DNA of 64,000 nt from the NCBI GenBank assembly GCA_017937125.1, contig JAGBEH010000001.1:856378-920377 (forward strand), in the 5' to 3' direction. A model generated the notes under the pieces. It searched no databases, had not been told where the DNA came from, and saw nothing but the letters and a program-made list of their open reading frames with translations. Position numbers and translations under genes: made by a program. Positions 1-64,000 of the stretch are shown one piece after another (the stretch's first letter is position 1; each line of letters opens with the position of its first letter). The DNA comes from Alistipes sp. (GTDB lineage Bacteria > Bacteroidota > Bacteroidia > Bacteroidales > Rikenellaceae).

Positions 1-39
1 GCCCAAAAAGGCGCCCTTTTTATTTAAGAATGACAGTCG

Positions 40-777
40 TCATTGCTTATATAAGAATCCCAGCAGCCGATTCGTTGCAGGCTGTATTTTGTCGATTACA
101 TACCCTACCAGAAGCGCCGCGACGACAGTTCCGACGCCAACGACGCTTTCGGGACCGTTGAACTCGATCTTGTGCAGCAGAATTATCGACAACAGCAACC
201 CTATCGCCACGAGCGTCGAATCGAACCATATTTTTATCTTGCCGAAATCCCCGCCCGTAACCTCCGCGATAACGGCCACGGTCTGTTCTCCCGGCAGCAT
301 CCACGCTTTGGCGCTTACCTCCATAGCTATGCCTATCGCCAAAACGATACAGCCGACGAGCAACAGCCCGAATTGCCATACGATAGATTCTGACTGCCAA
401 GAGGCAGTGATATTCATAGTAAGATCGGTGAAATAGCCGAACATAAACGAAGCGGCGAGTTGCAACAGCAATACCAAGCGGAACTTTTTACGCAGCAATG
501 CTATCTGGATGCAGATAAGCAGGATGTGCATCATAATCGTATACTCGCCCATCGTAAACCCGCCCCAAAGGCTCAAAGCATAAGGAGGACAGGATATGGG
601 CGAGGTTCCGAGATTGGACCTCGTGGACACGGCGACGCCGAAGGCCACAACGAACAGACCGACAGTTGCGGTAAGATAGCGTTTGAAAATATTGAACGCC
701 GACTCCCTGACGGGAGCGACTGTTTTCGTATCGGACAAATCCTGTTTCATATTTTGTATTCGGTTTATAAAATTCAT
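40..777 (-). CDS. YczE/YitT-like multi-pass membrane protein
   Basis: Predicted 245-residue inner-membrane protein. After a ~30-residue hydrophilic N-terminus come several hydrophobic segments (about residues 32-52, 78-96, 100-120, 133-152, 185-203 and 212-228). The early 'GVAVSTRSNLGTSPIS' stretch and the later 'MLPGEQTVAVIAE' stretch resemble the YczE/YyaS/YitT membrane-protein family. No substrate is known for that family and none can be inferred here. It is transcribed away from the polysaccharide operon and shares a ~150-bp divergent intergenic region with upxY, so it is probably not part of that operon. The start gives a normal N-terminus; an internal Met11 is also possible. Confidence 0.75.
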   Translation of the reverse strand: MNFINRIQNMKQDLSDTKTVAPVRESAFNIFKRYLTATVGLFVVAFGVAVSTRSNLGTSPISCPPYALSLWGGFTMGEYTIMMHILLICIQIALLRKKFRLVLLLQLAASFMFGYFTDLTMNITASWQSESIVWQFGLLLVGCIVLAIGIAMEVSAKAWMLPGEQTVAVIAEVTGGDFGKIKIWFDSTLVAIGLLLSIILLHKIEFNGPESVVGVGTVVAALLVGYVIDKIQPATNRLLGFLYKQ

Positions 778-845
778 ACGAAAATAATCAATTCCGGAAT
801 AAATTCCAAACGCTCGGCGGCGAAGTCAAAAAAGCCGTGGCAAAG

Positions 846-876
846 TTGGCGGAAACCGATATTTTGATTATTTTTG
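846..876 (+). promoter_or_regulatory. Predicted promoter of the polysaccharide operon
   Basis: A TTG at 846-848 and TATTTTTG at 869-876 are 20 nt apart, matching the Bacteroidetes -33 (TTTG) / -7 (TAnnTTTG) layout. Transcription would begin near 880, leaving a ~50-nt leader before upxY. No inverted repeats flanking this segment were found, so it does not look like an invertible Mpi-type capsule promoter. Confidence 0.5.
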
Positions 877-930
877 ACGATTATTGCAGAATAATGCAGG
901 CAGGCTCTATCGTAGAGATGTCTTAAAAGT

Positions 931-1599
931 ATGATTAACAGCAACTGCCGACAAACGCAGAACTTCGAAAAACCCCGCGCATCAAATGACAAGGGGTGTC
1001 CCCCGATTGTGCGGTTAGGTGAAGATACCGGAAACGGCGCTACATCGGATACGGCATCGGATAAGAAATGGTATGCCCTGCGCGTGACTTATGCGAGAGA
1101 GATGAAAGTCAAGCGTTATTTGGACGCTTGCGGCATAAAATCCTACATACCGATGCGTATGGAGGAGCGGGTTTTCTTCGGCAAACGGAGGAAACGTCTG
1201 GTGCCGATAATCCATAATCTGATATTCGTGCATATCGGCGATGAACGGATGAAAGAGATAAAGGCCATTCCCGACCTGCCCATAAGATATATAATGGACA
1301 AGGAATCGAAGCGCCCCATCGTTATTCCCGACAAACAGATGAACGATTTCATCTCCGTGGCGCAAAGCGATAACGAACACGTCGAATTCATCAGCCCCGA
1401 TGCGATCGCAGTAAAACAGGGAGACCGCGTGCGCGTTACGGGCGGAGCGTTTCAGGGCATAGAGGGAGAATACATACGTTACAAGGGTCACAGCAAGGTC
1501 GCAATATCCATTCAAGGCGTTTTGTCGGTCGTTACGGCCTATGTCCCGTTAAGATACATAGAAATCATAGAATGGCAGCAATTACAGAGAACGCGTTGA
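931..1599 (+). CDS. UpxY-family transcription antiterminator (NusG-like)
   Basis: 222-residue NusG paralogue of the UpxY type, which in Bacteroides is the first gene of capsule operons and lets RNA polymerase read through the long operon. The NGN domain spans roughly residues 45-145 ('KKWYALRVTYARE' onward). A KOW-type segment follows at about 158-195 ('VKQGDRVRVTGGAFQGIEGEY'). The first ~44 residues are a non-conserved-looking extension, but no better in-frame ATG precedes the NGN domain. No UpxZ-like partner (an inhibitor of other UpxYs in Bacteroides) follows. The stop codon lies one base before a G9 tract, and the next gene's only upstream ATG lies inside this gene, so translation of the two may be coupled. 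Confidence 0.9.
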   Translation: MINSNCRQTQNFEKPRASNDKGCPPIVRLGEDTGNGATSDTASDKKWYALRVTYAREMKVKRYLDACGIKSYIPMRMEERVFFGKRRKRLVPIIHNLIFVHIGDERMKEIKAIPDLPIRYIMDKESKRPIVIPDKQMNDFISVAQSDNEHVEFISPDAIAVKQGDRVRVTGGAFQGIEGEYIRYKGHSKVAISIQGVLSVVTAYVPLRYIEIIEWQQLQRTR

Positions 1600-2678
1600 A
1601 GGGGGGGGGAAATGGAGTCCGAATATATATACACCCCTTCAGTATGATAAATTACGGGCTATATTATATTAAAGGCCTTTCGGATTTATTTCCTAATGCC
1701 GAGATGATATTCGATAACAAGCCATTCGGGTACATAATCAATAATCGGGAAAAATACCGAAAAGGGATAGGTGTCGTTCTGCAAACTAATTATGAGACTA
1801 TTAAAATCTATATCGATACGAATGATCTGAACACAGTCGATTTCGATTTTTACAATTGGTCGGATGTATATGCAAAAATCAATGTAAGTGCAGATGACGG
1901 GCATTTGAAAAAGCTATTGCCTATAGGCCCGAGTTTCGGCATAAATTACGGCTCCAAATTAAAACTAACATATTGGGGGCTGTGTAATTTTATGAGAATA
2001 AGGAATAACACGGAATATCGCGTATCTTTTCGCGAATTTATCGGGAATTATATTTACCCATTTATTCGCAGACGCAGTTTCGAAACATACAACTGTGACT
2101 GCGACGAGGACAGAGAATATATTTTTACACTATCGACATTATGGTACGATGCTAAAACCGATATGACGACAAATAGGTTTAGAGGAATATTCGCAAAAGA
2201 GTGTAAAAAACAATTTCCAAAATTTGAAGGCGGATTTCTATACCTGAATTCTCCGGTCGTTACCGCCCAATTTCCAGAATATACTAAATATCTAAAACTA
2301 TACAGCGACATTCTGGTATCACACAGGATGTCTATGCACGAATATCTCTCGAAAACGAGACGTTCGTCGTTTGTGTTCAATACGCCATCGGTATGCGGGT
2401 GTCTCGGATGGAAATTAGGAGAATATTTGGCGATGGGAAAGGCCATAATATCCACACCGTTAGGCAATATAATGCCTGGAGAGTTTACAGATGGGAAACA
2501 TTTCATCGCGGTAAATGATGAATCGGAGATAGCATCGGCGATTACATTTTTGCGCAATAATCCGCAAAAAATAGATGAACTCAAAAAAAATGCACGAACA
2601 TATTTCAATGAATATTTAATGCCTCGAAAAGTAATTGAACGCATTATCAATAAATACATTTCGTTAAAAGCCATCTGA
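1572..2678 (+). CDS. Glycosyltransferase, first in the polysaccharide operon (start crosses a G9 tract)
   Basis: 368 residues. The N-terminal '[20 protein letters not shown]' and C-terminal '[22 protein letters not shown]' segments are like GT-B glycosyltransferases of capsule loci; donor and acceptor are unknown. The start is problematic. The recognisable protein begins near residue 17 ('VRIYIHP'), yet the only in-frame ATG upstream of it is at 1572, inside upxY, and translation from there must cross the G9 tract at 1601-1609. G8 or G10 would lead to a stop within about 10-20 codons. The next in-frame ATG (1644) would remove the conserved beginning. An in-frame TTG exists at 1596. Base composition is AT-richer than in neighbouring rmlA. 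Function is inferred from C-terminal similarity and operon context. Confidence 0.7.
1601..1609 (+). repeat. G9 homopolymer tract 1
   Basis: Nine consecutive G followed by AAATGG, one base after the upxY stop codon and inside the overlapping start of the first glycosyltransferase. At nine G the reading frame from ATG 1572 is open. It is one of five identical-length tracts in this window. Confidence 0.95.
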
Positions 2679-2679
2679 T

Positions 2680-3573
2680 ATGAAAGGAATAGTCCTCGCG
2701 GGAGGCAGCGGCACACGACTGTATCCCATAACAAAAGGCGTAAGCAAACAGTTGCTTCCCATTTACGACAAGCCGATGATATACTACCCCATATCGACTT
2801 TGATGTTGGCGGGCATTCGCGAAATACTGATCATCTCCACTCCCGATGACCTGCCATCGTTCAAGCGTCTGTTGGGAGACGGAAGCGACTGCGGCGTAAA
2901 ATTCGAGTATGCCGAGCAGCCGTCGCCCGACGGTTTGGCTCAGGCATTCATCATCGGCGAACGCTTTATCGGGAACGATGCGGTTTGTTTGGTTCTCGGC
3001 GACAATATTTTTCACGGTGCGGGATTGGGCAAATTGCTCCGCGAAGCGGTCGCATCGGTCGAAAAAGACGGCAAAGCGACCGTGTTCGGATACAGGGTGG
3101 ACGATCCGCAGCGTTACGGAGTCGCGGAATTCGACGGCGAGGGCAACTGCCTCTCGATAGAAGAGAAACCCGAAAATCCCAAATCGAATTATGCGGTCGT
3201 CGGTCTCTATTTCTATCCCAATGACGTAGTGGAAATAGCCAAACGGATAAAGCCGTCCGCCCGCGGCGAGCTCGAAATAACATCCGTAAATCAGGAATAT
3301 CTCGCACAACAGCGGCTTATGGTCCGAAAATTCGAACGCGGATTCGCGTGGCTCGACACCGGTACCCACGATTCTTTGGCCGAAGCGTCCATATTCGTGG
3401 AAGTCATCGAAAAACGCCAAGGGCTGAAAATCGCCTGTCTCGAAGGCATAGCTTTCGACAAGGGGTGGATTACGTCCGACCGATTGAGACGGGCGGCAAT
3501 GCCGATGGCTAAAAACCAATACGGCAAATACCTGCTGAAACTTATAGACGAAAAAGAGAAGAGCGCATTATGA
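2680..3573 (+). CDS. rmlA: Glucose-1-phosphate thymidylyltransferase (RmlA)
   Basis: 297 residues, the usual length for RmlA/RfbA. It makes dTDP-glucose from glucose-1-phosphate and dTTP, the first step of dTDP-L-rhamnose synthesis. The nucleotidyltransferase signature 'GGSGTRLYP' is at residues 8-16, followed by '[15 protein letters not shown]'. '[10 protein letters not shown]' (about 105-114) and '[19 protein letters not shown]' (about 160-180) are conserved in the family. The stop overlaps the rmlC start by four bases (ATGA), indicating translational coupling. It begins two bases after the preceding glycosyltransferase. All four rml genes are in this operon but split into rmlA-rmlC, rmlD and rmlB. 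Confidence 0.97.
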
Positions 3574-4142
3574 AGGTAATTGCAACTGAAATAGAAGGCG
3601 TCGTAATTATCGAGCCGACCGTCTTCGGCGACGGGCGCGGATATTTCTTCGAGAGCTACTCGCAGCGCGAGTTCGACGCGAAAGTACGCCCCGTAAGATT
3701 CGTGCAGGACAACGAGTCCGAATCGCGCTACGGAGTATTGCGCGGGCTGCATTTTCAGAAAGGTGCGAATGCCCAGTCCAAGCTCGTACGAGTAGTCAAA
3801 GGCCGTGTTTTGGATGTCGCGGCCGACATCCGCAAGGGCTCGCCGACATTCGGGAAATACATTTCGGTCGAACTCTCGGCGGAAAACAAGCGGCAGCTTT
3901 TCGTTCCGCGCGGTTTCGCGCACGGATTCGCGGTATTGAGCGAAGAGGCGGTATTCCAATACAAATGCGACAATCCCTATGCACCCGAAACCGAAGGAGC
4001 AATCATATGGAACGACCCGACTGTCGCCGTAGACTGGCATCTTCCCGAAACCGACATAATACTTTCGGAAAAAGACAAACACCACCCCACGCTCGAACAG
4101 GCGGAAGAATTATTCGATTACCATACGGACTATTATGCTTGA
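3570..4142 (+). CDS. rmlC: dTDP-4-dehydrorhamnose 3,5-epimerase (RmlC)
   Basis: 190 residues, a full-length cupin of the RmlC family. It epimerises dTDP-4-keto-6-deoxyglucose at C3 and C5. The sequence shows 'GVLRGLHFQ' with the catalytic His near residue 62, '[13 protein letters not shown]' (about 111-123) and the following aromatic '[12 protein letters not shown]'. It starts within rmlA (ATGA overlap) and ends 21 bases before the flippase gene. With rmlA, rmlD and rmlB in the same operon, the dTDP-L-rhamnose pathway is complete. Confidence 0.97.
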
Positions 4143-4163
4143 CAAGCCTGCGGGCAAAAAGCT

Positions 4164-5645
4164 ATGTCACAACAGTTCTCGATTAAAAAAAACTATATTT
4201 TCAATCTGTTCAATACCGCATCGTCGATATTGTTCCCGCTGTTGGCATTCCCGTATGCGGCGCGCATTATGGGAGCGGAGTCTATCGGACGTATAAATTT
4301 TCTCTCCTCTATAATAGGTTACATTTCCATTTTGTCCTGTTTGGGCATCCCGATGTATGCCATAAGAGAAATTGCAAAGGTACGCGATAATGAACGCGAG
4401 CGCAATCGGGCTGCTAAAGAGATATTGATACTGCACACCCTGCTCACATTGATCGGTTACGGCATCGTCGGAATAATCGCCGTCGCTGTCCCGAAAATAC
4501 ACGACGACATCTCTCTGTTTCTGCTGTTGAGCATATCGATATTTTTCAATGCCATAGGATGCGAATGGTTCTATCAGGGAATAGAAGATTTCAAGTACAT
4601 CACTATACGCGGATTCATCGTAAAAACGATAGCGTTGATATTGCTTTTCGTATTGGTGAAAACGCCGAATGACATATATTGGTATGCGGGATATTCGGTT
4701 ATTGGCTCGGTCGGCAACAATATATTCAACTTCGTCAGATTGCATACTTATATCAAGTCTCCGCAAATAGGATTTGGAGATATGCGGCCGTTCAGACATT
4801 TCGTACCGGTATTGCATATTTTTATTCTCAACCTGATCGTAAGTCTTTACATCAATCTTAATACGATAATGCTCGGATTTATGCAGAATGACGAGAGTGT
4901 CGGACTATTTACCGGAGCCACGAAGATAGCGTCCATAGCATTGAGTTTCGTAGGCGCACTCGGCACCGTTATGCTTCCGCATCTGTCCAATCTGTTGAGT
5001 TCCGGGAACAAAGACAGATTCGATGAGTTGGCACAAAACGCATTTTCATTCACTTGCGCGTTTGCCATTCCGATGTCGGTCGGATTGATTATCTGCGCGG
5101 AATATATCATTCCCGTATTTTGCGGGCAAACGTATATGGCAGCCATACCGACTCTGCGCATTTTGGCTCCGGTCATATTGCTGGTCGGCCTGTCGAACGT
5201 GATAGGGATACAAATACTCTACCCGCAAGGGCGCGAAAACACCGTCATTCTTTGCACCTCTATAGGCGCTGCGGTCAATATAACATTGAATTTGCTGCTT
5301 ATCCCCCGCTATTCATACAACGGCGCCGCAATATCGACGATCATAACCGAACTGATGATTACATTGTGTATGATGATAATCGGGAGGCGCTATCTGCCGA
5401 TACAGTGGTTCAGAAAAGAGTATTCGACATACTTGCTCGGCAGCGCTTTGATGGTGGCAGGTATCATTCCCGCTATCCGAGCGGATTTATCCCCATACAT
5501 CGCACTGGCAATCATTGTTCCGGTAGGTGTAATCATATACGCCGGATGTCTCGCACTTGCTAAAGATCCGATATTTTATCGAATAATATCAACCATACGA
5601 CGTACCCGCAATGACAAAAGTAAAAATATTGGTATGCTGCCATAA
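4164..5645 (+). CDS. wzx: Wzx-type polysaccharide flippase (MATE/MOP superfamily)
   Basis: 493 residues with about 12-14 hydrophobic segments across the whole length. The N-terminus 'YIFNLFNTASSILFPLLAFPYAARIMGAESIGRINFLSS' is characteristic of Wzx/RfbX oligosaccharide flippases. It would move undecaprenyl-linked repeat units across the inner membrane for polymerisation by the Wzy-like protein encoded two genes downstream. The last 35 bases overlap the start of the DUF4422 reading frame. Function is confident from family and context; the substrate is inferred to contain rhamnose. Confidence 0.92.
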   Translation: MSQQFSIKKNYIFNLFNTASSILFPLLAFPYAARIMGAESIGRINFLSSIIGYISILSCLGIPMYAIREIAKVRDNERERNRAAKEILILHTLLTLIGYGIVGIIAVAVPKIHDDISLFLLLSISIFFNAIGCEWFYQGIEDFKYITIRGFIVKTIALILLFVLVKTPNDIYWYAGYSVIGSVGNNIFNFVRLHTYIKSPQIGFGDMRPFRHFVPVLHIFILNLIVSLYINLNTIMLGFMQNDESVGLFTGATKIASIALSFVGALGTVMLPHLSNLLSSGNKDRFDELAQNAFSFTCAFAIPMSVGLIICAEYIIPVFCGQTYMAAIPTLRILAPVILLVGLSNVIGIQILYPQGRENTVILCTSIGAAVNITLNLLLIPRYSYNGAAISTIITELMITLCMMIIGRRYLPIQWFRKEYSTYLLGSALMVAGIIPAIRADLSPYIALAIIVPVGVIIYAGCLALAKDPIFYRIISTIRRTRNDKSKNIGMLP

Positions 5646-6460
5646 AAACGACATAATGGCCACCGAAAAGCCGTATTTCCCGATCCACGCAGGCAAAGCA
5701 CTGTCGGACATTGAATTGAGGGGGGGGGAAATTTAGCGGCAGACGATACCGGCGATAATATAAGCGTAAAAACGGCAGTTACTGCGAACTCACGGGAATG
5801 TATTGGGCGTGGAAGAACCTGAAGGATACGGATATAATCGGACTGTGCCACTATCGCCGATATTTCGATTTTCACGGATTGTGCCGAAAATGCGTTCCTT
5901 TCGACGAATTCCCGACGTCGGATTTTGCGAATATCGACATATCCGTTCCCGACAAAATAATCGGATCGTTGCATTCGGGACAGGCGATAATAGCTGAACC
6001 ATTTTACTACAAATACAATTTGGCGACCATATACAGTATCTGTCATATATCCGAAGATCTGCGCACTATGCAAGAGGTGATAAGGGAAACTCAACCCGAG
6101 AAATTCATCCGTGCATTCGACGTGGTGATGTATCATAATAATGCCATATCGAATTACAATATGTTTATTATGACGTGGGGCGATTTCGACAAATATTGCC
6201 GATGGCTCTTTCCGCTGCTGGCAGAAATAGAGAACCGCACCGACATATCGAACTACAACCCCACCCAACGGCGTATTTTCGGATATATGGCAGAAAGATT
6301 ATTTAACGTATATCTGTATGCGGAGAAATTCAGCAAGATATACAAGCCCGTTATCAAAATAACCGAAAAGCCGAAAAATCTCTCTCGACATATATTCATC
6401 AGGAATCGATTGAGAGGGCATATCATAACGGCACTCGCCCGTTCGCATAGCTGGATATGA
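5611..6460 (+). pseudogene. DUF4422 glycosyltransferase, out of frame at a G9 tract and an A5 run
   Basis: The DUF4422 family (capsular glycosyltransferases) is recognisable in three consecutive reading frames. 5611-5718 reads 'VKILVCCHKNDIMATEKPYF', then 'HAGKALSDIEL'. A second frame after the G9 tract reads 'ADDTGDNIS' (about 5739-5765). A third frame from about 5771 to the stop at 6460 reads 'NGSYCELTGMYWAWKN' and 'IIGLCHYRRYFDF'. One extra G in the tract at 5720-5728 and one extra A in the run at 5768-5772 would give a continuous 283-residue protein of normal family length. As written, translation ends at TAG 5734-5736. It may be a phase-OFF gene with a second lesion, a decayed gene, or a sequence with two homopolymer miscalls. 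The start overlaps wzx by 35 bases. Confidence 0.85.
5720..5728 (+). repeat. G9 homopolymer tract 2
   Basis: Nine G followed by AAATTT, inside the 5' part of the DUF4422 gene. G10 would join the first frame to the middle frame carrying the DTGDNIS motif; at G9 translation meets a stop two codons after the tract. Confidence 0.95.
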
Positions 6461-6490
6461 TGGACAGATACACATGCTTCCGTTTTACAA

Positions 6491-7705
6491 ATGAATAATA
6501 CGACGAACCATACCCTGACCGTTGCAATACTGCTGTTGTTTTATGCAGCCGTTGAAATACTGTCGGTAAAATCGTTCTATGTACTGTTCCCGATATTCTT
6601 ATATCTTGTTTTACGAAACGGCACATCACCAATCGTAAAAAAATCGGTATTGTTTTTCGTAATACCATCCATACTGGCATTTGCAATAGGCTTGTTCAGA
6701 TTCGAACCTTATGACGTATTCAAAGATCTGACTTATTTCTTCATCCCGATATCGGGTTTAGCCTTCGGCAATGTTTTCGCGAAAAAGTACGGGGCGCCAA
6801 CCGTCTTGAATTCGCTGGAAACCGCCGGAAAAATTATCTGTCTGATTTTCTTATCCGTCGTATTCATCAAATTCGGCCCCGAAATAATTTACGAAGCTCG
6901 TGACATAAGAGATACCGAGGAGGGAGGATTGGGAATAGATACGGGATTTTTCCCCGTAGTAACAGCCGGCATTATATTGTACAGATTCCTGTTTTTCCGC
7001 TATGAATATCATATGCGCGACATTGTATGGTTGTTCGTCTGCATTTTGGCAATCATCGCATCCGGATCTCGAACTTATTTCATTTCATTCATAATTGTCA
7101 CATTATGCATCATCATATCATCATTCAGGCGACACTTCGTCCGATTTATGATCATTACGCCTCTCCTGATGCTTGCCGTTGCGGGAATAATGTCCACCAA
7201 TGAAGCATTCGTCGATAGTCTTAAGGAATCTACTGCCGAAATCAGCATCGAGAACACCGAAGATCTGAACGAGAATGAGAATTACCGAGGTTATGAGGCA
7301 AAAATGGCATTGCTGTTCGTATCAGAATCGGCACTCGAATATCAAATTGCAGGTAACGGGGCCGGTGTAGCAGTGGATATGGGTAATTATGCCCCAGTTC
7401 GGCGATTTGTCCCGATAACGCATAACGGCTACATATATATACTATTGAAGTTCGGACTCGCAGGGATGGCCGTCATACTGGCTTTCGGAATATACATATT
7501 GCAATACATCGTCAAATGGCATCCGTGCAAATTGCGGGACAAGCAGTTGAAAACGCTTTCCATAGGATGTATCCTTACTCTATTCGCGGCAAATTACGTA
7601 ATATGCGGCATATTCAACGTTCTGTCATACCCGTTGATGATAATAATCGGCTGTACGTTGTCATATATATATCAATATAAAAAACGATGCGCCAAGTCTC
7701 GATAA
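6491..7705 (+). CDS. wzy: Wzy-like O-antigen/capsule polymerase
   Basis: 404 residues, almost entirely hydrophobic segments (about 10-11) with one larger hydrophilic loop at roughly residues 235-300. That topology and the position between flippase and glycosyltransferases fit a Wzy polymerase, which links repeat units in the periplasm. These proteins share little sequence, so the call rests on topology, the 'NGAGVAVDMGNYAPVRRFVPITHNGYIYILLKFGLAGM' region that resembles O-antigen ligase/polymerase family proteins, and context. The 3' end overlaps the next gene by 19 bases. Confidence 0.75.
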   Translation: MNNTTNHTLTVAILLLFYAAVEILSVKSFYVLFPIFLYLVLRNGTSPIVKKSVLFFVIPSILAFAIGLFRFEPYDVFKDLTYFFIPISGLAFGNVFAKKYGAPTVLNSLETAGKIICLIFLSVVFIKFGPEIIYEARDIRDTEEGGLGIDTGFFPVVTAGIILYRFLFFRYEYHMRDIVWLFVCILAIIASGSRTYFISFIIVTLCIIISSFRRHFVRFMIITPLLMLAVAGIMSTNEAFVDSLKESTAEISIENTEDLNENENYRGYEAKMALLFVSESALEYQIAGNGAGVAVDMGNYAPVRRFVPITHNGYIYILLKFGLAGMAVILAFGIYILQYIVKWHPCKLRDKQLKTLSIGCILTLFAANYVICGIFNVLSYPLMIIIGCTLSYIYQYKKRCAKSR

Positions 7706-8559
7706 TCATAGTCAGTTACAATACCAGACTTTTACTGGCCGATTGCATCGAGTCGATTATGGAACATACCGTCGATATCGATTTCGAAATAATCGTCGTA
7801 GATAATAATTCTGCCGACGGATCGAAAGAGTATGTCAGGGGAATATATCCGAACGTGATTTGGATCGACAGCGGAAACAATATAGGCTTCGGCAGAGCCA
7901 ACAATCTCGGTGCGCAATATGCGCAGGGTGAATATCTGTTATTTCTCAACTCGGATACTCTGTTGAAAAATAATGCCTTGCAATATTTTATCAAATATAT
8001 GCATGTCCTCGGATCCGATAAAGTCGGGATATTGGGAAGCTGGTTGTATGACAAGGTGGGGCATATAAATTTATCATACGGCGATTTTCCTACCCCATCA
8101 TCAGAAATGAAATATATATTTGGAAAAATCACGAATAGAAAAGCATCGGACGATACGACCGTCATACGTACTGTCGATTGGGTGTCGGGTGCCGATATGT
8201 TCATAAAACGCAGTCTGTTCGAAGATATGGGCGGATTCGACCCCAACATATTTATGTATTACGAAGAAACGGACCTTCAATACCGGCTGTCGGAATCCGG
8301 ATACGGCAGATATATAATTCCGGGACCCGAAATCATCCATCTCGAAGGCGGCAGTTCCGACGGCAAAAAGCTGACATATCGTAAGTTTTTGATATCGCAG
8401 CACAGCTATAACTACTATATTCGCAAACACTTTCAAGGAATAAGATACGTTGCATACAGATTATTCCTTTGCTTATACAGACTGAGTATTTTCATAACTA
8501 CAGATTGGAGCATGCAAGAAAAACTAAAGGCATACGGAACGGTATTGTCAGGTAAATAA
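7687..8559 (+). CDS. Family 2 glycosyltransferase (rhamnosyltransferase-like)
   Basis: 290 residues. The N-terminal 'VSIIIVSYNTRLLLADCIESI' and 'EIIVVDNNSADGSKEYV' are the nucleotide-binding start of GT2 (GT-A fold) enzymes. 'YLLFLNSDTLL' (about residues 80-90) holds the DxD-like metal-binding motif, and 'DWVSGADMFIKRSLFEDMGGFDPNIFMYYEETDLQYRL' is typical of the WbbL/rhamnosyltransferase subgroup. Given the complete rml pathway in the operon, transfer of L-rhamnose is plausible but unproven. It overlaps the polymerase by 19 bases and the next gene by one base (TAATG). Confidence 0.9.
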   Translation: MRQVSIIIVSYNTRLLLADCIESIMEHTVDIDFEIIVVDNNSADGSKEYVRGIYPNVIWIDSGNNIGFGRANNLGAQYAQGEYLLFLNSDTLLKNNALQYFIKYMHVLGSDKVGILGSWLYDKVGHINLSYGDFPTPSSEMKYIFGKITNRKASDDTTVIRTVDWVSGADMFIKRSLFEDMGGFDPNIFMYYEETDLQYRLSESGYGRYIIPGPEIIHLEGGSSDGKKLTYRKFLISQHSYNYYIRKHFQGIRYVAYRLFLCLYRLSIFITTDWSMQEKLKAYGTVLSGK

Positions 8560-9842
8560 TGGAAAAAAGAAAGAACATTCTGGTGTTGGCATATATGGTA
8601 TCGCCGTATCGCGGATCTGAATATTCCGTTGCGTGGAACTATATCATAAATATGTCCGAATACAATAACCTGACGGTATTGTACGGCACATCCGGCAACC
8701 ACCTCGGAGACAATACGGATTTGGAAGAATACCTGCGCATCAATTCCGTGCCCAATGTCGATTTCATATTCGTCAAGCCCGACAAAACGGCAATGACTCT
8801 CAACTGGCTCAATACGCACGATATTCTTCGATATACGTTCTATCTAGCATATAATGCCTGGCATAAACAAGTATACCGTATCGCAAAACGAATAGTCGAT
8901 ACGCAGAATATCGACCTGATACATTATCTCGGGCCTATCGGATACCGCGAGCCGGGTTATCTGTGGAAACTCGACAAGCCGTATATGTGGGGGCCCATAG
9001 CAGGGACATGCAACTATCCGTACGTTCTGCGTAAATGCCTGTCGATGAAATCATTCATCAAATACCAGACAAGAAGCATCATAAACGATTTCCAACTGAA
9101 GCACTCGAAACGGCTCAAACGCGCACTATCTGCCTGCGACGTCCTGCTGACAGCGACGACCGAAGCACAAGATAAATTTATGCGCATCCATAACAGGTCG
9201 AGCGTATATTTGCCCGAGAACGGGATCGTCGCCGCAAACTCATCAGACTCGATTGCCGATAAATTCGGGGGGGGGATTATAGAACTTGTATTCATCGGAC
9301 GCATAGACGGGCTCAAAAATCTCGGACTGTTATTGGCTGCCCTTACGAAAATCGACGACATAGGGAAACTGCACCTCAACATAGTAGGCGACGGAACGGA
9401 ACGTGCGAAATTGGAAGCATATGCACGAATGCACGGATTAAGCGAACGACTGACTTGGCACGGACAGCAAAAACGAGAAAAGGTATTCAAAATCCTCGAC
9501 AAATCGCATTTGCACGTAATAACAAGTTTACAGGAGGGCAATGCAACGGTAGTTTTCGAAGCGATGGCGCACGGAGTTCCCACCCTCACTCTCGATCATT
9601 GCGGAATGCACGACACGATCTGCGACGACTGCGGCTTCAAAATCCCGATCGTATCTTATGAGCAAGTAGTTGCCGACATAACAGATACGCTGCAACGATG
9701 CATAGACAATCCCGACATATTGAAAACGAAAGCAGAAGAGACGGTGAAATGTGCCGAGAATTATTTATGGGACAAACGTAAACCGGTATTTCTCGAATGC
9801 TACGACGAGGCGATAAGAAAATTCGAAGAGCGGCACAAATGA
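8559..9842 (+). CDS. Family 4 glycosyltransferase carrying an in-frame G9 tract
   Basis: 427 residues, GT-B fold. The N-terminal half has 'VLAYMVSPYRGSEYSVAWNYI'. The C-terminal half has the usual group 1 core: 'LVFIGRIDGLKNLGLLLAAL' (about 245-265), 'LNIVGDGTERAKLEAYA' and 'TSLQEGNATVVFEAMAHGVPTLTLD' with the conserved E-rich loop. The G9 tract at 9267-9275 encodes Gly-Gly-Gly (about residues 237-239) exactly at the linker between the two domains. At nine G the gene is open. G8 would create TAG two codons later, removing the catalytic C-terminal domain. It overlaps its neighbours by one base upstream and four bases downstream (ATGA). Confidence 0.9.
   Translation: MEKRKNILVLAYMVSPYRGSEYSVAWNYIINMSEYNNLTVLYGTSGNHLGDNTDLEEYLRINSVPNVDFIFVKPDKTAMTLNWLNTHDILRYTFYLAYNAWHKQVYRIAKRIVDTQNIDLIHYLGPIGYREPGYLWKLDKPYMWGPIAGTCNYPYVLRKCLSMKSFIKYQTRSIINDFQLKHSKRLKRALSACDVLLTATTEAQDKFMRIHNRSSVYLPENGIVAANSSDSIADKFGGGIIELVFIGRIDGLKNLGLLLAALTKIDDIGKLHLNIVGDGTERAKLEAYARMHGLSERLTWHGQQKREKVFKILDKSHLHVITSLQEGNATVVFEAMAHGVPTLTLDHCGMHDTICDDCGFKIPIVSYEQVVADITDTLQRCIDNPDILKTKAEETVKCAENYLWDKRKPVFLECYDEAIRKFEERHK
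9267..9275 (+). repeat. G9 homopolymer tract 3
   Basis: Nine G followed by ATTATAG, in the interdomain linker of the family 4 glycosyltransferase at 8559-9842. The frame is open with nine G; one G fewer brings TAG into frame almost immediately. Confidence 0.95.
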
Positions 9843-10918
9843 AGATAGTCTGCTTCCATCTGTTCAATAATTACAGCGGCAGTCCGACAATCCTCTGCAC
9901 CGTTTTGCAGGGATTGCTCGAACGCGGATACGATATCGATCTGATAACATCTTCGGGGAAAGGAGCACTCGATGATTTACAAGGCAATTTTCACCGATAT
10001 GTATACAATTACGATTTTTCCGACAACAAGCTGTGTGCATTTCTGAAAATATCGCTTGTTCAAATATATACATTCTTTCTGTCATTCAGGTATTTGTTCC
10101 GTAAGAATGTAGTGTTCTACATAAATACGCTCCTGCCTATCCTGCCTGCCGTAGCGGGCAAACTTATGGGGAAGCGCGTGATTTTCCACTATCACGAGAA
10201 TGCGCACGTCAAAGGATTATACTATAGGCTGAAATGCAAATGTATGGAGTGGCTTGCGGATGAAATAATATGCGTGTCGCAATATCAGGCTTCGTTCCTT
10301 AAACGGGGACACCACATTACGGTAGTTCACAATTCATTATCGGACAAATTCATAAACAGACTGAACCCGAACCCGCAGGCGGCATTCGGCAGGCAAACCG
10401 TTTTGATGTTATCTTCCTTGTCGAAACACAAAGGCGTATGCGACTTCATCGTTTTAGCAGCCGAATTGCCGAATTACGAATTCAACCTCATAATAAGCGA
10501 CACGAACGCCAACATCGCCAGATTCATCGAAAACAGCGGGCTGTCCGTACCCGATAATCTGCATATATACGACCGTCAAAAAGACACGGTACCTTTTTAT
10601 AATGCGGCATCCGTCGTAGTCAATATGACAGACCGACGATTTGCCGTAGAGACATTCGGACTGACGGCACTGGAGGCAATGGCGGCAGGACTACCGACGA
10701 TAGTCCCGACTGTCGGAGGTATCGCAGAGATAGTAAAGGACGGTGTAAACGGATATAAATGCGATTCCACGGATTTGAAAAAGATAGCTGAAACGATCGA
10801 GCTCCTTTTGACAAACGAGAAGTTGTATCTCGAATTGGCTGACAATGCGTTGAAAGAAGCTCGCCGATACGATGTTCGGACGATGATAAATAACATAGAG
10901 GACGTCTTATGCCGTTAG
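9839..10918 (+). CDS. Family 4 glycosyltransferase
   Basis: 359 residues from ATG 9839, which overlaps the previous stop as ATGA; upstream in-frame starts are less likely because they lie inside the previous gene. The N-terminal domain 'MKIVCFHLFNNYSGSP' leads to 'GKRVIFHYHENAHVKG' and 'DEIICVSQYQASFLKRG'. The C-terminal domain has 'VLMLSSLSKHKGVCDFI' and 'RFAVETFGLTALEAMAAGLPTIVPTVGGIAEIVKDGVNGY', the GT4 donor-binding signature. The sugar specificity cannot be read from sequence. It ends 10 bases inside the next gene. Confidence 0.9.
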   Translation: MKIVCFHLFNNYSGSPTILCTVLQGLLERGYDIDLITSSGKGALDDLQGNFHRYVYNYDFSDNKLCAFLKISLVQIYTFFLSFRYLFRKNVVFYINTLLPILPAVAGKLMGKRVIFHYHENAHVKGLYYRLKCKCMEWLADEIICVSQYQASFLKRGHHITVVHNSLSDKFINRLNPNPQAAFGRQTVLMLSSLSKHKGVCDFIVLAAELPNYEFNLIISDTNANIARFIENSGLSVPDNLHIYDRQKDTVPFYNAASVVVNMTDRRFAVETFGLTALEAMAAGLPTIVPTVGGIAEIVKDGVNGYKCDSTDLKKIAETIELLLTNEKLYLELADNALKEARRYDVRTMINNIEDVLCR

Positions 10919-11988
10919 TAAGAAAAATAGCGATAATAGGCACACAGGGCATACCAGCACGATACGGAGGGTTCGAGACTCTCGTCGAAAATCTGATCGA
11001 CCACCGCTCGGAAAACATAGAGTATACGGTATTTTGCAGCAGCAAAGACATCGGGCGAAAATCAGATACGTACAAAGGCTGCCGTTTACGATACATACCG
11101 TTGTCTGCAAACGGCATTCAGAGTATACCGTACGATATATTATCGATGCTCGGAGCCATCCGTCATTTCGACACATGGCTCATTCTTGGAGTATCGGGTT
11201 GTATGGCACTGCCGTTGTTGAAAATATTCTACCGCAATCGCATCGTAGTCAATATTGACGGGCTCGAACATCGTCGGGCCAAATGGGGGCGGTTCGCAAA
11301 ATGGTTCTTGCGGAAATCCGAAGCTATGGCAGTAAAGTATGCGGACGCCATAATTGCAGACAATAAGGGTATTCAAGACTATGTTACGGAGCAATATGGC
11401 AAGCCGTCGGTATTGATAGGATACGGAGGCGACCATGCCATCAAAAGGATGTCGGAAAACGAACAGCACGAAATACTCGGACGATTCGGTCTGACAAAGC
11501 ACGGATATGCAATCACCGTATGCCGCATAGAACCTGAAAATAATTGCCATATTATTCTCGAAGCATTTTCCGCAACCGATAAAAAACTGCTGTTCATAGG
11601 CAACTGGGATCGTAGCGAATACGGGCGCAGTCTCAAACAGAAATACGGTGTATGCAGCAACATAATCCTGCAAAGCCCCATATACGATACAAAAATATTA
11701 TACGCACTCCGTAACAACGCCGAAACATATGTCCACGGACACAGCGCCGGAGGGACGAACCCTTCGCTGGTAGAGGCAATGTTCTTCGGACGTCCCGTTT
11801 TGGCATACGACGTCATCTACAACAGGGCTACAACGGACAATAAGGCTGCATATTTCAAAGATGCCGCCCAATTATCGTCATTATTGTCACAGACATACGG
11901 AAACGGGTGCAACGACAATCTTAATGAACTCGCACGCAAAGAATATACTTGGAAACATATCACAGAACTTTACGAAACTATATATTGA
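10909..11988 (+). CDS. DUF1972-type glycosyltransferase (WchF/rhamnosyltransferase-like)
   Basis: 359 residues. The N-terminus 'KIAIIGTQGIPARYGGFETLVENL' is the hallmark of the DUF1972 domain found in capsule rhamnosyltransferases such as WchF-like enzymes. The GT4 C-terminal domain follows: 'ITVCRIEPENNCHIILEAF', 'VHGHSAGGTNPSLVEAMFFGRPVLAYDV'. With dTDP-rhamnose made by this operon, addition of a rhamnose early in the repeat unit is a reasonable inference. It overlaps the preceding gene by 10 bases and the next by one (TGATG). Confidence 0.9.
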   Translation: MPLVRKIAIIGTQGIPARYGGFETLVENLIDHRSENIEYTVFCSSKDIGRKSDTYKGCRLRYIPLSANGIQSIPYDILSMLGAIRHFDTWLILGVSGCMALPLLKIFYRNRIVVNIDGLEHRRAKWGRFAKWFLRKSEAMAVKYADAIIADNKGIQDYVTEQYGKPSVLIGYGGDHAIKRMSENEQHEILGRFGLTKHGYAITVCRIEPENNCHIILEAFSATDKKLLFIGNWDRSEYGRSLKQKYGVCSNIILQSPIYDTKILYALRNNAETYVHGHSAGGTNPSLVEAMFFGRPVLAYDVIYNRATTDNKAAYFKDAAQLSSLLSQTYGNGCNDNLNELARKEYTWKHITELYETIY

Positions 11989-13088
11989 TGCAACACGATA
12001 AAGCAATACGCACATTCTTTTGCCTGCTGCATAATGCAACCGGTGAGACGCGCCGTCTTCCGAAAAATGTCGGTCCCGAGGTATGGCAGGAAGTATTCGG
12101 ATTGGCAAGGATGCACGCATTGATAGGTATCGCCTATTCGGCCATAGAAGAACTTCCGCGCGAAGAGCAACCGCCGAAAGATCTGATGCTGGAATGGGCT
12201 GTTACTACAGAGTACATAAAGGAGCGCAATCGCAAAATGGATCTGGCGACAGTCGCTGTATCCGAAAAATTGCTGAAAGACGGATTTCGCTCCGTCATAC
12301 TCAAAGGGCAGGGGATAGCGCGCTTATACCCTCGTCCCGAATACAGGACCGCGGGAGACATAGACATATGGATGGAAGGGAGCCGCGAGCGTATTTTGGC
12401 TTACCTGAAACAGTTCACGCAAAAAAAAGCTCCCGTGTACCACCATGCCGATTGCATTCTCATAAACGGCATACATATCGAAGCGCATTTTACTCCATCG
12501 TGGATGAACGAATATTTCAGCAATCGCAGACTGCAAAAATTTTTCTCGGACAATGCAGATGAACAATTCAGCCATCGCATAGCTCTCGCCGACGCAAAAG
12601 GGTCGGTTTGCATCCCCACGCTCGCATTCAATCGCATATATATTCTGATCCATATATACCGCCACTTTTTTCAACACGGCATAGGTTTGCGCCAATGTCT
12701 GGATTACTGTCACATACTGAAACAAGGATTCACGGAAGAAGAAAAAAAACGAACGATACACACGCTGAAAAGACTTCGGCTGATGAAATTCGCGGGAGCG
12801 GTTATGTACGTTATGCAAATCGCATTCGGACTCGAGAACGAATATCTGCTCGTTCAACCGAATGAAAAAGAGGGCAAAATATTACTGAACGAAATTATGC
12901 TCGCAGGTAATTTCGGCCAATTCGACAGGCGCATTGGCAAGATCGATAAAAAAGCTCCTTTTCGAAGTTTCTGCCGCAATGTCAAACGCAATTTACAATT
13001 CGCAGGCAGTTACCCGGCAGAGGCCTTATGCAGTCCTCTGTTCAAAATATGGCATTACATATGGAGAAAATCTAAAGGTTGGATATAA
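11988..13088 (+). CDS. Nucleotidyltransferase-family protein (NTP_transf_5-like)
   Basis: 366 residues from ATG 11988, which directly overlaps the previous stop. The segment 'LKGQGIARLYPRPEYRTAGDIDIWMEGSRE' contains the Gx(D)xD arrangement ('GDIDIW', about residues 122-127) of the uncharacterised nucleotidyltransferase family often found in capsule and peptide-modification loci. 'HIEAHFTP' and 'LIHIYRHFFQHGIGLRQCLDY' are typical of the same family. Its reaction is not known; modification of the polysaccharide or of a carrier is only a guess from position. A hydrophobic membrane anchor is not evident. Confidence 0.75.
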   Translation: MQHDKAIRTFFCLLHNATGETRRLPKNVGPEVWQEVFGLARMHALIGIAYSAIEELPREEQPPKDLMLEWAVTTEYIKERNRKMDLATVAVSEKLLKDGFRSVILKGQGIARLYPRPEYRTAGDIDIWMEGSRERILAYLKQFTQKKAPVYHHADCILINGIHIEAHFTPSWMNEYFSNRRLQKFFSDNADEQFSHRIALADAKGSVCIPTLAFNRIYILIHIYRHFFQHGIGLRQCLDYCHILKQGFTEEEKKRTIHTLKRLRLMKFAGAVMYVMQIAFGLENEYLLVQPNEKEGKILLNEIMLAGNFGQFDRRIGKIDKKAPFRSFCRNVKRNLQFAGSYPAEALCSPLFKIWHYIWRKSKGWI

Positions 13089-13119
13089 GCTATAATTGTC
13101 TAAAAAATCATCAATAGCT

Positions 13120-13986
13120 ATGAAAACAATACTCGTAACAGGAAGCAACGGGCAACTCGGCAATGAAATCCGCAAGCGGGCGAATGTCGGCAATTGCAGA
13201 TATATATTTACGGATGTCGAAGAGTTGGATATTACTGACATCGGTGCCATCCGCAAAGCGGTAACCGAGAACGACATAAACGTAATCGTAAATTGTGCTG
13301 CATATACGAATGTGGATAAGGCCGAAGACGACGAAAAGCTTGCCGATCTAATCAACAATAAGGCCGTAGAGCATTTGGCAATAGCGGCGGCAGAAAACGA
13401 TGCCACACTGATCCACATCTCTACCGATTATGTTTTCGGCGGGCATGAAACCAATATTCCGCTGACCGAGAGCGATGCGGTAAATCCGCTGGGGGTATAC
13501 GGGAAAACCAAACTCGCAGGCGAAGAGGCCTTGAAAAAAACGGGGTGCAAATACATTATTTTCCGCACCGCATGGTTATACTCCGAATTCGGAAAGAATT
13601 TCGTAAAGACTATGCGTCAGCTCACCGAAACTAAAGAGCGGATAAAAGTCGTGTTCGACCAGGTAGGGACACCGACGTATGCAGGTGATTTGGCCGAAGC
13701 AATATGCGAAATAATAGAAAATGATTCGCTCGACAGAACGGGAACATACCACTTCTCGAATGAAGGTGCTGTTTCATGGTATGATTTCGCCAAAGAGATA
13801 TGCGAACTGAGCGGCAATACCTGCGATATACAGCCCTGTCACAGCGATGAATTTCCGTCGGCCGTCAAACGCCCCAACTATTCCGTATTGGACAAAACTC
13901 TGGTCAAGGAGACATTCGACATACGGATACCGTATTGGAAAGACTCTTTGAAAAAATGCATATCCGAATTATGCTCAAGGAGATAA
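13120..13986 (+). CDS. rmlD: dTDP-4-dehydrorhamnose reductase (RmlD)
   Basis: 288 residues from ATG 13120; an upstream TTG at 13096 would add only a non-conserved leader. It is an SDR-fold enzyme that reduces dTDP-4-keto-L-rhamnose to dTDP-L-rhamnose. 'TILVTGSNGQLGNEI' is the nucleotide-binding glycine motif, 'NCAAYTNVDKAE' and 'STDYVFGG' follow, and 'YGKTKLAGEE' holds the catalytic YxxxK. The gene is separated from rmlA-rmlC by nine genes but lies in the same operon. It overlaps the next gene by 16 bases. Confidence 0.96.
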   Translation: MKTILVTGSNGQLGNEIRKRANVGNCRYIFTDVEELDITDIGAIRKAVTENDINVIVNCAAYTNVDKAEDDEKLADLINNKAVEHLAIAAAENDATLIHISTDYVFGGHETNIPLTESDAVNPLGVYGKTKLAGEEALKKTGCKYIIFRTAWLYSEFGKNFVKTMRQLTETKERIKVVFDQVGTPTYAGDLAEAICEIIENDSLDRTGTYHFSNEGAVSWYDFAKEICELSGNTCDIQPCHSDEFPSAVKRPNYSVLDKTLVKETFDIRIPYWKDSLKKCISELCSRR

Positions 13987-15131
13987 TATTCTTTTGTTAC
14001 GGAGATTCGGCTAATGCTTCCACATGGTCTAACGTTCCCTATATGTTCACGAGAACGCTTCAGGACAAAGGCATAAAGGTTCGCAGAGTCGATATTGCTC
14101 CCGACAGATACTTGAATGCCATTTACAACAGGACTATATATCGGTTAAACAAACTGCTCTATCCGAACAATTTTCAGACATTCATTCGGACGAAGCTATT
14201 CAAATATCTGACGGAAAAGAAGATCAAACGGGCGGTCAATAAATATAATAACGCAGATTACTGCATCTTTGCCTGTTTCGACTTTGTCAATAAATACAAT
14301 AATATCCCGTCGCTGTTATTTTCGGACTGGACATACGACATACAGATCGCACGGTCGGGACGAGAACCGTACGCGTTCGAACGCAGATATTCGGTATGGC
14401 AACGCGATGCCATCAACAGTGCGGAAACGGTAGTGTCATTATTTCCACACTGTGCCGAAGCGATGAAAAACGCATATCCGGATGCCAATATACACTATTT
14501 GGGCGACAATGTAATCAATTTGCTGTACGACGGAGACATCGATGCAGCCGTAATAACAGAACGCAAAACAGAATCCGATACGATCTTATTCATCGGGGGA
14601 GGGAAATATCGGGACGGTGCACGAATGCTCGTACGGGCATTCGAAATACTGTCAGAAGAAAATCCGCAACTGAAGCTGCATATCGTAGGGATGACCGACG
14701 GGGAGGCGGGTGTTCGAGGTGCCGATAGAATTCACTGTTACGGATACCTGAATAAAAGTATCAAATCGGAAAGGGCGACATACTACAGACTGCTTTCAGA
14801 AGCAAAAGTCATTGTAAATCCGACACCGCTTTGGGCAGGATATTCATCGATTGTCGAAGCTATGTATTTCTATACACCCGTAGTCGTATCGGAATACGAG
14901 GATTTCAAACAGGAATTCGGCGAAGGGCACATAGACTTCGGAGAATATATCGAAAAATATACGCCCGAAAGTTTGGCCGGCGCCATACGTCGGGTAATAT
15001 ACAACAACTCGTACAGGGAATTTTGTTCGAATGCCCACGAGCGAGTAAAAAACTATACCTGGGACTCATATATTGATAAATTATTAACCTTATTAAATAC
15101 GGGATTATGCAAAAGAAACGTCATTTACTGA
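13971..15131 (+). CDS. Family 4 glycosyltransferase
   Basis: 386 residues from ATG 13971 (an alternative ATG lies at 13956). 'IIFFCYGDSANASTWSNVPYMFTRTLQDKG' forms the N-terminal Rossmann start. 'SDWTYDIQIA' and 'DTILFIGGGKYRDGARMLVRAFEIL' precede the donor-binding region 'IVNPTPLWAGYSSIVEAMYFYTPVVVSEYEDF'. The layout is GT-B with a slightly divergent N-terminal half. It overlaps rmlD by 16 bases and rmlB by 25 bases, so translation across this part of the operon is strongly coupled. Donor and acceptor are unknown. Confidence 0.85.
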   Translation: MLKEIIFFCYGDSANASTWSNVPYMFTRTLQDKGIKVRRVDIAPDRYLNAIYNRTIYRLNKLLYPNNFQTFIRTKLFKYLTEKKIKRAVNKYNNADYCIFACFDFVNKYNNIPSLLFSDWTYDIQIARSGREPYAFERRYSVWQRDAINSAETVVSLFPHCAEAMKNAYPDANIHYLGDNVINLLYDGDIDAAVITERKTESDTILFIGGGKYRDGARMLVRAFEILSEENPQLKLHIVGMTDGEAGVRGADRIHCYGYLNKSIKSERATYYRLLSEAKVIVNPTPLWAGYSSIVEAMYFYTPVVVSEYEDFKQEFGEGHIDFGEYIEKYTPESLAGAIRRVIYNNSYREFCSNAHERVKNYTWDSYIDKLLTLLNTGLCKRNVIY

Positions 15132-16171
15132 TTACAGGAGGTGCTGGCTTTATCGGATCGCACGTCGTACGTCTGTTCGTAAACAAATATCCGGATTATG
15201 AGATCATCAATCTCGACAAACTGACCTATGCGGGGAATCTGGCCAATCTCAAGGATATAGAAAGTCGGCCGAATTACCGTTTCGAGAAATGCGATATATG
15301 CGATTTCGATGCCGTTTGCAACATTTTTCGCAAATACGACATCGACGGAGTTATCCACTTAGCTGCCGAAAGCCACGTAGACCGCTCCATAAAAGACCCC
15401 TTTACTTTCGCCAAGACCAACGTGTTGGGAACACTGTCGATGCTGCAAGCCGCAAAAACATATTGGAATAACGACTGGGAGGGGAAACTGTTTTATCACA
15501 TATCTACCGATGAGGTCTACGGAGCGTTGGAATTCGACGGTTCTATGTTCACCGAACAGACCAAATACAATCCTCACAGCCCCTATTCGGCATCGAAAGC
15601 GAGTAGCGACCATTTCGTTCGCGCATTTCACGACACATACGGGATGCCGACGATCGTTACCAACTGTTCGAACAATTACGGGCCATATCAATTTCCGGAA
15701 AAACTCATACCGCTATTCATCAACAACATACGGCATCACAAGCCGCTACCTGTATACGGGAAAGGCGAAAACGTCCGTGACTGGCTGTTCGTAGAAGACC
15801 ATGCCAAAGCCATAGATACCATTTTCCATAACGGGAAAATTGCCGAAACTTACAACATCGGAGGTTTCAACGAATGGAAAAATATCGACCTGATCAAAGT
15901 AATCATCAAAACGGTAGATAAATTGCTCGGAAATCCGGAAGGGACGTCGCTCGATCTGATTACCTATGTAACCGACCGTTCGGGGCATGACCTGCGATAT
16001 GCGATAGATGCGACGAAACTGAAAAACGAACTCGGTTGGGAGCCGTCATTGCAATTCGAAGAAGGAATAGAAAAGACCGTACAATGGTATCTTGACAACC
16101 AGGAATGGCTTGACAACATTACATCGGGCGAATACGAGAAATATTACGATGAAATGTATAACCAGCGATAA
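15107..16171 (+). CDS. rmlB: dTDP-glucose 4,6-dehydratase (RmlB)
   Basis: 354 residues, standard length. It is an NAD-dependent extended SDR that converts dTDP-glucose to dTDP-4-keto-6-deoxyglucose, the second step of the rhamnose pathway. 'LLITGGAGFIGSHVVRLF' binds NAD, 'HLAAESHVDRSI' is the family motif, 'ISTDEVYG' carries catalytic Thr-Asp-Glu, and 'YSASKASSDH' gives YxxxK. 'NCSNNYGPYQFPEKLIP' is strongly conserved in RmlB. It is followed after one base by the HAD gene. Confidence 0.97.
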   Translation: MQKKRHLLITGGAGFIGSHVVRLFVNKYPDYEIINLDKLTYAGNLANLKDIESRPNYRFEKCDICDFDAVCNIFRKYDIDGVIHLAAESHVDRSIKDPFTFAKTNVLGTLSMLQAAKTYWNNDWEGKLFYHISTDEVYGALEFDGSMFTEQTKYNPHSPYSASKASSDHFVRAFHDTYGMPTIVTNCSNNYGPYQFPEKLIPLFINNIRHHKPLPVYGKGENVRDWLFVEDHAKAIDTIFHNGKIAETYNIGGFNEWKNIDLIKVIIKTVDKLLGNPEGTSLDLITYVTDRSGHDLRYAIDATKLKNELGWEPSLQFEEGIEKTVQWYLDNQEWLDNITSGEYEKYYDEMYNQR

Positions 16172-16172
16172 T

Positions 16173-16847
16173 ATGTTAAAAGGCGTGATATTCGATATGG
16201 ACGGTGTTCTGGTGGACAATACTCCGATACATATCGAGGCATTCGACATATTTTGCCGACGTTACGGCATCGACGACTGGAGGACGAAAATAGATGGGTT
16301 CTACGGGATGGGCAATGACGATATTATGTCGGCATTGCTGCCCGAAAGCATCCGCTCGCAAAAATCGCTCAAGGAATGGGGCGCCGAAAAAGAGGCCGTA
16401 TACAGAGAGATATATACCCCGCGCATCAAACCGCTCAACGGCCTGCGCAACCTGCTTGCGGAACTGAAAGCCGACGGCATACGGTGTGCCGTGGGATCGT
16501 CCGCCTGCCGCGAGAATGTCGGATTCGTACTCGATAAATGCGATATCGGCGAATATTTCGACATCATAGTATGCGGCGACGACGTTACGCGCTGCAAGCC
16601 CGATCCCGAAATCTATCTCACCGCTGCCGACCGTCTCGGGCTGCGGCCGTCGGAGTGCATTGTCTTCGAAGATGCAAAAGCCGGTATCGAAGCGGGGAAA
16701 AAGGCAGGTATGGCGGTAATCGCAGTAGCGACATCGCTTTCACGCGAGATACTATCCGCCGAGACCGCTGCCGACGCGATAATCAACGACTTTACGGAAA
16801 TCACGGTCGCGACAATGAAAAACATTGCAATGCTAAATTCGCGATAG
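16173..16847 (+). CDS. HAD-family phosphatase / beta-phosphoglucomutase-like
   Basis: 224 residues from ATG 16173, just after the rmlB stop; longer starts inside rmlB are less likely. 'VIFDMDGVLVDNTPIH' is HAD motif I with both Asp residues (nucleophile and acid/base). 'CAVGSSA' is motif II, and 'KPDPEIYLTAADRLGLRPSECIVFEDAKAGIEAGKKAGM' carries motifs III-IV. The cap domain and spacing fit the beta-phosphoglucomutase/sugar-phosphatase subgroup. As the last gene of the operon it may feed sugar-1-phosphates to the pathway, but the substrate cannot be assigned. Its 3' end overlaps the convergent SDR gene by 15 bases. Confidence 0.88.
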   Translation: MLKGVIFDMDGVLVDNTPIHIEAFDIFCRRYGIDDWRTKIDGFYGMGNDDIMSALLPESIRSQKSLKEWGAEKEAVYREIYTPRIKPLNGLRNLLAELKADGIRCAVGSSACRENVGFVLDKCDIGEYFDIIVCGDDVTRCKPDPEIYLTAADRLGLRPSECIVFEDAKAGIEAGKKAGMAVIAVATSLSREILSAETAADAIINDFTEITVATMKNIAMLNSR

Positions 16848-17624
16848 CAAACGTTTTACGGGCGGCAATTCAAGTATAGGTAATAATGCATGGGCGGGCA
16901 ATACGGCACATATGCCCGCCTCTATTTTTGTCATCAACCCCGGTAAACAGCGTCTTCTGCCGCGAAACATCGCTTTCAGAGCCTTACGTGCCAAAGTCTC
17001 CGCACTCATCATCAATCCTGCCCTCGACAACCTTTTACGCACCTTGGCATCGAGATTATACAGAGGCGTATCGACCGCAGAGGGGAAAACCGTCGTCACG
17101 CTTACTCCGTATTTACGCATCTCGTACCACAACGACTGGCCGAAACTGCGCAAATACGCTTTCGTAGCCCCATAGTGCGAAACCGTGGGATAAGGGGTCC
17201 ATGCCGTTATCGACGACATAAGGAGAATGCGTCCCTTGCCGCGAGCCTTCATATCTTTCGCGAACAGGCGGCACAGCTGCGTAGGTGTCGTACAATGCAG
17301 GGCGATAATACGATCGATTTTCGCGGCATCGGTATTTTCCAGAGCGGAAAACAGCAGAATACCGGCATTATTTATCAAAATATCCACAGTCGCCCCCATC
17401 TCAGCCACCCGATCGTAGATTTTTTGAGCTATGCCCGTCTCCGACAAATCGGCATACACGGGTATTGCGGATACTCCGAACTCTTCGACGAGCATATCCG
17501 CGACGCGTACATTTTCATCGGCACGATTGCTTACGACGATAATATTATGCCCGCGTGCAGCCAGCTGGCGGGCATATTCCAATCCGATACCCGATGAAGC
17601 TCCGGTTATCAATGCGTAATTCAT
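16833..17624 (-). CDS. Short-chain dehydrogenase/reductase
   Basis: 263 residues, classical SDR. 'ALITGASSGIGLEYARQLAARGHNIIVVSN' is the TGxxxGxG cofactor motif; 'INNAG' is present near residue 85; the catalytic triad includes Ser in 'LLMSSITAWTP' and 'YGATK' (YxxxK). C-terminal residues after about 195 are basic then hydrophobic, suggesting loose membrane association, as in some SDR proteins of the DltE-like group. The substrate is unknown. It is convergent with the end of the polysaccharide operon and therefore not part of it. Confidence 0.9.
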   Translation of the reverse strand: MNYALITGASSGIGLEYARQLAARGHNIIVVSNRADENVRVADMLVEEFGVSAIPVYADLSETGIAQKIYDRVAEMGATVDILINNAGILLFSALENTDAAKIDRIIALHCTTPTQLCRLFAKDMKARGKGRILLMSSITAWTPYPTVSHYGATKAYLRSFGQSLWYEMRKYGVSVTTVFPSAVDTPLYNLDAKVRKRLSRAGLMMSAETLARKALKAMFRGRRRCLPGLMTKIEAGICAVLPAHALLPILELPPVKRLLSRI

Positions 17625-17673
17625 AGCACAAATGTACTGAATTCGGCGATTATATACAATTTTACACCGAACA

Positions 17674-17705
17674 TTGTTATCGGTGTATAAATATGACTAT
17701 TTTTG
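17674..17705 (+). promoter_or_regulatory. Predicted promoter of the DMT-family gene
   Basis: TTG at 17674-17676 and TATTTTTG at 17698-17705 have Bacteroidetes-type spacing (21 nt). The start codon at 17730 would follow a ~20-nt leader. Confidence 0.45.
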
Positions 17706-17729
17706 CACCTGCATTATCGGATCGGAAAT

Positions 17730-18095
17730 ATGTTACGAGGTATAGCTTCAATAATTCTGCTTGTCTGTTCGAATACGTTTATGACAATGGCGTGGTACGG
17801 ACACATTATCTTCAAATCGAAACTCGAACGGTTCGGCCTTTTCGCTATCGTATTGATAAGCTGGGCAATAGCATTTTTCGAGTATTGTCTTCAGGTTCCC
17901 GCCAACCGTCTCGGCAGCACCGATTTCGGGGGACCGTTCAACATCTGGGAGCTTAAAGTGATACAGGAAGTGGTCTCGCTCTCGGTTTTTGCGGTCCTCG
18001 TAACGGCCTTTATGAAAAACGAAACCCTGCGCTGGAATCACATCGCAGGCTTCGTATGTCTGATATTGGCCGTATTCTTTATTTTCAGAAAATAG
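17730..18095 (+). CDS. DMT-family small membrane protein (DUF486-like)
   Basis: 121 residues from ATG 17730, which gives a clean hydrophobic start. Four hydrophobic segments are visible ('IASIILLVCSNTFMTMAWYGHI', 'FGLFAIVLISWAIAFFEY', 'EVVSLSVFAVLVTAFM', 'HIAGFVCLILAVFFIF'). 'CLQVPANRLGSTDFGGPFNIWELKVIQEV' is the conserved central loop of DUF486 proteins, which belong to the drug/metabolite transporter superfamily. The substrate is unknown. It is a single-gene unit with its own promoter and convergent with the lipoprotein gene. Confidence 0.85.
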   Translation: MLRGIASIILLVCSNTFMTMAWYGHIIFKSKLERFGLFAIVLISWAIAFFEYCLQVPANRLGSTDFGGPFNIWELKVIQEVVSLSVFAVLVTAFMKNETLRWNHIAGFVCLILAVFFIFRK

Positions 18096-18096
18096 G

Positions 18097-18843
18097 TTAC
18101 CGCCTGTACAGCAGATACATATCCGCCAGGGCTCCCGTAACCTCATTACCGTCGCCGTCGAGCATTCTCAAGCGGCCGTCTTCGATGCGGAACAGGGATG
18201 TTTCGCCGTGCTCGCTCGTCAGCAGCAACCTGTCTCCCTGCGATTCATAAGCGCCCTGCTCGTCAAAATCGCCGTCACGGTCCATATAATCCATATTCAT
18301 CGTATATGTACCGTTCGCACTCAGGACGAGCGTGACGACTATGCCCGGGCAATCGGCCGCAGGAATCGTTCCCACATAGGTCCCGAGCGGTTCGTCATCG
18401 GTTTTACCGACGGTTTTTGTCTTGCCTATGCGCTCCGACAATTCCGAATACACCTTTTCGAGCTTTTCGCGCGAACCTTTTTCCGACCTCTGCGATATTG
18501 CGAAAGCACCGCTTTCGATGCGGCAGTTGATCCGCGGAGCGGCCAATACCTCACCGTCGAATACGAATGCCATCATCTCACCTGCGGCGGCTTCGGTAGC
18601 ATCCGCCCACAAACTCGCCTTGTCGGCCTTAAGTCGTCCCACAATCTGACAGACATCCCCGTGCTCGCTCGGGAATACCTCCAACTCGACGGCGTCGAAA
18701 TCATCCGTCGTGACTATCGGATGTTCCGACAGTTTACCGTCCGACAATAAATACCACCCGTCGGGACGCTCCCCGACATTTCCTCCGCACGATGCCAGTA
18801 TGACTGCGGCAACGGCAAATAAAAACGAACCGTATGATTTCAT
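18097..18843 (-). CDS. NlpE-like lipoprotein with a SecD-P1-like N-terminal domain
   Basis: 248 residues from Met at 18843. A lipoprotein signal with 'VILASCGG' places the modified Cys at about residue 19. Residues ~45-120 ('LEVFPSEHGDVCQIVGRL', 'MAFVFDGEVLAAPRINCRIESGAFAIS') resemble the head subdomain of SecD/SecDF-P1. Residues ~150-235 ('LGTYVGTIPAADCPGIVVTLVLSANGTY', 'YESQGDRLLLTSE', 'RLRMLDGDGNEVTG') match the NlpE N-terminal fold, an envelope-stress/copper-related lipoprotein domain. An upstream in-frame start would place 19 residues before the signal peptide and is rejected. The fused architecture is unusual. Located at the cell envelope. Confidence 0.8.
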   Translation of the reverse strand: MKSYGSFLFAVAAVILASCGGNVGERPDGWYLLSDGKLSEHPIVTTDDFDAVELEVFPSEHGDVCQIVGRLKADKASLWADATEAAAGEMMAFVFDGEVLAAPRINCRIESGAFAISQRSEKGSREKLEKVYSELSERIGKTKTVGKTDDEPLGTYVGTIPAADCPGIVVTLVLSANGTYTMNMDYMDRDGDFDEQGAYESQGDRLLLTSEHGETSLFRIEDGRLRMLDGDGNEVTGALADMYLLYRR

Positions 18844-18962
18844 AGCTATCGGTATTTTTTCAAGGTAACCATATAAGACAATTGCCTTTTTCAAAAACAA
18901 AAATACGAATAAGCAATGGTAATACCAAACGACGATTATATACGATTCAAAAAAACGATCTT

Positions 18963-19883
18963 TCAGGAGACGGATCGTTTATCCGCGCAGTCGCGTCTTT
19001 CCTTGCGATATAACTGCCACGAGTTCACGAAGTTCTGCCAGACGATATACGCCGTCGGGGCGACCGAGGAAAGCGGATCGAGGAATGACTGCGCCATCCA
19101 GACGGCCAGTACCGTATTCTTCTGGCCGAGCGATTGTCCGCCCGCCACGACATCTCCGTATCTGCGCCCGAGCCTACGCCCCGCAACGAACTGACATATG
19201 CATATGACAAGGGCTATCACGGCCATTGCAATTTCCGTCGTTCCGTCCGCATCCGTCCTGTCGATAATGAACGACGTCGTACGGCCGATAATCACGGTCA
19301 GCGACACGAGCCACATATAAAACGATATCTGCGAATGTTCGGCGACCCACCGTCCGACGGGCTTAACCGCATAACGGCAGAATTGTCCCGCCGCAAACGG
19401 CATAATCAGAAGCGGCGCCACCTTGGCGAATATCATCCCTACCGAGCAGTCGCCGCTGCCCGCAATGCGCAACACCATAGGAGCGGCTACGGCCGTGACG
19501 ATATTGCAGACAAGGCTGTAACTTACCATAGTGGCGACATTGGCACCCAACATATCGCCGATGACCACAGCCGCCATAGCTATCGGGGCGAGTACGCATA
19601 TCATAGCGCCCTGCGCCACCGTCTCATCGAACGGCGACAGGATGAAATACACTCCGATACTGCCGCAAAACTGTATGACCAGCAGCCAGAAATGCAACCA
19701 CGACAAACGCATCTGCCGCATATCCACACGACAGAAGGTGAAAAACAGCATCAGGAATATCAGTGTCGGAGTAATCATATTGCCCGTCCAAGTCTCCAAC
19801 GCACTTATCTGACGGCAAAACAGCGCACCGACCACCATACCGGCCGGCATAGATACGGTGCGCAGATTATGTGTATGGGACAT
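18963..19883 (-). CDS. Bile acid:sodium symporter (SBF) family transporter
   Basis: 306 residues with nine to ten hydrophobic segments. 'FLMLFFTFCRVDMRQMRLS', 'MICVLAPIAMAAVVIGDMLGANVATMVSYSLVCNIVTAVAAPMVL' and 'GGQSLGQKNTVLAVWMAQSFLDPLSSVAPTAYIVWQNFVNSWQLY' match the sodium-dependent bile-acid/organic-anion symporter family. Real substrates of bacterial members vary, so bile acid transport is only a family name here. The start codon lies 3 bases after the yqeY stop, so the two genes are probably one operon. Confidence 0.88.
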   Translation of the reverse strand: MSHTHNLRTVSMPAGMVVGALFCRQISALETWTGNMITPTLIFLMLFFTFCRVDMRQMRLSWLHFWLLVIQFCGSIGVYFILSPFDETVAQGAMICVLAPIAMAAVVIGDMLGANVATMVSYSLVCNIVTAVAAPMVLRIAGSGDCSVGMIFAKVAPLLIMPFAAGQFCRYAVKPVGRWVAEHSQISFYMWLVSLTVIIGRTTSFIIDRTDADGTTEIAMAVIALVICICQFVAGRRLGRRYGDVVAGGQSLGQKNTVLAVWMAQSFLDPLSSVAPTAYIVWQNFVNSWQLYRKERRDCADKRSVS

Positions 19884-19886
19884 CGT

Positions 19887-20333
19887 TTACGACAGCAACT
19901 CCCTGACTTTCGCCGAAATATCCTTGCCGTCGGCTCGGCCTGCGAGTCGTTTCGACGCTACGCCCATAACCTTGCCCATCTCCTTCACGGATGACGCTCC
20001 CGTTTCGGCTATTATTGCCCGCACGGCCTCGGTAAGCTCCGCATCAGACAATCGTTTGGGCAGAAACTCCTGAAATACCGCAACCTGCGCCAACTCCTCA
20101 TCCGCCAAATCGCTGCGATTCTGCTGCGCATAAACGGCTGCGGAGTCGGTGCCCTGCTTCGCAAGCTTGGAGATAATCTTCAACACATCGGCATCGGGCA
20201 ATACGTCCACCGACGTCCCCGCAGTCTTGGCCTCGATAATATACTTTTTGATGTTGCGCAATGCGCTCAAACGTACGGTATCCTTGGCCTTCATAGCCTC
20301 CATAATACCCTTCGAAATCTCTTGTTCCAACAT
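19887..20333 (-). CDS. GatB/YqeY domain protein
   Basis: 148 residues, the full length of the YqeY family. 'KGIMEAMKAKDTVRLSALRNIKKYIIEAKT' and 'AVFQEFLPKRLSDAELTEAVRAIIAETGASSVKEMGKVMGVASKRLAGRADGKDISAKVRELL' are the family's conserved blocks. The domain resembles the tRNA-binding tail of GatB amidotransferase, but the cellular role of stand-alone YqeY is not established. It precedes the SBF transporter with a 3-base gap. The 181 bases between this gene and the upstream amidase-like gene hold no recognisable feature. Confidence 0.93.
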   Translation of the reverse strand: MLEQEISKGIMEAMKAKDTVRLSALRNIKKYIIEAKTAGTSVDVLPDADVLKIISKLAKQGTDSAAVYAQQNRSDLADEELAQVAVFQEFLPKRLSDAELTEAVRAIIAETGASSVKEMGKVMGVASKRLAGRADGKDISAKVRELLS

Positions 20334-20514
20334 AACAGTAGAATATTTATAAATAAATCACATTTTCCCAAAACCCTGCTACCCTGTCGGCTGCGCCGTA
20401 AGCACCGGCCCGAAGCGAGAATAAACGCGGCATTGCCGCAAGCAGCACGATTAAAAAGGATGCCGCCAAGTGCAAAGAACCGATAAGACATAAAGTCGCA
20501 AACGGTTTCCCCTA

Positions 20515-23493
20515 TTATCTCATATAATCCGTACCGCCCTGCCTGAAGAGAAATTCGGCTATGCGCAGCATCAACTCGTCGCGTTCGCGTCCCGACCCGA
20601 TACACTCGAACGGGAATCCTGCGACGACGCATCTGTAGTCACCGCTGAAGGCCACACCTGCCACACGGTTGTTCTCCGCATATCGCATAACGGCGAAAGC
20701 CCCCTCGCCGCAGGCACGAAGCGCATCAGGCGCCTCCACGCCATAGCACTCTTCCGTCGGCACCGTCGAGAAAAGATACCGTCCGCCGATACGCGCACGC
20801 GACTGCATACCCACGACCTCCCCGCGACGGACATATGCCTTGCCGCCCGACTCGCAATGCAATACATCGCGGACGAAATTTTCCGTTTCCTCATCGTACA
20901 CATTCCTGTCGCACGGATCGGAGACTACATAACTGCCCGAGACGAACATCGCTCCTCCTCGAGCCGCGAAATCGCGCAACGCGCGCCGCAGAGCCGAAGG
21001 AAATATCCTGAAATCATATCCCGCGACACCTCTGCCGACAGTCACGGCACGTTGTTTACCTGCTATCAGGTCAATTGCGGGATATGCAGACAATGATACG
21101 TCCCCCTTTTCGACCGCTCCCGCGCTCGACGAACAGAAAGAATATCCCGCTGCCGCGAGCGACGACCCGTGAATGAAAGGATAATCGAACGTATTGCCGC
21201 CGACTACCCTCCCGTCATAATCGCCGTAAGAGGCCCCGAGCATCTCGGCCTCGTCGGGATTGCGTCTCTGCGCCGTTTCGAACACGCGCTGCTCTCCCGT
21301 AAACGACATATCCCGAATATAGGCTGCACCTCCGTCCCTGCCGTTGTCGAACCCTTCGAGCGAGTCCCGTCTGAAGGATACAGGGGCGCTTATGCGGTCG
21401 AAACCGTTTATTATCAATACACGGCCGCGTTCTTCGGGAACTCTGCACACGGCCAGCGTCTCGCTCGGGAAACTCTCGCCGCCGTCGTTCAATGCCGTAA
21501 TCCTATAGCTGTATATTTTGCCTGCGCTCTGACGCACATAGTACGAAGTATCCGACACTACACGGCCGTTATCGAACCCGCCGTCGCCCGTACGGGTATA
21601 TACGACATAACGGTCGGCATCGGCCGCTGGTTCGAGCCGATCTTTCACGGGATGCCAGCGCAGCAATACCGAGTCGCCGCCGCACAACTCGGCGCTGAAA
21701 CGGTCTACGGGCAGCGGAGCCACCTTGCAGGGCGTGCCGTATTGCGCGGAAATATGCTTCAGAATCGCTTTGTAGATCGCTCGGGATACGGTGAAACGGA
21801 ACCTCGGATCGGCACCGTAACGCATATCGGCGAAATTGCAGTGCGACAACAGTTCGAGCAGCATCGTCGGCACGCACGGAACACGCGCCTCGTAGTAGGA
21901 TCTGTTCCACAATCCGCGACGGCGCCACGTCGGTTCATACTCGGCACGTATGTCCGACACGATTTGCGTCATCACAATGTCCGTCAGGTCGCGGGAAACG
22001 TAACGGCTCGCCCCGCCGTCGAACTTTCCGCCGTTATCGCCAGTGAAGAATATGCCGAGCGTACCGACGGTACGGTCATCGTCCGTCACGCCCCCATCCG
22101 TATGGAAGGCGAGCGCCATATCGACAGGAATGCCGAGCCCCGCTTCATCGGGCAGCCGCTCGGAACCTCCCGCCAATGCATTCACCCAATGTGCACGGCA
22201 CATATAATCGTCCTTATAGTCATCGCCCGACCGTTGTCTGTTGTAAACCTCCGGCGAAAACCCCGCCCACTGCAACCAGTAACGTGCGCCCTCGCAAAAT
22301 CGCGTGCAGCCGCTGACCGTCGGCTCGTAGTCCACGCCGTCGGCACGCAAGGAATCGCACACCGTACGGGCGATATTCCCGTATCCCCCGCCGATCTTTA
22401 CCGCATCCGCCGTAACCATACGCCCGCCTTTCGACGAACGGTTCGACAGTACGACTATCGTGTCCCGCCGTCCCTCGTCGAGCATAAAACGGCCGAGATA
22501 TATCCACGTTCCGCCGCCGATCGTCTGATTCACGCGGAATCGGCTTTCGCCGCCGAGATGGCGTACGGTATAGACCGCATCGTCGCATCCGTTCTCTACG
22601 GCCGCATACGAAACATAGACGGCATACTCTCCGCGGCGGGGAATATCGGCACCCCAGACCGCGCTGCTCTCAGCACCGTCGGCAACGGTCGCCGCAATGC
22701 GGTATGTCCCCTCGATGAAAGGGTTCTCTCCGTCGAGGTAATACTCGCGCTTACGGGCGAATCCCGTACCGCCCCCCTGCCATGCGCAGGCGCCGTTGCT
22801 TTCGCAATATCTCCCGCCGCCGTCGTTATCGACAATTATCTCGACACTGCCGAAATCCCGTTCGCAAGGCAGCAAGACATTCGCCCCCGCATTTTCGAGC
22901 ATCGGCACCAGATAGGGGATCACGAAGCTGCGGGTGAAGAGATCTTCACGCGTCTGCCAGAGCGCGGGACGCTGCCATCTCCACATATTTTCATTCTGGT
23001 CGAAATAACGGCCGTGGCTCTGCCACAGGGCGATATGGCGCCCCGAAAGGCCTGCCGAGGGAGCATATGCGCGCGACAGAGGGGTTACGAGCGGGACGCG
23101 CGACCTGTTCACGAAACATTTATACCCCCTTCGCGAGCTCCGATACGCAAGCGGGATAAAATCCTCGACAGCCCTGCCGTCGCTGCGCAGCTCTATCTTC
23201 GAACGGCGGTATTTCACCGGCAGGACGGCGCGTACGGAATCGTATATGGCGCGCACATTGTCCTCCCGAAACGGATAATACGACATCGTCACGGACATAC
23301 CTATGACAAGGCGCCCGCGCACGAAACGCACAGAGCGCACCTTGGTGCTGCACTTCGGCACTTCGCGCTCCAGTATCCGCGACAGCACGGACGACAACGA
23401 ATCGCATTCGGCCGCGGTCAGAATATTCTGCGCGGAGACATTCGCCGCAAACGACAAAACGACGAACAACAATATCAGAAACCTATTTCGCAT
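20515..23493 (-). CDS. Large secreted amidase-like protein with golvesin-type domain
   Basis: 992 residues. A signal peptide ends near residue 21 ('LSFAANVSAQ'). Residues ~150-215 and ~450-575 carry Amidase_3-like pieces ('IALWQSHGRYFDQNENMWRW' and 'VDMALAFHTDGGVTDDD'). They are split by a beta-rich domain (~215-390, 'ESSAVWGADIPRRGEYAVYVSY', 'GTWIYLGRFMLDEGRRDTIVVLSN') of the golvesin C-terminal/xanthan-lyase type. An FnIII-like segment lies at ~610-690 ('DRYVVYTRTGDGGFDNGRV', 'YSYRITALNDGGESFPSE'), then a flavodoxin/GATase-like C-terminal region. Bacteroidales homologues are often labelled xanthan lyase, but the actual activity is unproven; peptidoglycan or glycan processing is plausible. 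The start overlaps the upstream transporter by 11 bases (same strand). Confidence 0.75.
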   Translation of the reverse strand: MRNRFLILLFVVLSFAANVSAQNILTAAECDSLSSVLSRILEREVPKCSTKVRSVRFVRGRLVIGMSVTMSYYPFREDNVRAIYDSVRAVLPVKYRRSKIELRSDGRAVEDFIPLAYRSSRRGYKCFVNRSRVPLVTPLSRAYAPSAGLSGRHIALWQSHGRYFDQNENMWRWQRPALWQTREDLFTRSFVIPYLVPMLENAGANVLLPCERDFGSVEIIVDNDGGGRYCESNGACAWQGGGTGFARKREYYLDGENPFIEGTYRIAATVADGAESSAVWGADIPRRGEYAVYVSYAAVENGCDDAVYTVRHLGGESRFRVNQTIGGGTWIYLGRFMLDEGRRDTIVVLSNRSSKGGRMVTADAVKIGGGYGNIARTVCDSLRADGVDYEPTVSGCTRFCEGARYWLQWAGFSPEVYNRQRSGDDYKDDYMCRAHWVNALAGGSERLPDEAGLGIPVDMALAFHTDGGVTDDDRTVGTLGIFFTGDNGGKFDGGASRYVSRDLTDIVMTQIVSDIRAEYEPTWRRRGLWNRSYYEARVPCVPTMLLELLSHCNFADMRYGADPRFRFTVSRAIYKAILKHISAQYGTPCKVAPLPVDRFSAELCGGDSVLLRWHPVKDRLEPAADADRYVVYTRTGDGGFDNGRVVSDTSYYVRQSAGKIYSYRITALNDGGESFPSETLAVCRVPEERGRVLIINGFDRISAPVSFRRDSLEGFDNGRDGGAAYIRDMSFTGEQRVFETAQRRNPDEAEMLGASYGDYDGRVVGGNTFDYPFIHGSSLAAAGYSFCSSSAGAVEKGDVSLSAYPAIDLIAGKQRAVTVGRGVAGYDFRIFPSALRRALRDFAARGGAMFVSGSYVVSDPCDRNVYDEETENFVRDVLHCESGGKAYVRRGEVVGMQSRARIGGRYLFSTVPTEECYGVEAPDALRACGEGAFAVMRYAENNRVAGVAFSGDYRCVVAGFPFECIGSGRERDELMLRIAEFLFRQGGTDYMR

Positions 23494-24934
23494 CGCGTTT
23501 TATACATAACGACATCCCGACCATCGTAAACACGGCATTGTAGATCAATAATTCGAATCCGATGGCATAATCGAAATATTCGGCTGCGGAATATTGCAGC
23601 AAAGCGCTCAACAGAGGCGACAGAACGGCAATCGCAGGCATATACCTGTCGTCGATACGGTATTCGGTAAGCATTCCGAATGCGAACATACCCAACAGGG
23701 GGCCGTAAGTATAACTCACCACCTTGTACATAAGGTTTATCACGCTCTCGTTGCTTATCATATCGAAAACCGTTATGGCGCATCCCATCAATACCGCCAT
23801 AGCGATATGCACCGTACGACGCACGCGCGTAAGACGCCGCTCGTCATAGCGTTTCGGCCCGTCGAGAATATCCACGGTGAACGATGTGGTAAGGGCGGTA
23901 ACCGCCGAACCGGCCGAAGAATAGGTGCTCGAAATAAGCCCCAATACGAACACCACGCCCACTATCATCGGCAGCCCGCCGTTTACGGCCACCTGGGCGA
24001 ACATCTGGTCGCTCTTTTCGGGTATCGCAAGCCCCGTCCTGTCGGCATACATATACAGAAGGACCCCGAGCGTAAGGAACATTATCAATATTACGATCTG
24101 CGAAAATGCCGTAATCATAATATTGATCTTGGCATCGCGCTGCGAGCGGCAGCTAAGGTTCAGCTGCATCATATCCTGATCGAGTCCCGTCATAGCCACA
24201 AGGACGAAAACTCCCGACCAGAACATTTTCCAGAAATAGCGCGACGACGAGGGGTCGTCGAAAAAGAAGACTCTCGAACAGCTGCTCGCGTCCACGGCCG
24301 CCACCATCTCGCCGAACGAGAACCCGAGCCCCCGCGCAATGAACACGATGCTGAGAATGAGACTCGACACGAGACATACCGTCTTCAGCGTATCGGTCCA
24401 TATCAAGGAGCGGACACCGCCACGGTCGGTATAAATCCACACGAAGAACATCGTAATTGCAACGTTCGACACGAACGGCAAACCGTAGCTGTCGAAAACG
24501 AGAAGCTGCATAACGGCACACACGACATATATCTTCAGCGATGCGCCCAACACCTTCGAGACGAGGAAAAACCACGCACCCGTCTTGTGCGCGGTGACGC
24601 CGAAACGGTCGTCGAGATACTGGTACAACGACACCACCCTGCGTCGGTAAAACAGCGGCACGAGCACAAAAGCAAGAATGAACTGTCCGACCGTAAAGCC
24701 CATAACCATCTGCATATACGAGAACGAGTCGGTCGCGACCGAGCCGGGAACCGATATGAATGTCACCCCCGACATCGCTGCGCTGACCATCGCCGCCGCG
24801 GCCATATACCACGTCGTACGATGGTTTCCCACAAAAAAGCCCTCATTATCGCTCCTGCGTCCCGAGAAATACGAAACGGCAAAAAGAATCGCAATATATG
24901 CGACGACTGTCACTATAACCGCTGCGGATGTCAT
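23483..24934 (-). CDS. Sodium:solute symporter (SSS) family transporter
   Basis: 483 residues with about 13 hydrophobic segments. 'FFVGNHRTTWYMAAAAMVSAAMSGVTFISVPG' and 'YQYLDDRFGVTAHKTGAWFFLVSKVLGASLKIYV' are typical of the SSS family's first helices; 'GVFVLVAMTGLDQDMMQLNLSCRS' is the conserved TM6-7 region. Family members use Na+ to import sugars, sialic acid or amino acids; the substrate here cannot be stated. It is upstream of, and overlaps by 11 bases, the amidase-like protein, so import of a product released by that enzyme is a reasonable idea. Confidence 0.9.
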   Translation of the reverse strand: MTSAAVIVTVVAYIAILFAVSYFSGRRSDNEGFFVGNHRTTWYMAAAAMVSAAMSGVTFISVPGSVATDSFSYMQMVMGFTVGQFILAFVLVPLFYRRRVVSLYQYLDDRFGVTAHKTGAWFFLVSKVLGASLKIYVVCAVMQLLVFDSYGLPFVSNVAITMFFVWIYTDRGGVRSLIWTDTLKTVCLVSSLILSIVFIARGLGFSFGEMVAAVDASSCSRVFFFDDPSSSRYFWKMFWSGVFVLVAMTGLDQDMMQLNLSCRSQRDAKINIMITAFSQIVILIMFLTLGVLLYMYADRTGLAIPEKSDQMFAQVAVNGGLPMIVGVVFVLGLISSTYSSAGSAVTALTTSFTVDILDGPKRYDERRLTRVRRTVHIAMAVLMGCAITVFDMISNESVINLMYKVVSYTYGPLLGMFAFGMLTEYRIDDRYMPAIAVLSPLLSALLQYSAAEYFDYAIGFELLIYNAVFTMVGMSLCIKRDAK

Positions 24935-25001
24935 AAATCGATTTTAACGACGCAAAGATAGAAAAAAGCGGATAAAAAGCATTACATTGAAAATTGTTTA
25001 T

Positions 25002-25009
25002 TATCTTTG
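25002..25009 (+). promoter_or_regulatory. Predicted -7 promoter box of the carboxyltransferase gene
   Basis: TATCTTTG matches the Bacteroidetes -7 consensus and lies 27 bases before the start codon. No good -33 element was found at the normal distance. Confidence 0.45.
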
Positions 25010-25036
25010 TTTCCATATTTATAAACAGCAAAGTAT

Positions 25037-26896
25037 ATGACGAAAACTTTGAAAATTCGAGACTTGACATTGCGTGACGGACAACAGTCGTCGTTCGCGA
25101 CGCGTATGACGCAAGAGCAGATAGACAGGTGTCTGCCATATTACAAAGATGCGAATTTTTATGCTATGGAGGTTTGGGGCGGAGCCGTACCCGACTCGGT
25201 AATGCGCTATCTGAACGAAAATCCGTGGACGCGGCTCGAAACCATCCACGATGCTATAGGCAGCGTGTCGAAACTCACGGCATTGTCGCGAGGCCGCAAC
25301 CTTTTCGGATATGCGCCGTACACGGACGAAATCATCGACGGGTTCTGCCGCAACGCCATCGAAAGCGGATTGGGCATAATGCGAATATTCGACTGCCTGA
25401 ACGACGTGGACAATGTCAAATCCACCATTAAATACGTCAAGAAATACGGAGGCACGGCCGATTGCGCCGTTTGCTACACGGTAGACCCCAAATATCCCGA
25501 AATAAGTTTCTGGGGCAAATTGACGGGCAGGAAGAATCCCGAACCCGTATTCACCGACGATTATTTCATCGGCAAGGCGAAGCAGCTGGCCGATCTGGGT
25601 GCCGATATGATAACCATAAAGGATATGTCGGGACTTATTCCGCCGCAGCGCGTCAGCACTCTGATAAAGAAGCTCAAAAACAACGTCAATATTCCCATCG
25701 ATTTCCATACGCATTGCACGCCCGGCTACGGTTTGGCATCGGTATATGCGGCCATTGCGGCAGGCGTGGACATCGTCGATACCAACTGCTGGTGGTTCGG
25801 CGGAGGTACGGGCGCTCCCGCATTGGAGCTGGTTTACATCTTCTGTCGGAAGTTGGGAATCGATATCGGAGTGGATATGAAAGCCGTATCCGAAATCAAC
25901 AAACAGCTCAAGGCCATACGCTCGGAGTTGAACAAATCGGTCTTCGGAGAAGACAAGCCCGCACCCAAACCCTTCGACCCCGTGACGGATGCCGTTCCGG
26001 CGGAAGTGGAGGCGGAACTCGACCGTGCCGTAAAAGCGGCTTCGTCCGAGGATTTCGCCACGCTGCTCGATGCAGCGCAGAAAATCGAGGCCTATTTCGG
26101 ATTTCCCGCACCCAACAAACTCGTACAGGAGGCCGAAATACCCGGCGGTATGTATTCGAATATGGTGGCGCAGCTCAAGCAGCTCAAGGCCGAAGAGATT
26201 TTGCCGCGGGCTATGGAGCTGATTCCCTCCGTGCGTCTGTCGGCAGGTCTGCCGCCGTTGGTAACTCCGACATCGCAGATAGTCGGGGCACAGGCCGTAA
26301 GCTGCGCTATGGACGAAAAAGCGGGTCGGGCTATGTACACGACCAAAAGTTCGCAATTCGTCAGTCTGGTCAAAGGCGAGTACGGGCATACACCCGTAAA
26401 GATAGATCCCGAATTCCGTTTCAAAATATGCGGGGTTCGCGAAGAGACTCCTTACGACACCTCCAAATATACGATGCAGCCCAATCCCGAACTTCCCGAA
26501 GCGGGAGGTATGAAACTCGCATCCGATGAAAAGGAGGTGCTGCTGCTCGAACTCTTCCCTATGGTAGCCAAAACATTCCTCACCAACGAAAAGGTCAGGA
26601 TATACGAAGCGGAGCAGGCTAAAAAGGCCGAGGATGACAAGCCCGCAGAGCAGGTTGCGGAAGAGACTTTCGCACCGATTACGGGCAACACCATCAACGC
26701 ACCGCTCCCCGGACGTGTAATCGAGATCAAAGTCAAGGTCGGAGACACGGTAAAGGTCGGACAGGAGGTAGTAATACTCGAAGCGATGAAGATGGAAAAC
26801 TCCATAACCTCGGATTATGCAGGTAAGGTGAAACAGATTTTCGTCAAGGACGGCAACGCCGTACAAAGCGACGCACCGATAATCGAACTCGAATAA
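25037..26896 (+). CDS. Biotin-dependent carboxyltransferase (oxaloacetate decarboxylase alpha / PycB type)
   Basis: 619 residues. The N-terminal HMGL-like carboxyltransferase domain begins 'LKIRDLTLRDGQQSSFATRM', with the metal- and substrate-binding DLTLRDGQQS motif. 'IDFHTHCTPGYGLAS' supplies metal-binding histidines. A conserved carboxylase middle region follows (about residues 300-460), then an Ala/Pro-rich linker and a C-terminal biotinyl domain with 'EAMKMENSI', where Lys is the biotin site (about residue 583). The length and order match OadA and pyruvate carboxylase subunit B. No beta/gamma Na+-pump subunits are next to it, so the partner is encoded elsewhere. A start with a properly spaced promoter supports ATG 25037. 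Confidence 0.92.
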   Translation: MTKTLKIRDLTLRDGQQSSFATRMTQEQIDRCLPYYKDANFYAMEVWGGAVPDSVMRYLNENPWTRLETIHDAIGSVSKLTALSRGRNLFGYAPYTDEIIDGFCRNAIESGLGIMRIFDCLNDVDNVKSTIKYVKKYGGTADCAVCYTVDPKYPEISFWGKLTGRKNPEPVFTDDYFIGKAKQLADLGADMITIKDMSGLIPPQRVSTLIKKLKNNVNIPIDFHTHCTPGYGLASVYAAIAAGVDIVDTNCWWFGGGTGAPALELVYIFCRKLGIDIGVDMKAVSEINKQLKAIRSELNKSVFGEDKPAPKPFDPVTDAVPAEVEAELDRAVKAASSEDFATLLDAAQKIEAYFGFPAPNKLVQEAEIPGGMYSNMVAQLKQLKAEEILPRAMELIPSVRLSAGLPPLVTPTSQIVGAQAVSCAMDEKAGRAMYTTKSSQFVSLVKGEYGHTPVKIDPEFRFKICGVREETPYDTSKYTMQPNPELPEAGGMKLASDEKEVLLLELFPMVAKTFLTNEKVRIYEAEQAKKAEDDKPAEQVAEETFAPITGNTINAPLPGRVIEIKVKVGDTVKVGQEVVILEAMKMENSITSDYAGKVKQIFVKDGNAVQSDAPIIELE

Positions 26897-26905
26897 ATAC
26901 AATTA

Positions 26906-26933
26906 CGAATAGCCCGACATGTCGGGCTATTCG
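26906..26933. terminator. 28-bp perfect palindrome after the carboxyltransferase gene
   Basis: Two 14-base arms meet without a loop (CGAATAGCCCGACA / TGTCGGGCTATTCG). It starts 9 bases after the stop codon and probably forms a transcript-end hairpin, although no T run follows. A binding site for a dimeric protein is an alternative. Confidence 0.55.
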
Positions 26934-26986
26934 GCGGAATGTACTTACATAACAACATTTAATAATCCTCTTAAATTATTGACACT

Positions 26987-27499
26987 ATGGGATTTTTGAA
27001 AGAATTCAAGGAATTCGCCATTAAGGGCAACGTTATGGATATGGCGGTCGGCGTCATCATCGGCGGGGCATTCGGCAAAATCGTCTCGTCGCTCGTGAAC
27101 GACATACTTATGCCCCCTATCGGCGCATTATTGGGCAATACCGACTTCTCCAATCTGAGAATCGACCTTTCGGGCATCCGCAAAGCGGTATCCTCGGCGA
27201 GTCAGGCCGTAAGCGACACCGTATCCAGCATCGACATAATCTCGTCGGATTCTGCCGAGATTGCGGAAACCGTCGCGGCCGCTCCCGTAATAGAGCCTAT
27301 TTACTGGAACTACGGCGCATTCATCCAGCAGTGCATCGACTTCACGATTCTGGCGTTCTGCGTCTTTCTGATGGTCAAATTGATGAACAAGCTGATAAGG
27401 AAGAAGGCTGCGGAGGCCGCTCCTGCGCCTGCACCCGCACCGTCGAAAGAGGAACTCCTGCTTACGGAGATTCGCGACCTGCTGAAAGAGAAGAAATAA
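26987..27499 (+). CDS. mscL: Large-conductance mechanosensitive channel MscL
   Basis: 170 residues, slightly longer than the E. coli protein (136). '[46 protein letters not shown]' is the family's N-terminal helix and TM1. TM2 is '[28 protein letters not shown]'. The extra length is in the periplasmic loop (about residues 55-105, Ser/Ala/Val-rich) and an Ala/Pro-rich C-terminal linker before a short helix. The pentameric channel opens on membrane tension to release solutes in osmotic downshock. It is a single-gene unit ended by the hairpin at 27607. Confidence 0.96.
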
Positions 27500-27606
27500 C
27501 AGCAGACAACCAATTGTATACGAATCGATTCCGATAATATTTTCGACAATCCGAACGCACGTCGAACCCGATCGTATATAGTATATAATTGCCTGACGGT
27601 ATTTAC

Positions 27607-27641
27607 AAAACGGCTGCCCTTTCTATCCGGGCAGCCGTTTT
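27607..27641. terminator. Bidirectional intrinsic terminator
   Basis: Arms AAAACGGCTGCCC (27607-27619) and GGGCAGCCGTTTT (27629-27641) enclose a 9-base loop, with A and T runs on both sides. It serves mscL on the plus strand and the convergent ion-channel gene on the minus strand. Confidence 0.85.
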
Positions 27642-27700
27642 CTATCGAAACAGCCGGTGCAGCGCAATCGATACACACTTTAATGTCGTCGCAGGAAAAG

Positions 27701-28390
27701 TCATCCCTTGTCGCCGTCGTTCTTGAACAGGTCGGCCACATAAACGGTAAACAACGGCAGCATAAGCATACCGAGTGCGGGCAGTATGACGGCCAGCACC
27801 TTGCCGACAGCCGTAACGGGGAAAATCTCGGCCCCGACCGTGGTCATCCCCATAAAAGCCCACCAGACGGCATTGCCGAAACCGTGCAGTCGGGCATTGA
27901 CCATAACTTCATAATCGTAAAACACCAGGGCCGCAAGATATGTGATTATGATTACCGTAAACGCATATGCCGTAAACATACGCCTCACCCCGCGCTCGAC
28001 GAACCAGCGTACGACGACATAAACCGCCACGAGCGTACGCAACAACGGTATGATTCCGATAAGCATCGTCCATTCGCGGTCGAGCGGCAAATCAAACCAG
28101 TCGATAATGTTCAGATAAGGCACCGACAACAGAAAATACGGCAAATTACGCCAGAAATACCGCGGTCTGTCATCCTTGTCCGTCACTCCGAGACGGATGA
28201 AGAAATCGGCCATAAACACTATGCAGACACACAACTGCGTCGTCAGATACCAGTCGGAAAACACTTCGTGATTTCCCGTGATTATCTCATACGACACGGA
28301 AACCAAAAGCGCGATGCCGGCAAGCAGCGTGACGAAACTCATAAATGTGCAGGTTGCGGAACGGTTGGAGTCGGAGGCAACTGTATTCAT
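27701..28390 (-). CDS. Voltage-gated-type ion channel with a non-canonical selectivity filter
   Basis: 229 residues. Hydrophobic segments fit an S1-S6 ion-channel fold: 'FMSFVTLLAGIALLVSVSY', 'QLCVCIVFMADFFIRL' and 'LLSVPYLNIIDWF', then an S4-like 'IGIIPLLRTLVAVYVVVRWFVERGVRRMF'. The pore helix and filter follow. The filter reads 'MTTVGAEIFP' instead of the potassium-channel TVGYGD, so K+ selectivity is uncertain. After S6 ('LAVILPALGMLMLPLFTVYVADLF') there is almost no cytoplasmic tail. It is probably a homotetramer in the inner membrane. Confidence 0.82.
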   Translation of the reverse strand: MNTVASDSNRSATCTFMSFVTLLAGIALLVSVSYEIITGNHEVFSDWYLTTQLCVCIVFMADFFIRLGVTDKDDRPRYFWRNLPYFLLSVPYLNIIDWFDLPLDREWTMLIGIIPLLRTLVAVYVVVRWFVERGVRRMFTAYAFTVIIITYLAALVFYDYEVMVNARLHGFGNAVWWAFMGMTTVGAEIFPVTAVGKVLAVILPALGMLMLPLFTVYVADLFKNDGDKG

Positions 28391-28499
28391 ATAATATCCG
28401 TTTTTCCCGCCCGACAGTCCAAAATCGATGCCAATGCCGCAATGTATTTGTACGTTTTTTGCACGGGTTGTTTACGAACCGTAAAAAGAAGCAATGATT

Positions 28500-28679
28500 A
28501 TGAAACTACACAAAAAAAGCACCGAGGTGTGCAACGAATGCGAGCAGGAGTTCATAGACGAGATGAACAGGCTGGTCGGCACCGTCGAGAATTACTCGCC
28601 GAAAGACCACCGGCGCAAAGAAGACGAAGTGGAATCGGCATTCAGGGAAAAACACAAACAGCCGGTCGAACAGAAATGA
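28500..28679 (+). CDS. Small acidic/basic hypothetical protein
   Basis: 59 residues from ATG 28500 (ATG 28494 adds two). Highly charged, with a 'CNECEQEF' pair of cysteines near the N-terminus and a C-terminal charged helix; no signal peptide or membrane segment. I do not recognise a family. Support for a real gene: it is followed at once by a strong intrinsic terminator and lies in an otherwise empty intergenic region on the plus strand. Confidence 0.6.
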   Translation: MKLHKKSTEVCNECEQEFIDEMNRLVGTVENYSPKDHRRKEDEVESAFREKHKQPVEQK

Positions 28680-28683
28680 AAGC

Positions 28684-28712
28684 AAAAACCACCGTTCAGT
28701 CCGGTGGTTTTT
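28684..28712 (+). terminator. Intrinsic terminator
   Basis: Arms AAAAACCACCG and CGGTGGTTTTT with a 7-base loop, followed by a T-rich tail, five bases after the stop of the small gene. Confidence 0.85.
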
Positions 28713-28717
28713 CGCTA

Positions 28718-28749
28718 TTTGCAGATACGGATTTTTTTCGTTAAATTTG
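28718..28749 (+). promoter_or_regulatory. Predicted promoter of the GH127-type gene
   Basis: TTTG at 28718-28721 and TAAATTTG at 28742-28749 are separated by 20 nt, the Bacteroidetes spacing. It would give a ~70-nt leader before the start at 28825. Confidence 0.5.
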
Positions 28750-28824
28750 AACCTCGGATATGTCGGTATCGATGATGATACACGTCTACCGTAATAAAAC
28801 TAAACCAAAACCTGATTCCGTTTT

Positions 28825-30843
28825 ATGAAGAAACAATTATTTATCGTTTTATCCGCTGTCATTACCGTTTCGGCGACTGCCCGAACCGCCGTCGAGCCGT
28901 TCAATCGCGCGCCGCTCCACAAACGCGCCTACGCGGAACTTCCCATAGGAGACATACATCCCGCGGGCTGGCTCCAAGAGCAGACAGTCCGAATGCGCGA
29001 CGGTATGACGGGCCATCTCGACTCGCTGTACGAACTCGTAATGGGCCCCCGCAACGGCTGGAAAGGCGGCGACGGCGACGTATGGGAACGCGGTCCCTAC
29101 TGGATAGACGGGCTGCTGCCGCTGGCATACATACTCGATGACGAGAATCTCAAGTCCAAAGCACAGGAATGGATAGAATGGACGCTCGCATCGCAGACCG
29201 AAGACGGCCATTTCGGTCCTGTAGAAGACAGGCCGCACGAGCGCGGGCTGCAAAGGGGCAAAGCACGCGACTGGTGGCCCAAAATGGTTATGCTCAAGGT
29301 AATGCAACAATACTACTCGGCAACGGGCGACAAGCGCGTCATAGATTTTATGACCCGATATTTCCGTTATCAATTGAAAACGCTGCCCGAAAAGCCGCTC
29401 GATTATTGGACTCGCTGGGGCAAACAGCGCGGTGCGGACAATCTTTCGACGGTATACTGGCTCTACAACATTACGGGCGACGCATTCCTTCTCGACCTCG
29501 GCGAACTGATACACGCACAGACGCTCGACTGGGAGGGCATATTCGACCACGGCGACGAACTCTACCGTCAGCACAGTCTCCACTGCGTCAATCTCGGGCA
29601 AGGGTTCAAGGCCCCCGCGATTTATTATCAGCAAAGCGGCGATACGACGCTGCTGCAATCCCTGCATAAGGGCGTAAAGACAATATCCTCGACCATCGGC
29701 TACCCCACGGGGCTGTGGGCAGGCGACGAACATCTGCGCTTCGGAGATCCGACGCTCGGTTCGGAGCTGTGCACCGCCGTGGAGATGATGTTCTCGCTCG
29801 AGGACATACTCAAAATCACGGGGGACATCTATTGGGCCGACTATCTCGAACGTGTGGCATACAATGCGCTGCCGACGCAGATAACCGACGGATTCGACGC
29901 ACGCCAATATTTCCAGCAGCTCAATCAGGTAGAGGTGACGCGCAAGTCGCGGAATTTCTCTACCCCGCATACCGATACCGACACGATATTCGGACTGCTG
30001 ACGGGCTATCCCTGCTGCACGTCGAACCTGCATCAGGGATGGAGCAAATTCATACAGAACCTGTGGTATGCCACGCCCGACGGCGGTCTCGCAGCATTGG
30101 TGTATGCACCCTCGACCGTCGAGACTCGGCTCGCCGACGGCCGAACGGTAAAGATAACGGAGACGACGAACTATCCTTTCGAGGAGAGCATCGCATTCGA
30201 CATATCATTCCCCGAAAAAAGGTCTAAAGGAGCCTCTTTCCCCCTTCATCTGCGCATTCCGCGCTGGAGCGGCAAGGCCGTCATCACCGTAAACGGCGAA
30301 ACATTGAATATTCCGGTCTCGAAGTCGGGCATTGCCGTAATCGACCGTCAATGGGCGAACGGCGACAAAGTGCGAATCGACTTCACGGCCGACATAAAGA
30401 TCAGCCGCTGGTACGACAACTCGGCGGTCGTCGAACGCGGAGCATTGATATATGCCCTCAAGATGAACGAGAAATGGGAGAAAAAACTCTTCGAGGAGAA
30501 AAGCAGACGCGAATACGGCGATTTCTACTATGAGGTCACATCGGATTCGGCGTGGAACTACTGTCTCCTGCGCGAGAACATCCATAAAGACAAGATAGGC
30601 GCCAATTTCACGGTACATCGCAACGAATCCGCATCATCCTATCCGTGGAACGTCGAAAATGCCCCCATAAGCATAAAGACCAAAGCGCGCCGCATACCGC
30701 GCTGGCAGATATACAACGGCTCCGCAGGCCAGATAAGCTATTTCACGAAAAATCGCAGCGAAATAACCGACGAGGACGAGACTATCGAACTTATCCCGTA
30801 CGGTTGCACGACGCTCCGCATAACGGAGTTCCCCGTAAGATAA
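28825..30843 (+). CDS. Beta-L-arabinofuranosidase-type glycoside hydrolase (GH127/GH146-like)
   Basis: 672 residues with an N-terminal signal peptide ('LFIVLSAVITVSATART'), so secreted or periplasmic. The DUF1680/GH127 (alpha/alpha)6 barrel begins at 'PIGDIHPAGWLQEQTVRMRDGMTGHLD'. The zinc/cysteine catalytic site typical of GH127 can be seen: Glu314-x-Cys316 in 'SELCTAVEMMF' and Cys397-Cys398 in 'YPCCTSNLHQGW'. C-terminal beta-sandwich segments follow from about residue 450. These enzymes remove beta-L-arabinofuranose from plant glycans; the exact linkage is unknown. There is no SusC/D pair next to it, so it is not in an evident polysaccharide utilisation locus. Confidence 0.9.
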   Translation: MKKQLFIVLSAVITVSATARTAVEPFNRAPLHKRAYAELPIGDIHPAGWLQEQTVRMRDGMTGHLDSLYELVMGPRNGWKGGDGDVWERGPYWIDGLLPLAYILDDENLKSKAQEWIEWTLASQTEDGHFGPVEDRPHERGLQRGKARDWWPKMVMLKVMQQYYSATGDKRVIDFMTRYFRYQLKTLPEKPLDYWTRWGKQRGADNLSTVYWLYNITGDAFLLDLGELIHAQTLDWEGIFDHGDELYRQHSLHCVNLGQGFKAPAIYYQQSGDTTLLQSLHKGVKTISSTIGYPTGLWAGDEHLRFGDPTLGSELCTAVEMMFSLEDILKITGDIYWADYLERVAYNALPTQITDGFDARQYFQQLNQVEVTRKSRNFSTPHTDTDTIFGLLTGYPCCTSNLHQGWSKFIQNLWYATPDGGLAALVYAPSTVETRLADGRTVKITETTNYPFEESIAFDISFPEKRSKGASFPLHLRIPRWSGKAVITVNGETLNIPVSKSGIAVIDRQWANGDKVRIDFTADIKISRWYDNSAVVERGALIYALKMNEKWEKKLFEEKSRREYGDFYYEVTSDSAWNYCLLRENIHKDKIGANFTVHRNESASSYPWNVENAPISIKTKARRIPRWQIYNGSAGQISYFTKNRSEITDEDETIELIPYGCTTLRITEFPVR

Positions 30844-30861
30844 GGCAGATTACGGAAATGC

Positions 30862-30902
30862 AAAAAAGGCTGTCTGCTGCGAGCCGACAGCCTTTTTTTT
30901 GC
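30862..30902. terminator. Bidirectional intrinsic terminator
   Basis: Arms AGGCTGTC and GACAGCCT with A and T runs at each side. It lies between the convergent GH127-type gene and the YhiM-like gene. Confidence 0.85.
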
Positions 30903-30949
30903 GATCCTGACAGTTCAGGAATATGCGATCGCCCGATTGCGGAAACGGG

Positions 30950-31993
30950 TTACTTGCTTTTGGCCCCGCTTTCGAGTATCGAGACTATGGAGTACAGCGT
31001 AAAGCAAATAGCGCCGAACCCCATCAGTACGCGCGACGGAACGAAAAACTTCGGTTTGAACAGCGCCTCCTCGAACAGGAATGCAGCCATAAACATACAG
31101 GTCAATGCCGTGATGACGGGGATTATGGGGATTCGCGATGCAAGTTCGAATTCGGTATGCCATATCTTCGCGAGCAATATGACCTTGCTGGAGATACTCC
31201 AGCAAATAAGCGCCAGCCCGATAAGGACGAACCCCACGAAATCCACGGGTTCGCCCCAGTTGGAGAATATCATATAAAGTCCCGCGGCGAAAGCCACCGC
31301 CCCCATTGTCAGCGGCACCCAATACCATATTTTACGCTCCGTCATAGAATAGCTGCCGCGCACCTGCCGCGCGATGCTCGCCACGAGGGCTATGAGCGAC
31401 GTGCATACGCAGGCTATTCCTCCCATTACGCATCCCGCAACCGTATGCGCCATATCGTCCGACCATGCTATGAGCCCTATCGCCCACACCCACGCGACAG
31501 CGGAAATAACCGTCACGATCGAAACCAACGTAATCTCCGCAGAATACGAGAATCCCTGAGGATTGACCGACATAGTCGCATCGGCCGAATTTTCGGGGAT
31601 CAGCGAGAATCTCGTAGATGCTGTCGCCGCAGTCGCAACACAGGCCGTTATAAGTCCGAGACCGCATACGACGTGTCCCGGCACGACCGCCCATGAAGCG
31701 TGTTCGGCCATTATCACGCCGCCGCAGACCACGGTTCCGAAGGCGAAAAAATAACCTATGGTCGGCAGCAGGTATTTGTCGGCCACGGTATATTTGCCTA
31801 TGATCTGGCGGATGATCGTCGCCGCCGTAGTAAACAATGCGATGCATATGGAGCCGAGGAAGAATATCACGGGTCCTGCCGTAAGACGATCGGGCGTATT
31901 GCCGCTCAACCACACATACAGGCCATAACAAAAGCAGAATGCCGCCATAAACAGCGGTATTGCCCGAAACAGAATGCTTATACCGTAATTCAT
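30950..31993 (-). CDS. YhiM-like inner-membrane protein (DUF2776)
   Basis: 347 residues with about ten hydrophobic segments covering the protein. The N-terminus 'MNYGISILFRAIPLFMAAFCFCYGLYVW' and 'AGPVIFFLGSICIALFTTAATIIRQI' resemble E. coli YhiM and the DUF2776 family. Repeated internal segments (for example 'GHVVCGLGLITACVATA' and 'AGCVMGGIACVCTSLIALVASIARQVRGSYS') suggest an internal duplication. Function is not established; YhiM has been connected to acid/envelope stress in E. coli. Single-gene unit. Confidence 0.75.
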   Translation of the reverse strand: MNYGISILFRAIPLFMAAFCFCYGLYVWLSGNTPDRLTAGPVIFFLGSICIALFTTAATIIRQIIGKYTVADKYLLPTIGYFFAFGTVVCGGVIMAEHASWAVVPGHVVCGLGLITACVATAATASTRFSLIPENSADATMSVNPQGFSYSAEITLVSIVTVISAVAWVWAIGLIAWSDDMAHTVAGCVMGGIACVCTSLIALVASIARQVRGSYSMTERKIWYWVPLTMGAVAFAAGLYMIFSNWGEPVDFVGFVLIGLALICWSISSKVILLAKIWHTEFELASRIPIIPVITALTCMFMAAFLFEEALFKPKFFVPSRVLMGFGAICFTLYSIVSILESGAKSK

Positions 31994-32082
31994 AGTAGAT
32001 GATTTTCGGCTGTCATATACAAAATGCTTACCAATTCGGGCGACGTATTATGCTTATCGCATAATTCGCCATATTCGGCTCT

Positions 32083-32302
32083 GTCGAAGATACTCCGTCT
32101 CGGCATAATCGAGCCGACGCTTGCTTCCGCTCTCGACTTTTCGTATCTGTGACTTTGTCGAAGATACTCCCGTTCGGCAATGCTCAAATAAATTTGGCAT
32201 AGTCCTCTCTTATTCGTATCTTTGACTTTGTCGAAGATACTTCGTCTCGGCAAAATCAAGCTGACGCTTGTTTCTGCCCTCGACTTTTCGTATCTTTGCA
32301 GT
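32083..32302 (+). repeat. Three tandem ~73-bp units, each ending in a promoter-like box
   Basis: Units start with GTCGAAGATACT at 32083, 32157 and 32230 and end with TATCTGTG (32144), TATCTTTG (32217) and TATCTTTG (32291). Units 1 and 3 are near-identical; unit 2 has a different centre (containing CTCAAATAAATTTGGC). The last -7 box ends five bases before the HAD gene's ATG, so that transcript would be leaderless or nearly so. This fills the ~310 bases between the YhiM-like gene and the HAD gene. Confidence 0.8.
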
Positions 32303-32899
32303 ATGGAATTGCGTAATATTGTTTTCGACTTGGGCGGTGTGGTCTTCGCACGCGACCCTAAAAAATGCAGCGAAGATTTCATATCTTTTTTCTCGTTCAT
32401 CCTCGCACCCGAGATGCCGTCGTTCTGGCAGGAGTACGATCGCGGCACCCTGACGCTCGACGAAGTCAAAGCCGAGTTATGCGCCTATAAAGGTTGCGAC
32501 ATGGCCGTATGCGACGAATACGTGGCGACCGCCATAGCGATGCAGGAAGAGATATCGGCTACCAAAACGCTGATAGAGGAACTCAAGGCGGCAGGATACG
32601 ATCTGTACGTACTGTCGAATATGTCGCGGGAATTCATCAGTTTCCTGCGCAAATTCCCCGTCTATCGGAATTTCAGGGGCGACGTAATATCATGCGAAGT
32701 GCATGCGGTCAAGCCCGAACCCGAAATATACAAGATTCTGTTGTCGAAATTCGGCATCAAGCCGTCGGAAACACTGTTTATCGACGACCGTCGGGCGAAT
32801 ACCGATACGGCAGCGTCTCTCGGCATCTCGACGTTCCTCTTCGACCATCGCAACCCCGAGAAGAGTTGCGATGATCTGAGGAAATTGCTGCTCGGTTAG
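32303..32899 (+). CDS. HAD-superfamily hydrolase (YihX-like)
   Basis: 198 residues from ATG 32303. A longer frame from 32222 is rejected because it runs through the promoter repeats. 'RNIVFDLGGVVFARD' is HAD motif I in the variant common to YihX/alpha-glucose-1-phosphatase-like enzymes. 'YVLSNMS' is motif II, and 'KPEPEIYKILLSKFGIKPSETLFIDDRRANTDTAASLGI' holds motifs III and IV. The substrate is unknown. The 3' end overlaps the convergent TonB-dependent receptor gene by 4 bases. Confidence 0.9.
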   Translation: MELRNIVFDLGGVVFARDPKKCSEDFISFFSFILAPEMPSFWQEYDRGTLTLDEVKAELCAYKGCDMAVCDEYVATAIAMQEEISATKTLIEELKAAGYDLYVLSNMSREFISFLRKFPVYRNFRGDVISCEVHAVKPEPEIYKILLSKFGIKPSETLFIDDRRANTDTAASLGISTFLFDHRNPEKSCDDLRKLLLG

Positions 32900-35800
32900 A
32901 AAACGACCCTCACCCCGAGTTGCATATGCCAGCGCGACAATATGTCGTTTCTGGTATAATCCGCTCCCGTAAACTGATATACGGGCGTCTTGTTGCCGTC
33001 CCCGTCGTCGGTCAATGCCGTAATTCTGACAGGTGTGAGTTTCGAGTTCGACACGGAGTAATATGCACCCCAATCGCGATCGAACATATTGCCCATATTC
33101 ATAATGTCCAGCGTTATTTGGAGTTTGCGCTCCGTTTTAGCGCCGAAATAGAAATCCTGGGCGAAATGCAGGTCCAAACGGTGCTCCATAGGCGTTTGGA
33201 ACACGTTGCGCTCGGAATATCTTCCGCGATGCGACCGCAGATAGGCATCTTTCTCTATAAAATCGTTCCACGCCTCCTTGGACGTCTCATCGGCGAAAGA
33301 CATTTTCTCCAGTTCCCCTTTCGTGGGAATGTACATCAGCGTATTGCCCGAATAACCGTCGCCGTTGAGATCGACATTCTCGCCATAGCACAACGAATAG
33401 CGTGCGCCCGAATACATCTGATAGACGAGCGATAATGTCGAACCGAAATATTTGGCATACCGTCGCGAATAGGACACCTGCGCCGTCAGCTTGTGAGGAG
33501 AATCGAAAAGCGAATAGCTCAATGCGGGAGAGTCGGAGTTCACCGCATAAGTCCGCCCCCAGTTGCTCGCCTGCGCCGAGGAGGTTGCATCGCAAAGGGC
33601 ATACGAATGCCCGAAAGTGTACGACGCGGCGACATCGAGTCCGAATCGGAAACTCTTTACGACGGATGCGGTGACCGAATAGGAGTAGCCGCGATCGGTG
33701 TTGGTCGTATAGTAAATCGACGAATAGGACTTATCGGCCTTGTAATATATCGAGGTATTCGCAGCGGAGGCACTCGCCTTGTCCACCGCATAAATCCGTT
33801 GTCCGTCGTCAGAAAGGGTCAGGTTTTCGAACACCGCATTATTGATCGTCTTTCCGAACAGGCCTTCGACCATAAAATGCCATCCGTTGCCGACGGTCTG
33901 CTCGACGGCGAGATTAGCGCGGAATACCTGCGGATAGCGGAAATGTTTGTCGAGAACCTGTATCGACGGGTTGAGCGTCGATTCGTCGGTCGTAGGCGGA
34001 TGTACGGAGAAGGATTCTGCGGGAACGACTATGTTGCCGTGTTCGTCCGTCGTCGCACGACGGGTGATACCCTTCTGCTCCACTCCCGTATTAGAGTAGT
34101 TATTTACTATCCACACGAACGGCACCCGTCCCGTAAACAGCCCCGCGCCTCCGCGTATGAGCGTCCGCCGCCCGCTGTCCGCATACCAGCGGAAACCCGC
34201 ACGCGGCGACCAGAGCACCTGCAAGCGCGGGACATCGCCGACACGCACTCCGTGCTTTGCGGCCGTTTCGCTCCGATTGAACCGTTCATTGACCGTAGGC
34301 GCGCCGAATATCACCGGAATGTCGGCACGCAGACCGTAGGTAAGAGAGAACCGCATCGACGGCGTCCAATTATCCTGCACATACAATCCGAACTGAACGG
34401 CATTGAACGTCGGGCCCCACGTCTTGCTTCCCGTAACGGTTTCGTCCGTATAATTATAGGTGTAGACTGACGCTCGGTCATTCTCGAAATCCTCCAATGA
34501 ATTATAGGTATACGTTCCGAGCGAGTTGGCGACATACACCACGTGGGAGCGGTAAAATTCGTTATGCGTACCGAACGTTACGGCGTGGTTTCCCGTGCGC
34601 CATGTAAGATTGTCCGTGACTGTCACCGTATGCTGGTCGAGACTGTTGGCGCCCGCATAACGGTCGGTGCCGATATAGGCGGTTGCCCTTTCGGACTGGC
34701 CGAGACCCTGAATTATCACGCAAGGCAGCAAACGTTCGGTCTCGCGTCCGTCGGTTACGTTGCCGTACCCTATGCGTAACTCGTTATGCAGGTTGTCGCC
34801 GATACGCGAATTGAGTTCCGCGCCTATCATATGCGAACGGCTGACCGACGTATATCCCGCACCGCCGAAAAGGAACGACATCGCGGTATTCGCATACTCG
34901 TCCTTACGCCCGTCGATGAAATTATAGCGCACGGACAAGGTATTGCGGCCGTTTATGTTCCAATCGAGACGGGCGATGAGCGACCCCGAGGTGCGATCGA
35001 CATTCCGTTGTCCGTATCCGCCGCCGTCATATCCCGTCAGCGTCTTGAAACGGGCGGCTATGCGTTCGGCCTCGGCGATGCTTACGGCCCCGCCTGCTCC
35101 GGGATAATACGACGACGGATAATTGTCGAGCGTAAATTCGCCGTTCAGGAAGAAAAACAGTTTGTCCCGTACTATCGCCCCGCCGAGCGTAGCACCGTAT
35201 ATTTGCGTAGACTGTTCGGACAATTTCGTACGTCCGACGACATTTTTGCCTGCCGTAGTCCCGTAAAAATCCCGATTGTTATAATACACGTATGCCGTAC
35301 CTTTGAACTCGTTCGTTCCCGACTTGGTGACGGCGTTTATTCCGCCGCCCGTGAATCCGCTCTGACGCACATCGAACGGAGCGACCACGACCTGAATCTC
35401 ATCGAGCGCATCGAGCGGCACGGGATTGGCCGATGTAAGGCCGCCGTTCGTACCCGTAGAGGTCAGCCCGTACATATCGTTGTTCGCCAGACCGTCTATC
35501 AGGAACGAATTATAGCGGTTATTGGCTCCGCCGAACGACACGCCTCCGAATTTGGGCGATTGCGCCAGCGGAGAGAGTCTTGTTATGTCGTAAATGTTCC
35601 TGCTCACGGTAGGCGTATCGGCTATCGTTTTCGCCGAATAGTTGGATGCGGCACCCGTTTTCGACGCATTGAAACGGTCGGCGGCGGAGCTGACGACCGT
35701 AACCGCGTCGAGTTCGTTGTTCTCTTTCAATACGGGAGCTATCTCGAACATATTGCCGAGTTCGAGTACTACATCCCGAATCTCCACGGTACCGTAGCCG

Positions 35801-36048
35801 ATATACGATATTTCTACCGTATACGGTCCGCCCGTGCGCATTCCCTGAATTGAAAAACGACCGTTTCGGTCGGTTGCGACACCGTATTCGCTGCCCGACG
35901 GCAGATGTCGGGCTACTACGGAAGCGCCTTGAAGTTTGTTTCCCGCAGCGTCTGCAACGACGCCGCCGAGCGAAGATGTCGTGACTTGCGCCGCCGCACC
36001 GAGGATGCCGACGGCAAGAATTACCGTAATTAAAAAAAGTCTCTTCAT
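32896..36048 (-). CDS. Oar-like TonB-dependent outer-membrane receptor under an FMN riboswitch
   Basis: 1050 residues. Signal peptide to about residue 20 ('LAVGILGAAAQ'), then a carboxypeptidase-regulatory-like (CarboxypepD_reg) domain (~25-105, 'GGVVADAAGNKLQGASVVARHLPSG'). The TonB plug follows (~110-240, 'NIYDITRLSPLAQSPKFGGVSFGGANNRYNSFLIDGLANND'), then a 22-strand-type barrel. The order matches Oar-like receptors rather than SusC. Oar proteins are usually linked to adhesion or unknown import. Here the 5' leader carries an FMN riboswitch and a terminator, so transcription should fall when FMN is plentiful. That strongly suggests the receptor imports riboflavin, FMN or FAD. No lipoprotein partner is adjacent. 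Confidence 0.9.
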   Translation of the reverse strand: MKRLFLITVILAVGILGAAAQVTTSSLGGVVADAAGNKLQGASVVARHLPSGSEYGVATDRNGRFSIQGMRTGGPYTVEISYIGYGTVEIRDVVLELGNMFEIAPVLKENNELDAVTVVSSAADRFNASKTGAASNYSAKTIADTPTVSRNIYDITRLSPLAQSPKFGGVSFGGANNRYNSFLIDGLANNDMYGLTSTGTNGGLTSANPVPLDALDEIQVVVAPFDVRQSGFTGGGINAVTKSGTNEFKGTAYVYYNNRDFYGTTAGKNVVGRTKLSEQSTQIYGATLGGAIVRDKLFFFLNGEFTLDNYPSSYYPGAGGAVSIAEAERIAARFKTLTGYDGGGYGQRNVDRTSGSLIARLDWNINGRNTLSVRYNFIDGRKDEYANTAMSFLFGGAGYTSVSRSHMIGAELNSRIGDNLHNELRIGYGNVTDGRETERLLPCVIIQGLGQSERATAYIGTDRYAGANSLDQHTVTVTDNLTWRTGNHAVTFGTHNEFYRSHVVYVANSLGTYTYNSLEDFENDRASVYTYNYTDETVTGSKTWGPTFNAVQFGLYVQDNWTPSMRFSLTYGLRADIPVIFGAPTVNERFNRSETAAKHGVRVGDVPRLQVLWSPRAGFRWYADSGRRTLIRGGAGLFTGRVPFVWIVNNYSNTGVEQKGITRRATTDEHGNIVVPAESFSVHPPTTDESTLNPSIQVLDKHFRYPQVFRANLAVEQTVGNGWHFMVEGLFGKTINNAVFENLTLSDDGQRIYAVDKASASAANTSIYYKADKSYSSIYYTTNTDRGYSYSVTASVVKSFRFGLDVAASYTFGHSYALCDATSSAQASNWGRTYAVNSDSPALSYSLFDSPHKLTAQVSYSRRYAKYFGSTLSLVYQMYSGARYSLCYGENVDLNGDGYSGNTLMYIPTKGELEKMSFADETSKEAWNDFIEKDAYLRSHRGRYSERNVFQTPMEHRLDLHFAQDFYFGAKTERKLQITLDIMNMGNMFDRDWGAYYSVSNSKLTPVRITALTDDGDGNKTPVYQFTGADYTRNDILSRWHMQLGVRVVF

Positions 36049-36052
36049 ACAG

Positions 36053-36091
36053 ATAAAAAAATTAAGCCTCGAACAATCTCCTCGGGCCTAA
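36053..36091 (-). terminator. Leader terminator of the FMN riboswitch (expression platform)
   Basis: On the minus strand AGGCC and GGCTT pair around an imperfect CGA/TCG stem and are followed by TAATTTTTTT, ending about five bases before the receptor's ATG. Its place between aptamer and start codon fits transcription attenuation. Confidence 0.65.
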
Positions 36092-36153
36092 TTCAGATCC
36101 GTACACGGTTTACACTCTGCGCAGCAATGCAAAACGCGACATCGGTCTTTATA

Positions 36154-36266
36154 TCTTCTTCCATCCGGACTATAACCGTCGGTATCGGAATTTCACCGAT
36201 TCAGTCCCTCAAAAGGGAGTCGTGGACTATGACCACCGGTAGGGAGTTTCACCCTGCCCTGAAGAT
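36154..36266 (-). promoter_or_regulatory. FMN riboswitch (RFN element)
   Basis: Read on the minus strand, the conserved RFN blocks occur in order: TCTTCAGGGCAGGGTGAAA, CTCCCTACCGGTGGT, ATAGTCCACGA, a variable CTCCC/GGGAG-type stem, TCGGTGAAATTCCGA, ACCGACGGTTATAGTCC and GGATGGAAGAAGA. The terminal stem TCTTC/GAAGA closes the aptamer. It lies ~105 nt upstream of the TonB-dependent receptor and is oriented towards it; the divergent glucanotransferase is on the other strand. Confidence 0.95.
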
Positions 36267-36317
36267 TATTTCGGCGCAAATATACGGAAAAATTCCCGAC
36301 GTTAGCGAAAAAAATGT

Positions 36318-36325
36318 TATTTTTG
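36318..36325 (+). promoter_or_regulatory. Predicted -7 promoter box of malQ
   Basis: TATTTTTG, 25 bases before ATG 36351. It argues against a start at the upstream TTG 36333, which would sit at the transcription start. Confidence 0.45.
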
Positions 36326-36350
36326 TTATCCATTGAATGAATACCTCTGT

Positions 36351-38582
36351 ATGAATATACGCAAAATCAGGGAGAAAGGAGCCGACGGCAGCCGAGTGTT
36401 CGGTTCTTCGGCATTTACCGACGTAATCTTTTCGCGCACGGGCACAGCAGGGATATCATCCTCTGCCGCAGAGGGCGACATAGAGATCCGCGTCTCGGCG
36501 GCAGGCATCTCCCCGACGCAAACCCTGTGCATCGTCGGCAGCTGCGACGCCCTCGGATGCTGGCAGCCGGAACATTCCGTCGAATTGGCGGATTCGGAGT
36601 TCCCGATATGGAGCGTTCGCCTGTCGTCCGAAAAACTCCCGTCACGCTTCGAATACAAATTCATAGTCAGGGACCGCCTTACGAAAGATTTCGTAGCGTG
36701 GGAAGAGGGGTGCAACCGCATATTCGAATACGCCCCGCCCTCCGACGGCGAAACCGCGGAAATCGAAGTGCGGGCATTCGACAATCCCGTAAAATGGCAC
36801 GGCGCGGGAGTGGCGATACCGGTATTTTCCCTGCGCTCGGAAGGCGATTTCGGCATCGGCGAATTCCGCGACCTGTGCCTGCTCGCCGACTGGGCTGCCG
36901 CCACGGGGCAGTGCATCATACAGATTCTGCCCGTAAACGACACCACGCACGACGGTTCGTGGCGCGACTCGTACCCCTACAGCGCAAATTCGGCTTTCGC
37001 CCTGCATCCGCAATACATATCGCTGAAAGACGTCGGCATATTGAAAGATCCCGCCGAACGGGAGCGGTTCGACCGCATCGGGCAGGAACTGAATATGACG
37101 GCGGATGTGGATTACGAACAAGTAAATCGTATGAAGCACGAATATCTGCACGCCGTCTACGACGAATGCGGAGAGGAAACGCTGCACACCGAAGATTACG
37201 ACGATTTCTTCACCCGCAACGCATCGTGGCTCGTACCTTATTCCGCATACAGCGTCCTGCGCGACCTGAACGGCACGTCCGACTTCTCCTCGTGGGGCGA
37301 GTATGCCGTGTACGACAGCGCAAAAATCGAGCGCTTCTCCGCCGAATATGAACGCGAAACGGGATATTACCGTTTCGTACAGTACCACCTGCACCGCCAG
37401 TTGCGCGCCGCACGCGATTACGTCCACTCCCGCGGAGTGATTCTGAAAGGGGATATTCCGATAGGCATCAGCCGTACGAGCGCCGATGCGTGGGTATTCC
37501 CCGAATTCCTGCATATGGATTCATCGGCAGGCGCACCGCCCGACGACTTCTCCGTAAAGGGACAAAACTGGGGATTCCCGACATACGACTGGCAACGTAT
37601 GGCACAGGACGGATATGCGTGGTGGCGTGCACGATTGGCAAAAATGAGCGACTATTTCGACGCTTACCGCATCGACCACATACTCGGTTTTTTCCGCATA
37701 TGGGAGATTCCCGACAACGCCGTCAGCGCGCTTGCGGGTCATTTCAATCCGGCAATGCCCTTTTCCGAAGCGGAAATCTCTTCATACGGATTCGAGTTCG
37801 ACCGTGCGCACCACACGGCACCTGTTTCGGAAAGCGAAAACGTACTTTTCATCGAGGACCCGCGAACTCCCGACAGATGGCATCCGCGCATCGCGGCGCA
37901 TTCGACCGAAATATACGGGCATCTTTCGGACAAGGACAAAAAGGCTTTCGACCGTCTGTACGACGACTTTTATTATCGTCGGCATAACGATTTCTGGCGC
38001 CGTTCGGCTATGGACAAGCTCGTACCGCTGATTTCGGCGACGAGGATGCTCGTATGCGGAGAGGATCTCGGGATGATTCCCGCCTGCGTCCCCGACGTTA
38101 TGCGCGAGCTGCAAATCTTGTCGCTCGAAATAGAACGTATGCCCAAGACATTCGGCACAGAGTTCGACGACACGGGGAAATACCCCTATCTGTCCGTCTG
38201 TTCGCCCTCTACCCACGATATGTCCAATATCCGACTGTGGTGGCAGGAGAATACGGAGCGCAGCAAACGATACCTTAACGATATTCTCGGAATCGGGGGC
38301 GACATAACGCAGGAATGCCCGCCCCGAATTTGCGAGATGATCATTCGCCGGCAACTCGATGCCGCATCGATACTCACCGTCATCCCGTTGCAGGACTGGC
38401 TTTCGACTGACGGCGAGCTCCGCCGCTCGCAGCCTTCGGAGGAGAGGATAAACGACCCCTCCGACCCGCACCGATACTGGCGATACCGTATGCATCTGAC
38501 ACTCGAGACATTATCGGCTTCCGACGGCTTCAATTCGCGGATCGGCGAGATGATATGCGCTTCGGGACGGAGAGCGCGATAG
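36351..38582 (+). CDS. malQ: 4-alpha-glucanotransferase (GH77) with one CBM20
   Basis: 743 residues from ATG 36351. An N-terminal starch-binding CBM20 (~residues 45-140: 'TLCIVGSCDALGCWQPEHSVEL', 'RFEYKFIVRD') is followed by the GH77 barrel. 'WRDSYPYSANSAFALHPQYISL' is a GH77 motif, 'YRIDHILGFFRIWEIP' holds the catalytic Asp nucleophile, 'CGEDLGMIP' the Glu acid/base and 'SPSTHDMSNIRLWW' the third acidic residue. The enzyme moves alpha-1,4-glucan segments in maltodextrin metabolism. Plant DPE2-like and many Bacteroides relatives have two CBM20s and are about 890 residues, so this one has a single CBM. No signal peptide; cytoplasmic. Confidence 0.94.
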   Translation: MNIRKIREKGADGSRVFGSSAFTDVIFSRTGTAGISSSAAEGDIEIRVSAAGISPTQTLCIVGSCDALGCWQPEHSVELADSEFPIWSVRLSSEKLPSRFEYKFIVRDRLTKDFVAWEEGCNRIFEYAPPSDGETAEIEVRAFDNPVKWHGAGVAIPVFSLRSEGDFGIGEFRDLCLLADWAAATGQCIIQILPVNDTTHDGSWRDSYPYSANSAFALHPQYISLKDVGILKDPAERERFDRIGQELNMTADVDYEQVNRMKHEYLHAVYDECGEETLHTEDYDDFFTRNASWLVPYSAYSVLRDLNGTSDFSSWGEYAVYDSAKIERFSAEYERETGYYRFVQYHLHRQLRAARDYVHSRGVILKGDIPIGISRTSADAWVFPEFLHMDSSAGAPPDDFSVKGQNWGFPTYDWQRMAQDGYAWWRARLAKMSDYFDAYRIDHILGFFRIWEIPDNAVSALAGHFNPAMPFSEAEISSYGFEFDRAHHTAPVSESENVLFIEDPRTPDRWHPRIAAHSTEIYGHLSDKDKKAFDRLYDDFYYRRHNDFWRRSAMDKLVPLISATRMLVCGEDLGMIPACVPDVMRELQILSLEIERMPKTFGTEFDDTGKYPYLSVCSPSTHDMSNIRLWWQENTERSKRYLNDILGIGGDITQECPPRICEMIIRRQLDAASILTVIPLQDWLSTDGELRRSQPSEERINDPSDPHRYWRYRMHLTLETLSASDGFNSRIGEMICASGRRAR

Positions 38583-38622
38583 CGCCCGAAATAAATTTGT
38601 CGCAAAAAAACTCCGCATAATT

Positions 38623-38652
38623 TTGCTCGATCAAATTTTTCTATTACCTTTG
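38623..38652 (+). promoter_or_regulatory. Promoter of the tRNA gene
   Basis: TTTG at 38623-38626 and TACCTTTG at 38645-38652 (18-nt spacing) fit the Bacteroidetes consensus; the tRNA starts 19 bases later. Confidence 0.6.
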
Positions 38653-38671
38653 CACTCGCTTTAAGAGTTTC

Positions 38672-38745
38672 GGCGGGATAGCTCAGCTGGTCAGAGCGCA
38701 TGATTCATAATCATGAGGTCGAGAGTTCAAGTCTCTCTCCCGCTA
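38672..38745 (+). tRNA. tRNA-Met (CAT)
   Basis: 74-nt cloverleaf. Acceptor GGCGGGA pairs with TCCCGCT (first pair G-T); D arm GCTC...GAGC; anticodon stem CATGA/TCATG with loop TTCATAA, anticodon CAT at 38706-38708; T arm contains GTTCAAG. Discriminator A is followed by CCT, so the 3' CCA is not fully encoded. It is most like the elongator Met tRNA; tRNA-Ile(CAT) needing lysidine is the alternative. Confidence 0.93.
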
Positions 38746-38758
38746 CCTGAAAACGGAC

Positions 38759-38794
38759 AAATCGCGAATTGAAAAACAATTCGCGATTTTTTTT
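38759..38794 (+). terminator. Strong intrinsic terminator after the tRNA
   Basis: Arms AAATCGCGAATTG and CAATTCGCGATTT enclose a short A-rich loop, followed by a T8 run. Confidence 0.9.
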
Positions 38795-39004
38795 GCACCG
38801 CAGCCAAGTTCCGTTCATAAAATGCGGATACACGAATCCGCTTATTCCAAAACACCTATCTCTCATTCGTCCGTCTCCATAACACTGCCATCCCCGTAAT
38901 TTCATATATATTTACAACTGTCGGACGATTCGTAACAAAAAATATTTCCTCATACAATCGTTTGGCATACAATATGTTACAACCTACTTTCCGATAAAAA
39001 CCGA

Positions 39005-39013
39005 GGGGGGGGG
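39005..39013 (+). repeat. G9 homopolymer tract 4, upstream of the pilus promoter
   Basis: Nine G followed by AATTTTT in non-coding DNA, 41 bases before the predicted -7 box of the pilus operon. A change in length could alter the spacing of upstream regulatory sites. The rest of the ~370-base gap between the tRNA terminator and the pilus gene holds this tract, the promoter box, the palindrome and AT-rich DNA. Confidence 0.95.
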
Positions 39014-39054
39014 AATTTTTCGATTTGAAAATTTTTTAATTAAGTTTTTTGCTA

Positions 39055-39062
39055 TAACTTTG
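39055..39062 (+). promoter_or_regulatory. Predicted -7 promoter box of the pilus operon
   Basis: TAACTTTG fits the consensus. A TTTG at 39024-39027 is 27 nt upstream, too far for a normal -33 element, so the promoter may depend on an activator. The leader would be ~100 nt. Confidence 0.5.
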
Positions 39063-39069
39063 TGCTTCA

Positions 39070-39085
39070 CATTTCAGCTGAAATG
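39070..39085. promoter_or_regulatory. 16-bp perfect palindrome, possible operator
   Basis: CATTTCAGCTGAAATG starts about eight bases after the -7 box of the pilus promoter, at the expected transcription start. The position fits a repressor site or a small 5' hairpin. Confidence 0.5.
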
Positions 39086-39167
39086 ATATCTGCTCGAGCC
39101 TTACGGACGTTCCGCATATAGGAATATCGGGCAGACGAATTTCCGAACAAATTTATTTTATTACGGA

Positions 39168-40483
39168 ATGAAACGCATAATTTCCATCATATCGACGGCA
39201 GCAGCCGTTCTGACCTCAATACAAGCTATTGAGTGTCAGAACGTTGTGTCGCTCGGGGGGGGGATTTGCAGCCTGTCGGCAGTACTTCCGTAGCTGAAAG
39301 TTTCGCACTTTACTATCGTAACGACCGAATCGACATAGACGAGGAGTATCTCGATAATTCGGTTCGGATAAATCACATCAAAGACTATCTGGCGCGTTCT
39401 CCGCGCATAGACAGCATCACCGTCTACGCCTACGCATCGCCCGAAGGCATCTATGAACGCAATGTTCTGCTCGCGCGCAAGCGTGCCGAAGCGGCCAAAC
39501 GCTTCATTCTCGCGAATATTCCCGCCGATCGCGAATTCGACCCGTCTTCCATACGGCTACGTCCTATGGGCGAGAACTGGGACGGCCTGCGCAGGGAGAT
39601 CGAAGCCGAATATCATCGTACGGACCGTGCACGCGTGCTGGAAATCCTCGACGCTTCGGTCGGGAACGACACGAAAAAGTGGCGCCTGCGACAACTCGAC
39701 AACGGCAATACCTACAAATACATAATACGCAACCATATGCCCGAACTGCGTTTGGCCACTTGGATATGCGTCTGGACCCATCCCGTGGAAAAATGCGAGA
39801 TGACGCCGCCCGTCGAGATACGGTTCGACAAGCCTGCCGCCGTCAGACCCGTCGGTTCAACGCCTGAAATTGCGACCGCCGCACAGGCCGCTCTCCGCCC
39901 CGAATACGATAAACGGACCGTTCTCGCCCTGAAAACCAATATGCTCTACGATGCGGCCACGTGGCTCAATTTCGCCGTAGAGGTGCCTTTCGGCAGACGT
40001 TTCTCCCTGCTCTACGAGCATCATTGCCCGTGGTGGGTTACGGGGAGCAACAGATACTGCCTCGAATTCCTCTCCTTCGGAGGCGAATTCCGCTGGTGGG
40101 TGGCTCCGCGCCCGCGGGGCGAAAGCAGCAAACTCGTCAAGCGCGACGCGCTCGTCGGCCACTTCATCGGACTATACGGGATGGGCGGCAAGTTCGACCT
40201 TCAGGCCAAGCGGGCAGGATGCTATCAGGGCGAATTTATCAGCATAGGACTTACCTACGGTTACTCGATGCCGCTATGCAAACGGCTGAACATCGAGTTT
40301 TCCATCTCGGCAGGATATGCCGAGATACCCCACCGGCACTATATCCCTACCGCGAACTACGACCTGCTCATACGCGACCGCAGCAAGTCGGGTACGTGGC
40401 ACTACGTAGGTCCGACAAAGATCGAAATAGCCCTCGTCTGCCCTATTCTGGCCAAATATCGCAAGAAAGGAGGTAACCGATGA
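39168..40483 (+). pseudogene. DUF3575 outer-membrane protein heading the pilus operon, out of frame at a G9 tract
   Basis: ATG 39168 encodes a signal peptide ('MKRIISIISTAAAVLTSIQA') that runs into the G9 tract at 39255-39263 and stops at TAG 39291. The rest of the protein continues in another frame to 40483. Adding one G gives a continuous 438-residue protein reading 'VVSLGGGDLQPVGSTSVAESF'. An OmpA-like segment (~residues 75-120, 'IDSITVYAYASPEGIYERNVLLARKRAEAAKRFIL') precedes the C-terminal DUF3575 beta-barrel-like region ('RTVLALKTNMLYDAATWLNFAVEVPFGRRFSLLYEHH'). DUF3575 genes start type V pilus operons in Bacteroidales. As written the protein lacks a usable signal peptide, so it is probably a phase-OFF allele. 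It overlaps the next gene by 4 bases. Confidence 0.88.
39255..39263 (+). repeat. G9 homopolymer tract 5, just after the signal peptide
   Basis: Nine G followed by ATTTGC, at codons 30-32 of the DUF3575 gene. Ten G (or seven) would join signal peptide and mature protein. Confidence 0.95.
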
Positions 40484-41520
40484 CACGCCGTATCGTATAC
40501 CTGCTGTTCGCCGTCGCCGTTCTTGCGATCTGCGGCTGCAAGCGCCGTCCGCTGGTCGATATGGAGAATATGCACTATGTCCGTGTGTATCTCGATGAGG
40601 AGCTGCTCAACGTCACTACGGGATTCTACGACGAGAGCCGCCGTAAACCCGCCTACAAGAGACCCGACATTATGCGAGTCGCTCTTTTCGACCCGATTAC
40701 GGGGACGGTCGCGAGCGAGCGCTATCTGCGCGGGCGGGGACGCGACGAAAGAGGCAGCTATTGCGACGGGTATATCTTCGCCGCCCCGGGCGACTATCGT
40801 CTGCTGACCTACAATTTCGGCACCGAATCGACTCTTCTGCGCCGCGAGAACGACTACGCAGGGGTCGAAGCCTATACGAACGAAATCGCCACGCACCTCT
40901 ACAACCTGCTGCCGAGCCGTGCCGACGGGAGCGACGGCGAACGCATCGTATATATGCCCGACCATCTGTTCGCCGCCGGCGAGCACGTGCACATACCCTA
41001 TACGGGACATGTAGACACACTCCGCAACGGCAATGGCGAACGGTTCTTCACCGCACACAGCTTGGTAAAATCCTATTATATGCAGATTCGGGTCAAGGGT
41101 ATGCAGTATGCATCGACGGCCGTATCGTTGCTGACAGGTATGGCCGGGTCGGTATCGGTGCACGACGGACGTATGCATACCGACAACCCTGCGACACTCT
41201 ATTTCGAGATGCAGCGCTCCGACGACAAGAATGCCCGCGACGACGGGACTGTCGTCTTATATACCACTTTCCACACATTCGGCAAACTGCCCGATGCGGG
41301 AAACAGGCTCGAAGTATCCTTCGACTTCATCACCACGGGCGGGCGCGCATTGAGTGCGACGCTCGACATTACGGACAAGTTTTCGGAACCCGATGCGGTG
41401 GAACACCAATGGATTCTGCTCGATCAAATCATCGAAATTCCCGAGCAGCCGTCGGGCGGCGGCGGATTCACGCCCGGCGTTGGCGATTGGGGCGACATAT
41501 ACACGGACATCATTATCTGA
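40480..41520 (+). CDS. DUF5119 pilus-associated lipoprotein (anchor-like)
   Basis: 346 residues. The signal peptide ends in 'VLAICGCKRR', a lipoprotein-type Cys at about residue 20. The remaining beta-rich protein ('YVRVYLDEELLNVTTGFYDESRRKP', 'MRVALFDPITG', 'GDYRLLTYNFGTESTLLR') fits DUF5119, a relative of Mfa2/FimB-type anchoring subunits that regularly follows DUF3575. The C-terminus is Gly-rich ('PSGGGGFTPGVGDWGDIYTDIII'). It probably anchors or initiates the pilus at the outer membrane (inference). It starts inside the DUF3575 gene, so its translation may drop when that gene is out of frame. Confidence 0.82.
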   Translation: MTRRIVYLLFAVAVLAICGCKRRPLVDMENMHYVRVYLDEELLNVTTGFYDESRRKPAYKRPDIMRVALFDPITGTVASERYLRGRGRDERGSYCDGYIFAAPGDYRLLTYNFGTESTLLRRENDYAGVEAYTNEIATHLYNLLPSRADGSDGERIVYMPDHLFAAGEHVHIPYTGHVDTLRNGNGERFFTAHSLVKSYYMQIRVKGMQYASTAVSLLTGMAGSVSVHDGRMHTDNPATLYFEMQRSDDKNARDDGTVVLYTTFHTFGKLPDAGNRLEVSFDFITTGGRALSATLDITDKFSEPDAVEHQWILLDQIIEIPEQPSGGGGFTPGVGDWGDIYTDIII

Positions 41521-41584
41521 CACTGACCGAACATAAACAAACTGATATACAAACTGATACACAAACACAACCAATTTTTACACT

Positions 41585-42637
41585 ATGAAAAAATTATTCT
41601 TTGCAGCAATTGCAGGTGCAGCACTTGCAAGTTGCGTTTCGAACGAAGCCGAGATCGCTCCCAAAGCCGACAGCAGGATCAGCTTCGCAGCGCCGCTCGT
41701 ATCGAGCATCACGCGCGTCTACGAGGGCGAAATCTCCAATCCCTATCCCAACAACGAGAAGTTTACCGTTTTCGCCAAGTACTACCCCACAACATTCTCG
41801 ACATGGACGGCAGGCGAATGGTACATCGGTACGGCAGACGGCGGTGTCGATGTAGCGTACAACGCTTCGTTGAACGGCTGGGCGCCCGACGGCACCGAGT
41901 ATTATTGGCCCAAGAACGGCTCGCTGACATTCTACGCCTATTCTCCCGCAGACTATGAAAGCTGGAAACCCGCTATCACGGCATCAGAACAGATGCAGGC
42001 CACGGCCGTATCGATACCTGCCGATGCCGCCGACGTAGACCTCCTGTACAGCGAGCTGGCAAAAGACAAACATGCAAATGACAACATCGAGAACAACAAC
42101 GGCAACAGCGAGTATTACGGTGTCGAACTCAAATTCAAACACGCACTTTCGTCGATTCAATTCAAGGTTAAGTTGGACAGCGAGTACAAGACCGACATCA
42201 AGCTGAACAAGATCGAACTCAAGCAGGCGAAATCCGAGGGTACGTTCTCCTGGACCCTGTCAGCCGATGAAAATCCGACATGGGAAGCTCTCACTGCTCC
42301 GCTGGACTATACAGTAGTTTCGGGCATCGATCAGATAGTAACCACGGTAGATACCGCCGAAGCAGTCGCACAGGCCGTACCGATGATTCTGCTGCCTCAG
42401 ACGCTGACCGACGTCGTAGCCGAGGTGACCTACACGATCGACGGTCGCGAGTCCACGACCGACATCAATTTGTCCGAACTGAAGCACGGCGAGCAGGCGG
42501 CAGCCGAGTGGCAGCCCGGGAAACGCTATATCTACACGATTACGTTCTCGCTCAAAACTATCTATTTCGACCCGACCGTCAGCGACTGGGATACCGTCGA
42601 GGTATCTTATCCGAAATCGGAACTCGAGAATGCATAA
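41585..42637 (+). CDS. Fimbrillin-family pilus subunit (major-subunit candidate)
   Basis: 350 residues, lipoprotein signal 'MKKLFFAAIAGAALASCVSNE' (Cys at residue 17). The N-terminal half has 'FTVFAKYYPTTFSTWTAGEWYIG' and 'WAPDGTEYYWPKNGSLTFYAYSPAD', characteristic of Mfa1-like fimbrillins. 'VELKFKHALSSIQFKVKLDS' and 'KRYIYTITFSLKTIYFDPTVSDWDTV' are the C-terminal fimbrillin signatures. Type V pilins are exported as lipoproteins, cleaved at the cell surface and polymerised by strand exchange. No Arg-gingipain-like cleavage site was confirmed. A 64-base gap from DUF5119 may allow separate expression. Confidence 0.88.
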   Translation: MKKLFFAAIAGAALASCVSNEAEIAPKADSRISFAAPLVSSITRVYEGEISNPYPNNEKFTVFAKYYPTTFSTWTAGEWYIGTADGGVDVAYNASLNGWAPDGTEYYWPKNGSLTFYAYSPADYESWKPAITASEQMQATAVSIPADAADVDLLYSELAKDKHANDNIENNNGNSEYYGVELKFKHALSSIQFKVKLDSEYKTDIKLNKIELKQAKSEGTFSWTLSADENPTWEALTAPLDYTVVSGIDQIVTTVDTAEAVAQAVPMILLPQTLTDVVAEVTYTIDGRESTTDINLSELKHGEQAAAEWQPGKRYIYTITFSLKTIYFDPTVSDWDTVEVSYPKSELENA

Positions 42638-42869
42638 TCGCATAACGGCAAACCCTACAGGGCGAGGGTGAATCCGCCCGAACAATTCGGGGAGAGGCGA
42701 TACTCTCCCCGAGTACGACACCGCCGCCGAAGCGGCCTGCAAACCTGCCGTGCCGAATCGGTACGGGTACCGAGCAGCGCCATTGCGGCGGTCCGCCTCG
42801 CGGAGACTGCGTCGGTATGCAGACGCTCCGCCCGACGAGGCGGGATTTATTCGGATATTGAATGTATTT

Positions 42870-44141
42870 ATGAAAAAGATTCTGGTACGATATGCCTTGA
42901 CGGCAGTTCTGCTCGCAGGGTGCGGCAAAGACGCGGACACATCCTCATCCGCGCCGCAGCCGAGCAGTTCCCCCGTCGTATTCGGTGCCGCCAACAGCGT
43001 ATCCGCGGCAGCAGGCAGGAAGAGCCTCATAGGCAACCGCGAGGAGGGCAAACCTATGGAGAACGGAACGACGACTCTCGCAGAGATATGCACGCCGACA
43101 GTCGGCGGGGAGGCGATCGCCGTCTGGGGCGATTATTGTCGGAACGGTATTCCGAGCGACCGTGCGGAGTACACGACCGTTTTTCGCGACACGCGCCTTG
43201 TCTACGACAACAATGCTGGAACCAATCCGCACAGCGCCTGGAACTACCGAGGGTCGGCGCAATATTGGATGAATGACTGTTCGTACCGTTTCCGTGCCTA
43301 TTTTCCGGCGACGGTCGAGCCTATTTCGTCGTCGAACGTTATGACGCTGTCGCTCGAATATCAGTCGAACCGCGCGCAGGACGACCTGATGGTCGCCTAC
43401 AACGAAGCCGATACCGCAGCGCCTTCATTCGATCCTACCGACCCCGTAGAGCTATATTTCCGCCATACGCTTGCGGCATTGCGGTTCAGGTTCGAGCTGG
43501 GCTACGGCAATTCCGATACGATAACGGCCTGCTGGCTGGAAAACGGAGTACGGGACGATTTCGCCGTGGCGGGCATTCTCTTCTGCGAACGGCGCGAATC
43601 GGGAGGCCGCATATTCACCGTGCAGAACCCGCCGCAAGAGAACGAACTCGACGCCTATTTCCGTTGGATGAAAGGCTATTGCCCCGAACCGATATACGAC
43701 AGGTTCTACAAGTGGAGTTGCACCGACGGCAACGGTCTGCAACTCGAAACGGAAGTCGTAAACGGAACGGTGAACGTAATCAAGTCCGCCGTGGCATACG
43801 ACTGCACGAAAGATGCCACCGCCGAGGGCGAACTCTTCACGCAAAACGGCGGCTGGCTGCTAATCCTGCCGCAGGAGTCGTCGGGCAACCTGCAATTGTG
43901 CTTTCAAACCGAACACGGAGGCAACTCGACGGTCTTTCGCGTCAATATTCCTAAGGACACGACAACCCGGCTTTACGAAAACGGCGTTCCCAAAGCAGAC
44001 GAAGCGGGTAATCCCGTATACGGATGGCGTGCCGGCAAGCGCTACTCCTACACGGTGCGCATCCGGAAGAGCGACCTGCAAGTCTCGCTTGCCGTAGCCG
44101 ACTGGAATATGAGGTATTCATCGACCCAAATCGAATTTTAG
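42870..44141 (+). CDS. Fimbrillin-family pilus subunit (accessory)
   Basis: 423 residues from ATG 42870; a longer in-frame reading upstream has no signal peptide and is rejected. Lipoprotein signal 'VRYALTAVLLAGCGKD' (Cys about residue 17). It shows fimbrillin hallmarks: 'AIWNYRGSAQYWM'-like context ('SAWNYRGSAQYWMNDCSYRF'), 'VELYFRHTLAALRFRFELG' and the C-terminal 'GWRAGKRYSYTVRIRKSDLQVSLAVADW'. The last ends one base before the next gene starts. A Ser/Pro-rich linker follows the Cys. The ~230 bases before it carry no other gene. Confidence 0.82.
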   Translation: MKKILVRYALTAVLLAGCGKDADTSSSAPQPSSSPVVFGAANSVSAAAGRKSLIGNREEGKPMENGTTTLAEICTPTVGGEAIAVWGDYCRNGIPSDRAEYTTVFRDTRLVYDNNAGTNPHSAWNYRGSAQYWMNDCSYRFRAYFPATVEPISSSNVMTLSLEYQSNRAQDDLMVAYNEADTAAPSFDPTDPVELYFRHTLAALRFRFELGYGNSDTITACWLENGVRDDFAVAGILFCERRESGGRIFTVQNPPQENELDAYFRWMKGYCPEPIYDRFYKWSCTDGNGLQLETEVVNGTVNVIKSAVAYDCTKDATAEGELFTQNGGWLLILPQESSGNLQLCFQTEHGGNSTVFRVNIPKDTTTRLYENGVPKADEAGNPVYGWRAGKRYSYTVRIRKSDLQVSLAVADWNMRYSSTQIEF

Positions 44142-44142
44142 A

Positions 44143-46200
44143 ATGAAACGCATAATACACATATTCGAATACGCCGCCGTCGGGATAATGATTCTCGCGA
44201 CCGGCTGTCAGCGGGATACGGACGAGGAATCCGTACCGAACCGCACCTCCGAGCGCCTTCCGGCAAGCCTTACGCTCACGCTGAACGCCGCCGACATATA
44301 TCGCGCCACCATCGACCCCGAAACGCGCAACCTCACCGCGCCCGACGGCGATATGAGCAAATGGACCAAGGAGGATTCGCTCGCCGACGGCCGCACCATA
44401 CGCCGTCTGACAGTCATGCTCGTGGACTCCATTTCGCAGGAGATGGTCGCCTACCGGCACATCATCTATAACGGCAACGGTATCGACGACCCGAAGCCGA
44501 TACACAAGCCGTTGCTTTGCAGCGACGATTCGCCGGAGGGCGGCAACGGTTTCGTCGGTGCAGACGGTGCCGTCGATGTCAATCTGAGACACAGCGACCG
44601 TGTCCGTCTGACATTCAACTACGATGCTCCGCTGCACGGCAACATCGAACGTCTCAAACACGGAAAATACGCGCTGATAGCCGTCGCCAACTATGCGAGC
44701 CTGCCAAAGAAAGAGGGAGAGGACGAACAGTTGCCCAATCACGATGCCGTGAAGAATGAGAACGGATTTGTAAAGCAGATTCATCTGCTTATCCACAAAT
44801 TCTACGGCGACGACGATTTGAAACTGGATGCGAACCTCTGGAACGAGGAGTTTCTACGTACCCAAGGCAAAGGTATCGAGAAATTCGGAGCCTCGATGGG
44901 CGGATTCTACAACTATGTCCTCGGAGTGGCACCGGACAAAAACGGCAGGCAGCCGTACATCCGCAAGAAATTGGACGAACTGCCGCTGTTCACCGTCGGA
45001 TATATCGACCTGCAACCGGGCAGCAATGTCCTCACCGAACCGATATGGCTCTACCGCACCTACTCGCGCGTGCGCGTCGAGGTGAAGAATTACAGTACGG
45101 AACCGTTGAGTGTCAATTACCTCGAATTCAGCGACAATTTCTCCAAGGACAGCACCTATTTCTGCCGAATGCCGGGCGCATCAAACATTTTCGAGGGGTT
45201 GAACTACAAGACCGGCGCACCCGATGTGAGTTACAGCGAATCGATTATCGCATTCCCGTACTACAACACCAGTGTCAAGGATCCAACTACTCTTACGGAG
45301 AACGACAAGTATTTCATCGTCGCCGACACCGACACATCCCGCGACGAAATCGGCAAGCCTCAACAGACCATAAAGACAGGTCAGACGGCAGCCATATTCG
45401 ACGCCTATATCTCGGCATCGCGCGACGACGAAGGCAAAAAATACAGATACACGATCGAAGTCGAGTACAAAGGTCTTGCCGGATATACCACCTGCACTAT
45501 CGACGAGAAAGCCTCGGCAATATCGTACAGCGACACGTTCGACGGCAAATACTTTCTGATAAAAACGCAAAATTATGACCGCTGGGTCTATGCGACCGAC
45601 AACGCATTCGTCCACGCAGGCAATATGTCGTATGCGGATCTGAGAAAGCATATCCTCGAAAACAAAGATTACAGTTACGTTTGGATGATAGAGAAGGTCG
45701 ATGGCGAAAACCTGTATTACCTGCGCAATGCCGAAGGATATTATATCAACAACCTGTCGGCGGCACAAGCCGAAGGCCAGAATAAAGATGTCCTTACGAC
45801 GGGCAACATTAAAACCGAAGCGGAGCGTTTCACCGTTTCGCCGACGCGTAATTGGTTGGGAACCGATTATTTCAGGCTTCAGGGCAACAGCAACTCCCGA
45901 TATCTCTACAATAACGACTCCGACTACATAACGCATTATAATAACAGAAACAACAGCTCCGTTCGGTTCGAACTCTATCCGGTCGATTTCAAGGAGGGGG
46001 CGAAAACCCTCCTGCGTAAGGAGATAGTATTGCAGACCATCGACAACGAGACTTCGGCCGTAAGCGACGTGCGCGAAATACGCCGCAACGACTTCGTCCG
46101 CATCCTCGTAGAGGTGTCGTACAACCCCGACAGAGGCGACTTCGAATTCGAGGTGCAGCCGTGGAATCGCGTAGATGTCGATGACATAACATTCAATTGA
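44143..46200 (+). CDS. Large fimbrial lipoprotein with a beta-trefoil-like insert
   Basis: 685 residues. Lipoprotein signal 'GIMILATGCQRD' (Cys about residue 24). The N-terminal two thirds has Mfa2-like features ('RRLTVMLVDSISQEMVAYRHIIYNG', 'VRLTFNYDAPLHG', 'KYALIAVANYA'). Residues ~463-616 ('DGKYFLIKTQNYDRWVYATD', 'YYLRNAEGYYINNLS', 'FRLQGNSNSRYLYNND') look like a ricin-type beta-trefoil, which often binds sugars; the call is from repeat rhythm, not from a confirmed profile hit. The C-terminus ('RNDFVRILVEVSYNPDRGDFEFEVQPW') is the pilin-type closing strand. It lies within the pilus operon, one base after the previous stop. Confidence 0.75.
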   Translation: MKRIIHIFEYAAVGIMILATGCQRDTDEESVPNRTSERLPASLTLTLNAADIYRATIDPETRNLTAPDGDMSKWTKEDSLADGRTIRRLTVMLVDSISQEMVAYRHIIYNGNGIDDPKPIHKPLLCSDDSPEGGNGFVGADGAVDVNLRHSDRVRLTFNYDAPLHGNIERLKHGKYALIAVANYASLPKKEGEDEQLPNHDAVKNENGFVKQIHLLIHKFYGDDDLKLDANLWNEEFLRTQGKGIEKFGASMGGFYNYVLGVAPDKNGRQPYIRKKLDELPLFTVGYIDLQPGSNVLTEPIWLYRTYSRVRVEVKNYSTEPLSVNYLEFSDNFSKDSTYFCRMPGASNIFEGLNYKTGAPDVSYSESIIAFPYYNTSVKDPTTLTENDKYFIVADTDTSRDEIGKPQQTIKTGQTAAIFDAYISASRDDEGKKYRYTIEVEYKGLAGYTTCTIDEKASAISYSDTFDGKYFLIKTQNYDRWVYATDNAFVHAGNMSYADLRKHILENKDYSYVWMIEKVDGENLYYLRNAEGYYINNLSAAQAEGQNKDVLTTGNIKTEAERFTVSPTRNWLGTDYFRLQGNSNSRYLYNNDSDYITHYNNRNNSSVRFELYPVDFKEGAKTLLRKEIVLQTIDNETSAVSDVREIRRNDFVRILVEVSYNPDRGDFEFEVQPWNRVDVDDITFN

Positions 46201-46210
46201 TTGCCCTAAT

Positions 46211-49200
46211 ATGAAAAACAGACTGATATCGCTTTTGGCTCTCGTACTCGCGCTCGCCGCAGGATGCACACGCGACGAAACGGCCGACATTCATTCGGCA
46301 GGCAGCGGCGAAACATGGATAACGCTCGACTTCGGAAACGATTCCTACGAACGGGTAACCGTCAATACGCGTGCGGTGCTGGACGAGACCGCCGAATCGC
46401 GCGTGATGAATCTGTATGTCTTCATCTTCGACGGTGGCGGCAACCGTATATACGGCCACTATTTCGATTACGGCACCCTTTCGACCGACGAACAGACGGT
46501 AAAAGCAGCCCAGACCGAATGTTGGTACGTAGCGAATGCCGTAGCCGGCAAAGGCGACTTTACGCACGGCCGTATTAGGGCACGTGTTCCGCTTCTCGAC
46601 GGCGGCGGAGAAATACACATCATCGCCAATATCGATGCCGATATGGTCAATATATCGCCCGAGCAGTTGAACTTCATCCATACGAAAAGCGATTTGCTCG
46701 AACTGACCGCCTCGCTCAATCAGCTGATCACCTCGCGCAACGGCTATTTTCCGATGAGCGGTTCGAAAGGAGGCATAGCCATTGCGAAAACGGGCATAAC
46801 CTCCGACGACAGCACATCGGTGAAAGTTCCGCTTTATCGTCTCGACGCCCGCGTCGAGGTCAATATAAAAATCGACAAAGGCTCATCGACATCCACCGAC
46901 ATCGAATACGATGCCGACGGAGACGGGACGACCTCGACAGCCGTGCGTACGCAGAAAATAACGGGATTCCGCCCCGAATCGTGGCAGGTCGTCAATCTGC
47001 CGCGCGGCTGCTTCCTCTCCGAAAGGAAGAAGAGCTCCGCCGCCGACAAGGATTCGTTCGATGCGCCGACAGGCTATTTCGACAGCGAGGAGGTGAATTT
47101 CGAGCAAATATCCGACGAATCCTCGGGTTTCGCATTCTATATGCTCGAAAACAGACCTAACGGGAAAAAGCCTGCGGGCAACTTCAACGGCCGCGACCTG
47201 CGATGCAAGGATGCGTCGGGGGCCTACGACAACAGCAACGGAATGTGGGCCAACGCGCCCGAGGAGGGGACCTACCTTATAATCAAAGGCGAGGTCGTTA
47301 TGGACGTGAACGTATCGTCGGAGGCCAAGGAGCAGAAACTCAATGCCGCCGTGACCTACTACATCCATCTGGGCGACTTCAGCGCCAAGACGGGCAATGT
47401 GGACAACTACGACATCGAACGAAATACCCGATACACCTACAACATAACCATAAAGGGAGTAGACCGCATTCAGGCCGAGGTCGAAAAGGGAGAGGAGAAA
47501 GAGCCCGCAGCTACGGGACACGTATATATAGCCAAGGAATCGATATACACCTTCGATGCCCATTACGGGCAGCGTGCATTTGCGTTCGACGAGGCTTTCA
47601 TCACGCCTGCGACGGTGACATGGTACGTAAAAACGCCGTTCGGACGCGAGGGCACTCCCGAAATCGTGGGCGGCGTGGAGGTGCCGAACGGTCTCGACTA
47701 CGATTGGGTGCATTTTCTCGTAAACGACCACGCGGATGCCGATAATCCAGCCTCGCCGTACTCCAAGGTTCAGAAACGCTACTCACCGTCGGCGATGAAC
47801 GTCATCGACTTCGTGGCCTACATCAAGGATCAGAAGCGGCGGTTCGACGAACGCAGGAAGGAGCATCCCGACGACCCTGCACAATGGACCGCAGGCAACG
47901 ATTTCCGAGCTGAGACCGACACGAGTTATCCGGACGGGCTGCAAACGCGCTATCGCATCTGGATAACGGCATTCGTAGACGAATACTATTACGAGGAGGA
48001 TCCCATATCGGGCGAAAAAAGTCCGTCGCTATGGAAACGGTTCGTCAATCGGCCGAACCGTATGATGCACCTGCTATGCGACACGAACTTCAGCGCCGAC
48101 CGCGAAAGTTCGACGACGGGCAGTGTCGTAACTATTCGCCAGCGCGCAATCCAGTCGATATTCGATCCCGACGCACCGATTACGAGCGCCTGGGGTGTCG
48201 AGACGGTCGATGAGGCGGGCGACACACTGTGGTTCTACGACGACAGGGAGACGACAGGCAGCCCGTCATCCTATATGGGCAACACCGACTACGGCAACGA
48301 TTCGGAAAGCAACGGCCTTTACAACTCCGCCTGTCTGTGGGAACTGTCCGACGGCAAGAGCTTCACCACAGGCAAGCGTTGGGCGGATTTTCTCGATTTC
48401 GACCGCGAGAACGACCACGAATTAGGATTTCTCAAGGACGATGCAGACGCCCACACGCTCCGCACTGCGCGTTATACCTGTATGATGCGCAACCGCGACA
48501 ACAACGGCGACGGTATCATCGACGCTTCCGAATTGAGATGGTATATGGCTTCCGTTCGGCAGTTGATGAATCTCTATATCGGCCAGACAGGCATATCTGG
48601 CGATGCGATCCTCTATCCGCAAAGTCGCGGAGCGCTTTATCACAGCCTCGGCGACAAGGCCGATGCCGACGGATTCTACCCCTGGCGCAGCCATATCATC
48701 AGCAGCACCAAGAAAAGCGGCTCCCTGCACCCCGCGATTCTTTGGGCGGAAGAAGGTCTTTCGACAAGCGCCTACAAAGAACCTGAAGTCTGGAAACAAT
48801 CGGGAAGATATTCGGTACGATGCGTGCGCAATCTCGGCAATGATCCGCAAAGCGAGACGGCGGCACAGGCGGCCGTCACCAATCCGACGCAGCATTTCAA
48901 CCCCGTTCTTACGGTTACGGGTCCGGGGATAGGCGACAATACGGAAAACGTTACTGCGGATGGAGTATACAGGTTCGACCTCTCCAATATGAACCGCAAA
49001 TCGGTACGATTCTACACCACCAAAGAACTCGAAATATCCGACGAATACTCCGAAATGGCCCGTCCGTATCTGGGATTCGAAACGGGACCTTTGGTCGAGA
49101 CCGATTATTCGTACGACGAAATGAGCGCTATGTTGCAAAGCGGAAAGTCTCCGTGCCCCGACGGTTACCGAGTACCCAATGTACGCGAGCTGTCTCTGAT

Positions 49201-49357
49201 GTCGGAATACATACCGTCCGGATGGTGGTCGGGCTACATTTACTGTTCGAATTATTATTCCATCGAACCACAAAAGCACTGGGAAGCGACTTTCAGGCAC
49301 AACACTCTCGCGCCGCAATCAGGTACGCGCATCCGCTGCGTTCGGGATATTCGCTGA
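46211..49357 (+). CDS. DUF4906-type large pilus protein (tip/adhesin candidate)
   Basis: 1048 residues, the largest and last gene of the operon. Lipoprotein signal 'ALVLALAAGCTRDE' (Cys about residue 19). The N-terminal pilin-like part has 'VMNLYVFIFDGGGNRIYGHYF' and 'GEIHIIANIDAD', 'VPLYRLDARVEVNIKI' as in DUF4906 proteins. The C-terminal ~250 residues ('DGIIDASELRWYMASVRQLMNLYIG', 'CPDGYRVPNVRELSLMSEYI', 'YSIEPQKHWEATFRHNTLAPQSGTRIRCVRDIR') resemble FISUMP/C-type-lectin-like ends common on Bacteroidales tip adhesins. The ligand is unknown. Confidence 0.82.
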   Translation: MKNRLISLLALVLALAAGCTRDETADIHSAGSGETWITLDFGNDSYERVTVNTRAVLDETAESRVMNLYVFIFDGGGNRIYGHYFDYGTLSTDEQTVKAAQTECWYVANAVAGKGDFTHGRIRARVPLLDGGGEIHIIANIDADMVNISPEQLNFIHTKSDLLELTASLNQLITSRNGYFPMSGSKGGIAIAKTGITSDDSTSVKVPLYRLDARVEVNIKIDKGSSTSTDIEYDADGDGTTSTAVRTQKITGFRPESWQVVNLPRGCFLSERKKSSAADKDSFDAPTGYFDSEEVNFEQISDESSGFAFYMLENRPNGKKPAGNFNGRDLRCKDASGAYDNSNGMWANAPEEGTYLIIKGEVVMDVNVSSEAKEQKLNAAVTYYIHLGDFSAKTGNVDNYDIERNTRYTYNITIKGVDRIQAEVEKGEEKEPAATGHVYIAKESIYTFDAHYGQRAFAFDEAFITPATVTWYVKTPFGREGTPEIVGGVEVPNGLDYDWVHFLVNDHADADNPASPYSKVQKRYSPSAMNVIDFVAYIKDQKRRFDERRKEHPDDPAQWTAGNDFRAETDTSYPDGLQTRYRIWITAFVDEYYYEEDPISGEKSPSLWKRFVNRPNRMMHLLCDTNFSADRESSTTGSVVTIRQRAIQSIFDPDAPITSAWGVETVDEAGDTLWFYDDRETTGSPSSYMGNTDYGNDSESNGLYNSACLWELSDGKSFTTGKRWADFLDFDRENDHELGFLKDDADAHTLRTARYTCMMRNRDNNGDGIIDASELRWYMASVRQLMNLYIGQTGISGDAILYPQSRGALYHSLGDKADADGFYPWRSHIISSTKKSGSLHPAILWAEEGLSTSAYKEPEVWKQSGRYSVRCVRNLGNDPQSETAAQAAVTNPTQHFNPVLTVTGPGIGDNTENVTADGVYRFDLSNMNRKSVRFYTTKELEISDEYSEMARPYLGFETGPLVETDYSYDEMSAMLQSGKSPCPDGYRVPNVRELSLMSEYIPSGWWSGYIYCSNYYSIEPQKHWEATFRHNTLAPQSGTRIRCVRDIR

Positions 49358-49476
49358 CGCCGACAAGACGTTTTTCCGTACGGTTGCGAACGGATGCCTA
49401 AACTCCGCGACGGAGAGTCGCTCCGTTCCGACCACCGTACAAAATATGCAAGCGGAATAAACAGTCTTTCGCTACC

Positions 49477-50625
49477 CTACTTTATTGCGCCCATACGCTT
49501 GCTGTAATATACATCGGCGAGGTATTTCGCATCGGAAGACGCATAACGTCTACCATCGAGGCCCTTATATGGCAGATAAGGTTCCTGATTCGAACTCGAT
49601 TGTATCGTCGGGGCATATTTGCCGCTTAACATACCTATTACCGAACCGACGATCAGGATCTGCAAAATCATCTTGAACAATAACACCAACAATCCCCAGA
49701 CTGCTATGAGCGAGCCGATGACATACACCACGCTAAAGACCGTAAACAGTGTACCACAGATTTTACCAAGCGACCTGACATTATTTCTCAGCGACCAGAA
49801 GAAGCCGACACACACACAGCCGAGCAGGGCGACCGCGCAAATTATATTGTTGGGCGTACCGCGAATGCCGAACACGGGCAGGAGAAAACCGAGGGCGACC
49901 ACGACCGGAATAGCGATGCCCATACCGATCGCCATCGGCTTGACCGACAATTTAATGTCGGAATCATGGCCGAGCAGCAGAGTTTCGTAGAACTTGACAC
50001 TCAAAATCTGAAAAGCCACGAAAATCATAAAGGGAATCGCACGAAGCAGCGACCCGAAAAACCCGAATGTGTCGCTGTCGCACCACCAGAACACATCCTT
50101 GCCGAGTGTCGAATATGCCCATATTTCGAACAGCGAAGCGCCGAGAATACATATAGGAATTATTCTGAGTGCCGCTCCACGCATCGCATCTATTCTCAGC
50201 CCGCCGAATGCAAAGACCATAGCAACCGCGAACAGCAAAGCAATTATGGCGAAGGGTGTATAAGTGCCGAACCATTTCCCGACCCATGAGTGCTGGACAC
50301 GGTCGCGGGTATCGCCGAAAATGTCCTCGACACCCTCGGGGTTGTCATCGCTGAAGAGCAGATTGCCGGCATCAACGGCATACGGCTTACCGTCGATGCG
50401 AGTCAGTCCGTAATGTTCGGATCCCGAAAGCGTGCGCTCTATCTTCACGGTCTTACCCATAGGGAGTTTGAAAGCCTCGGTCCCGCACACTTCGGAACCG
50501 TCTTTTGCGACTATGATTTCATAAACACAGGCCGAATCGGCCAAATTATGGTCGAGCACATAGCGCTGGGCAGCGGCGAATTGCGGGAAAAGCAGTATCA
50601 GGCAAATAAGAAGTCGTTTGGGCAT
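49477..50625 (-). CDS. Hypothetical membrane protein with secreted N-terminal domain
   Basis: 382 residues; I do not recognise the family. A signal peptide ('LLICLILLFPQFAAAQ') is followed by ~90 residues that may lie in the periplasm ('KLPMGKTVKIERTLSGSEHYGLTRIDGKPYAVDAGNLLFSDDNPEGVEDIFGD'). Then come about seven or eight membrane helices between residues 120 and 335, and a C-terminal tail with Tyr-rich 'EPYLPYKGLDGRRYASSDAKYLADVYYSKRMG'. The GC-rich base use matches the core chromosome, so it is the last core gene before the AT-rich island. It has its own well-formed promoter. Confidence 0.75.
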   Translation of the reverse strand: MPKRLLICLILLFPQFAAAQRYVLDHNLADSACVYEIIVAKDGSEVCGTEAFKLPMGKTVKIERTLSGSEHYGLTRIDGKPYAVDAGNLLFSDDNPEGVEDIFGDTRDRVQHSWVGKWFGTYTPFAIIALLFAVAMVFAFGGLRIDAMRGAALRIIPICILGASLFEIWAYSTLGKDVFWWCDSDTFGFFGSLLRAIPFMIFVAFQILSVKFYETLLLGHDSDIKLSVKPMAIGMGIAIPVVVALGFLLPVFGIRGTPNNIICAVALLGCVCVGFFWSLRNNVRSLGKICGTLFTVFSVVYVIGSLIAVWGLLVLLFKMILQILIVGSVIGMLSGKYAPTIQSSSNQEPYLPYKGLDGRRYASSDAKYLADVYYSKRMGAIK

Positions 50626-50653
50626 AGGGCAATCGTTATAAAGTTTATATCGG

Positions 50654-50684
50654 CAAAGTTATACATTTCCAGCGGTATTTCAAA
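50654..50684 (-). promoter_or_regulatory. Predicted promoter of the membrane-protein gene
   Basis: On the minus strand TTTG (50684-50681) and TAACTTTG (50661-50654) are 19 nt apart, close to the ideal Bacteroidetes spacing, ~30 bases before the start codon. Confidence 0.6.
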
Positions 50685-50818
50685 GCGACGGCAAAACGAC
50701 GAGCACGGATGCCCCGCCGTAATCGAAACAGGAGCATTGAAAAGGCTGCCGACAAAGGCTCCATATGTGCACAATCAACAACTTGACAGGATGATTTATT
50801 TTGAGGTGCAAGAATACG

Positions 50819-50862
50819 AACGGCGATCGACAAGTTCGTTTTTTCGCTTGTCGATCGCCGTT
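50819..50862. repeat. Inverted repeat (16-bp arms) near the island edge
   Basis: Arms AACGGCGATCGACAAG and CTTGTCGATCGCCGTT with a 12-base T-rich loop. It lies just before the composition shift. No gene ends next to it on either strand within 100 bases, so it may be a leftover terminator. Confidence 0.75.
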
Positions 50863-50922
50863 TCAATCCGTTATACTCTAAACCGAGCCTGTTTTCAATC
50901 AATATTCCTAATTATTTTTAAT

Positions 50923-50950
50923 AATTTTATCCAAACAAACCGCATCATCT
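50923..50950 (+). repeat. Island repeat, partial copy D (left boundary)
   Basis: Shares AAACAAACCGCA and flanking AATTTT with full repeat copies at 51924 and 53348. It is at the point where DNA becomes AT-rich, so it may mark the insertion edge. Confidence 0.4.
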
Positions 50951-51029
50951 AATAACATATTAGACCAATAAATCAACATCTATCTAATATATAGATTAAA
51001 ATAATTGTCCTTAATTGGAAAATATTTTA

Positions 51030-51037
51030 TATATTTG
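51030..51037 (+). promoter_or_regulatory. Predicted -7 promoter box of the island lipoprotein
   Basis: TATATTTG, 51 bases before ATG 51089, with TTG at 51005-51007 as a possible -33 element (22-nt spacing). Confidence 0.4.
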
Positions 51038-51088
51038 TTAATCATCATATATGATATAACCCAAATTAATAGAATAATGCTTTCCCCT

Positions 51089-51682
51089 ATGAAACGAGTA
51101 ACAGCCATTATGTTTTGTGTATTAATTCTTTCATCTTGCAGTAGTCATAAAATAAGAGTCGTATCTTCCGAAAGAATTAAAACTAACATCGTCGGAATCG
51201 AACTATGTTCGAATCAAAATGAAACCGGCATTGAAAAAGCTCTTTCAAGAGAATTTCCAGACAAATTATTTATGGTAACTACTCAAATCGATGGAAAGGG
51301 TAAAGCTATTAGGGCGTTCTCGCTATTAGATCAAACATTCGCTTTTGCTAATTTATCGTGGACATATGTAGAAGTAGATTTGAACGAGAAATCACAAGTA
51401 TATTGCATTGCAATTATAGGTTCCTATGAGAGCGTTGAAAATGCAAAGAAACAATATGATTTAGTCGTTTCAACATATACTGAAAAATACGGTAAGGGCA
51501 ATTACGACCAAAATTCATCTGATTCAGAAACTGTATTTTGGACTGATGATGTAAATTCAGTAGGTGTACAATACGAGAAATCTGCGGCCATTAATGGATC
51601 TGACAGAAGTTTTTGTACACTATATTATACCAATATAGCATTGTTAGATAAATTCGAAAAATACAACACTCCTGACATTTAA
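51089..51682 (+). CDS. Hypothetical lipoprotein of the AT-rich island
   Basis: 197 residues from ATG 51089 (ATG 51077 possible). 'AIMFCVLILSSCSSHK' is a lipoprotein signal with Cys at about residue 16. The mature part is mixed alpha/beta with no motif I recognise ('GIELCSNQNETGIEKALSREFPDKLFMVTTQID', 'WTYVEVDLNEKSQVYCIAIIGSYESVENAKKQYD'). Codon use is AT-rich, unlike the core genes to the left. It is oriented opposite to the kinase and McrBC genes. Confidence 0.7.
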   Translation: MKRVTAIMFCVLILSSCSSHKIRVVSSERIKTNIVGIELCSNQNETGIEKALSREFPDKLFMVTTQIDGKGKAIRAFSLLDQTFAFANLSWTYVEVDLNEKSQVYCIAIIGSYESVENAKKQYDLVVSTYTEKYGKGNYDQNSSDSETVFWTDDVNSVGVQYEKSAAINGSDRSFCTLYYTNIALLDKFEKYNTPDI

Positions 51683-51746
51683 CATATCAGTCAGACATTA
51701 AATTCCGAGAGATAGACAAACTCCGATTTTGGGAGGAAAAAACCTC

Positions 51747-51772
51747 AATTTAGGCAAATAAACCACGCCCTC
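51747..51772 (+). repeat. Island repeat, partial copy C
   Basis: AATTT..GCAAATAAACCACGCC matches the first half of copy A with three to four differences over 26 bases. It lies after the lipoprotein gene. Confidence 0.45.
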
Positions 51773-51786
51773 CCACACCATAAAAC

Positions 51787-51827
51787 ACCAGCGCGATAAA
51801 CATTTTTTTATTGTTTATCGCGCTGGT
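51787..51827. terminator. Bidirectional intrinsic terminator
   Basis: Arms ACCAGCGCGATAAACA and TGTTTATCGCGCTGGT around a T7-containing loop. It lies between the convergent lipoprotein and kinase genes. The remaining ~320-base gap holds repeats C and A and otherwise AT-rich DNA. Confidence 0.75.
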
Positions 51828-51923
51828 ATTCAGCTATTTAACCTATCTGAAGACTATTAATATTCCTCCTCATTGAAGAAATTTATCTACATTGATTATC
51901 AATATATTAACTATATTTCAATG

Positions 51924-51976
51924 AAATTTGCGCAAACAAACCACGCCATCAGAGACGGTCTGAGGCGATAGGAGGA
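51924..51976 (+). repeat. Island repeat, full copy A (53 bp)
   Basis: 53 bp from AAATTTGCGCAAACAAACC to GATAGGAGGA, with about six mismatches to copy B at 53348. It lies ~30 bases beyond the 3' end of the kinase gene. Confidence 0.85.
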
Positions 51977-52003
51977 TTTTGTGGACAAACAAAACTTTTA
52001 AGA

Positions 52004-53293
52004 TTAAGATGCAATCAATCTAGTTATTATTTCATTAAACTTATTATTAGAATCGAGATGTAATGCAATCTCTTTTAACTGAGATTTTTGGTTGAAAACG
52101 AATAAACGATAATGCTCAGGATCTTTAGATATTAGAATATTTAGCATGCATGCAATGCCATTCATACTCGGCCATCTATTATATTTTATAGATAAATTTA
52201 ACAAAAATGATATTAACTGCTGATTAATTGCAATATCAGAGTTTATTGATATTACACAATGTGCAAATTTTACAAATTGATCAATATCTTCAAATTGAAT
52301 ATAATCGGAAGGGTTGCCGATGCATTCGATAAAATGAGTAATGAGAGCATAAATATAATCCTTTTTGTATTTTAACATTCCTATTAATTCCTCTTTTTTA
52401 ATACTACGCAAGGATTCTCCCCATTTCACGGATTCATCAGACAATGAGTTAAAATGTTTATATAATTCTTCATTAAATAATTCTGATCCAGGCAGAAAAC
52501 TTGACCGAATATCTTCTATAGATTTTGGGAGATTATCAATCGCTTCCAAGGCACTTTTATATGAGTATAATGCCTCGATAATTGGTTGTATTGATTGATA
52601 CCGTTCTTCAGGATTCTCTCTAGTCGCTTTTTCTACGATTGTAGCTATTGGAGATGGCACTCGATTTAGTCTTACATTGCTAACATCTCCGCCACTGCTA
52701 AACAAAAAATATATTGTTTTCCCTAACATATAGATATCACCCTCAATAGTTCCTTCTTTAAATCCACCATTTGCATATTCTGGAGGGATAAACCCTTGTG
52801 TTCCAGCCGCTAAAGATGTATCAGTGAGTGTCGTAGAATCTCGTTGCGAAAAACGAGACAAACCGAAATCTGCGATTTTAACAATACCGTCTTTTATAAG
52901 AATATTTTGTGGTTTTATATCTCGATGTCTAACGCCCTTACTATGCATAAAAGCTATACCCTCACAGAACTGTAATGCTAATTCTATTTTTTTGTGTACT
53001 TCATAAGATATAGTATCCACTAATGATTTACCACAAGAAGGCATAACATAATAAGGGCAGTCTTCATCATAATGTTCTTCCAATACCTCAATAATAAATA
53101 TATGCTTTAATGAACGTAAAACACGCATTTCCCGTTGAAATAATTTACGGGATTCTTTATTTGCACCGTCTTTTAGACGTTTAATAACAAATCTTATTGA
53201 TGCTCCGTCAATAGTCACTCGATACACCTCAGACATTCCACCATGTAGAACCTCTGTAATGATATACTTCCCTATATGTTCACCTATTTCCAT
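52004..53293 (-). CDS. Serine/threonine protein kinase (Hanks type) with unknown C-terminal region
   Basis: 429 residues. The kinase domain is residues ~8-270: glycine loop 'VLHGGMSEVYRV' (15-26), Lys38 in 'FVIKRL', catalytic 'HRDIKPQN' (123-130), 'DFG' (142-144) and 'PPEYANGG' in place of APE. The following ~160 residues are helical, without membrane segment or PASTA repeats, so it is cytosolic. Related soluble kinases occur in bacterial defence islands; this location between McrBC and an island repeat supports such a role but does not prove it. AT-rich. Confidence 0.88.
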   Translation of the reverse strand: MEIGEHIGKYIITEVLHGGMSEVYRVTIDGASIRFVIKRLKDGANKESRKLFQREMRVLRSLKHIFIIEVLEEHYDEDCPYYVMPSCGKSLVDTISYEVHKKIELALQFCEGIAFMHSKGVRHRDIKPQNILIKDGIVKIADFGLSRFSQRDSTTLTDTSLAAGTQGFIPPEYANGGFKEGTIEGDIYMLGKTIYFLFSSGGDVSNVRLNRVPSPIATIVEKATRENPEERYQSIQPIIEALYSYKSALEAIDNLPKSIEDIRSSFLPGSELFNEELYKHFNSLSDESVKWGESLRSIKKEELIGMLKYKKDYIYALITHFIECIGNPSDYIQFEDIDQFVKFAHCVISINSDIAINQQLISFLLNLSIKYNRWPSMNGIACMLNILISKDPEHYRLFVFNQKSQLKEIALHLDSNNKFNEIITRLIAS

Positions 53294-53347
53294 ATGTTAA
53301 ACTTTATTTCATTTATCTGTTTTGGTTATCAATAATTATAGTTAATA

Positions 53348-53400
53348 AAATTTGCACAAACAAACCGCACCGTCTGAGACGGTCTGAGGCGATGGGAGGA
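53348..53400 (+). repeat. Island repeat, full copy B (53 bp)
   Basis: 53 bp from AAATTTGCACAAACAAACC to GATGGGAGGA, about 89% identical to copy A. It contains ACCGTCT-G-AGACGGT, a 7-bp inverted repeat with one-base spacer. It lies between the McrC 3' end and the kinase start, so A and B flank the kinase gene as direct repeats. Confidence 0.85.
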
Positions 53401-53495
53401 AAAACAAATAGTCAAAGATATAAGATTAGGTATGACATAGGATGATCTTTGACAAAGGCAACAATATTACTTTCAATAAAGCATAAAACCGTAAT

Positions 53496-54806
53496 TTATG
53501 CTTGGTTAATTTCGTCAATAAATTTATCCTCATTTTTACGGATCTGTTTAGAAAAATCCGAGAATGTTTGTGCATCTTGTGGTATCTCAAGAAAATGGAT
53601 TTGCATATCGTTGCCATAACCAAGCAGAGAAAATGATTTTTTTAATGCCTCTGAATCGGATGGCAAAATGAAACCTCCGATCTTACTTTTAAGTCTATAC
53701 ATGTATGAGATAATCTGATGCTCATCATTTCGGTCAATTTTATACTTATATTTTGCATCTAGTACTATTCCGTCAATCTTCCCTTTATAAAAGTCTGGAT
53801 ATCGCTGAAGGGAATTGTTTTTTGCAAGGTAAATCATGCCGGAACTTTTTCGGTTTTGGGGATGTTCGAATGAGGGTAATAATGTTGCCAGATATTCTTC
53901 CCAAAACCAAGATGCGTCGAACATGATTCCACATATTTTGTGATTGCTTTCACCATATTTAAGATTTTGATGTTCAAGGATTCGAATGCAGAGTTTCTGA
54001 AGATCTCGATATTTGGTATAAAAAGGATGATTGATAAATCGTGAATTAGAACGTATAACAGCAGATCTATGATTCTTTGAATATGAAGAAGTTGCAGCCT
54101 TAATTTGATTTACTCCCTCGATTGTTTCTTTATCAATAGAAAGAATTGCTTTCCCAAAATCTGAAGAGGAAATGTATTCTATACAATGTCTGATTAATTG
54201 AGTTAGATTGTTGTCATAGCATATCTCTCTGGATTTGTACGCGACACGGCCATTGAATGGGATATTGTGATTTATGTGGTGCCTGATATCAATGACACCT
54301 CTTATATTTGCGTCATTCCGTTGCATGGAAACATACTCTTTATATATCCCTTGTGTTATAGCATCTTTTAAATATATTGGAAATAGGAACAAAAGAAAAT
54401 CAAAAACTTGATCTTCTATCGAAAAACTGTGATTGAGGTTAAAGAGGTTTATGGAAAGGACCTTTTGAAGCATATAATGAAGGAAAAAGTCTTTACGAAG
54501 TCCTGAGTTTCCGGTAAAACGAGAACAGATGGAAATGTTTGTATTTGCCGAACCAATAAAACCAATGATATTTCCAGTAGATAAATGCATTATTCTATGT
54601 TGCGTGGAATCTTCACTTTCGTATTCAGACAAGATATACTGCTTTTTTAGGTCATCATTACAATCACTTAGACATTGAGGATAAATCAACAATCCTGGAT
54701 TATCGCGAATAAGAGTTTCTATCGTCTGATTAGCAAACAGGCGAATATCCTCGCATTCTTTTGTGACGAGAATAGTTTTTGAGCTGTTGTCCTTTAAGTA
54801 AATCAC
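53496..54806 (-). CDS. mcrC: McrC-like restriction endonuclease subunit
   Basis: 436 residues. The C-terminal 'RYPDFYKGKIDGIVLDAKYKYK' (about 350-372) is the PD-(D/E)xK catalytic signature of McrC; 'ISICSRFTGNSGLRKDFFLHYML' and 'NDANIRGVIDIRHHINHNIPFNGRVAYKSREICYDNNLTQLI' are family blocks. McrC forms a complex with the McrB motor and cuts DNA carrying modified bases. It is directly downstream of mcrB (7-base gap, same strand), which is the standard order. Confidence 0.9.
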   Translation of the reverse strand: MIYLKDNSSKTILVTKECEDIRLFANQTIETLIRDNPGLLIYPQCLSDCNDDLKKQYILSEYESEDSTQHRIMHLSTGNIIGFIGSANTNISICSRFTGNSGLRKDFFLHYMLQKVLSINLFNLNHSFSIEDQVFDFLLFLFPIYLKDAITQGIYKEYVSMQRNDANIRGVIDIRHHINHNIPFNGRVAYKSREICYDNNLTQLIRHCIEYISSSDFGKAILSIDKETIEGVNQIKAATSSYSKNHRSAVIRSNSRFINHPFYTKYRDLQKLCIRILEHQNLKYGESNHKICGIMFDASWFWEEYLATLLPSFEHPQNRKSSGMIYLAKNNSLQRYPDFYKGKIDGIVLDAKYKYKIDRNDEHQIISYMYRLKSKIGGFILPSDSEALKKSFSLLGYGNDMQIHFLEIPQDAQTFSDFSKQIRKNEDKFIDEINQA

Positions 54807-54813
54807 CTTATTC

Positions 54814-56580
54814 TTAGATAATTTCGTTGCTTTCTACTTCACCAAGGATTACGGCATCCCTCATTTTTGCGAAAATTGTCTGACGATTGTGAAATCCTCT
54901 AATATATTCAGCAACTAGACGACTGAGATAAGTTTCCCAAAAATATGTCCAATCTATTTGCCCATCCTTTTTTCGACAAAAAACAACATTCTTGAAATAA
55001 GCTCCTCCAATATGATAAGAAGAACCTAATTCACTTTCCGATGAAATAACAGAGTTTATGGCTTGCATATGTTTAATAACATCTGTTTTTTCGGGGATAC
55101 CATCAAGCATAGATATGTTATTATCTGCCTTTATTTCAATAAAGGCAAACCTTCTACGCATTGCGAAATCCATACTCTCAACACTCCTGTCAATATCATT
55201 CATTGTACCTATGATGTATACATTCTTGGGAACATAGAATCCTGTGAAGAATACATCTGATGGTTCTACTAAATTCTGGTATTGGGTAAAGACTGTTCCG
55301 CTAGGACCTCGGTAACCTGGATCAATGGAAAAGAAGAGTTCTCCGAAAATTTTGGATAGCTCGCCTCTATTGATTTCATCAATAATTAAAACAAATGGCA
55401 CGACATTATCTTCGGAGTTTTCAATCCCTTTAACATACTCTTTTAAGCCGTATGACTTAATCATTTCTTTTACTATGGCTTTGCGATAGTTATCATGCCC
55501 GCCAGATGGCACCCCTGACAGTCCCTTATAAATATTATAAAGTTGTTCTTTGTTGAAAAACTTAGATCTTCCTCGCACCCATACTTTCTCTCCTGAATCG
55601 GCGCCTTCATAAGTACGTTCAACCAGTCCTTCCCCTGTGATATTAAGTTCTATTTTCATTGATTTGCTACCCGACATCAAAGGAATGGAAATTTCACCTT
55701 GATTATTCAAGTCATTAATTAGATTCTGCCAAGCATCCTCAAAATTATCAGAACCTCCAACTTGTAAAGCACTGAGTGCGTCCTTACAGAAATCTTTAAA
55801 GAGTCCGTCCTTTCGTTCAAAACCAATGTTTCCTTGAGCATCTTTTTGGGGACGTAACCCTTCTACAAAATCAGTGTAATCGTATGAAGGATGGAATTGA
55901 ACAAATTTACAATGAGATTTAAACTGTTCGTCATTTTCAAGTTCCGGATTATAAACTTTGCCACATATCATTTGAGCAGCTATAGTCTTAGCAAGGTAAG
56001 TTTTACCAGTGCCAGGAGCTCCATTAAGAATGATGTTGTGATTTGAATATAACTTGTCAATGAAATTTTGGCTGTATGACATAATTGTATTTTTCTTTAA
56101 TAATCCACTATATGAATCGAAGAATGAACGAACATTATCATTGGCATTTTCATCTCCATTGAATAATTCTAAATCCGCAATAGAAAAATTAAGGATTCCT
56201 ACTTTCCATCTAGTTGGATCTTCCCAATAAATATAATTAACAATCTCCAATGCATCAATATGCTGTTCCTTCCAAATAGCAATAATGTTTATTCCTGTAC
56301 CTTTCCAATTAAGGTAACATCCTTTTGTAGTATAGTTATTTCCAAAATGTCCCATCACATTGATACAAATAGTTCCTTCGTTAAATTCCGCCCATTGGGA
56401 TATGCCGCTTTGAATATTTGCGCCTTTATATCCCTGCCCAGATGTGTTGAATTTATTTTGGTTAATAAGTGGTGCAATATAAACAGAATACCCTATACCA
56501 GAGGTATTCTGGTTTTGAATCCATTCGAGATGAGCTACAAAATACTCGAGAATATGTTTAAATTTAGCATATTTATCCAT
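54814..56580 (-). CDS. mcrB: McrB-like AAA+ GTPase
   Basis: 588 residues from ATG 56580; the longer TTG start at 56604 is less likely. An N-terminal DNA-recognition-type domain (~1-165) is followed by the AAA+ motor: Walker A 'GAPGTGKTYLAK' (~187-198), Walker B 'VLIIDEINRGEL', sensor and nucleotide signature 'GTMNDIDRSVESMDFAMRRRF'. The McrB hallmark MNTADRS appears here as MNDIDRS, so GTP preference should not be assumed. With McrC it forms a type IV restriction system against modified phage DNA. Its N-terminal domain decides target specificity and is unassigned. Confidence 0.92.
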   Translation of the reverse strand: MDKYAKFKHILEYFVAHLEWIQNQNTSGIGYSVYIAPLINQNKFNTSGQGYKGANIQSGISQWAEFNEGTICINVMGHFGNNYTTKGCYLNWKGTGINIIAIWKEQHIDALEIVNYIYWEDPTRWKVGILNFSIADLELFNGDENANDNVRSFFDSYSGLLKKNTIMSYSQNFIDKLYSNHNIILNGAPGTGKTYLAKTIAAQMICGKVYNPELENDEQFKSHCKFVQFHPSYDYTDFVEGLRPQKDAQGNIGFERKDGLFKDFCKDALSALQVGGSDNFEDAWQNLINDLNNQGEISIPLMSGSKSMKIELNITGEGLVERTYEGADSGEKVWVRGRSKFFNKEQLYNIYKGLSGVPSGGHDNYRKAIVKEMIKSYGLKEYVKGIENSEDNVVPFVLIIDEINRGELSKIFGELFFSIDPGYRGPSGTVFTQYQNLVEPSDVFFTGFYVPKNVYIIGTMNDIDRSVESMDFAMRRRFAFIEIKADNNISMLDGIPEKTDVIKHMQAINSVISSESELGSSYHIGGAYFKNVVFCRKKDGQIDWTYFWETYLSRLVAEYIRGFHNRQTIFAKMRDAVILGEVESNEII

Positions 56581-56700
56581 ATAACATGATATGTATATTG
56601 GCAAAGGTAGGGTTTTAATTTGACATTTGCGTTAAACGCAAAATAAATTCATTATCATAGATATTTTTATCTTCATAGATATAATTCTTTGAAGTATTTA

Positions 56701-56708
56701 TATCTTTG
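56701..56708 (+). promoter_or_regulatory. Predicted -7 promoter box of the XRE-DUF1016 operon
   Basis: TATCTTTG, 25 bases before ATG 56733, in the ~150-base divergent region between mcrB and the XRE gene. No clear -33 element. Confidence 0.45.
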
Positions 56709-56732
56709 TGGGTCACAGATAAAATTGAGAGT

Positions 56733-56951
56733 ATGACTAAAGATATGAACCGGCTGAAAGTGGTATTGGCAGAAACAAAACGCACCAACCGTTGGCTGGC
56801 GGAACAATTAGGGAAAGATCAGGCTACGGTTTCGAAATGGTGTACCAACACCAGCCAGCCGAGTCTTGAAACACTATTTCAAATTGCTGAAGTCTTGGGC
56901 GTGAAAGTTCAAGATTTAATAAGTAAAGATATCCCTAATGGCCATGAATAA
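56733..56951 (+). CDS. XRE-family helix-turn-helix regulator
   Basis: 72 residues from ATG 56733 (56745 is an alternative). A single HTH_3 domain: 'NRLKVVLAETKRTNRWLAEQLGKDQATVSKWCTNTSQPSLETLFQIAEVLGVKVQDL', with the recognition helix around 'QATVSKW'. A regulator of this length commonly controls an adjacent restriction or toxin-like operon. The 3' end overlaps the DUF1016 start by 14 bases, so the two are cotranslated. It may repress its own promoter to time expression of the nuclease and restriction genes. Confidence 0.88.
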   Translation: MTKDMNRLKVVLAETKRTNRWLAEQLGKDQATVSKWCTNTSQPSLETLFQIAEVLGVKVQDLISKDIPNGHE

Positions 56952-58062
56952 AATACAAAACATAGATGATAACATTGTAGCTGATGTTGCAGCACATATC
57001 GAACGATTGATTACTGATGCTCGAGCTAACGTTGCTCGGTCAGTCAATCTTGCAGAAGTCATTACCAAATATGAAATTGGGCATATTATTATTGAGGTTG
57101 TACAAGAGGGTGAAGAACGTGCGAAATATGGCAAGCAATTATTAAAAGGTGTCTCAGAGATATTGACCGAACGATTGGGTGATGGATGGTCTGTAGAGAC
57201 TCTTAAGAAGTGTCGAAAATTTTATCAAATATATTCAGTCAATAAAATTGGGTCTACGCTGTCGACCCAATTGCCTATAGAAGACTCGGTCTACACTGTA
57301 GACCGAATTCAAAAATCCGCAACATCATCGCGAAAATTGGATGAAATATCCCCTTTTACACTTTCATGGTCACATTATGTTGTATTAATGCGCATTGAAG
57401 CTGAAGAAGAACGCCACTTTTATGAAATTGAATGCCAAAAACAAAACTGGAGTGTCCGTCAATTGCAACGGCAATACAGTTCAAGCCTATATGAACGACT
57501 AGCCTTAAGTCGCAATAAAGATGAAGTCATGCGGCTCTCCCATGAAGGACAAACAATCAATAAACCTGACGACATCATAAAAAATCCTTTGACATTAGAG
57601 TTCTTAGGTCTAAAGCCGGATGCGTCTTATTCTGAGACCAAGCTGGAAAATGCCATAATCGACAAGATGCAACATTTTCTGTTGGAATTGGGAAAGGGAT
57701 TTTTATTTGAAGCCAGACAGAAACGATTTACATTTGAGGAAGAAAATTTCTATGTAGACCTTGTATTTTATAATCGTCTGCTGCAATGCTATGTCCTGAT
57801 TGATTTGAAAGTAGGAAAGCTTACACATCAGGATTTGGGTCAGATGCAAATGTATGTCAATTATTATGACCGGTATGTGAAGCAGGATTTTGAAAAGCCG
57901 ACAATTGGCATTCTGCTTTGCAAAGAAAAGAAAGATGCATTGGTAGAATTGACGTTGCCAAAGGATTCCAATATATATGCCCAGCAATATGCCCTGTATT
58001 TGCCAGATAAAAAGTTGCTCCAGAACAAGCTACAAGAATGGTTAGAAGAACAGGAAGAATAA
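56938..58062 (+). CDS. DUF1016 / PDDEXK nuclease-domain protein (YhcG-like)
   Basis: 374 residues. The N-terminal DUF1016 domain (~15-180: 'RANVARSVNLAEVITKYEIGHIIIE', 'LSWSHYVVLMRIEAEEERHFYEIECQKQNWSVRQLQRQYSSSLYERL') is followed by a PD-(D/E)xK domain (~225-345: 'FVYVDLVFY'-type 'NFYVDLVFYNRLLQCYVLIDLKVGKLTHQDLGQMQMYVNYYDRY'). YhcG-like proteins are often embedded in type I-like restriction loci; their role is not settled. It overlaps the XRE gene and precedes the helicase by 28 bases, so all probably form one operon with the restriction-methyltransferase. Confidence 0.92.
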   Translation: MAMNKIQNIDDNIVADVAAHIERLITDARANVARSVNLAEVITKYEIGHIIIEVVQEGEERAKYGKQLLKGVSEILTERLGDGWSVETLKKCRKFYQIYSVNKIGSTLSTQLPIEDSVYTVDRIQKSATSSRKLDEISPFTLSWSHYVVLMRIEAEEERHFYEIECQKQNWSVRQLQRQYSSSLYERLALSRNKDEVMRLSHEGQTINKPDDIIKNPLTLEFLGLKPDASYSETKLENAIIDKMQHFLLELGKGFLFEARQKRFTFEEENFYVDLVFYNRLLQCYVLIDLKVGKLTHQDLGQMQMYVNYYDRYVKQDFEKPTIGILLCKEKKDALVELTLPKDSNIYAQQYALYLPDKKLLQNKLQEWLEEQEE

Positions 58063-58090
58063 AGTTAAAACAATATAATCATAGCGGATA

Positions 58091-61000
58091 ATGGACAAGG
58101 TCATACATTCTCATATATTCACCAACAAGAACGGCAATACCCTCATGCGCGAATTTGAAGGTGTATTGAGCAACAACCCAACGATTAAGAACCTAGATGC
58201 CGTTGTAGGTTTCCTTCGTGCATCAGGATATTTTACACTAAGACCATTTCTTGACAACATAAACAAAGCCCGCGTATTGGTTGGGATAAATGTGGACAAA
58301 TACATAGCAGAAGCCGCCCGACAAGGAAAAATATTCTTCGGAGCAGAAGATGAAGTAAAAGAAGATTGTCTCAGGCAAATCCGCAATGATATAGAACACG
58401 CAGGCTACAAGGAAGAAATCGAGCAAGGGATTTTCCAGATGGTCAAAGATCTTAATGACGGTAAACTCGAACTCAGGGCGCATCCATCAAAAAGAATCCA
58501 TGCCAAAATATATGTCCTTTACCCGGACAATTTCAACCAATATACAGGAGGTATCGCAATCACCGGATCAAGCAATCTTTCCGGCAACGGTCTTGGCATA
58601 AGTGAAGACAAACAATACGAATTTAATGTCAAGTTGTCGCAATACGATGATGTCCAGTACGCCAAAGACGAATTTGAAGAACTTTGGAAAGAAGCGGAAG
58701 GATGCGAAATTAAAGCCGATGACATTACGGCCAATATCAGAAAAACCTATCTCAACGGAGACATCTCACCATACGACCTATATATCAAAATGCTGATGGA
58801 ATACTTCTCCGACAGGGTAATGGAATCCGATAACGAAAGTACCCTTGAAGTGCCTTCTGGTTATACCAAATACGATTACCAAATGGATGCCGTCATTGAA
58901 GGATATCAGAAACTCCTACGTTATGACGGATTTTTCCTCGCGGATGTTGTCGGTCTTGGAAAAACAATCGTGGCTACAATGATTGCGAAAAAATTCTTGC
59001 AGGAGAATGGCCGTGACAACACCAAAATACTTGTCGTATACCCTCCGGCAGTGGAGCAGAACTGGAAAAGCACCTTCAAAGATTTCGGCATAGACAAGTA
59101 CACTAAATTCATAACGAACGGCAGCCTTAACAAAATACTTGACGAAGAAAACTACGATTATTGGAATGCCGATGAATATGACCTCATACTTGTTGATGAA
59201 GCCCACAAGTTCAGGTCTCACACAACCAATGCCTTTGAACAGCTGCAGGAAATATGCAAGATGCCCCGCATCAATCAAGGAAACATAAAAGGTTATAGAA
59301 AGAAAGTAATGCTCATTTCCGCCACTCCGATGAACAACTCACCGGCGGACATTTACAATGAAATTCTTCTCTTCCAAGATCCTCGTCACTGCACTATTGA
59401 CGGAGTGGCCAACCTTACCGCATTCTTCAGTCCACTCGTCAAGGAGTTTAAAAAATTGAAAAAAGAACCTGAGATTGATCTCGCCAAATTTAAAAAACTG
59501 GCTGAGCAGGTACGCGACAGAATCATAAAACCGCTGACAGTAAGAAGGACCCGAACCGACATCGAAAGTATATCGCGGTACAATAAAGACATTGGCGATT
59601 TTCCGAAAGTGGAACGCCCCGTAGAAAGTCGGTATGAACTCAATGAGCACCTTGCAGACTTGTTTGAAAAGGCCATGACCATTCTGACAAAAGACCTTAC
59701 CTATGCCAGATATCAAGCTATCGCATATCTGAAGCCGGAAATTGCCAATGGGTTGTACGACAATGCTGAAACCATAAGCCGCTCTCTCGCCGGAATAAGA
59801 AAGAACGGCCTTGTCAAACGACTGGAAAGCAGTTTTTACGCATTTCAAGTATCTATCGCTAATTTCAAACAGGCCAATCAGAATATGATAGACATGTTTG
59901 CAAACGACAAGGTCTTCATTGCTCCGGACTTGGATATAAACAACCTGATTGCTGCTGGATTGAGTGAAGAAGAAATAGAAGAGAAACTGAACGCCAAAGC
60001 GCAGGACAATCCTAAGAACGCCTCATTTCGGGCAGCAGATTTCAACCCCGAGTATATAGGTATGCTGAAGAAAGATCAGGAAATACTTGAGCAAATGTGC
60101 TCAGACTGGGCATCAGTTACCGAAGCCGACGATTCTAAATTCGCCAAGTTCAACGATCTGATAAAACATGAATTGTTCAAGACAGACCGTAATCCGGAAA
60201 GAAAACTTGTAGTATTTTCAGAATCAGTTGATACCGTTGAATACTTGGCCAAACGCATAAACCGCAAAGATGTACTGGTAATATCTGCTAAAAACAGAAG
60301 CAACCAGTTCAAGACCATAAGAGAAAATTTTGACGCCAATTACAAGGACAAGCACGATAATTACAATATTATTCTCACCACGGATGTCCTTGCCGAAGGG
60401 ATTAACCTCCATCGGTCAAATGTAATAGTCAACTACGACACCCCGTGGAACTCCACCCGGCTCATGCAACGCATAGGCCGTGTAAACCGCATAGGGTCAG
60501 CCTCCAAACACATATATAATTACGTATTTTACCCTTCCCGGGAGGGGAACCGTGAAATCAATCTCAATCAGATAGCCCTCAGTAAAATACAAACATTCCA
60601 CTCCACCTTCGGTGAAGACAACCAAATATATTCTCAAAATGAAGTTATAGACAGGAATCTAGGGAAACTCTTCGATGAGGCAATTAAAGGGCAGCAGGAA
60701 GACCGCAATCTGGAGCTACCTTATTATGAAGAACTGCGAGAACTATACAAAACAAAACGCAAGGAATATAATCGTATTGACAAACTTTCCATACGAAGCC
60801 GTACCGGAAGAAATCCAAAGCAAGTCGATGGTACAACTCTCTCAGGAGATACTCTTGTTTTCTTGAAGACTAATTTCCGAAAAGTGTTTTATCTGGTATC
60901 TGAGACAGCTGAAGAACTTTCCGTCATTGATGCCCTGAAATACTTCAAAGCATCTCCAGATGAACCTTCAGCAGACCGTATCCCTTTACATCATAAACAC

Positions 61001-61402
61001 GTGGAAATGGCTTTGCAGAAATTCGGGACCAAACAAGATGAAGAAATCAAAATCCAGGAAAGTACACAGGATGATCCGTCCAGCCGAGGTTCACAGGTAA
61101 ATACTGCCCTTAACCTCCTTACCAGATTTATGGTCGAAATCGACGATTCTGACCTCTATGAAAAAGTAAGACAACTCAAATCACTTGCCGAGCGTGGAGT
61201 CATTACATACATATCCAAACGTCTCCAAAGGATACATAAAAACTTGCAAAGTTCCGGCAAGTCCCGAATGACACGAAACGAAGCTATGGACGAGATAATC
61301 GGTATGGCGCAGAAATACTCTTCATACTACACCGCAGAAGAATCCATGCTCCATCAGCAGGAGACAGAAGCCGAAATTATTCTTTCCGAATCATTTAAAT
61401 AA
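58091..61402 (+). CDS. PLD-nuclease/SNF2-type helicase fusion
   Basis: 1103 residues. An N-terminal phospholipase D-like domain has a single HKD-type site: 'RIHAKIYVLY' (His137, Lys139) and 'TGSSNLSGNGLG' (about 159-169). The SNF2/DEAH helicase follows: Walker A 'VVGLGKTIVATM' (~283-294), 'LVDEAHKFR' (~369-377), 'LISATPMNNSP', and the second RecA lobe 'LTTDVLAEGINLHRSNVIVNYDTPWN' with 'QRIGRVNRIGS' (~793-803). The C-terminal ~250 residues are helical and unassigned. Such PLD-helicases sit next to modification methylases in phage-defence loci. The neighbouring restriction-methyltransferase starts 11 bases downstream. Confidence 0.93.
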   Translation: MDKVIHSHIFTNKNGNTLMREFEGVLSNNPTIKNLDAVVGFLRASGYFTLRPFLDNINKARVLVGINVDKYIAEAARQGKIFFGAEDEVKEDCLRQIRNDIEHAGYKEEIEQGIFQMVKDLNDGKLELRAHPSKRIHAKIYVLYPDNFNQYTGGIAITGSSNLSGNGLGISEDKQYEFNVKLSQYDDVQYAKDEFEELWKEAEGCEIKADDITANIRKTYLNGDISPYDLYIKMLMEYFSDRVMESDNESTLEVPSGYTKYDYQMDAVIEGYQKLLRYDGFFLADVVGLGKTIVATMIAKKFLQENGRDNTKILVVYPPAVEQNWKSTFKDFGIDKYTKFITNGSLNKILDEENYDYWNADEYDLILVDEAHKFRSHTTNAFEQLQEICKMPRINQGNIKGYRKKVMLISATPMNNSPADIYNEILLFQDPRHCTIDGVANLTAFFSPLVKEFKKLKKEPEIDLAKFKKLAEQVRDRIIKPLTVRRTRTDIESISRYNKDIGDFPKVERPVESRYELNEHLADLFEKAMTILTKDLTYARYQAIAYLKPEIANGLYDNAETISRSLAGIRKNGLVKRLESSFYAFQVSIANFKQANQNMIDMFANDKVFIAPDLDINNLIAAGLSEEEIEEKLNAKAQDNPKNASFRAADFNPEYIGMLKKDQEILEQMCSDWASVTEADDSKFAKFNDLIKHELFKTDRNPERKLVVFSESVDTVEYLAKRINRKDVLVISAKNRSNQFKTIRENFDANYKDKHDNYNIILTTDVLAEGINLHRSNVIVNYDTPWNSTRLMQRIGRVNRIGSASKHIYNYVFYPSREGNREINLNQIALSKIQTFHSTFGEDNQIYSQNEVIDRNLGKLFDEAIKGQQEDRNLELPYYEELRELYKTKRKEYNRIDKLSIRSRTGRNPKQVDGTTLSGDTLVFLKTNFRKVFYLVSETAEELSVIDALKYFKASPDEPSADRIPLHHKHVEMALQKFGTKQDEEIKIQESTQDDPSSRGSQVNTALNLLTRFMVEIDDSDLYEKVRQLKSLAERGVITYISKRLQRIHKNLQSSGKSRMTRNEAMDEIIGMAQKYSSYYTAEESMLHQQETEAEIILSESFK

Positions 61403-61412
61403 GTCCAAGATA

Positions 61413-64000
61413 TGAACTACAAAGAGATTATAGAATCCAGATATAATAGAGAAGCCTGGCAGGGCCTCCTTCATGACATATTCCACAATAATGTTAAATT
61501 CTGGAGCAATCCCATCCCAATACAAGTCAGCAACCGTCTTGCCAAAACGGCTTTACGCCTCGGCAACATAACCCTCTCTGATGGCGAGACCATAGCCGTT
61601 TATGAAGTCAAACTCAATGACAAGGTGGACATATCCCGAAACAAACGTGGCATCCGCGATATGCTCACCTCTGATTGGAGGGGAATGGGCTACATCGGAG
61701 CCTTTGTGTTCAGTTACCGTAAGAACGAAAGTTCCCTGCGCTTTTCGTATGTCAGCGAGACATGGGACTTCGACAAAGACGGGAACTATGAGAAACGCTC
61801 GACAGACACAATGCGATATACCTATCTTCTCGGGGAAGGCAGGGGCTGTCGCACCGCTATTGACCGCTTCACTGCCCTAAAAGAAAGTAAACAGACCCTT
61901 AGCGACATCACAGCAGCTTTCTCTGTTGAAACTCTCACCAAACTTTTTTACAAAGATCTCTTTGACTGGTATCTTTGGGCTATCAGTCCTGATGGAAATA
62001 TATCATTTCCCAACAATACAGCAATTGAAGAAGATGATCGTGAAGACCTTGAGAAAAAAATCATCAGGATGATTACCCGCATAATCTTCGTTTGGTTCAT
62101 CAAACAGAAAAACCTTGTACCAGGTAATCTGTTCGATGAAAACTTCATTGAAACCATCTTGAAAGATTTTGACTCCCAAAGCCCAGTATCTGGTACATAT
62201 TACAATGCAATACTTCAGAATCTTTTCTTCGCTACGCTCAATCGAGCCATTGAAGATGAGAATGGTGAAAAACGCGGCTTTGCAGAAAGCGTCGGATATA
62301 CAGATGTAAAAACATTGTATCGATATGACGAACTTTTCTCCATTTCGAAAGAAGAAATTATCAGTCTGTTTTCAGAAGTCCCTTTTCTTAACGGAGGCCT
62401 TTTCGAATGCCTTGACAAGACAAAGACACTGGACGGAGTAAGCAAAGCCTACTATTACGACGGTTTCAGCCGTAATGCATCTAAATTCTCTGATGGACGC
62501 TACCGTTATCGCGCAGTCGTTCCAAATATATTATTCTTCGCTCCGGAGAAAGGTTTATTCTCCATCCTTGCCAGATACAACTTCACAATAGAAGAAAATA
62601 CACCTGAAGAGCAGCAGGTAGCACTTGACCCTGAACTCTTGGGGAAGGTATTCGAAAATCTACTTGGTGCATACAACCCCGAGACTAAAGAAACAGCTCG
62701 AAACCAAAGCGGTTCATTTTATACCCCTCGTGAAATAGTAGGCTATATGGTCGATGAAAGCCTTATTGCTTATCTTGGGGATACTCCACTTCATCGCTCC
62801 CTTTTCGCTCAGAACTTTAAATATGAGGCTGAGAAAACTTCGGAATATAATGAAATAGCCCGCAAATTGAAGTCGGTAAAAGTAATAGATCCGGCCTGTG
62901 GCTCCGGGGCCTTCCCTATGGGAATGCTCAACAGAATGATTGACATTCTACAAAGGATTGAGCCTGACGAGAACACCTATACACAGAAACTAACCATCAT
63001 CGAAAACTGTTTATACGGCAGCGATATCCAGAGCATTGCCGTTCAGATAACAAAACTTCGTTTCTTCATTTCACTCATCTGTGACTGCGAGAAAGACCCG
63101 TCCAAACCTAACTTTGGCATCCCGACTCTTCCAAATCTGGAAACCAAATTCGTAGCTGCTAATTCCCTCATTGGAAAGAAAAGGAATGTGCAATCCAATC
63201 TCTTTGAAAATCCGGAAATCAAACCGACAAAAGAAGCACTGACAAAAATCCGCCATGAACACTTTATGGCAAAATCGGCCGTAACTAAACGCCGCCTGAG
63301 AGAACAAGATCAAAACTTGAGAGAAAAACTTGCTTCGCTTTTGGCGGAAAATAATGATTTCGCTCCAGAAGACGCCAAGCAACTCGCTTCGTGGAATCCG
63401 TATGACCAGAATACAGTCAGTAGATTCTTCGATCCAGAATGGATGTTTGGACTCAATGATAACCCGTTCGATATAGTGATTGGCAATCCTCCGTACATCC
63501 AACTACAAAACAATAGTGGTGAATTGGCTATTCTATATGCCGATTGTGGGTACAAGACCTATGCTCGCACCGGTGACATATACTGTCTATTCTACGAGCG
63601 AGGTTGGCAATTGCTCAAAGATGGTGGACATCTCTGCTATATTACCTCTAACAAATGGATGCGGGCCGGTTATGGAGAAAAGACGCGGGATTTTCTTTCA
63701 CATAACACCGATCCGCAGCTCCTGATTGATTTTGCTGGTGTAAAAATATTCGAGAGTGCTACAGTGGATACGAATATCCTGTTATTCTCAAAAAATAAAA
63801 ACCAGCATAAGACCCTATGTGCTGTGACCAACAAACAGAATAAAGATAGTGTTAGGAATTTGAGCGTTTTTGTGCAGCAAGAGGGTGTTGATTGCGATTT
63901 CTTTTCATCTGAGTCCTGGGTTATACTCTCTCCAATAGAGCAGAGTATTAAACGAAAAATTGAGGCAGTCGGTACGCCTTTGAAGGATTGGGATATTCAA
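61413..64000 (+). CDS. Eco57I-type restriction-methyltransferase (partial, runs off the window)
   Basis: 862 residues are visible from ATG 61413 with no stop before the window end. An N-terminal PD-(D/E)xK-like nuclease segment ('GETIAVYEVKLNDKVDISRNKRGIRDML', Glu-x-Lys about residues 64-66) is followed by a linker region. The adenine-N6 methyltransferase core follows: motif I 'DPACGSGAFPMGML' (~492-505) and motif IV 'GNPPYIQLQ' (~690-698, NPPY). 'SGSFYTPREIVGYMVDE' precedes motif I, as in Eco57I/type IIG and type I M proteins. The order nuclease-methylase resembles single-chain type IIG enzymes, but the separate PLD-helicase suggests a multi-gene defence system. The target-recognition domain is presumably beyond the window. 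Confidence 0.9.

Follow-up and report, generated by a model that had tools for sequence, protein, structure and literature searches.

Five runs of nine guanines lie in a 64-kb window of an Alistipes sp. genome (the whole stretch of DNA analysed here), which raises the question of what these tracts are and whether they might act as switches of the genes they adjoin. A run scan places them at 1601-1609, 5720-5728, 9267-9275, 39005-39013 and 39255-39263, all on the + strand and each followed by an A, in agreement with the initial annotation. The latter had also reported no other G or C run above about six, and indeed we found no G6, G7 or G8 run in the 64-kb window, the longest C run being a single C6 at 22772. 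Its placement of the tracts on the coding strand of surface-structure operons likewise holds: all five G runs follow the strand of the adjoining operon, with the tract at 39005 being intergenic, 5' of a fimbrial operon. Markov models of orders 1, 2, 3 and 4, fitted with the tracts cut out, predict 0.076, 0.024, 0.009 and 0.002 G9 windows per 64 kb (here and below, G9 windows are overlapping 9-mers, so that one long run is counted several times) versus the five observed.

Three tracts belong to a polysaccharide operon headed by a UpxY-family NusG-like antiterminator (931-1599, + strand as for all features below; NCBIfam NF033644 antiterm_UpxY, 172 bits at a cut-off of 100; Pfam NusG). The inverted repeats listed for positions 1-1600 comprise four pairs, including an imperfect 19-nt pair before upxY (379-397/896-914). 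The first tract (1601-1609) is located 29 nt after the ATG of a GT-B like glycosyltransferase gene (1572-2678; Pfam Glyco_trans_1_2, E = 2e-6; no NCBIfam match), whose frame runs through the tract as sequenced. Downstream of a Wzx-like flippase (4164-5645; Pfam Polysacc_synt, E = 3e-30), the second tract (5720-5728) separates the N- and C-terminal pieces of a DUF4422 glycosyltransferase and is out of frame as assembled. The N-terminal piece (5611-5733) covers profile positions 1-29 with E = 5e-4, below the gathering score, the C-terminal piece (5798-6460) positions 57-218 with E = 1.5e-44, and the frames of the two differ. An indel error could be hidden in the same region, which includes five consecutive A's (5768-5772). 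The operon continues with a Wzy/O-antigen-ligase-like membrane protein (6491-7705; Pfam Wzy_C, E = 5e-11) and a GT4 glycosyltransferase (8559-9842; Pfam Glycos_transf_1, E = 2e-23), which carries the third tract (9267-9275) mid-gene, at nt 708 of 1284, and in frame as sequenced. The relatives of this gene are too distant for comparison; the two nearest, L201 (44% amino acid identity) and L202 (32%), to which the tract check among GT4 relatives extended, are without a G or C run of at least six. Of the three tract genes in this operon, the frame is intact in two and broken in one.

The remaining two tracts adjoin the fimbrial operon. It is headed by an OmpA/DUF3575 protein (39266-40483; Pfam DUF3575, E = 6e-30; OmpA, E = 1.5e-4, below the gathering score) and encodes a DUF5119 protein (40480-41520; Pfam, E = 5e-17), two fimbrillin-like (Mfa_like_1) proteins (41585-42637 and 42750-44141; Pfam, E = 3e-29 and 7e-17) and a fimbrial tip adhesin FimD-like protein (46211-49357; NCBIfam NF052322, 47 bits, below the curated cut-off of 170). 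The tract at 39005-39013 lies in the promoter region, 41 nt before a -7-like box, TAACTTTG (39055-39062). It is not part of a -33/-7 spacer: nearby TTTG motifs are found 90, 27 and 3 nt from the -7-like box, and none at 16-22 nt. The tract at 39255-39263 directly follows a start codon and signal-peptide-like stretch (39168-39254), which enters it in another frame than that of the gene body, so that the latter is out of frame as sequenced. Two tracts may thus act on the fimbrial operon, the first lying 5' of the -7 box and the second in the 5' end of the leading gene.

The OmpA/DUF3575 gene also carries such runs in other genomes. Eight of 26 sequences (the window and 25 relatives, the latter spanning 39-74% amino acid identity) have a run of G8-G10 at the equivalent position in the 5' end; these share 59-74% identity. 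Five of the eight are in frame, all with G9 (L133, L135, L136, L137 and L150), and three are out, namely G9 in the window, G8 in L131 and G10 in L138. A run of at least eight G's lies 5' of the gene in 10 of the 25 relatives. Between -600 and +30 of the 25 loci, the density of runs of at least eight G's was 49 times that of G or C runs of this length elsewhere, calculated per strand (17 in 14.8 kb, from 13 of the 25 loci, versus 7 in 149 kb with both strands counted).

The five tracts are a sample of the 56 runs of G9-G11 found in the source genome, an incomplete draft assembly of 12 contigs and 90% completeness. Its 66 overlapping G9 windows merge into 47 G9, eight G10 and one G11. The run lengths are bimodal, as 9-11 G are common and 6-8 G almost absent. 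Within 416 kb, i.e., the window plus 352 kb of stretches chosen around tracts, G/C runs of lengths 4, 5, 6, 7 and 8 numbered 1326, 175, 10, 1 and 2, and those of lengths 9, 10 and 11 numbered 47, 8 and 1. Genome-wide, 178 of the 192 G7 windows fall inside runs of at least nine and there are five G8 runs, leaving at most four G7 runs. Of the 56 tracts, 53 are followed by A or T and three by C, versus 42% C after runs of G3-5. With five tracts against 0.002-0.08 expected, 56 genome-wide and a gap at 6-8, the excess over base composition is that of SSR contingency loci.

Where the tracts lie relative to genes separates them into classes. One class is located inside reading frames, often shortly after the start codon, a signal peptide or a lipobox. 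By our own reading, 28 of the 56 tracts are coding, 24 of them in frame and four at frame breaks, and the intergenic ones number 28, or 33 by gene model; inside genes, the tract is G-sense in 20 cases and C-sense in six. A second class sits between a -33 TTTG and a -7 TAnnTTTG box, with the G's contributing to a spacer that mostly measures 18-19 nt. Still others, including 39005, are positioned 5' of genes and outside -33/-7 spacers. A change in length would alter the frame at coding tracts and the promoter geometry at spacer tracts, which does not extend to every tract. In the source genome, 5 of 112 tract orientations fall into a -33/-7 spacer, versus 0.72% of mock intergenic 9-mers (p = 0.0014). 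The promoter-spacer pattern occurs in 94 of 180 genus genomes and the reversed pattern in one of 180, while order-wide the numbers are 7 and 6 of 393. Among the 150 matches listed, coming from 75 of the 94 matching genomes, the spacer measures 18 nt in 66, 19 nt in 50 and 21 nt in 13. This peak alone is weak evidence because any promoter has such spacing; the weight of the promoter class rests on the reversed control and the contrast between genus and order. Again among the matches listed, the element TTTGGAAA..-Gn-TAnnTTTG appears with n = 8 (14 times), 9 (46), 10 (2) and 11 (1). The promoter-spacer class, missed by the initial annotation, is the clearest genus-specific signal in our data.

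To describe the target genes, Pfam was run on 47 of 48, with a 29-codon ORF at L036 left out and four short doubtful ORFs swapped for the next gene downstream; no gene was assigned to three of the 56 tracts (L031, L041 and L053). Genome-wide, tracts lie in or before genes for TonB receptors, ECF sigma factors, AraC and LacI regulators, M16 peptidases and sulfatases, and further targets are pyruvate:ferredoxin oxidoreductase, a DisA/CdaA-type cyclase gene, a PspC gene and a tRNA-Met gene. Confinement to polysaccharide and pilus loci, as initially proposed, thus applies within the window only, and we rejected the idea that the tracts mark these genes alone. The opposite pattern of an even scatter over housekeeping genes was not seen either: the set is mixed and biased towards exported products, in line with the surface-gene enrichment that had been envisaged. 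Exported products are encoded by 28 of 43 tract genes versus 90 of the 245 remaining genes in these stretches (odds ratio 3.2, p = 7e-4), as judged by a crude signal-peptide proxy and a simple gene caller of our own. In four ECF sigma genes, drawn from three species, an in-frame G9 sits at positions that agree to within one codon. At the M16 peptidase promoter, 2 of 30 loci (our own included) have the tract and one has an interrupted run; one relative with the same 5' UTR lacks the tract, and the other 26 show no G/C run of at least six in the 110 nt before the gene. Deep conservation of this promoter tract was not seen in these 30 loci.

Searching relatives as well as the genome itself, a step the initial annotation had suggested, returned G9 in all 180 Alistipes genomes examined, next to the 56 runs described above. 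Per Mb, 36 of the 179 genus relatives contain about seven times as many G9 as 118 representatives of other Bacteroidales families, drawn from 393 order genomes. The source genome is near the top of the genus, with 3 of the 36 having more G9 per Mb. Alistipes sp. An66, whose record carries no MAG label, has 90 G9 windows; in the single-contig 3.4-Mb genome G187 they number 136. Loss of MutS1 was rejected as the cause, since 57 of 61 genus genomes score over the cut-off, the source genome included; the remaining four have fragments only (G009) or weak matches only (G035, G065 and G079).

We consider it likely that the five tracts belong to a set of poly-G contingency loci that extends across the genome and the genus, and whose reversible switching we infer from sequence. 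Most likely, these are slipped-strand loci of two kinds, one at the 5' end of reading frames and the other in the -33/-7 promoter spacer. The polymerase would slip on the tract and gain or lose G's. Inside a gene, a slip would shift the downstream frame in or out and switch the product on or off, and in a spacer it would shift the -33 and -7 boxes relative to each other and tune transcription. The length might settle at nine through a tendency of shorter tracts to grow and of longer ones to shrink, as described for C. jejuni. The contingency interpretation of the initial annotation is thus retained on account of tract numbers far beyond chance, the many tracts at frame- or spacer-altering sites and the exported-product bias, but without its restriction to polysaccharide and pilus. 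Several findings count against it: MutS1 is present and intact in the source genome, the length is narrow (47 of 56 exactly nine), G022 has a single G10 only among the places listed, and by our own reading 24 of the 28 coding tracts keep the frame, more than free slippage would give. Moreover, several tracts adjoin genes without a surface role, some of them metabolic, a 65% identical ECF relative and the two nearest GT4 relatives are without the tract, the M16 promoter tract is shared by few of the loci compared, 12 of the 25 OmpA/DUF3575 relatives have no run of at least eight G's before the gene, and 86 of 180 genus genomes, An66 included, lack a promoter-spacer match. Tract lengths were compared between species, with one genome per species.

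Some of these observations would also fit passive products, i.e., G runs that slippage drives to an attractor near nine and that persist at sites where the harm is small, such as intergenic DNA or glycine-tolerant loops, unselected as switches. The genus-wide abundance of G9, the roughly half of tracts that are intergenic, the predominance of in-frame coding tracts, the tracts beside genes without a surface role and the gain and loss at the M16 promoter all agree with this. We nevertheless regard it as unlikely given the 49-fold local density at one fimbrial gene whose relatives share 39-74% identity, the matching tract position in four ECF sigma genes, the export bias and a promoter-spacer placement that is far above the reversed control and genus-confined as far as sampled. 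A fixed G9 element, meaning a structural or protein-binding motif kept at one length and with no role in variation, appears very improbable. The prevalence of exactly nine G's and the preference for A or T at the next base speak for it, yet among the matches listed a single promoter element comes with 8-11 G, the OmpA/DUF3575 gene has 8, 9 or 10, and coding tracts on either strand are unexplained by a single strand-specific motif. A sequencing or assembly artefact, for which the draft state of the source assembly and the A5 run in the DUF4422 region could be cited, is hardly credible and was rejected, as flanking frames and promoters are coherent, orthologous positions recur across independent assemblies, and G187 and An66 are rich in G9 windows.

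Building on the contingency-locus reading, we tentatively propose that a mismatch-repair-bearing genus could run a large poly-G phasome at two levels, surface genes and -33/-7 spacers on the one hand and regulators on the other, as a second system beside DNA inversion; at the ECF sigma genes with their fixed tract place, one slip could switch a whole receptor regulon. Searches for inversions would miss homopolymer switches. Should the tracts slip, dozens of capsule, fimbria and receptor loci would vary simultaneously within Alistipes populations, and metagenome reads already in existence can be re-examined for such variation. Given the intact MutS1, one may ask how short G tracts could be kept unstable in the presence of mismatch repair.

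Promoter-spacer or upstream homopolymer switches are known from Bordetella fim and Neisseria porA/opc, and are also reported for NadA and H. pylori SabA. In all of these, as in the Alistipes spacer class, repeat length sets the distance between promoter or regulatory elements. The Alistipes tract differs in lying between TTTG and TAnnTTTG and in recurring in 94 of 180 genus genomes, and the tract at 39005 is unlike these switches in being outside the spacer. TTTG and TAnnTTTG are boxes of the sigma-ABfr type (PMC7366714). Phase variation in gut Bacteroidales is described mainly as DNA inversion (PMC12632263 and PMC11868660), and our literature search found no report of a poly-G switch system in this order. 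The invertible promoters of Bacteroidales capsule and SusC/D loci resemble the Alistipes tracts in their targets, namely UpxY-headed polysaccharide operons and surface receptors (PMC12632263 and PMC11868660). In contrast, the Alistipes tracts need no inversion, and no inverted repeats of at least 14 nt were found at 38500-39300. Another close parallel is offered by the G/C contingency loci of Campylobacter, likewise multiple tracts of ~9-10 G per genome, in frames and intergenic, at glycan and surface genes. In C. jejuni, which is without functional mismatch repair, tracts reportedly stay mainly at G9 and G10 because G8 is biased towards gain and G11 and longer towards loss (PMC8355987). Alistipes belongs to another phylum and has intact MutS1, glycosyltransferases are a minority of its targets, and one of its tract classes sits in the spacer of the Bacteroidota -33/-7 promoter.

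The initial annotation had claimed five G9 tracts in the window, and a run count located all of them, at 1601, 5720, 9267, 39005 and 39255, with an A after each; G6, G7 and G8 runs were absent from the 64 kb. A Markov expectation for this length is 0.002-0.08 G9 windows (overlapping 9-mers), compared to the 5 observed. The source genome, a 2.16 Mb draft of 12 contigs that is 90% complete, contains 66 overlapping G9 windows, which merge into 56 runs (47 G9, 8 G10 and 1 G11). Within the window and 352 kb of stretches chosen around tracts, G or C runs of length 6, 7 and 8 occurred 10, 1 and 2 times, respectively, versus 47 of length 9, a scarcity expected from a length attractor. For C. jejuni, a review passage describes tracts that tend to lengthen at G8 and to shorten from G11, which keeps them mainly at G9/G10 (PMC8355987). 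The base following the tract was A or T in 53 of the 56 runs and C in the other 3, whereas C follows 42% of G3-5 runs (Fisher p = 7e-10). The poly-G set is a real, strongly non-random feature.

The polysaccharide operon of the window is headed by an UpxY antiterminator gene starting at 931. Tract 1601 lies in frame near the start of the glycosyltransferase gene next after upxY, and tract 9267 in frame within a GT4 gene, while tract 5720 is found between two DUF4422 glycosyltransferase pieces in different frames. Between these pieces, a third-frame stretch may resemble the family, through one motif only; a Pfam search of this middle stretch did not confirm it. An A5 run at 5768-5772 marks a possible second DUF4422 frame break nearby, separate from the G tract, which may be true, an assembly error or a misreading, depending on whether the middle stretch is real. 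Just before upxY, an imperfect 19-nt inverted repeat (379-397/896-914; 84% complementary, 498 nt between arms) is possibly an invertible promoter beside poly-G tracts, or else a chance occurrence.

The fimbrial operon encodes, in order, an OmpA/DUF3575 protein, a DUF5119 protein, two Mfa_like_1 proteins, one protein without Pfam match and a FimD-like protein that scores under its cut-off. Tract 39005 is positioned 41 nt 5' of a -7-like box, and tract 39255 directly follows a signal-peptide-like stretch; the OmpA/DUF3575 gene body is out of frame as sequenced. Among relatives of this protein from 25 named records (39-74% identity), 13 of the 25 loci carried a run of at least eight G within -600 to +30 of the match, where the per-strand density of such runs was 49 times that elsewhere in the same loci. 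Counting the window, 8 of 26 sequences had a tract at the 5' coding spot behind the signal peptide: five G9 tracts that keep the frame, and one each of G8, G9 and G10 that are out of it. Thus, length and state vary while the site is kept. A SusC-like gene elsewhere in the genome (L066:944-4123) also has two tracts, one in an 18-nt promoter spacer and one at a frame break ahead of the signal peptide, a pairing much like that seen for the fimbrial operon.

Genome-wide, 24 of the 56 runs lay, by our own reading, inside frames that continue through them, including L038, a weak 96-codon ORF. Four runs lay at frame breaks (5720, 39255, the SusC-like gene and a sulfatase gene, L067), and the remaining 28 were intergenic, many 5' of genes. 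By the gene model alone, 33 of 56 runs were intergenic although coding DNA makes up 89% of the stretches (p = 6e-18). Of the 53 runs with an assignable gene, 40 have their G's on the sense strand. Targets comprise TonB/SusC receptors, LicD, glycosyltransferases, a capsule-type epimerase, fimbrillin-like and fn3 proteins, sulfatases, DUF6562 proteins, two ECF sigma factors and AraC and LacI regulators, as well as M16 peptidases, PspC, a diadenylate-cyclase-type gene and pyruvate:ferredoxin oxidoreductase; one tract precedes a tRNA-Met gene. Exported products were enriched (28/43 tract genes versus 90/245 others in the same stretches). By eye, tandem CTGCTCCGTTCCC-like units bounded by two C9 runs were seen between two genes at L065:4001-4141.

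Five promoters of the genome carry the run between TTTG and TAnnTTTG boxes, with a spacer of 19 nt in four and 18 nt in one; the two boxes correspond to the consensus published for sigma-ABfr (PMC7366714). Such placement applied to 5 of 112 tract orientations versus 0.72% of mock intergenic 9-mers (p = 0.0014). Across the genus, the pattern occurred in 94 of 180 genomes, as against 1 of 180 for the same pattern read backwards; the other 86, Alistipes sp. An66 included, were without it. Order-wide, 7 of 393 genomes, our own counted, compare to 6 of 393 for the reversed control, placing the pattern at control level outside the genus, and it was absent from the four sister-genus genomes searched. 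The spacer was 18 or 19 nt in 116 of the 150 matches listed. Among these, the element TTTGGAAA..-Gn-TAnnTTTG precedes different genes with n of 8 (14), 9 (46), 10 (2) or 11 (1), so its spacer differs mainly via the tract. At an M16 peptidase promoter, the tract was gained or lost among close species.

Four ECF sigma genes from three species share an in-frame G9 whose position agrees to within one codon: two paralogs of the source genome (L039:3558-4112 and L055:11321-11896; 37% identical) and genes of two others (L254 in G031, L260 in G025). The other 31 of 34 ECF loci compared, including a 65% identical relative, lacked it there, with locus L232 aligned only from residue 64. This recurrence hints that ECF sigma factors could be switchable.

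The genus is probably Alistipes: two of its members, G022 and G092, correspond by contig and position to Alistipes sp. An66 (NZ_NFHT01000017.1) and Alistipes sp. RGIG9059. All 180 genus genomes examined held at least one G9. Medians of G9 windows per Mb were 8.5 for 36 genus genomes and 1.16 for a set of 118 family representatives (Mann-Whitney p = 5e-14); our genome has 31, exceeded by 3 of the 36. Rich lineages occur elsewhere (118 windows in G538, of a sister genus, and 155 in G542), so poly-G richness is not unique to the genus and may have arisen several times in Bacteroidales. G538, G542, G421, G394 and G353, at 86-155 windows, totals that could also come from a few long runs, yielded no promoter-spacer match.

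Placement, lengths, frames, spacers and site recurrence were observed directly, and the tracts most likely represent poly-G contingency loci in two modes; we infer slippage, its reversibility and an effect on expression. The genome carries an intact MutS1, so any slippage would occur despite it, and the short, narrow tract lengths might reflect its activity.

The matches listed in open-licence full text included no account of homopolymer phase variation, whether in Alistipes or as a system of Bacteroidales; subscription papers may say more. The words 'slipped' and 'homopolymer' are absent from the main text, as consulted, of a 2025 Bacteroidales review (PMC12632263). In the section seen of a B. 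fragilis paper, slippage at a run of 4 C is merely raised as a possibility (PMC3090145), and in the portion consulted of a 2025 phase-variation review, the mechanism for Bacteroides, where named, is inversion (PMC11868660).
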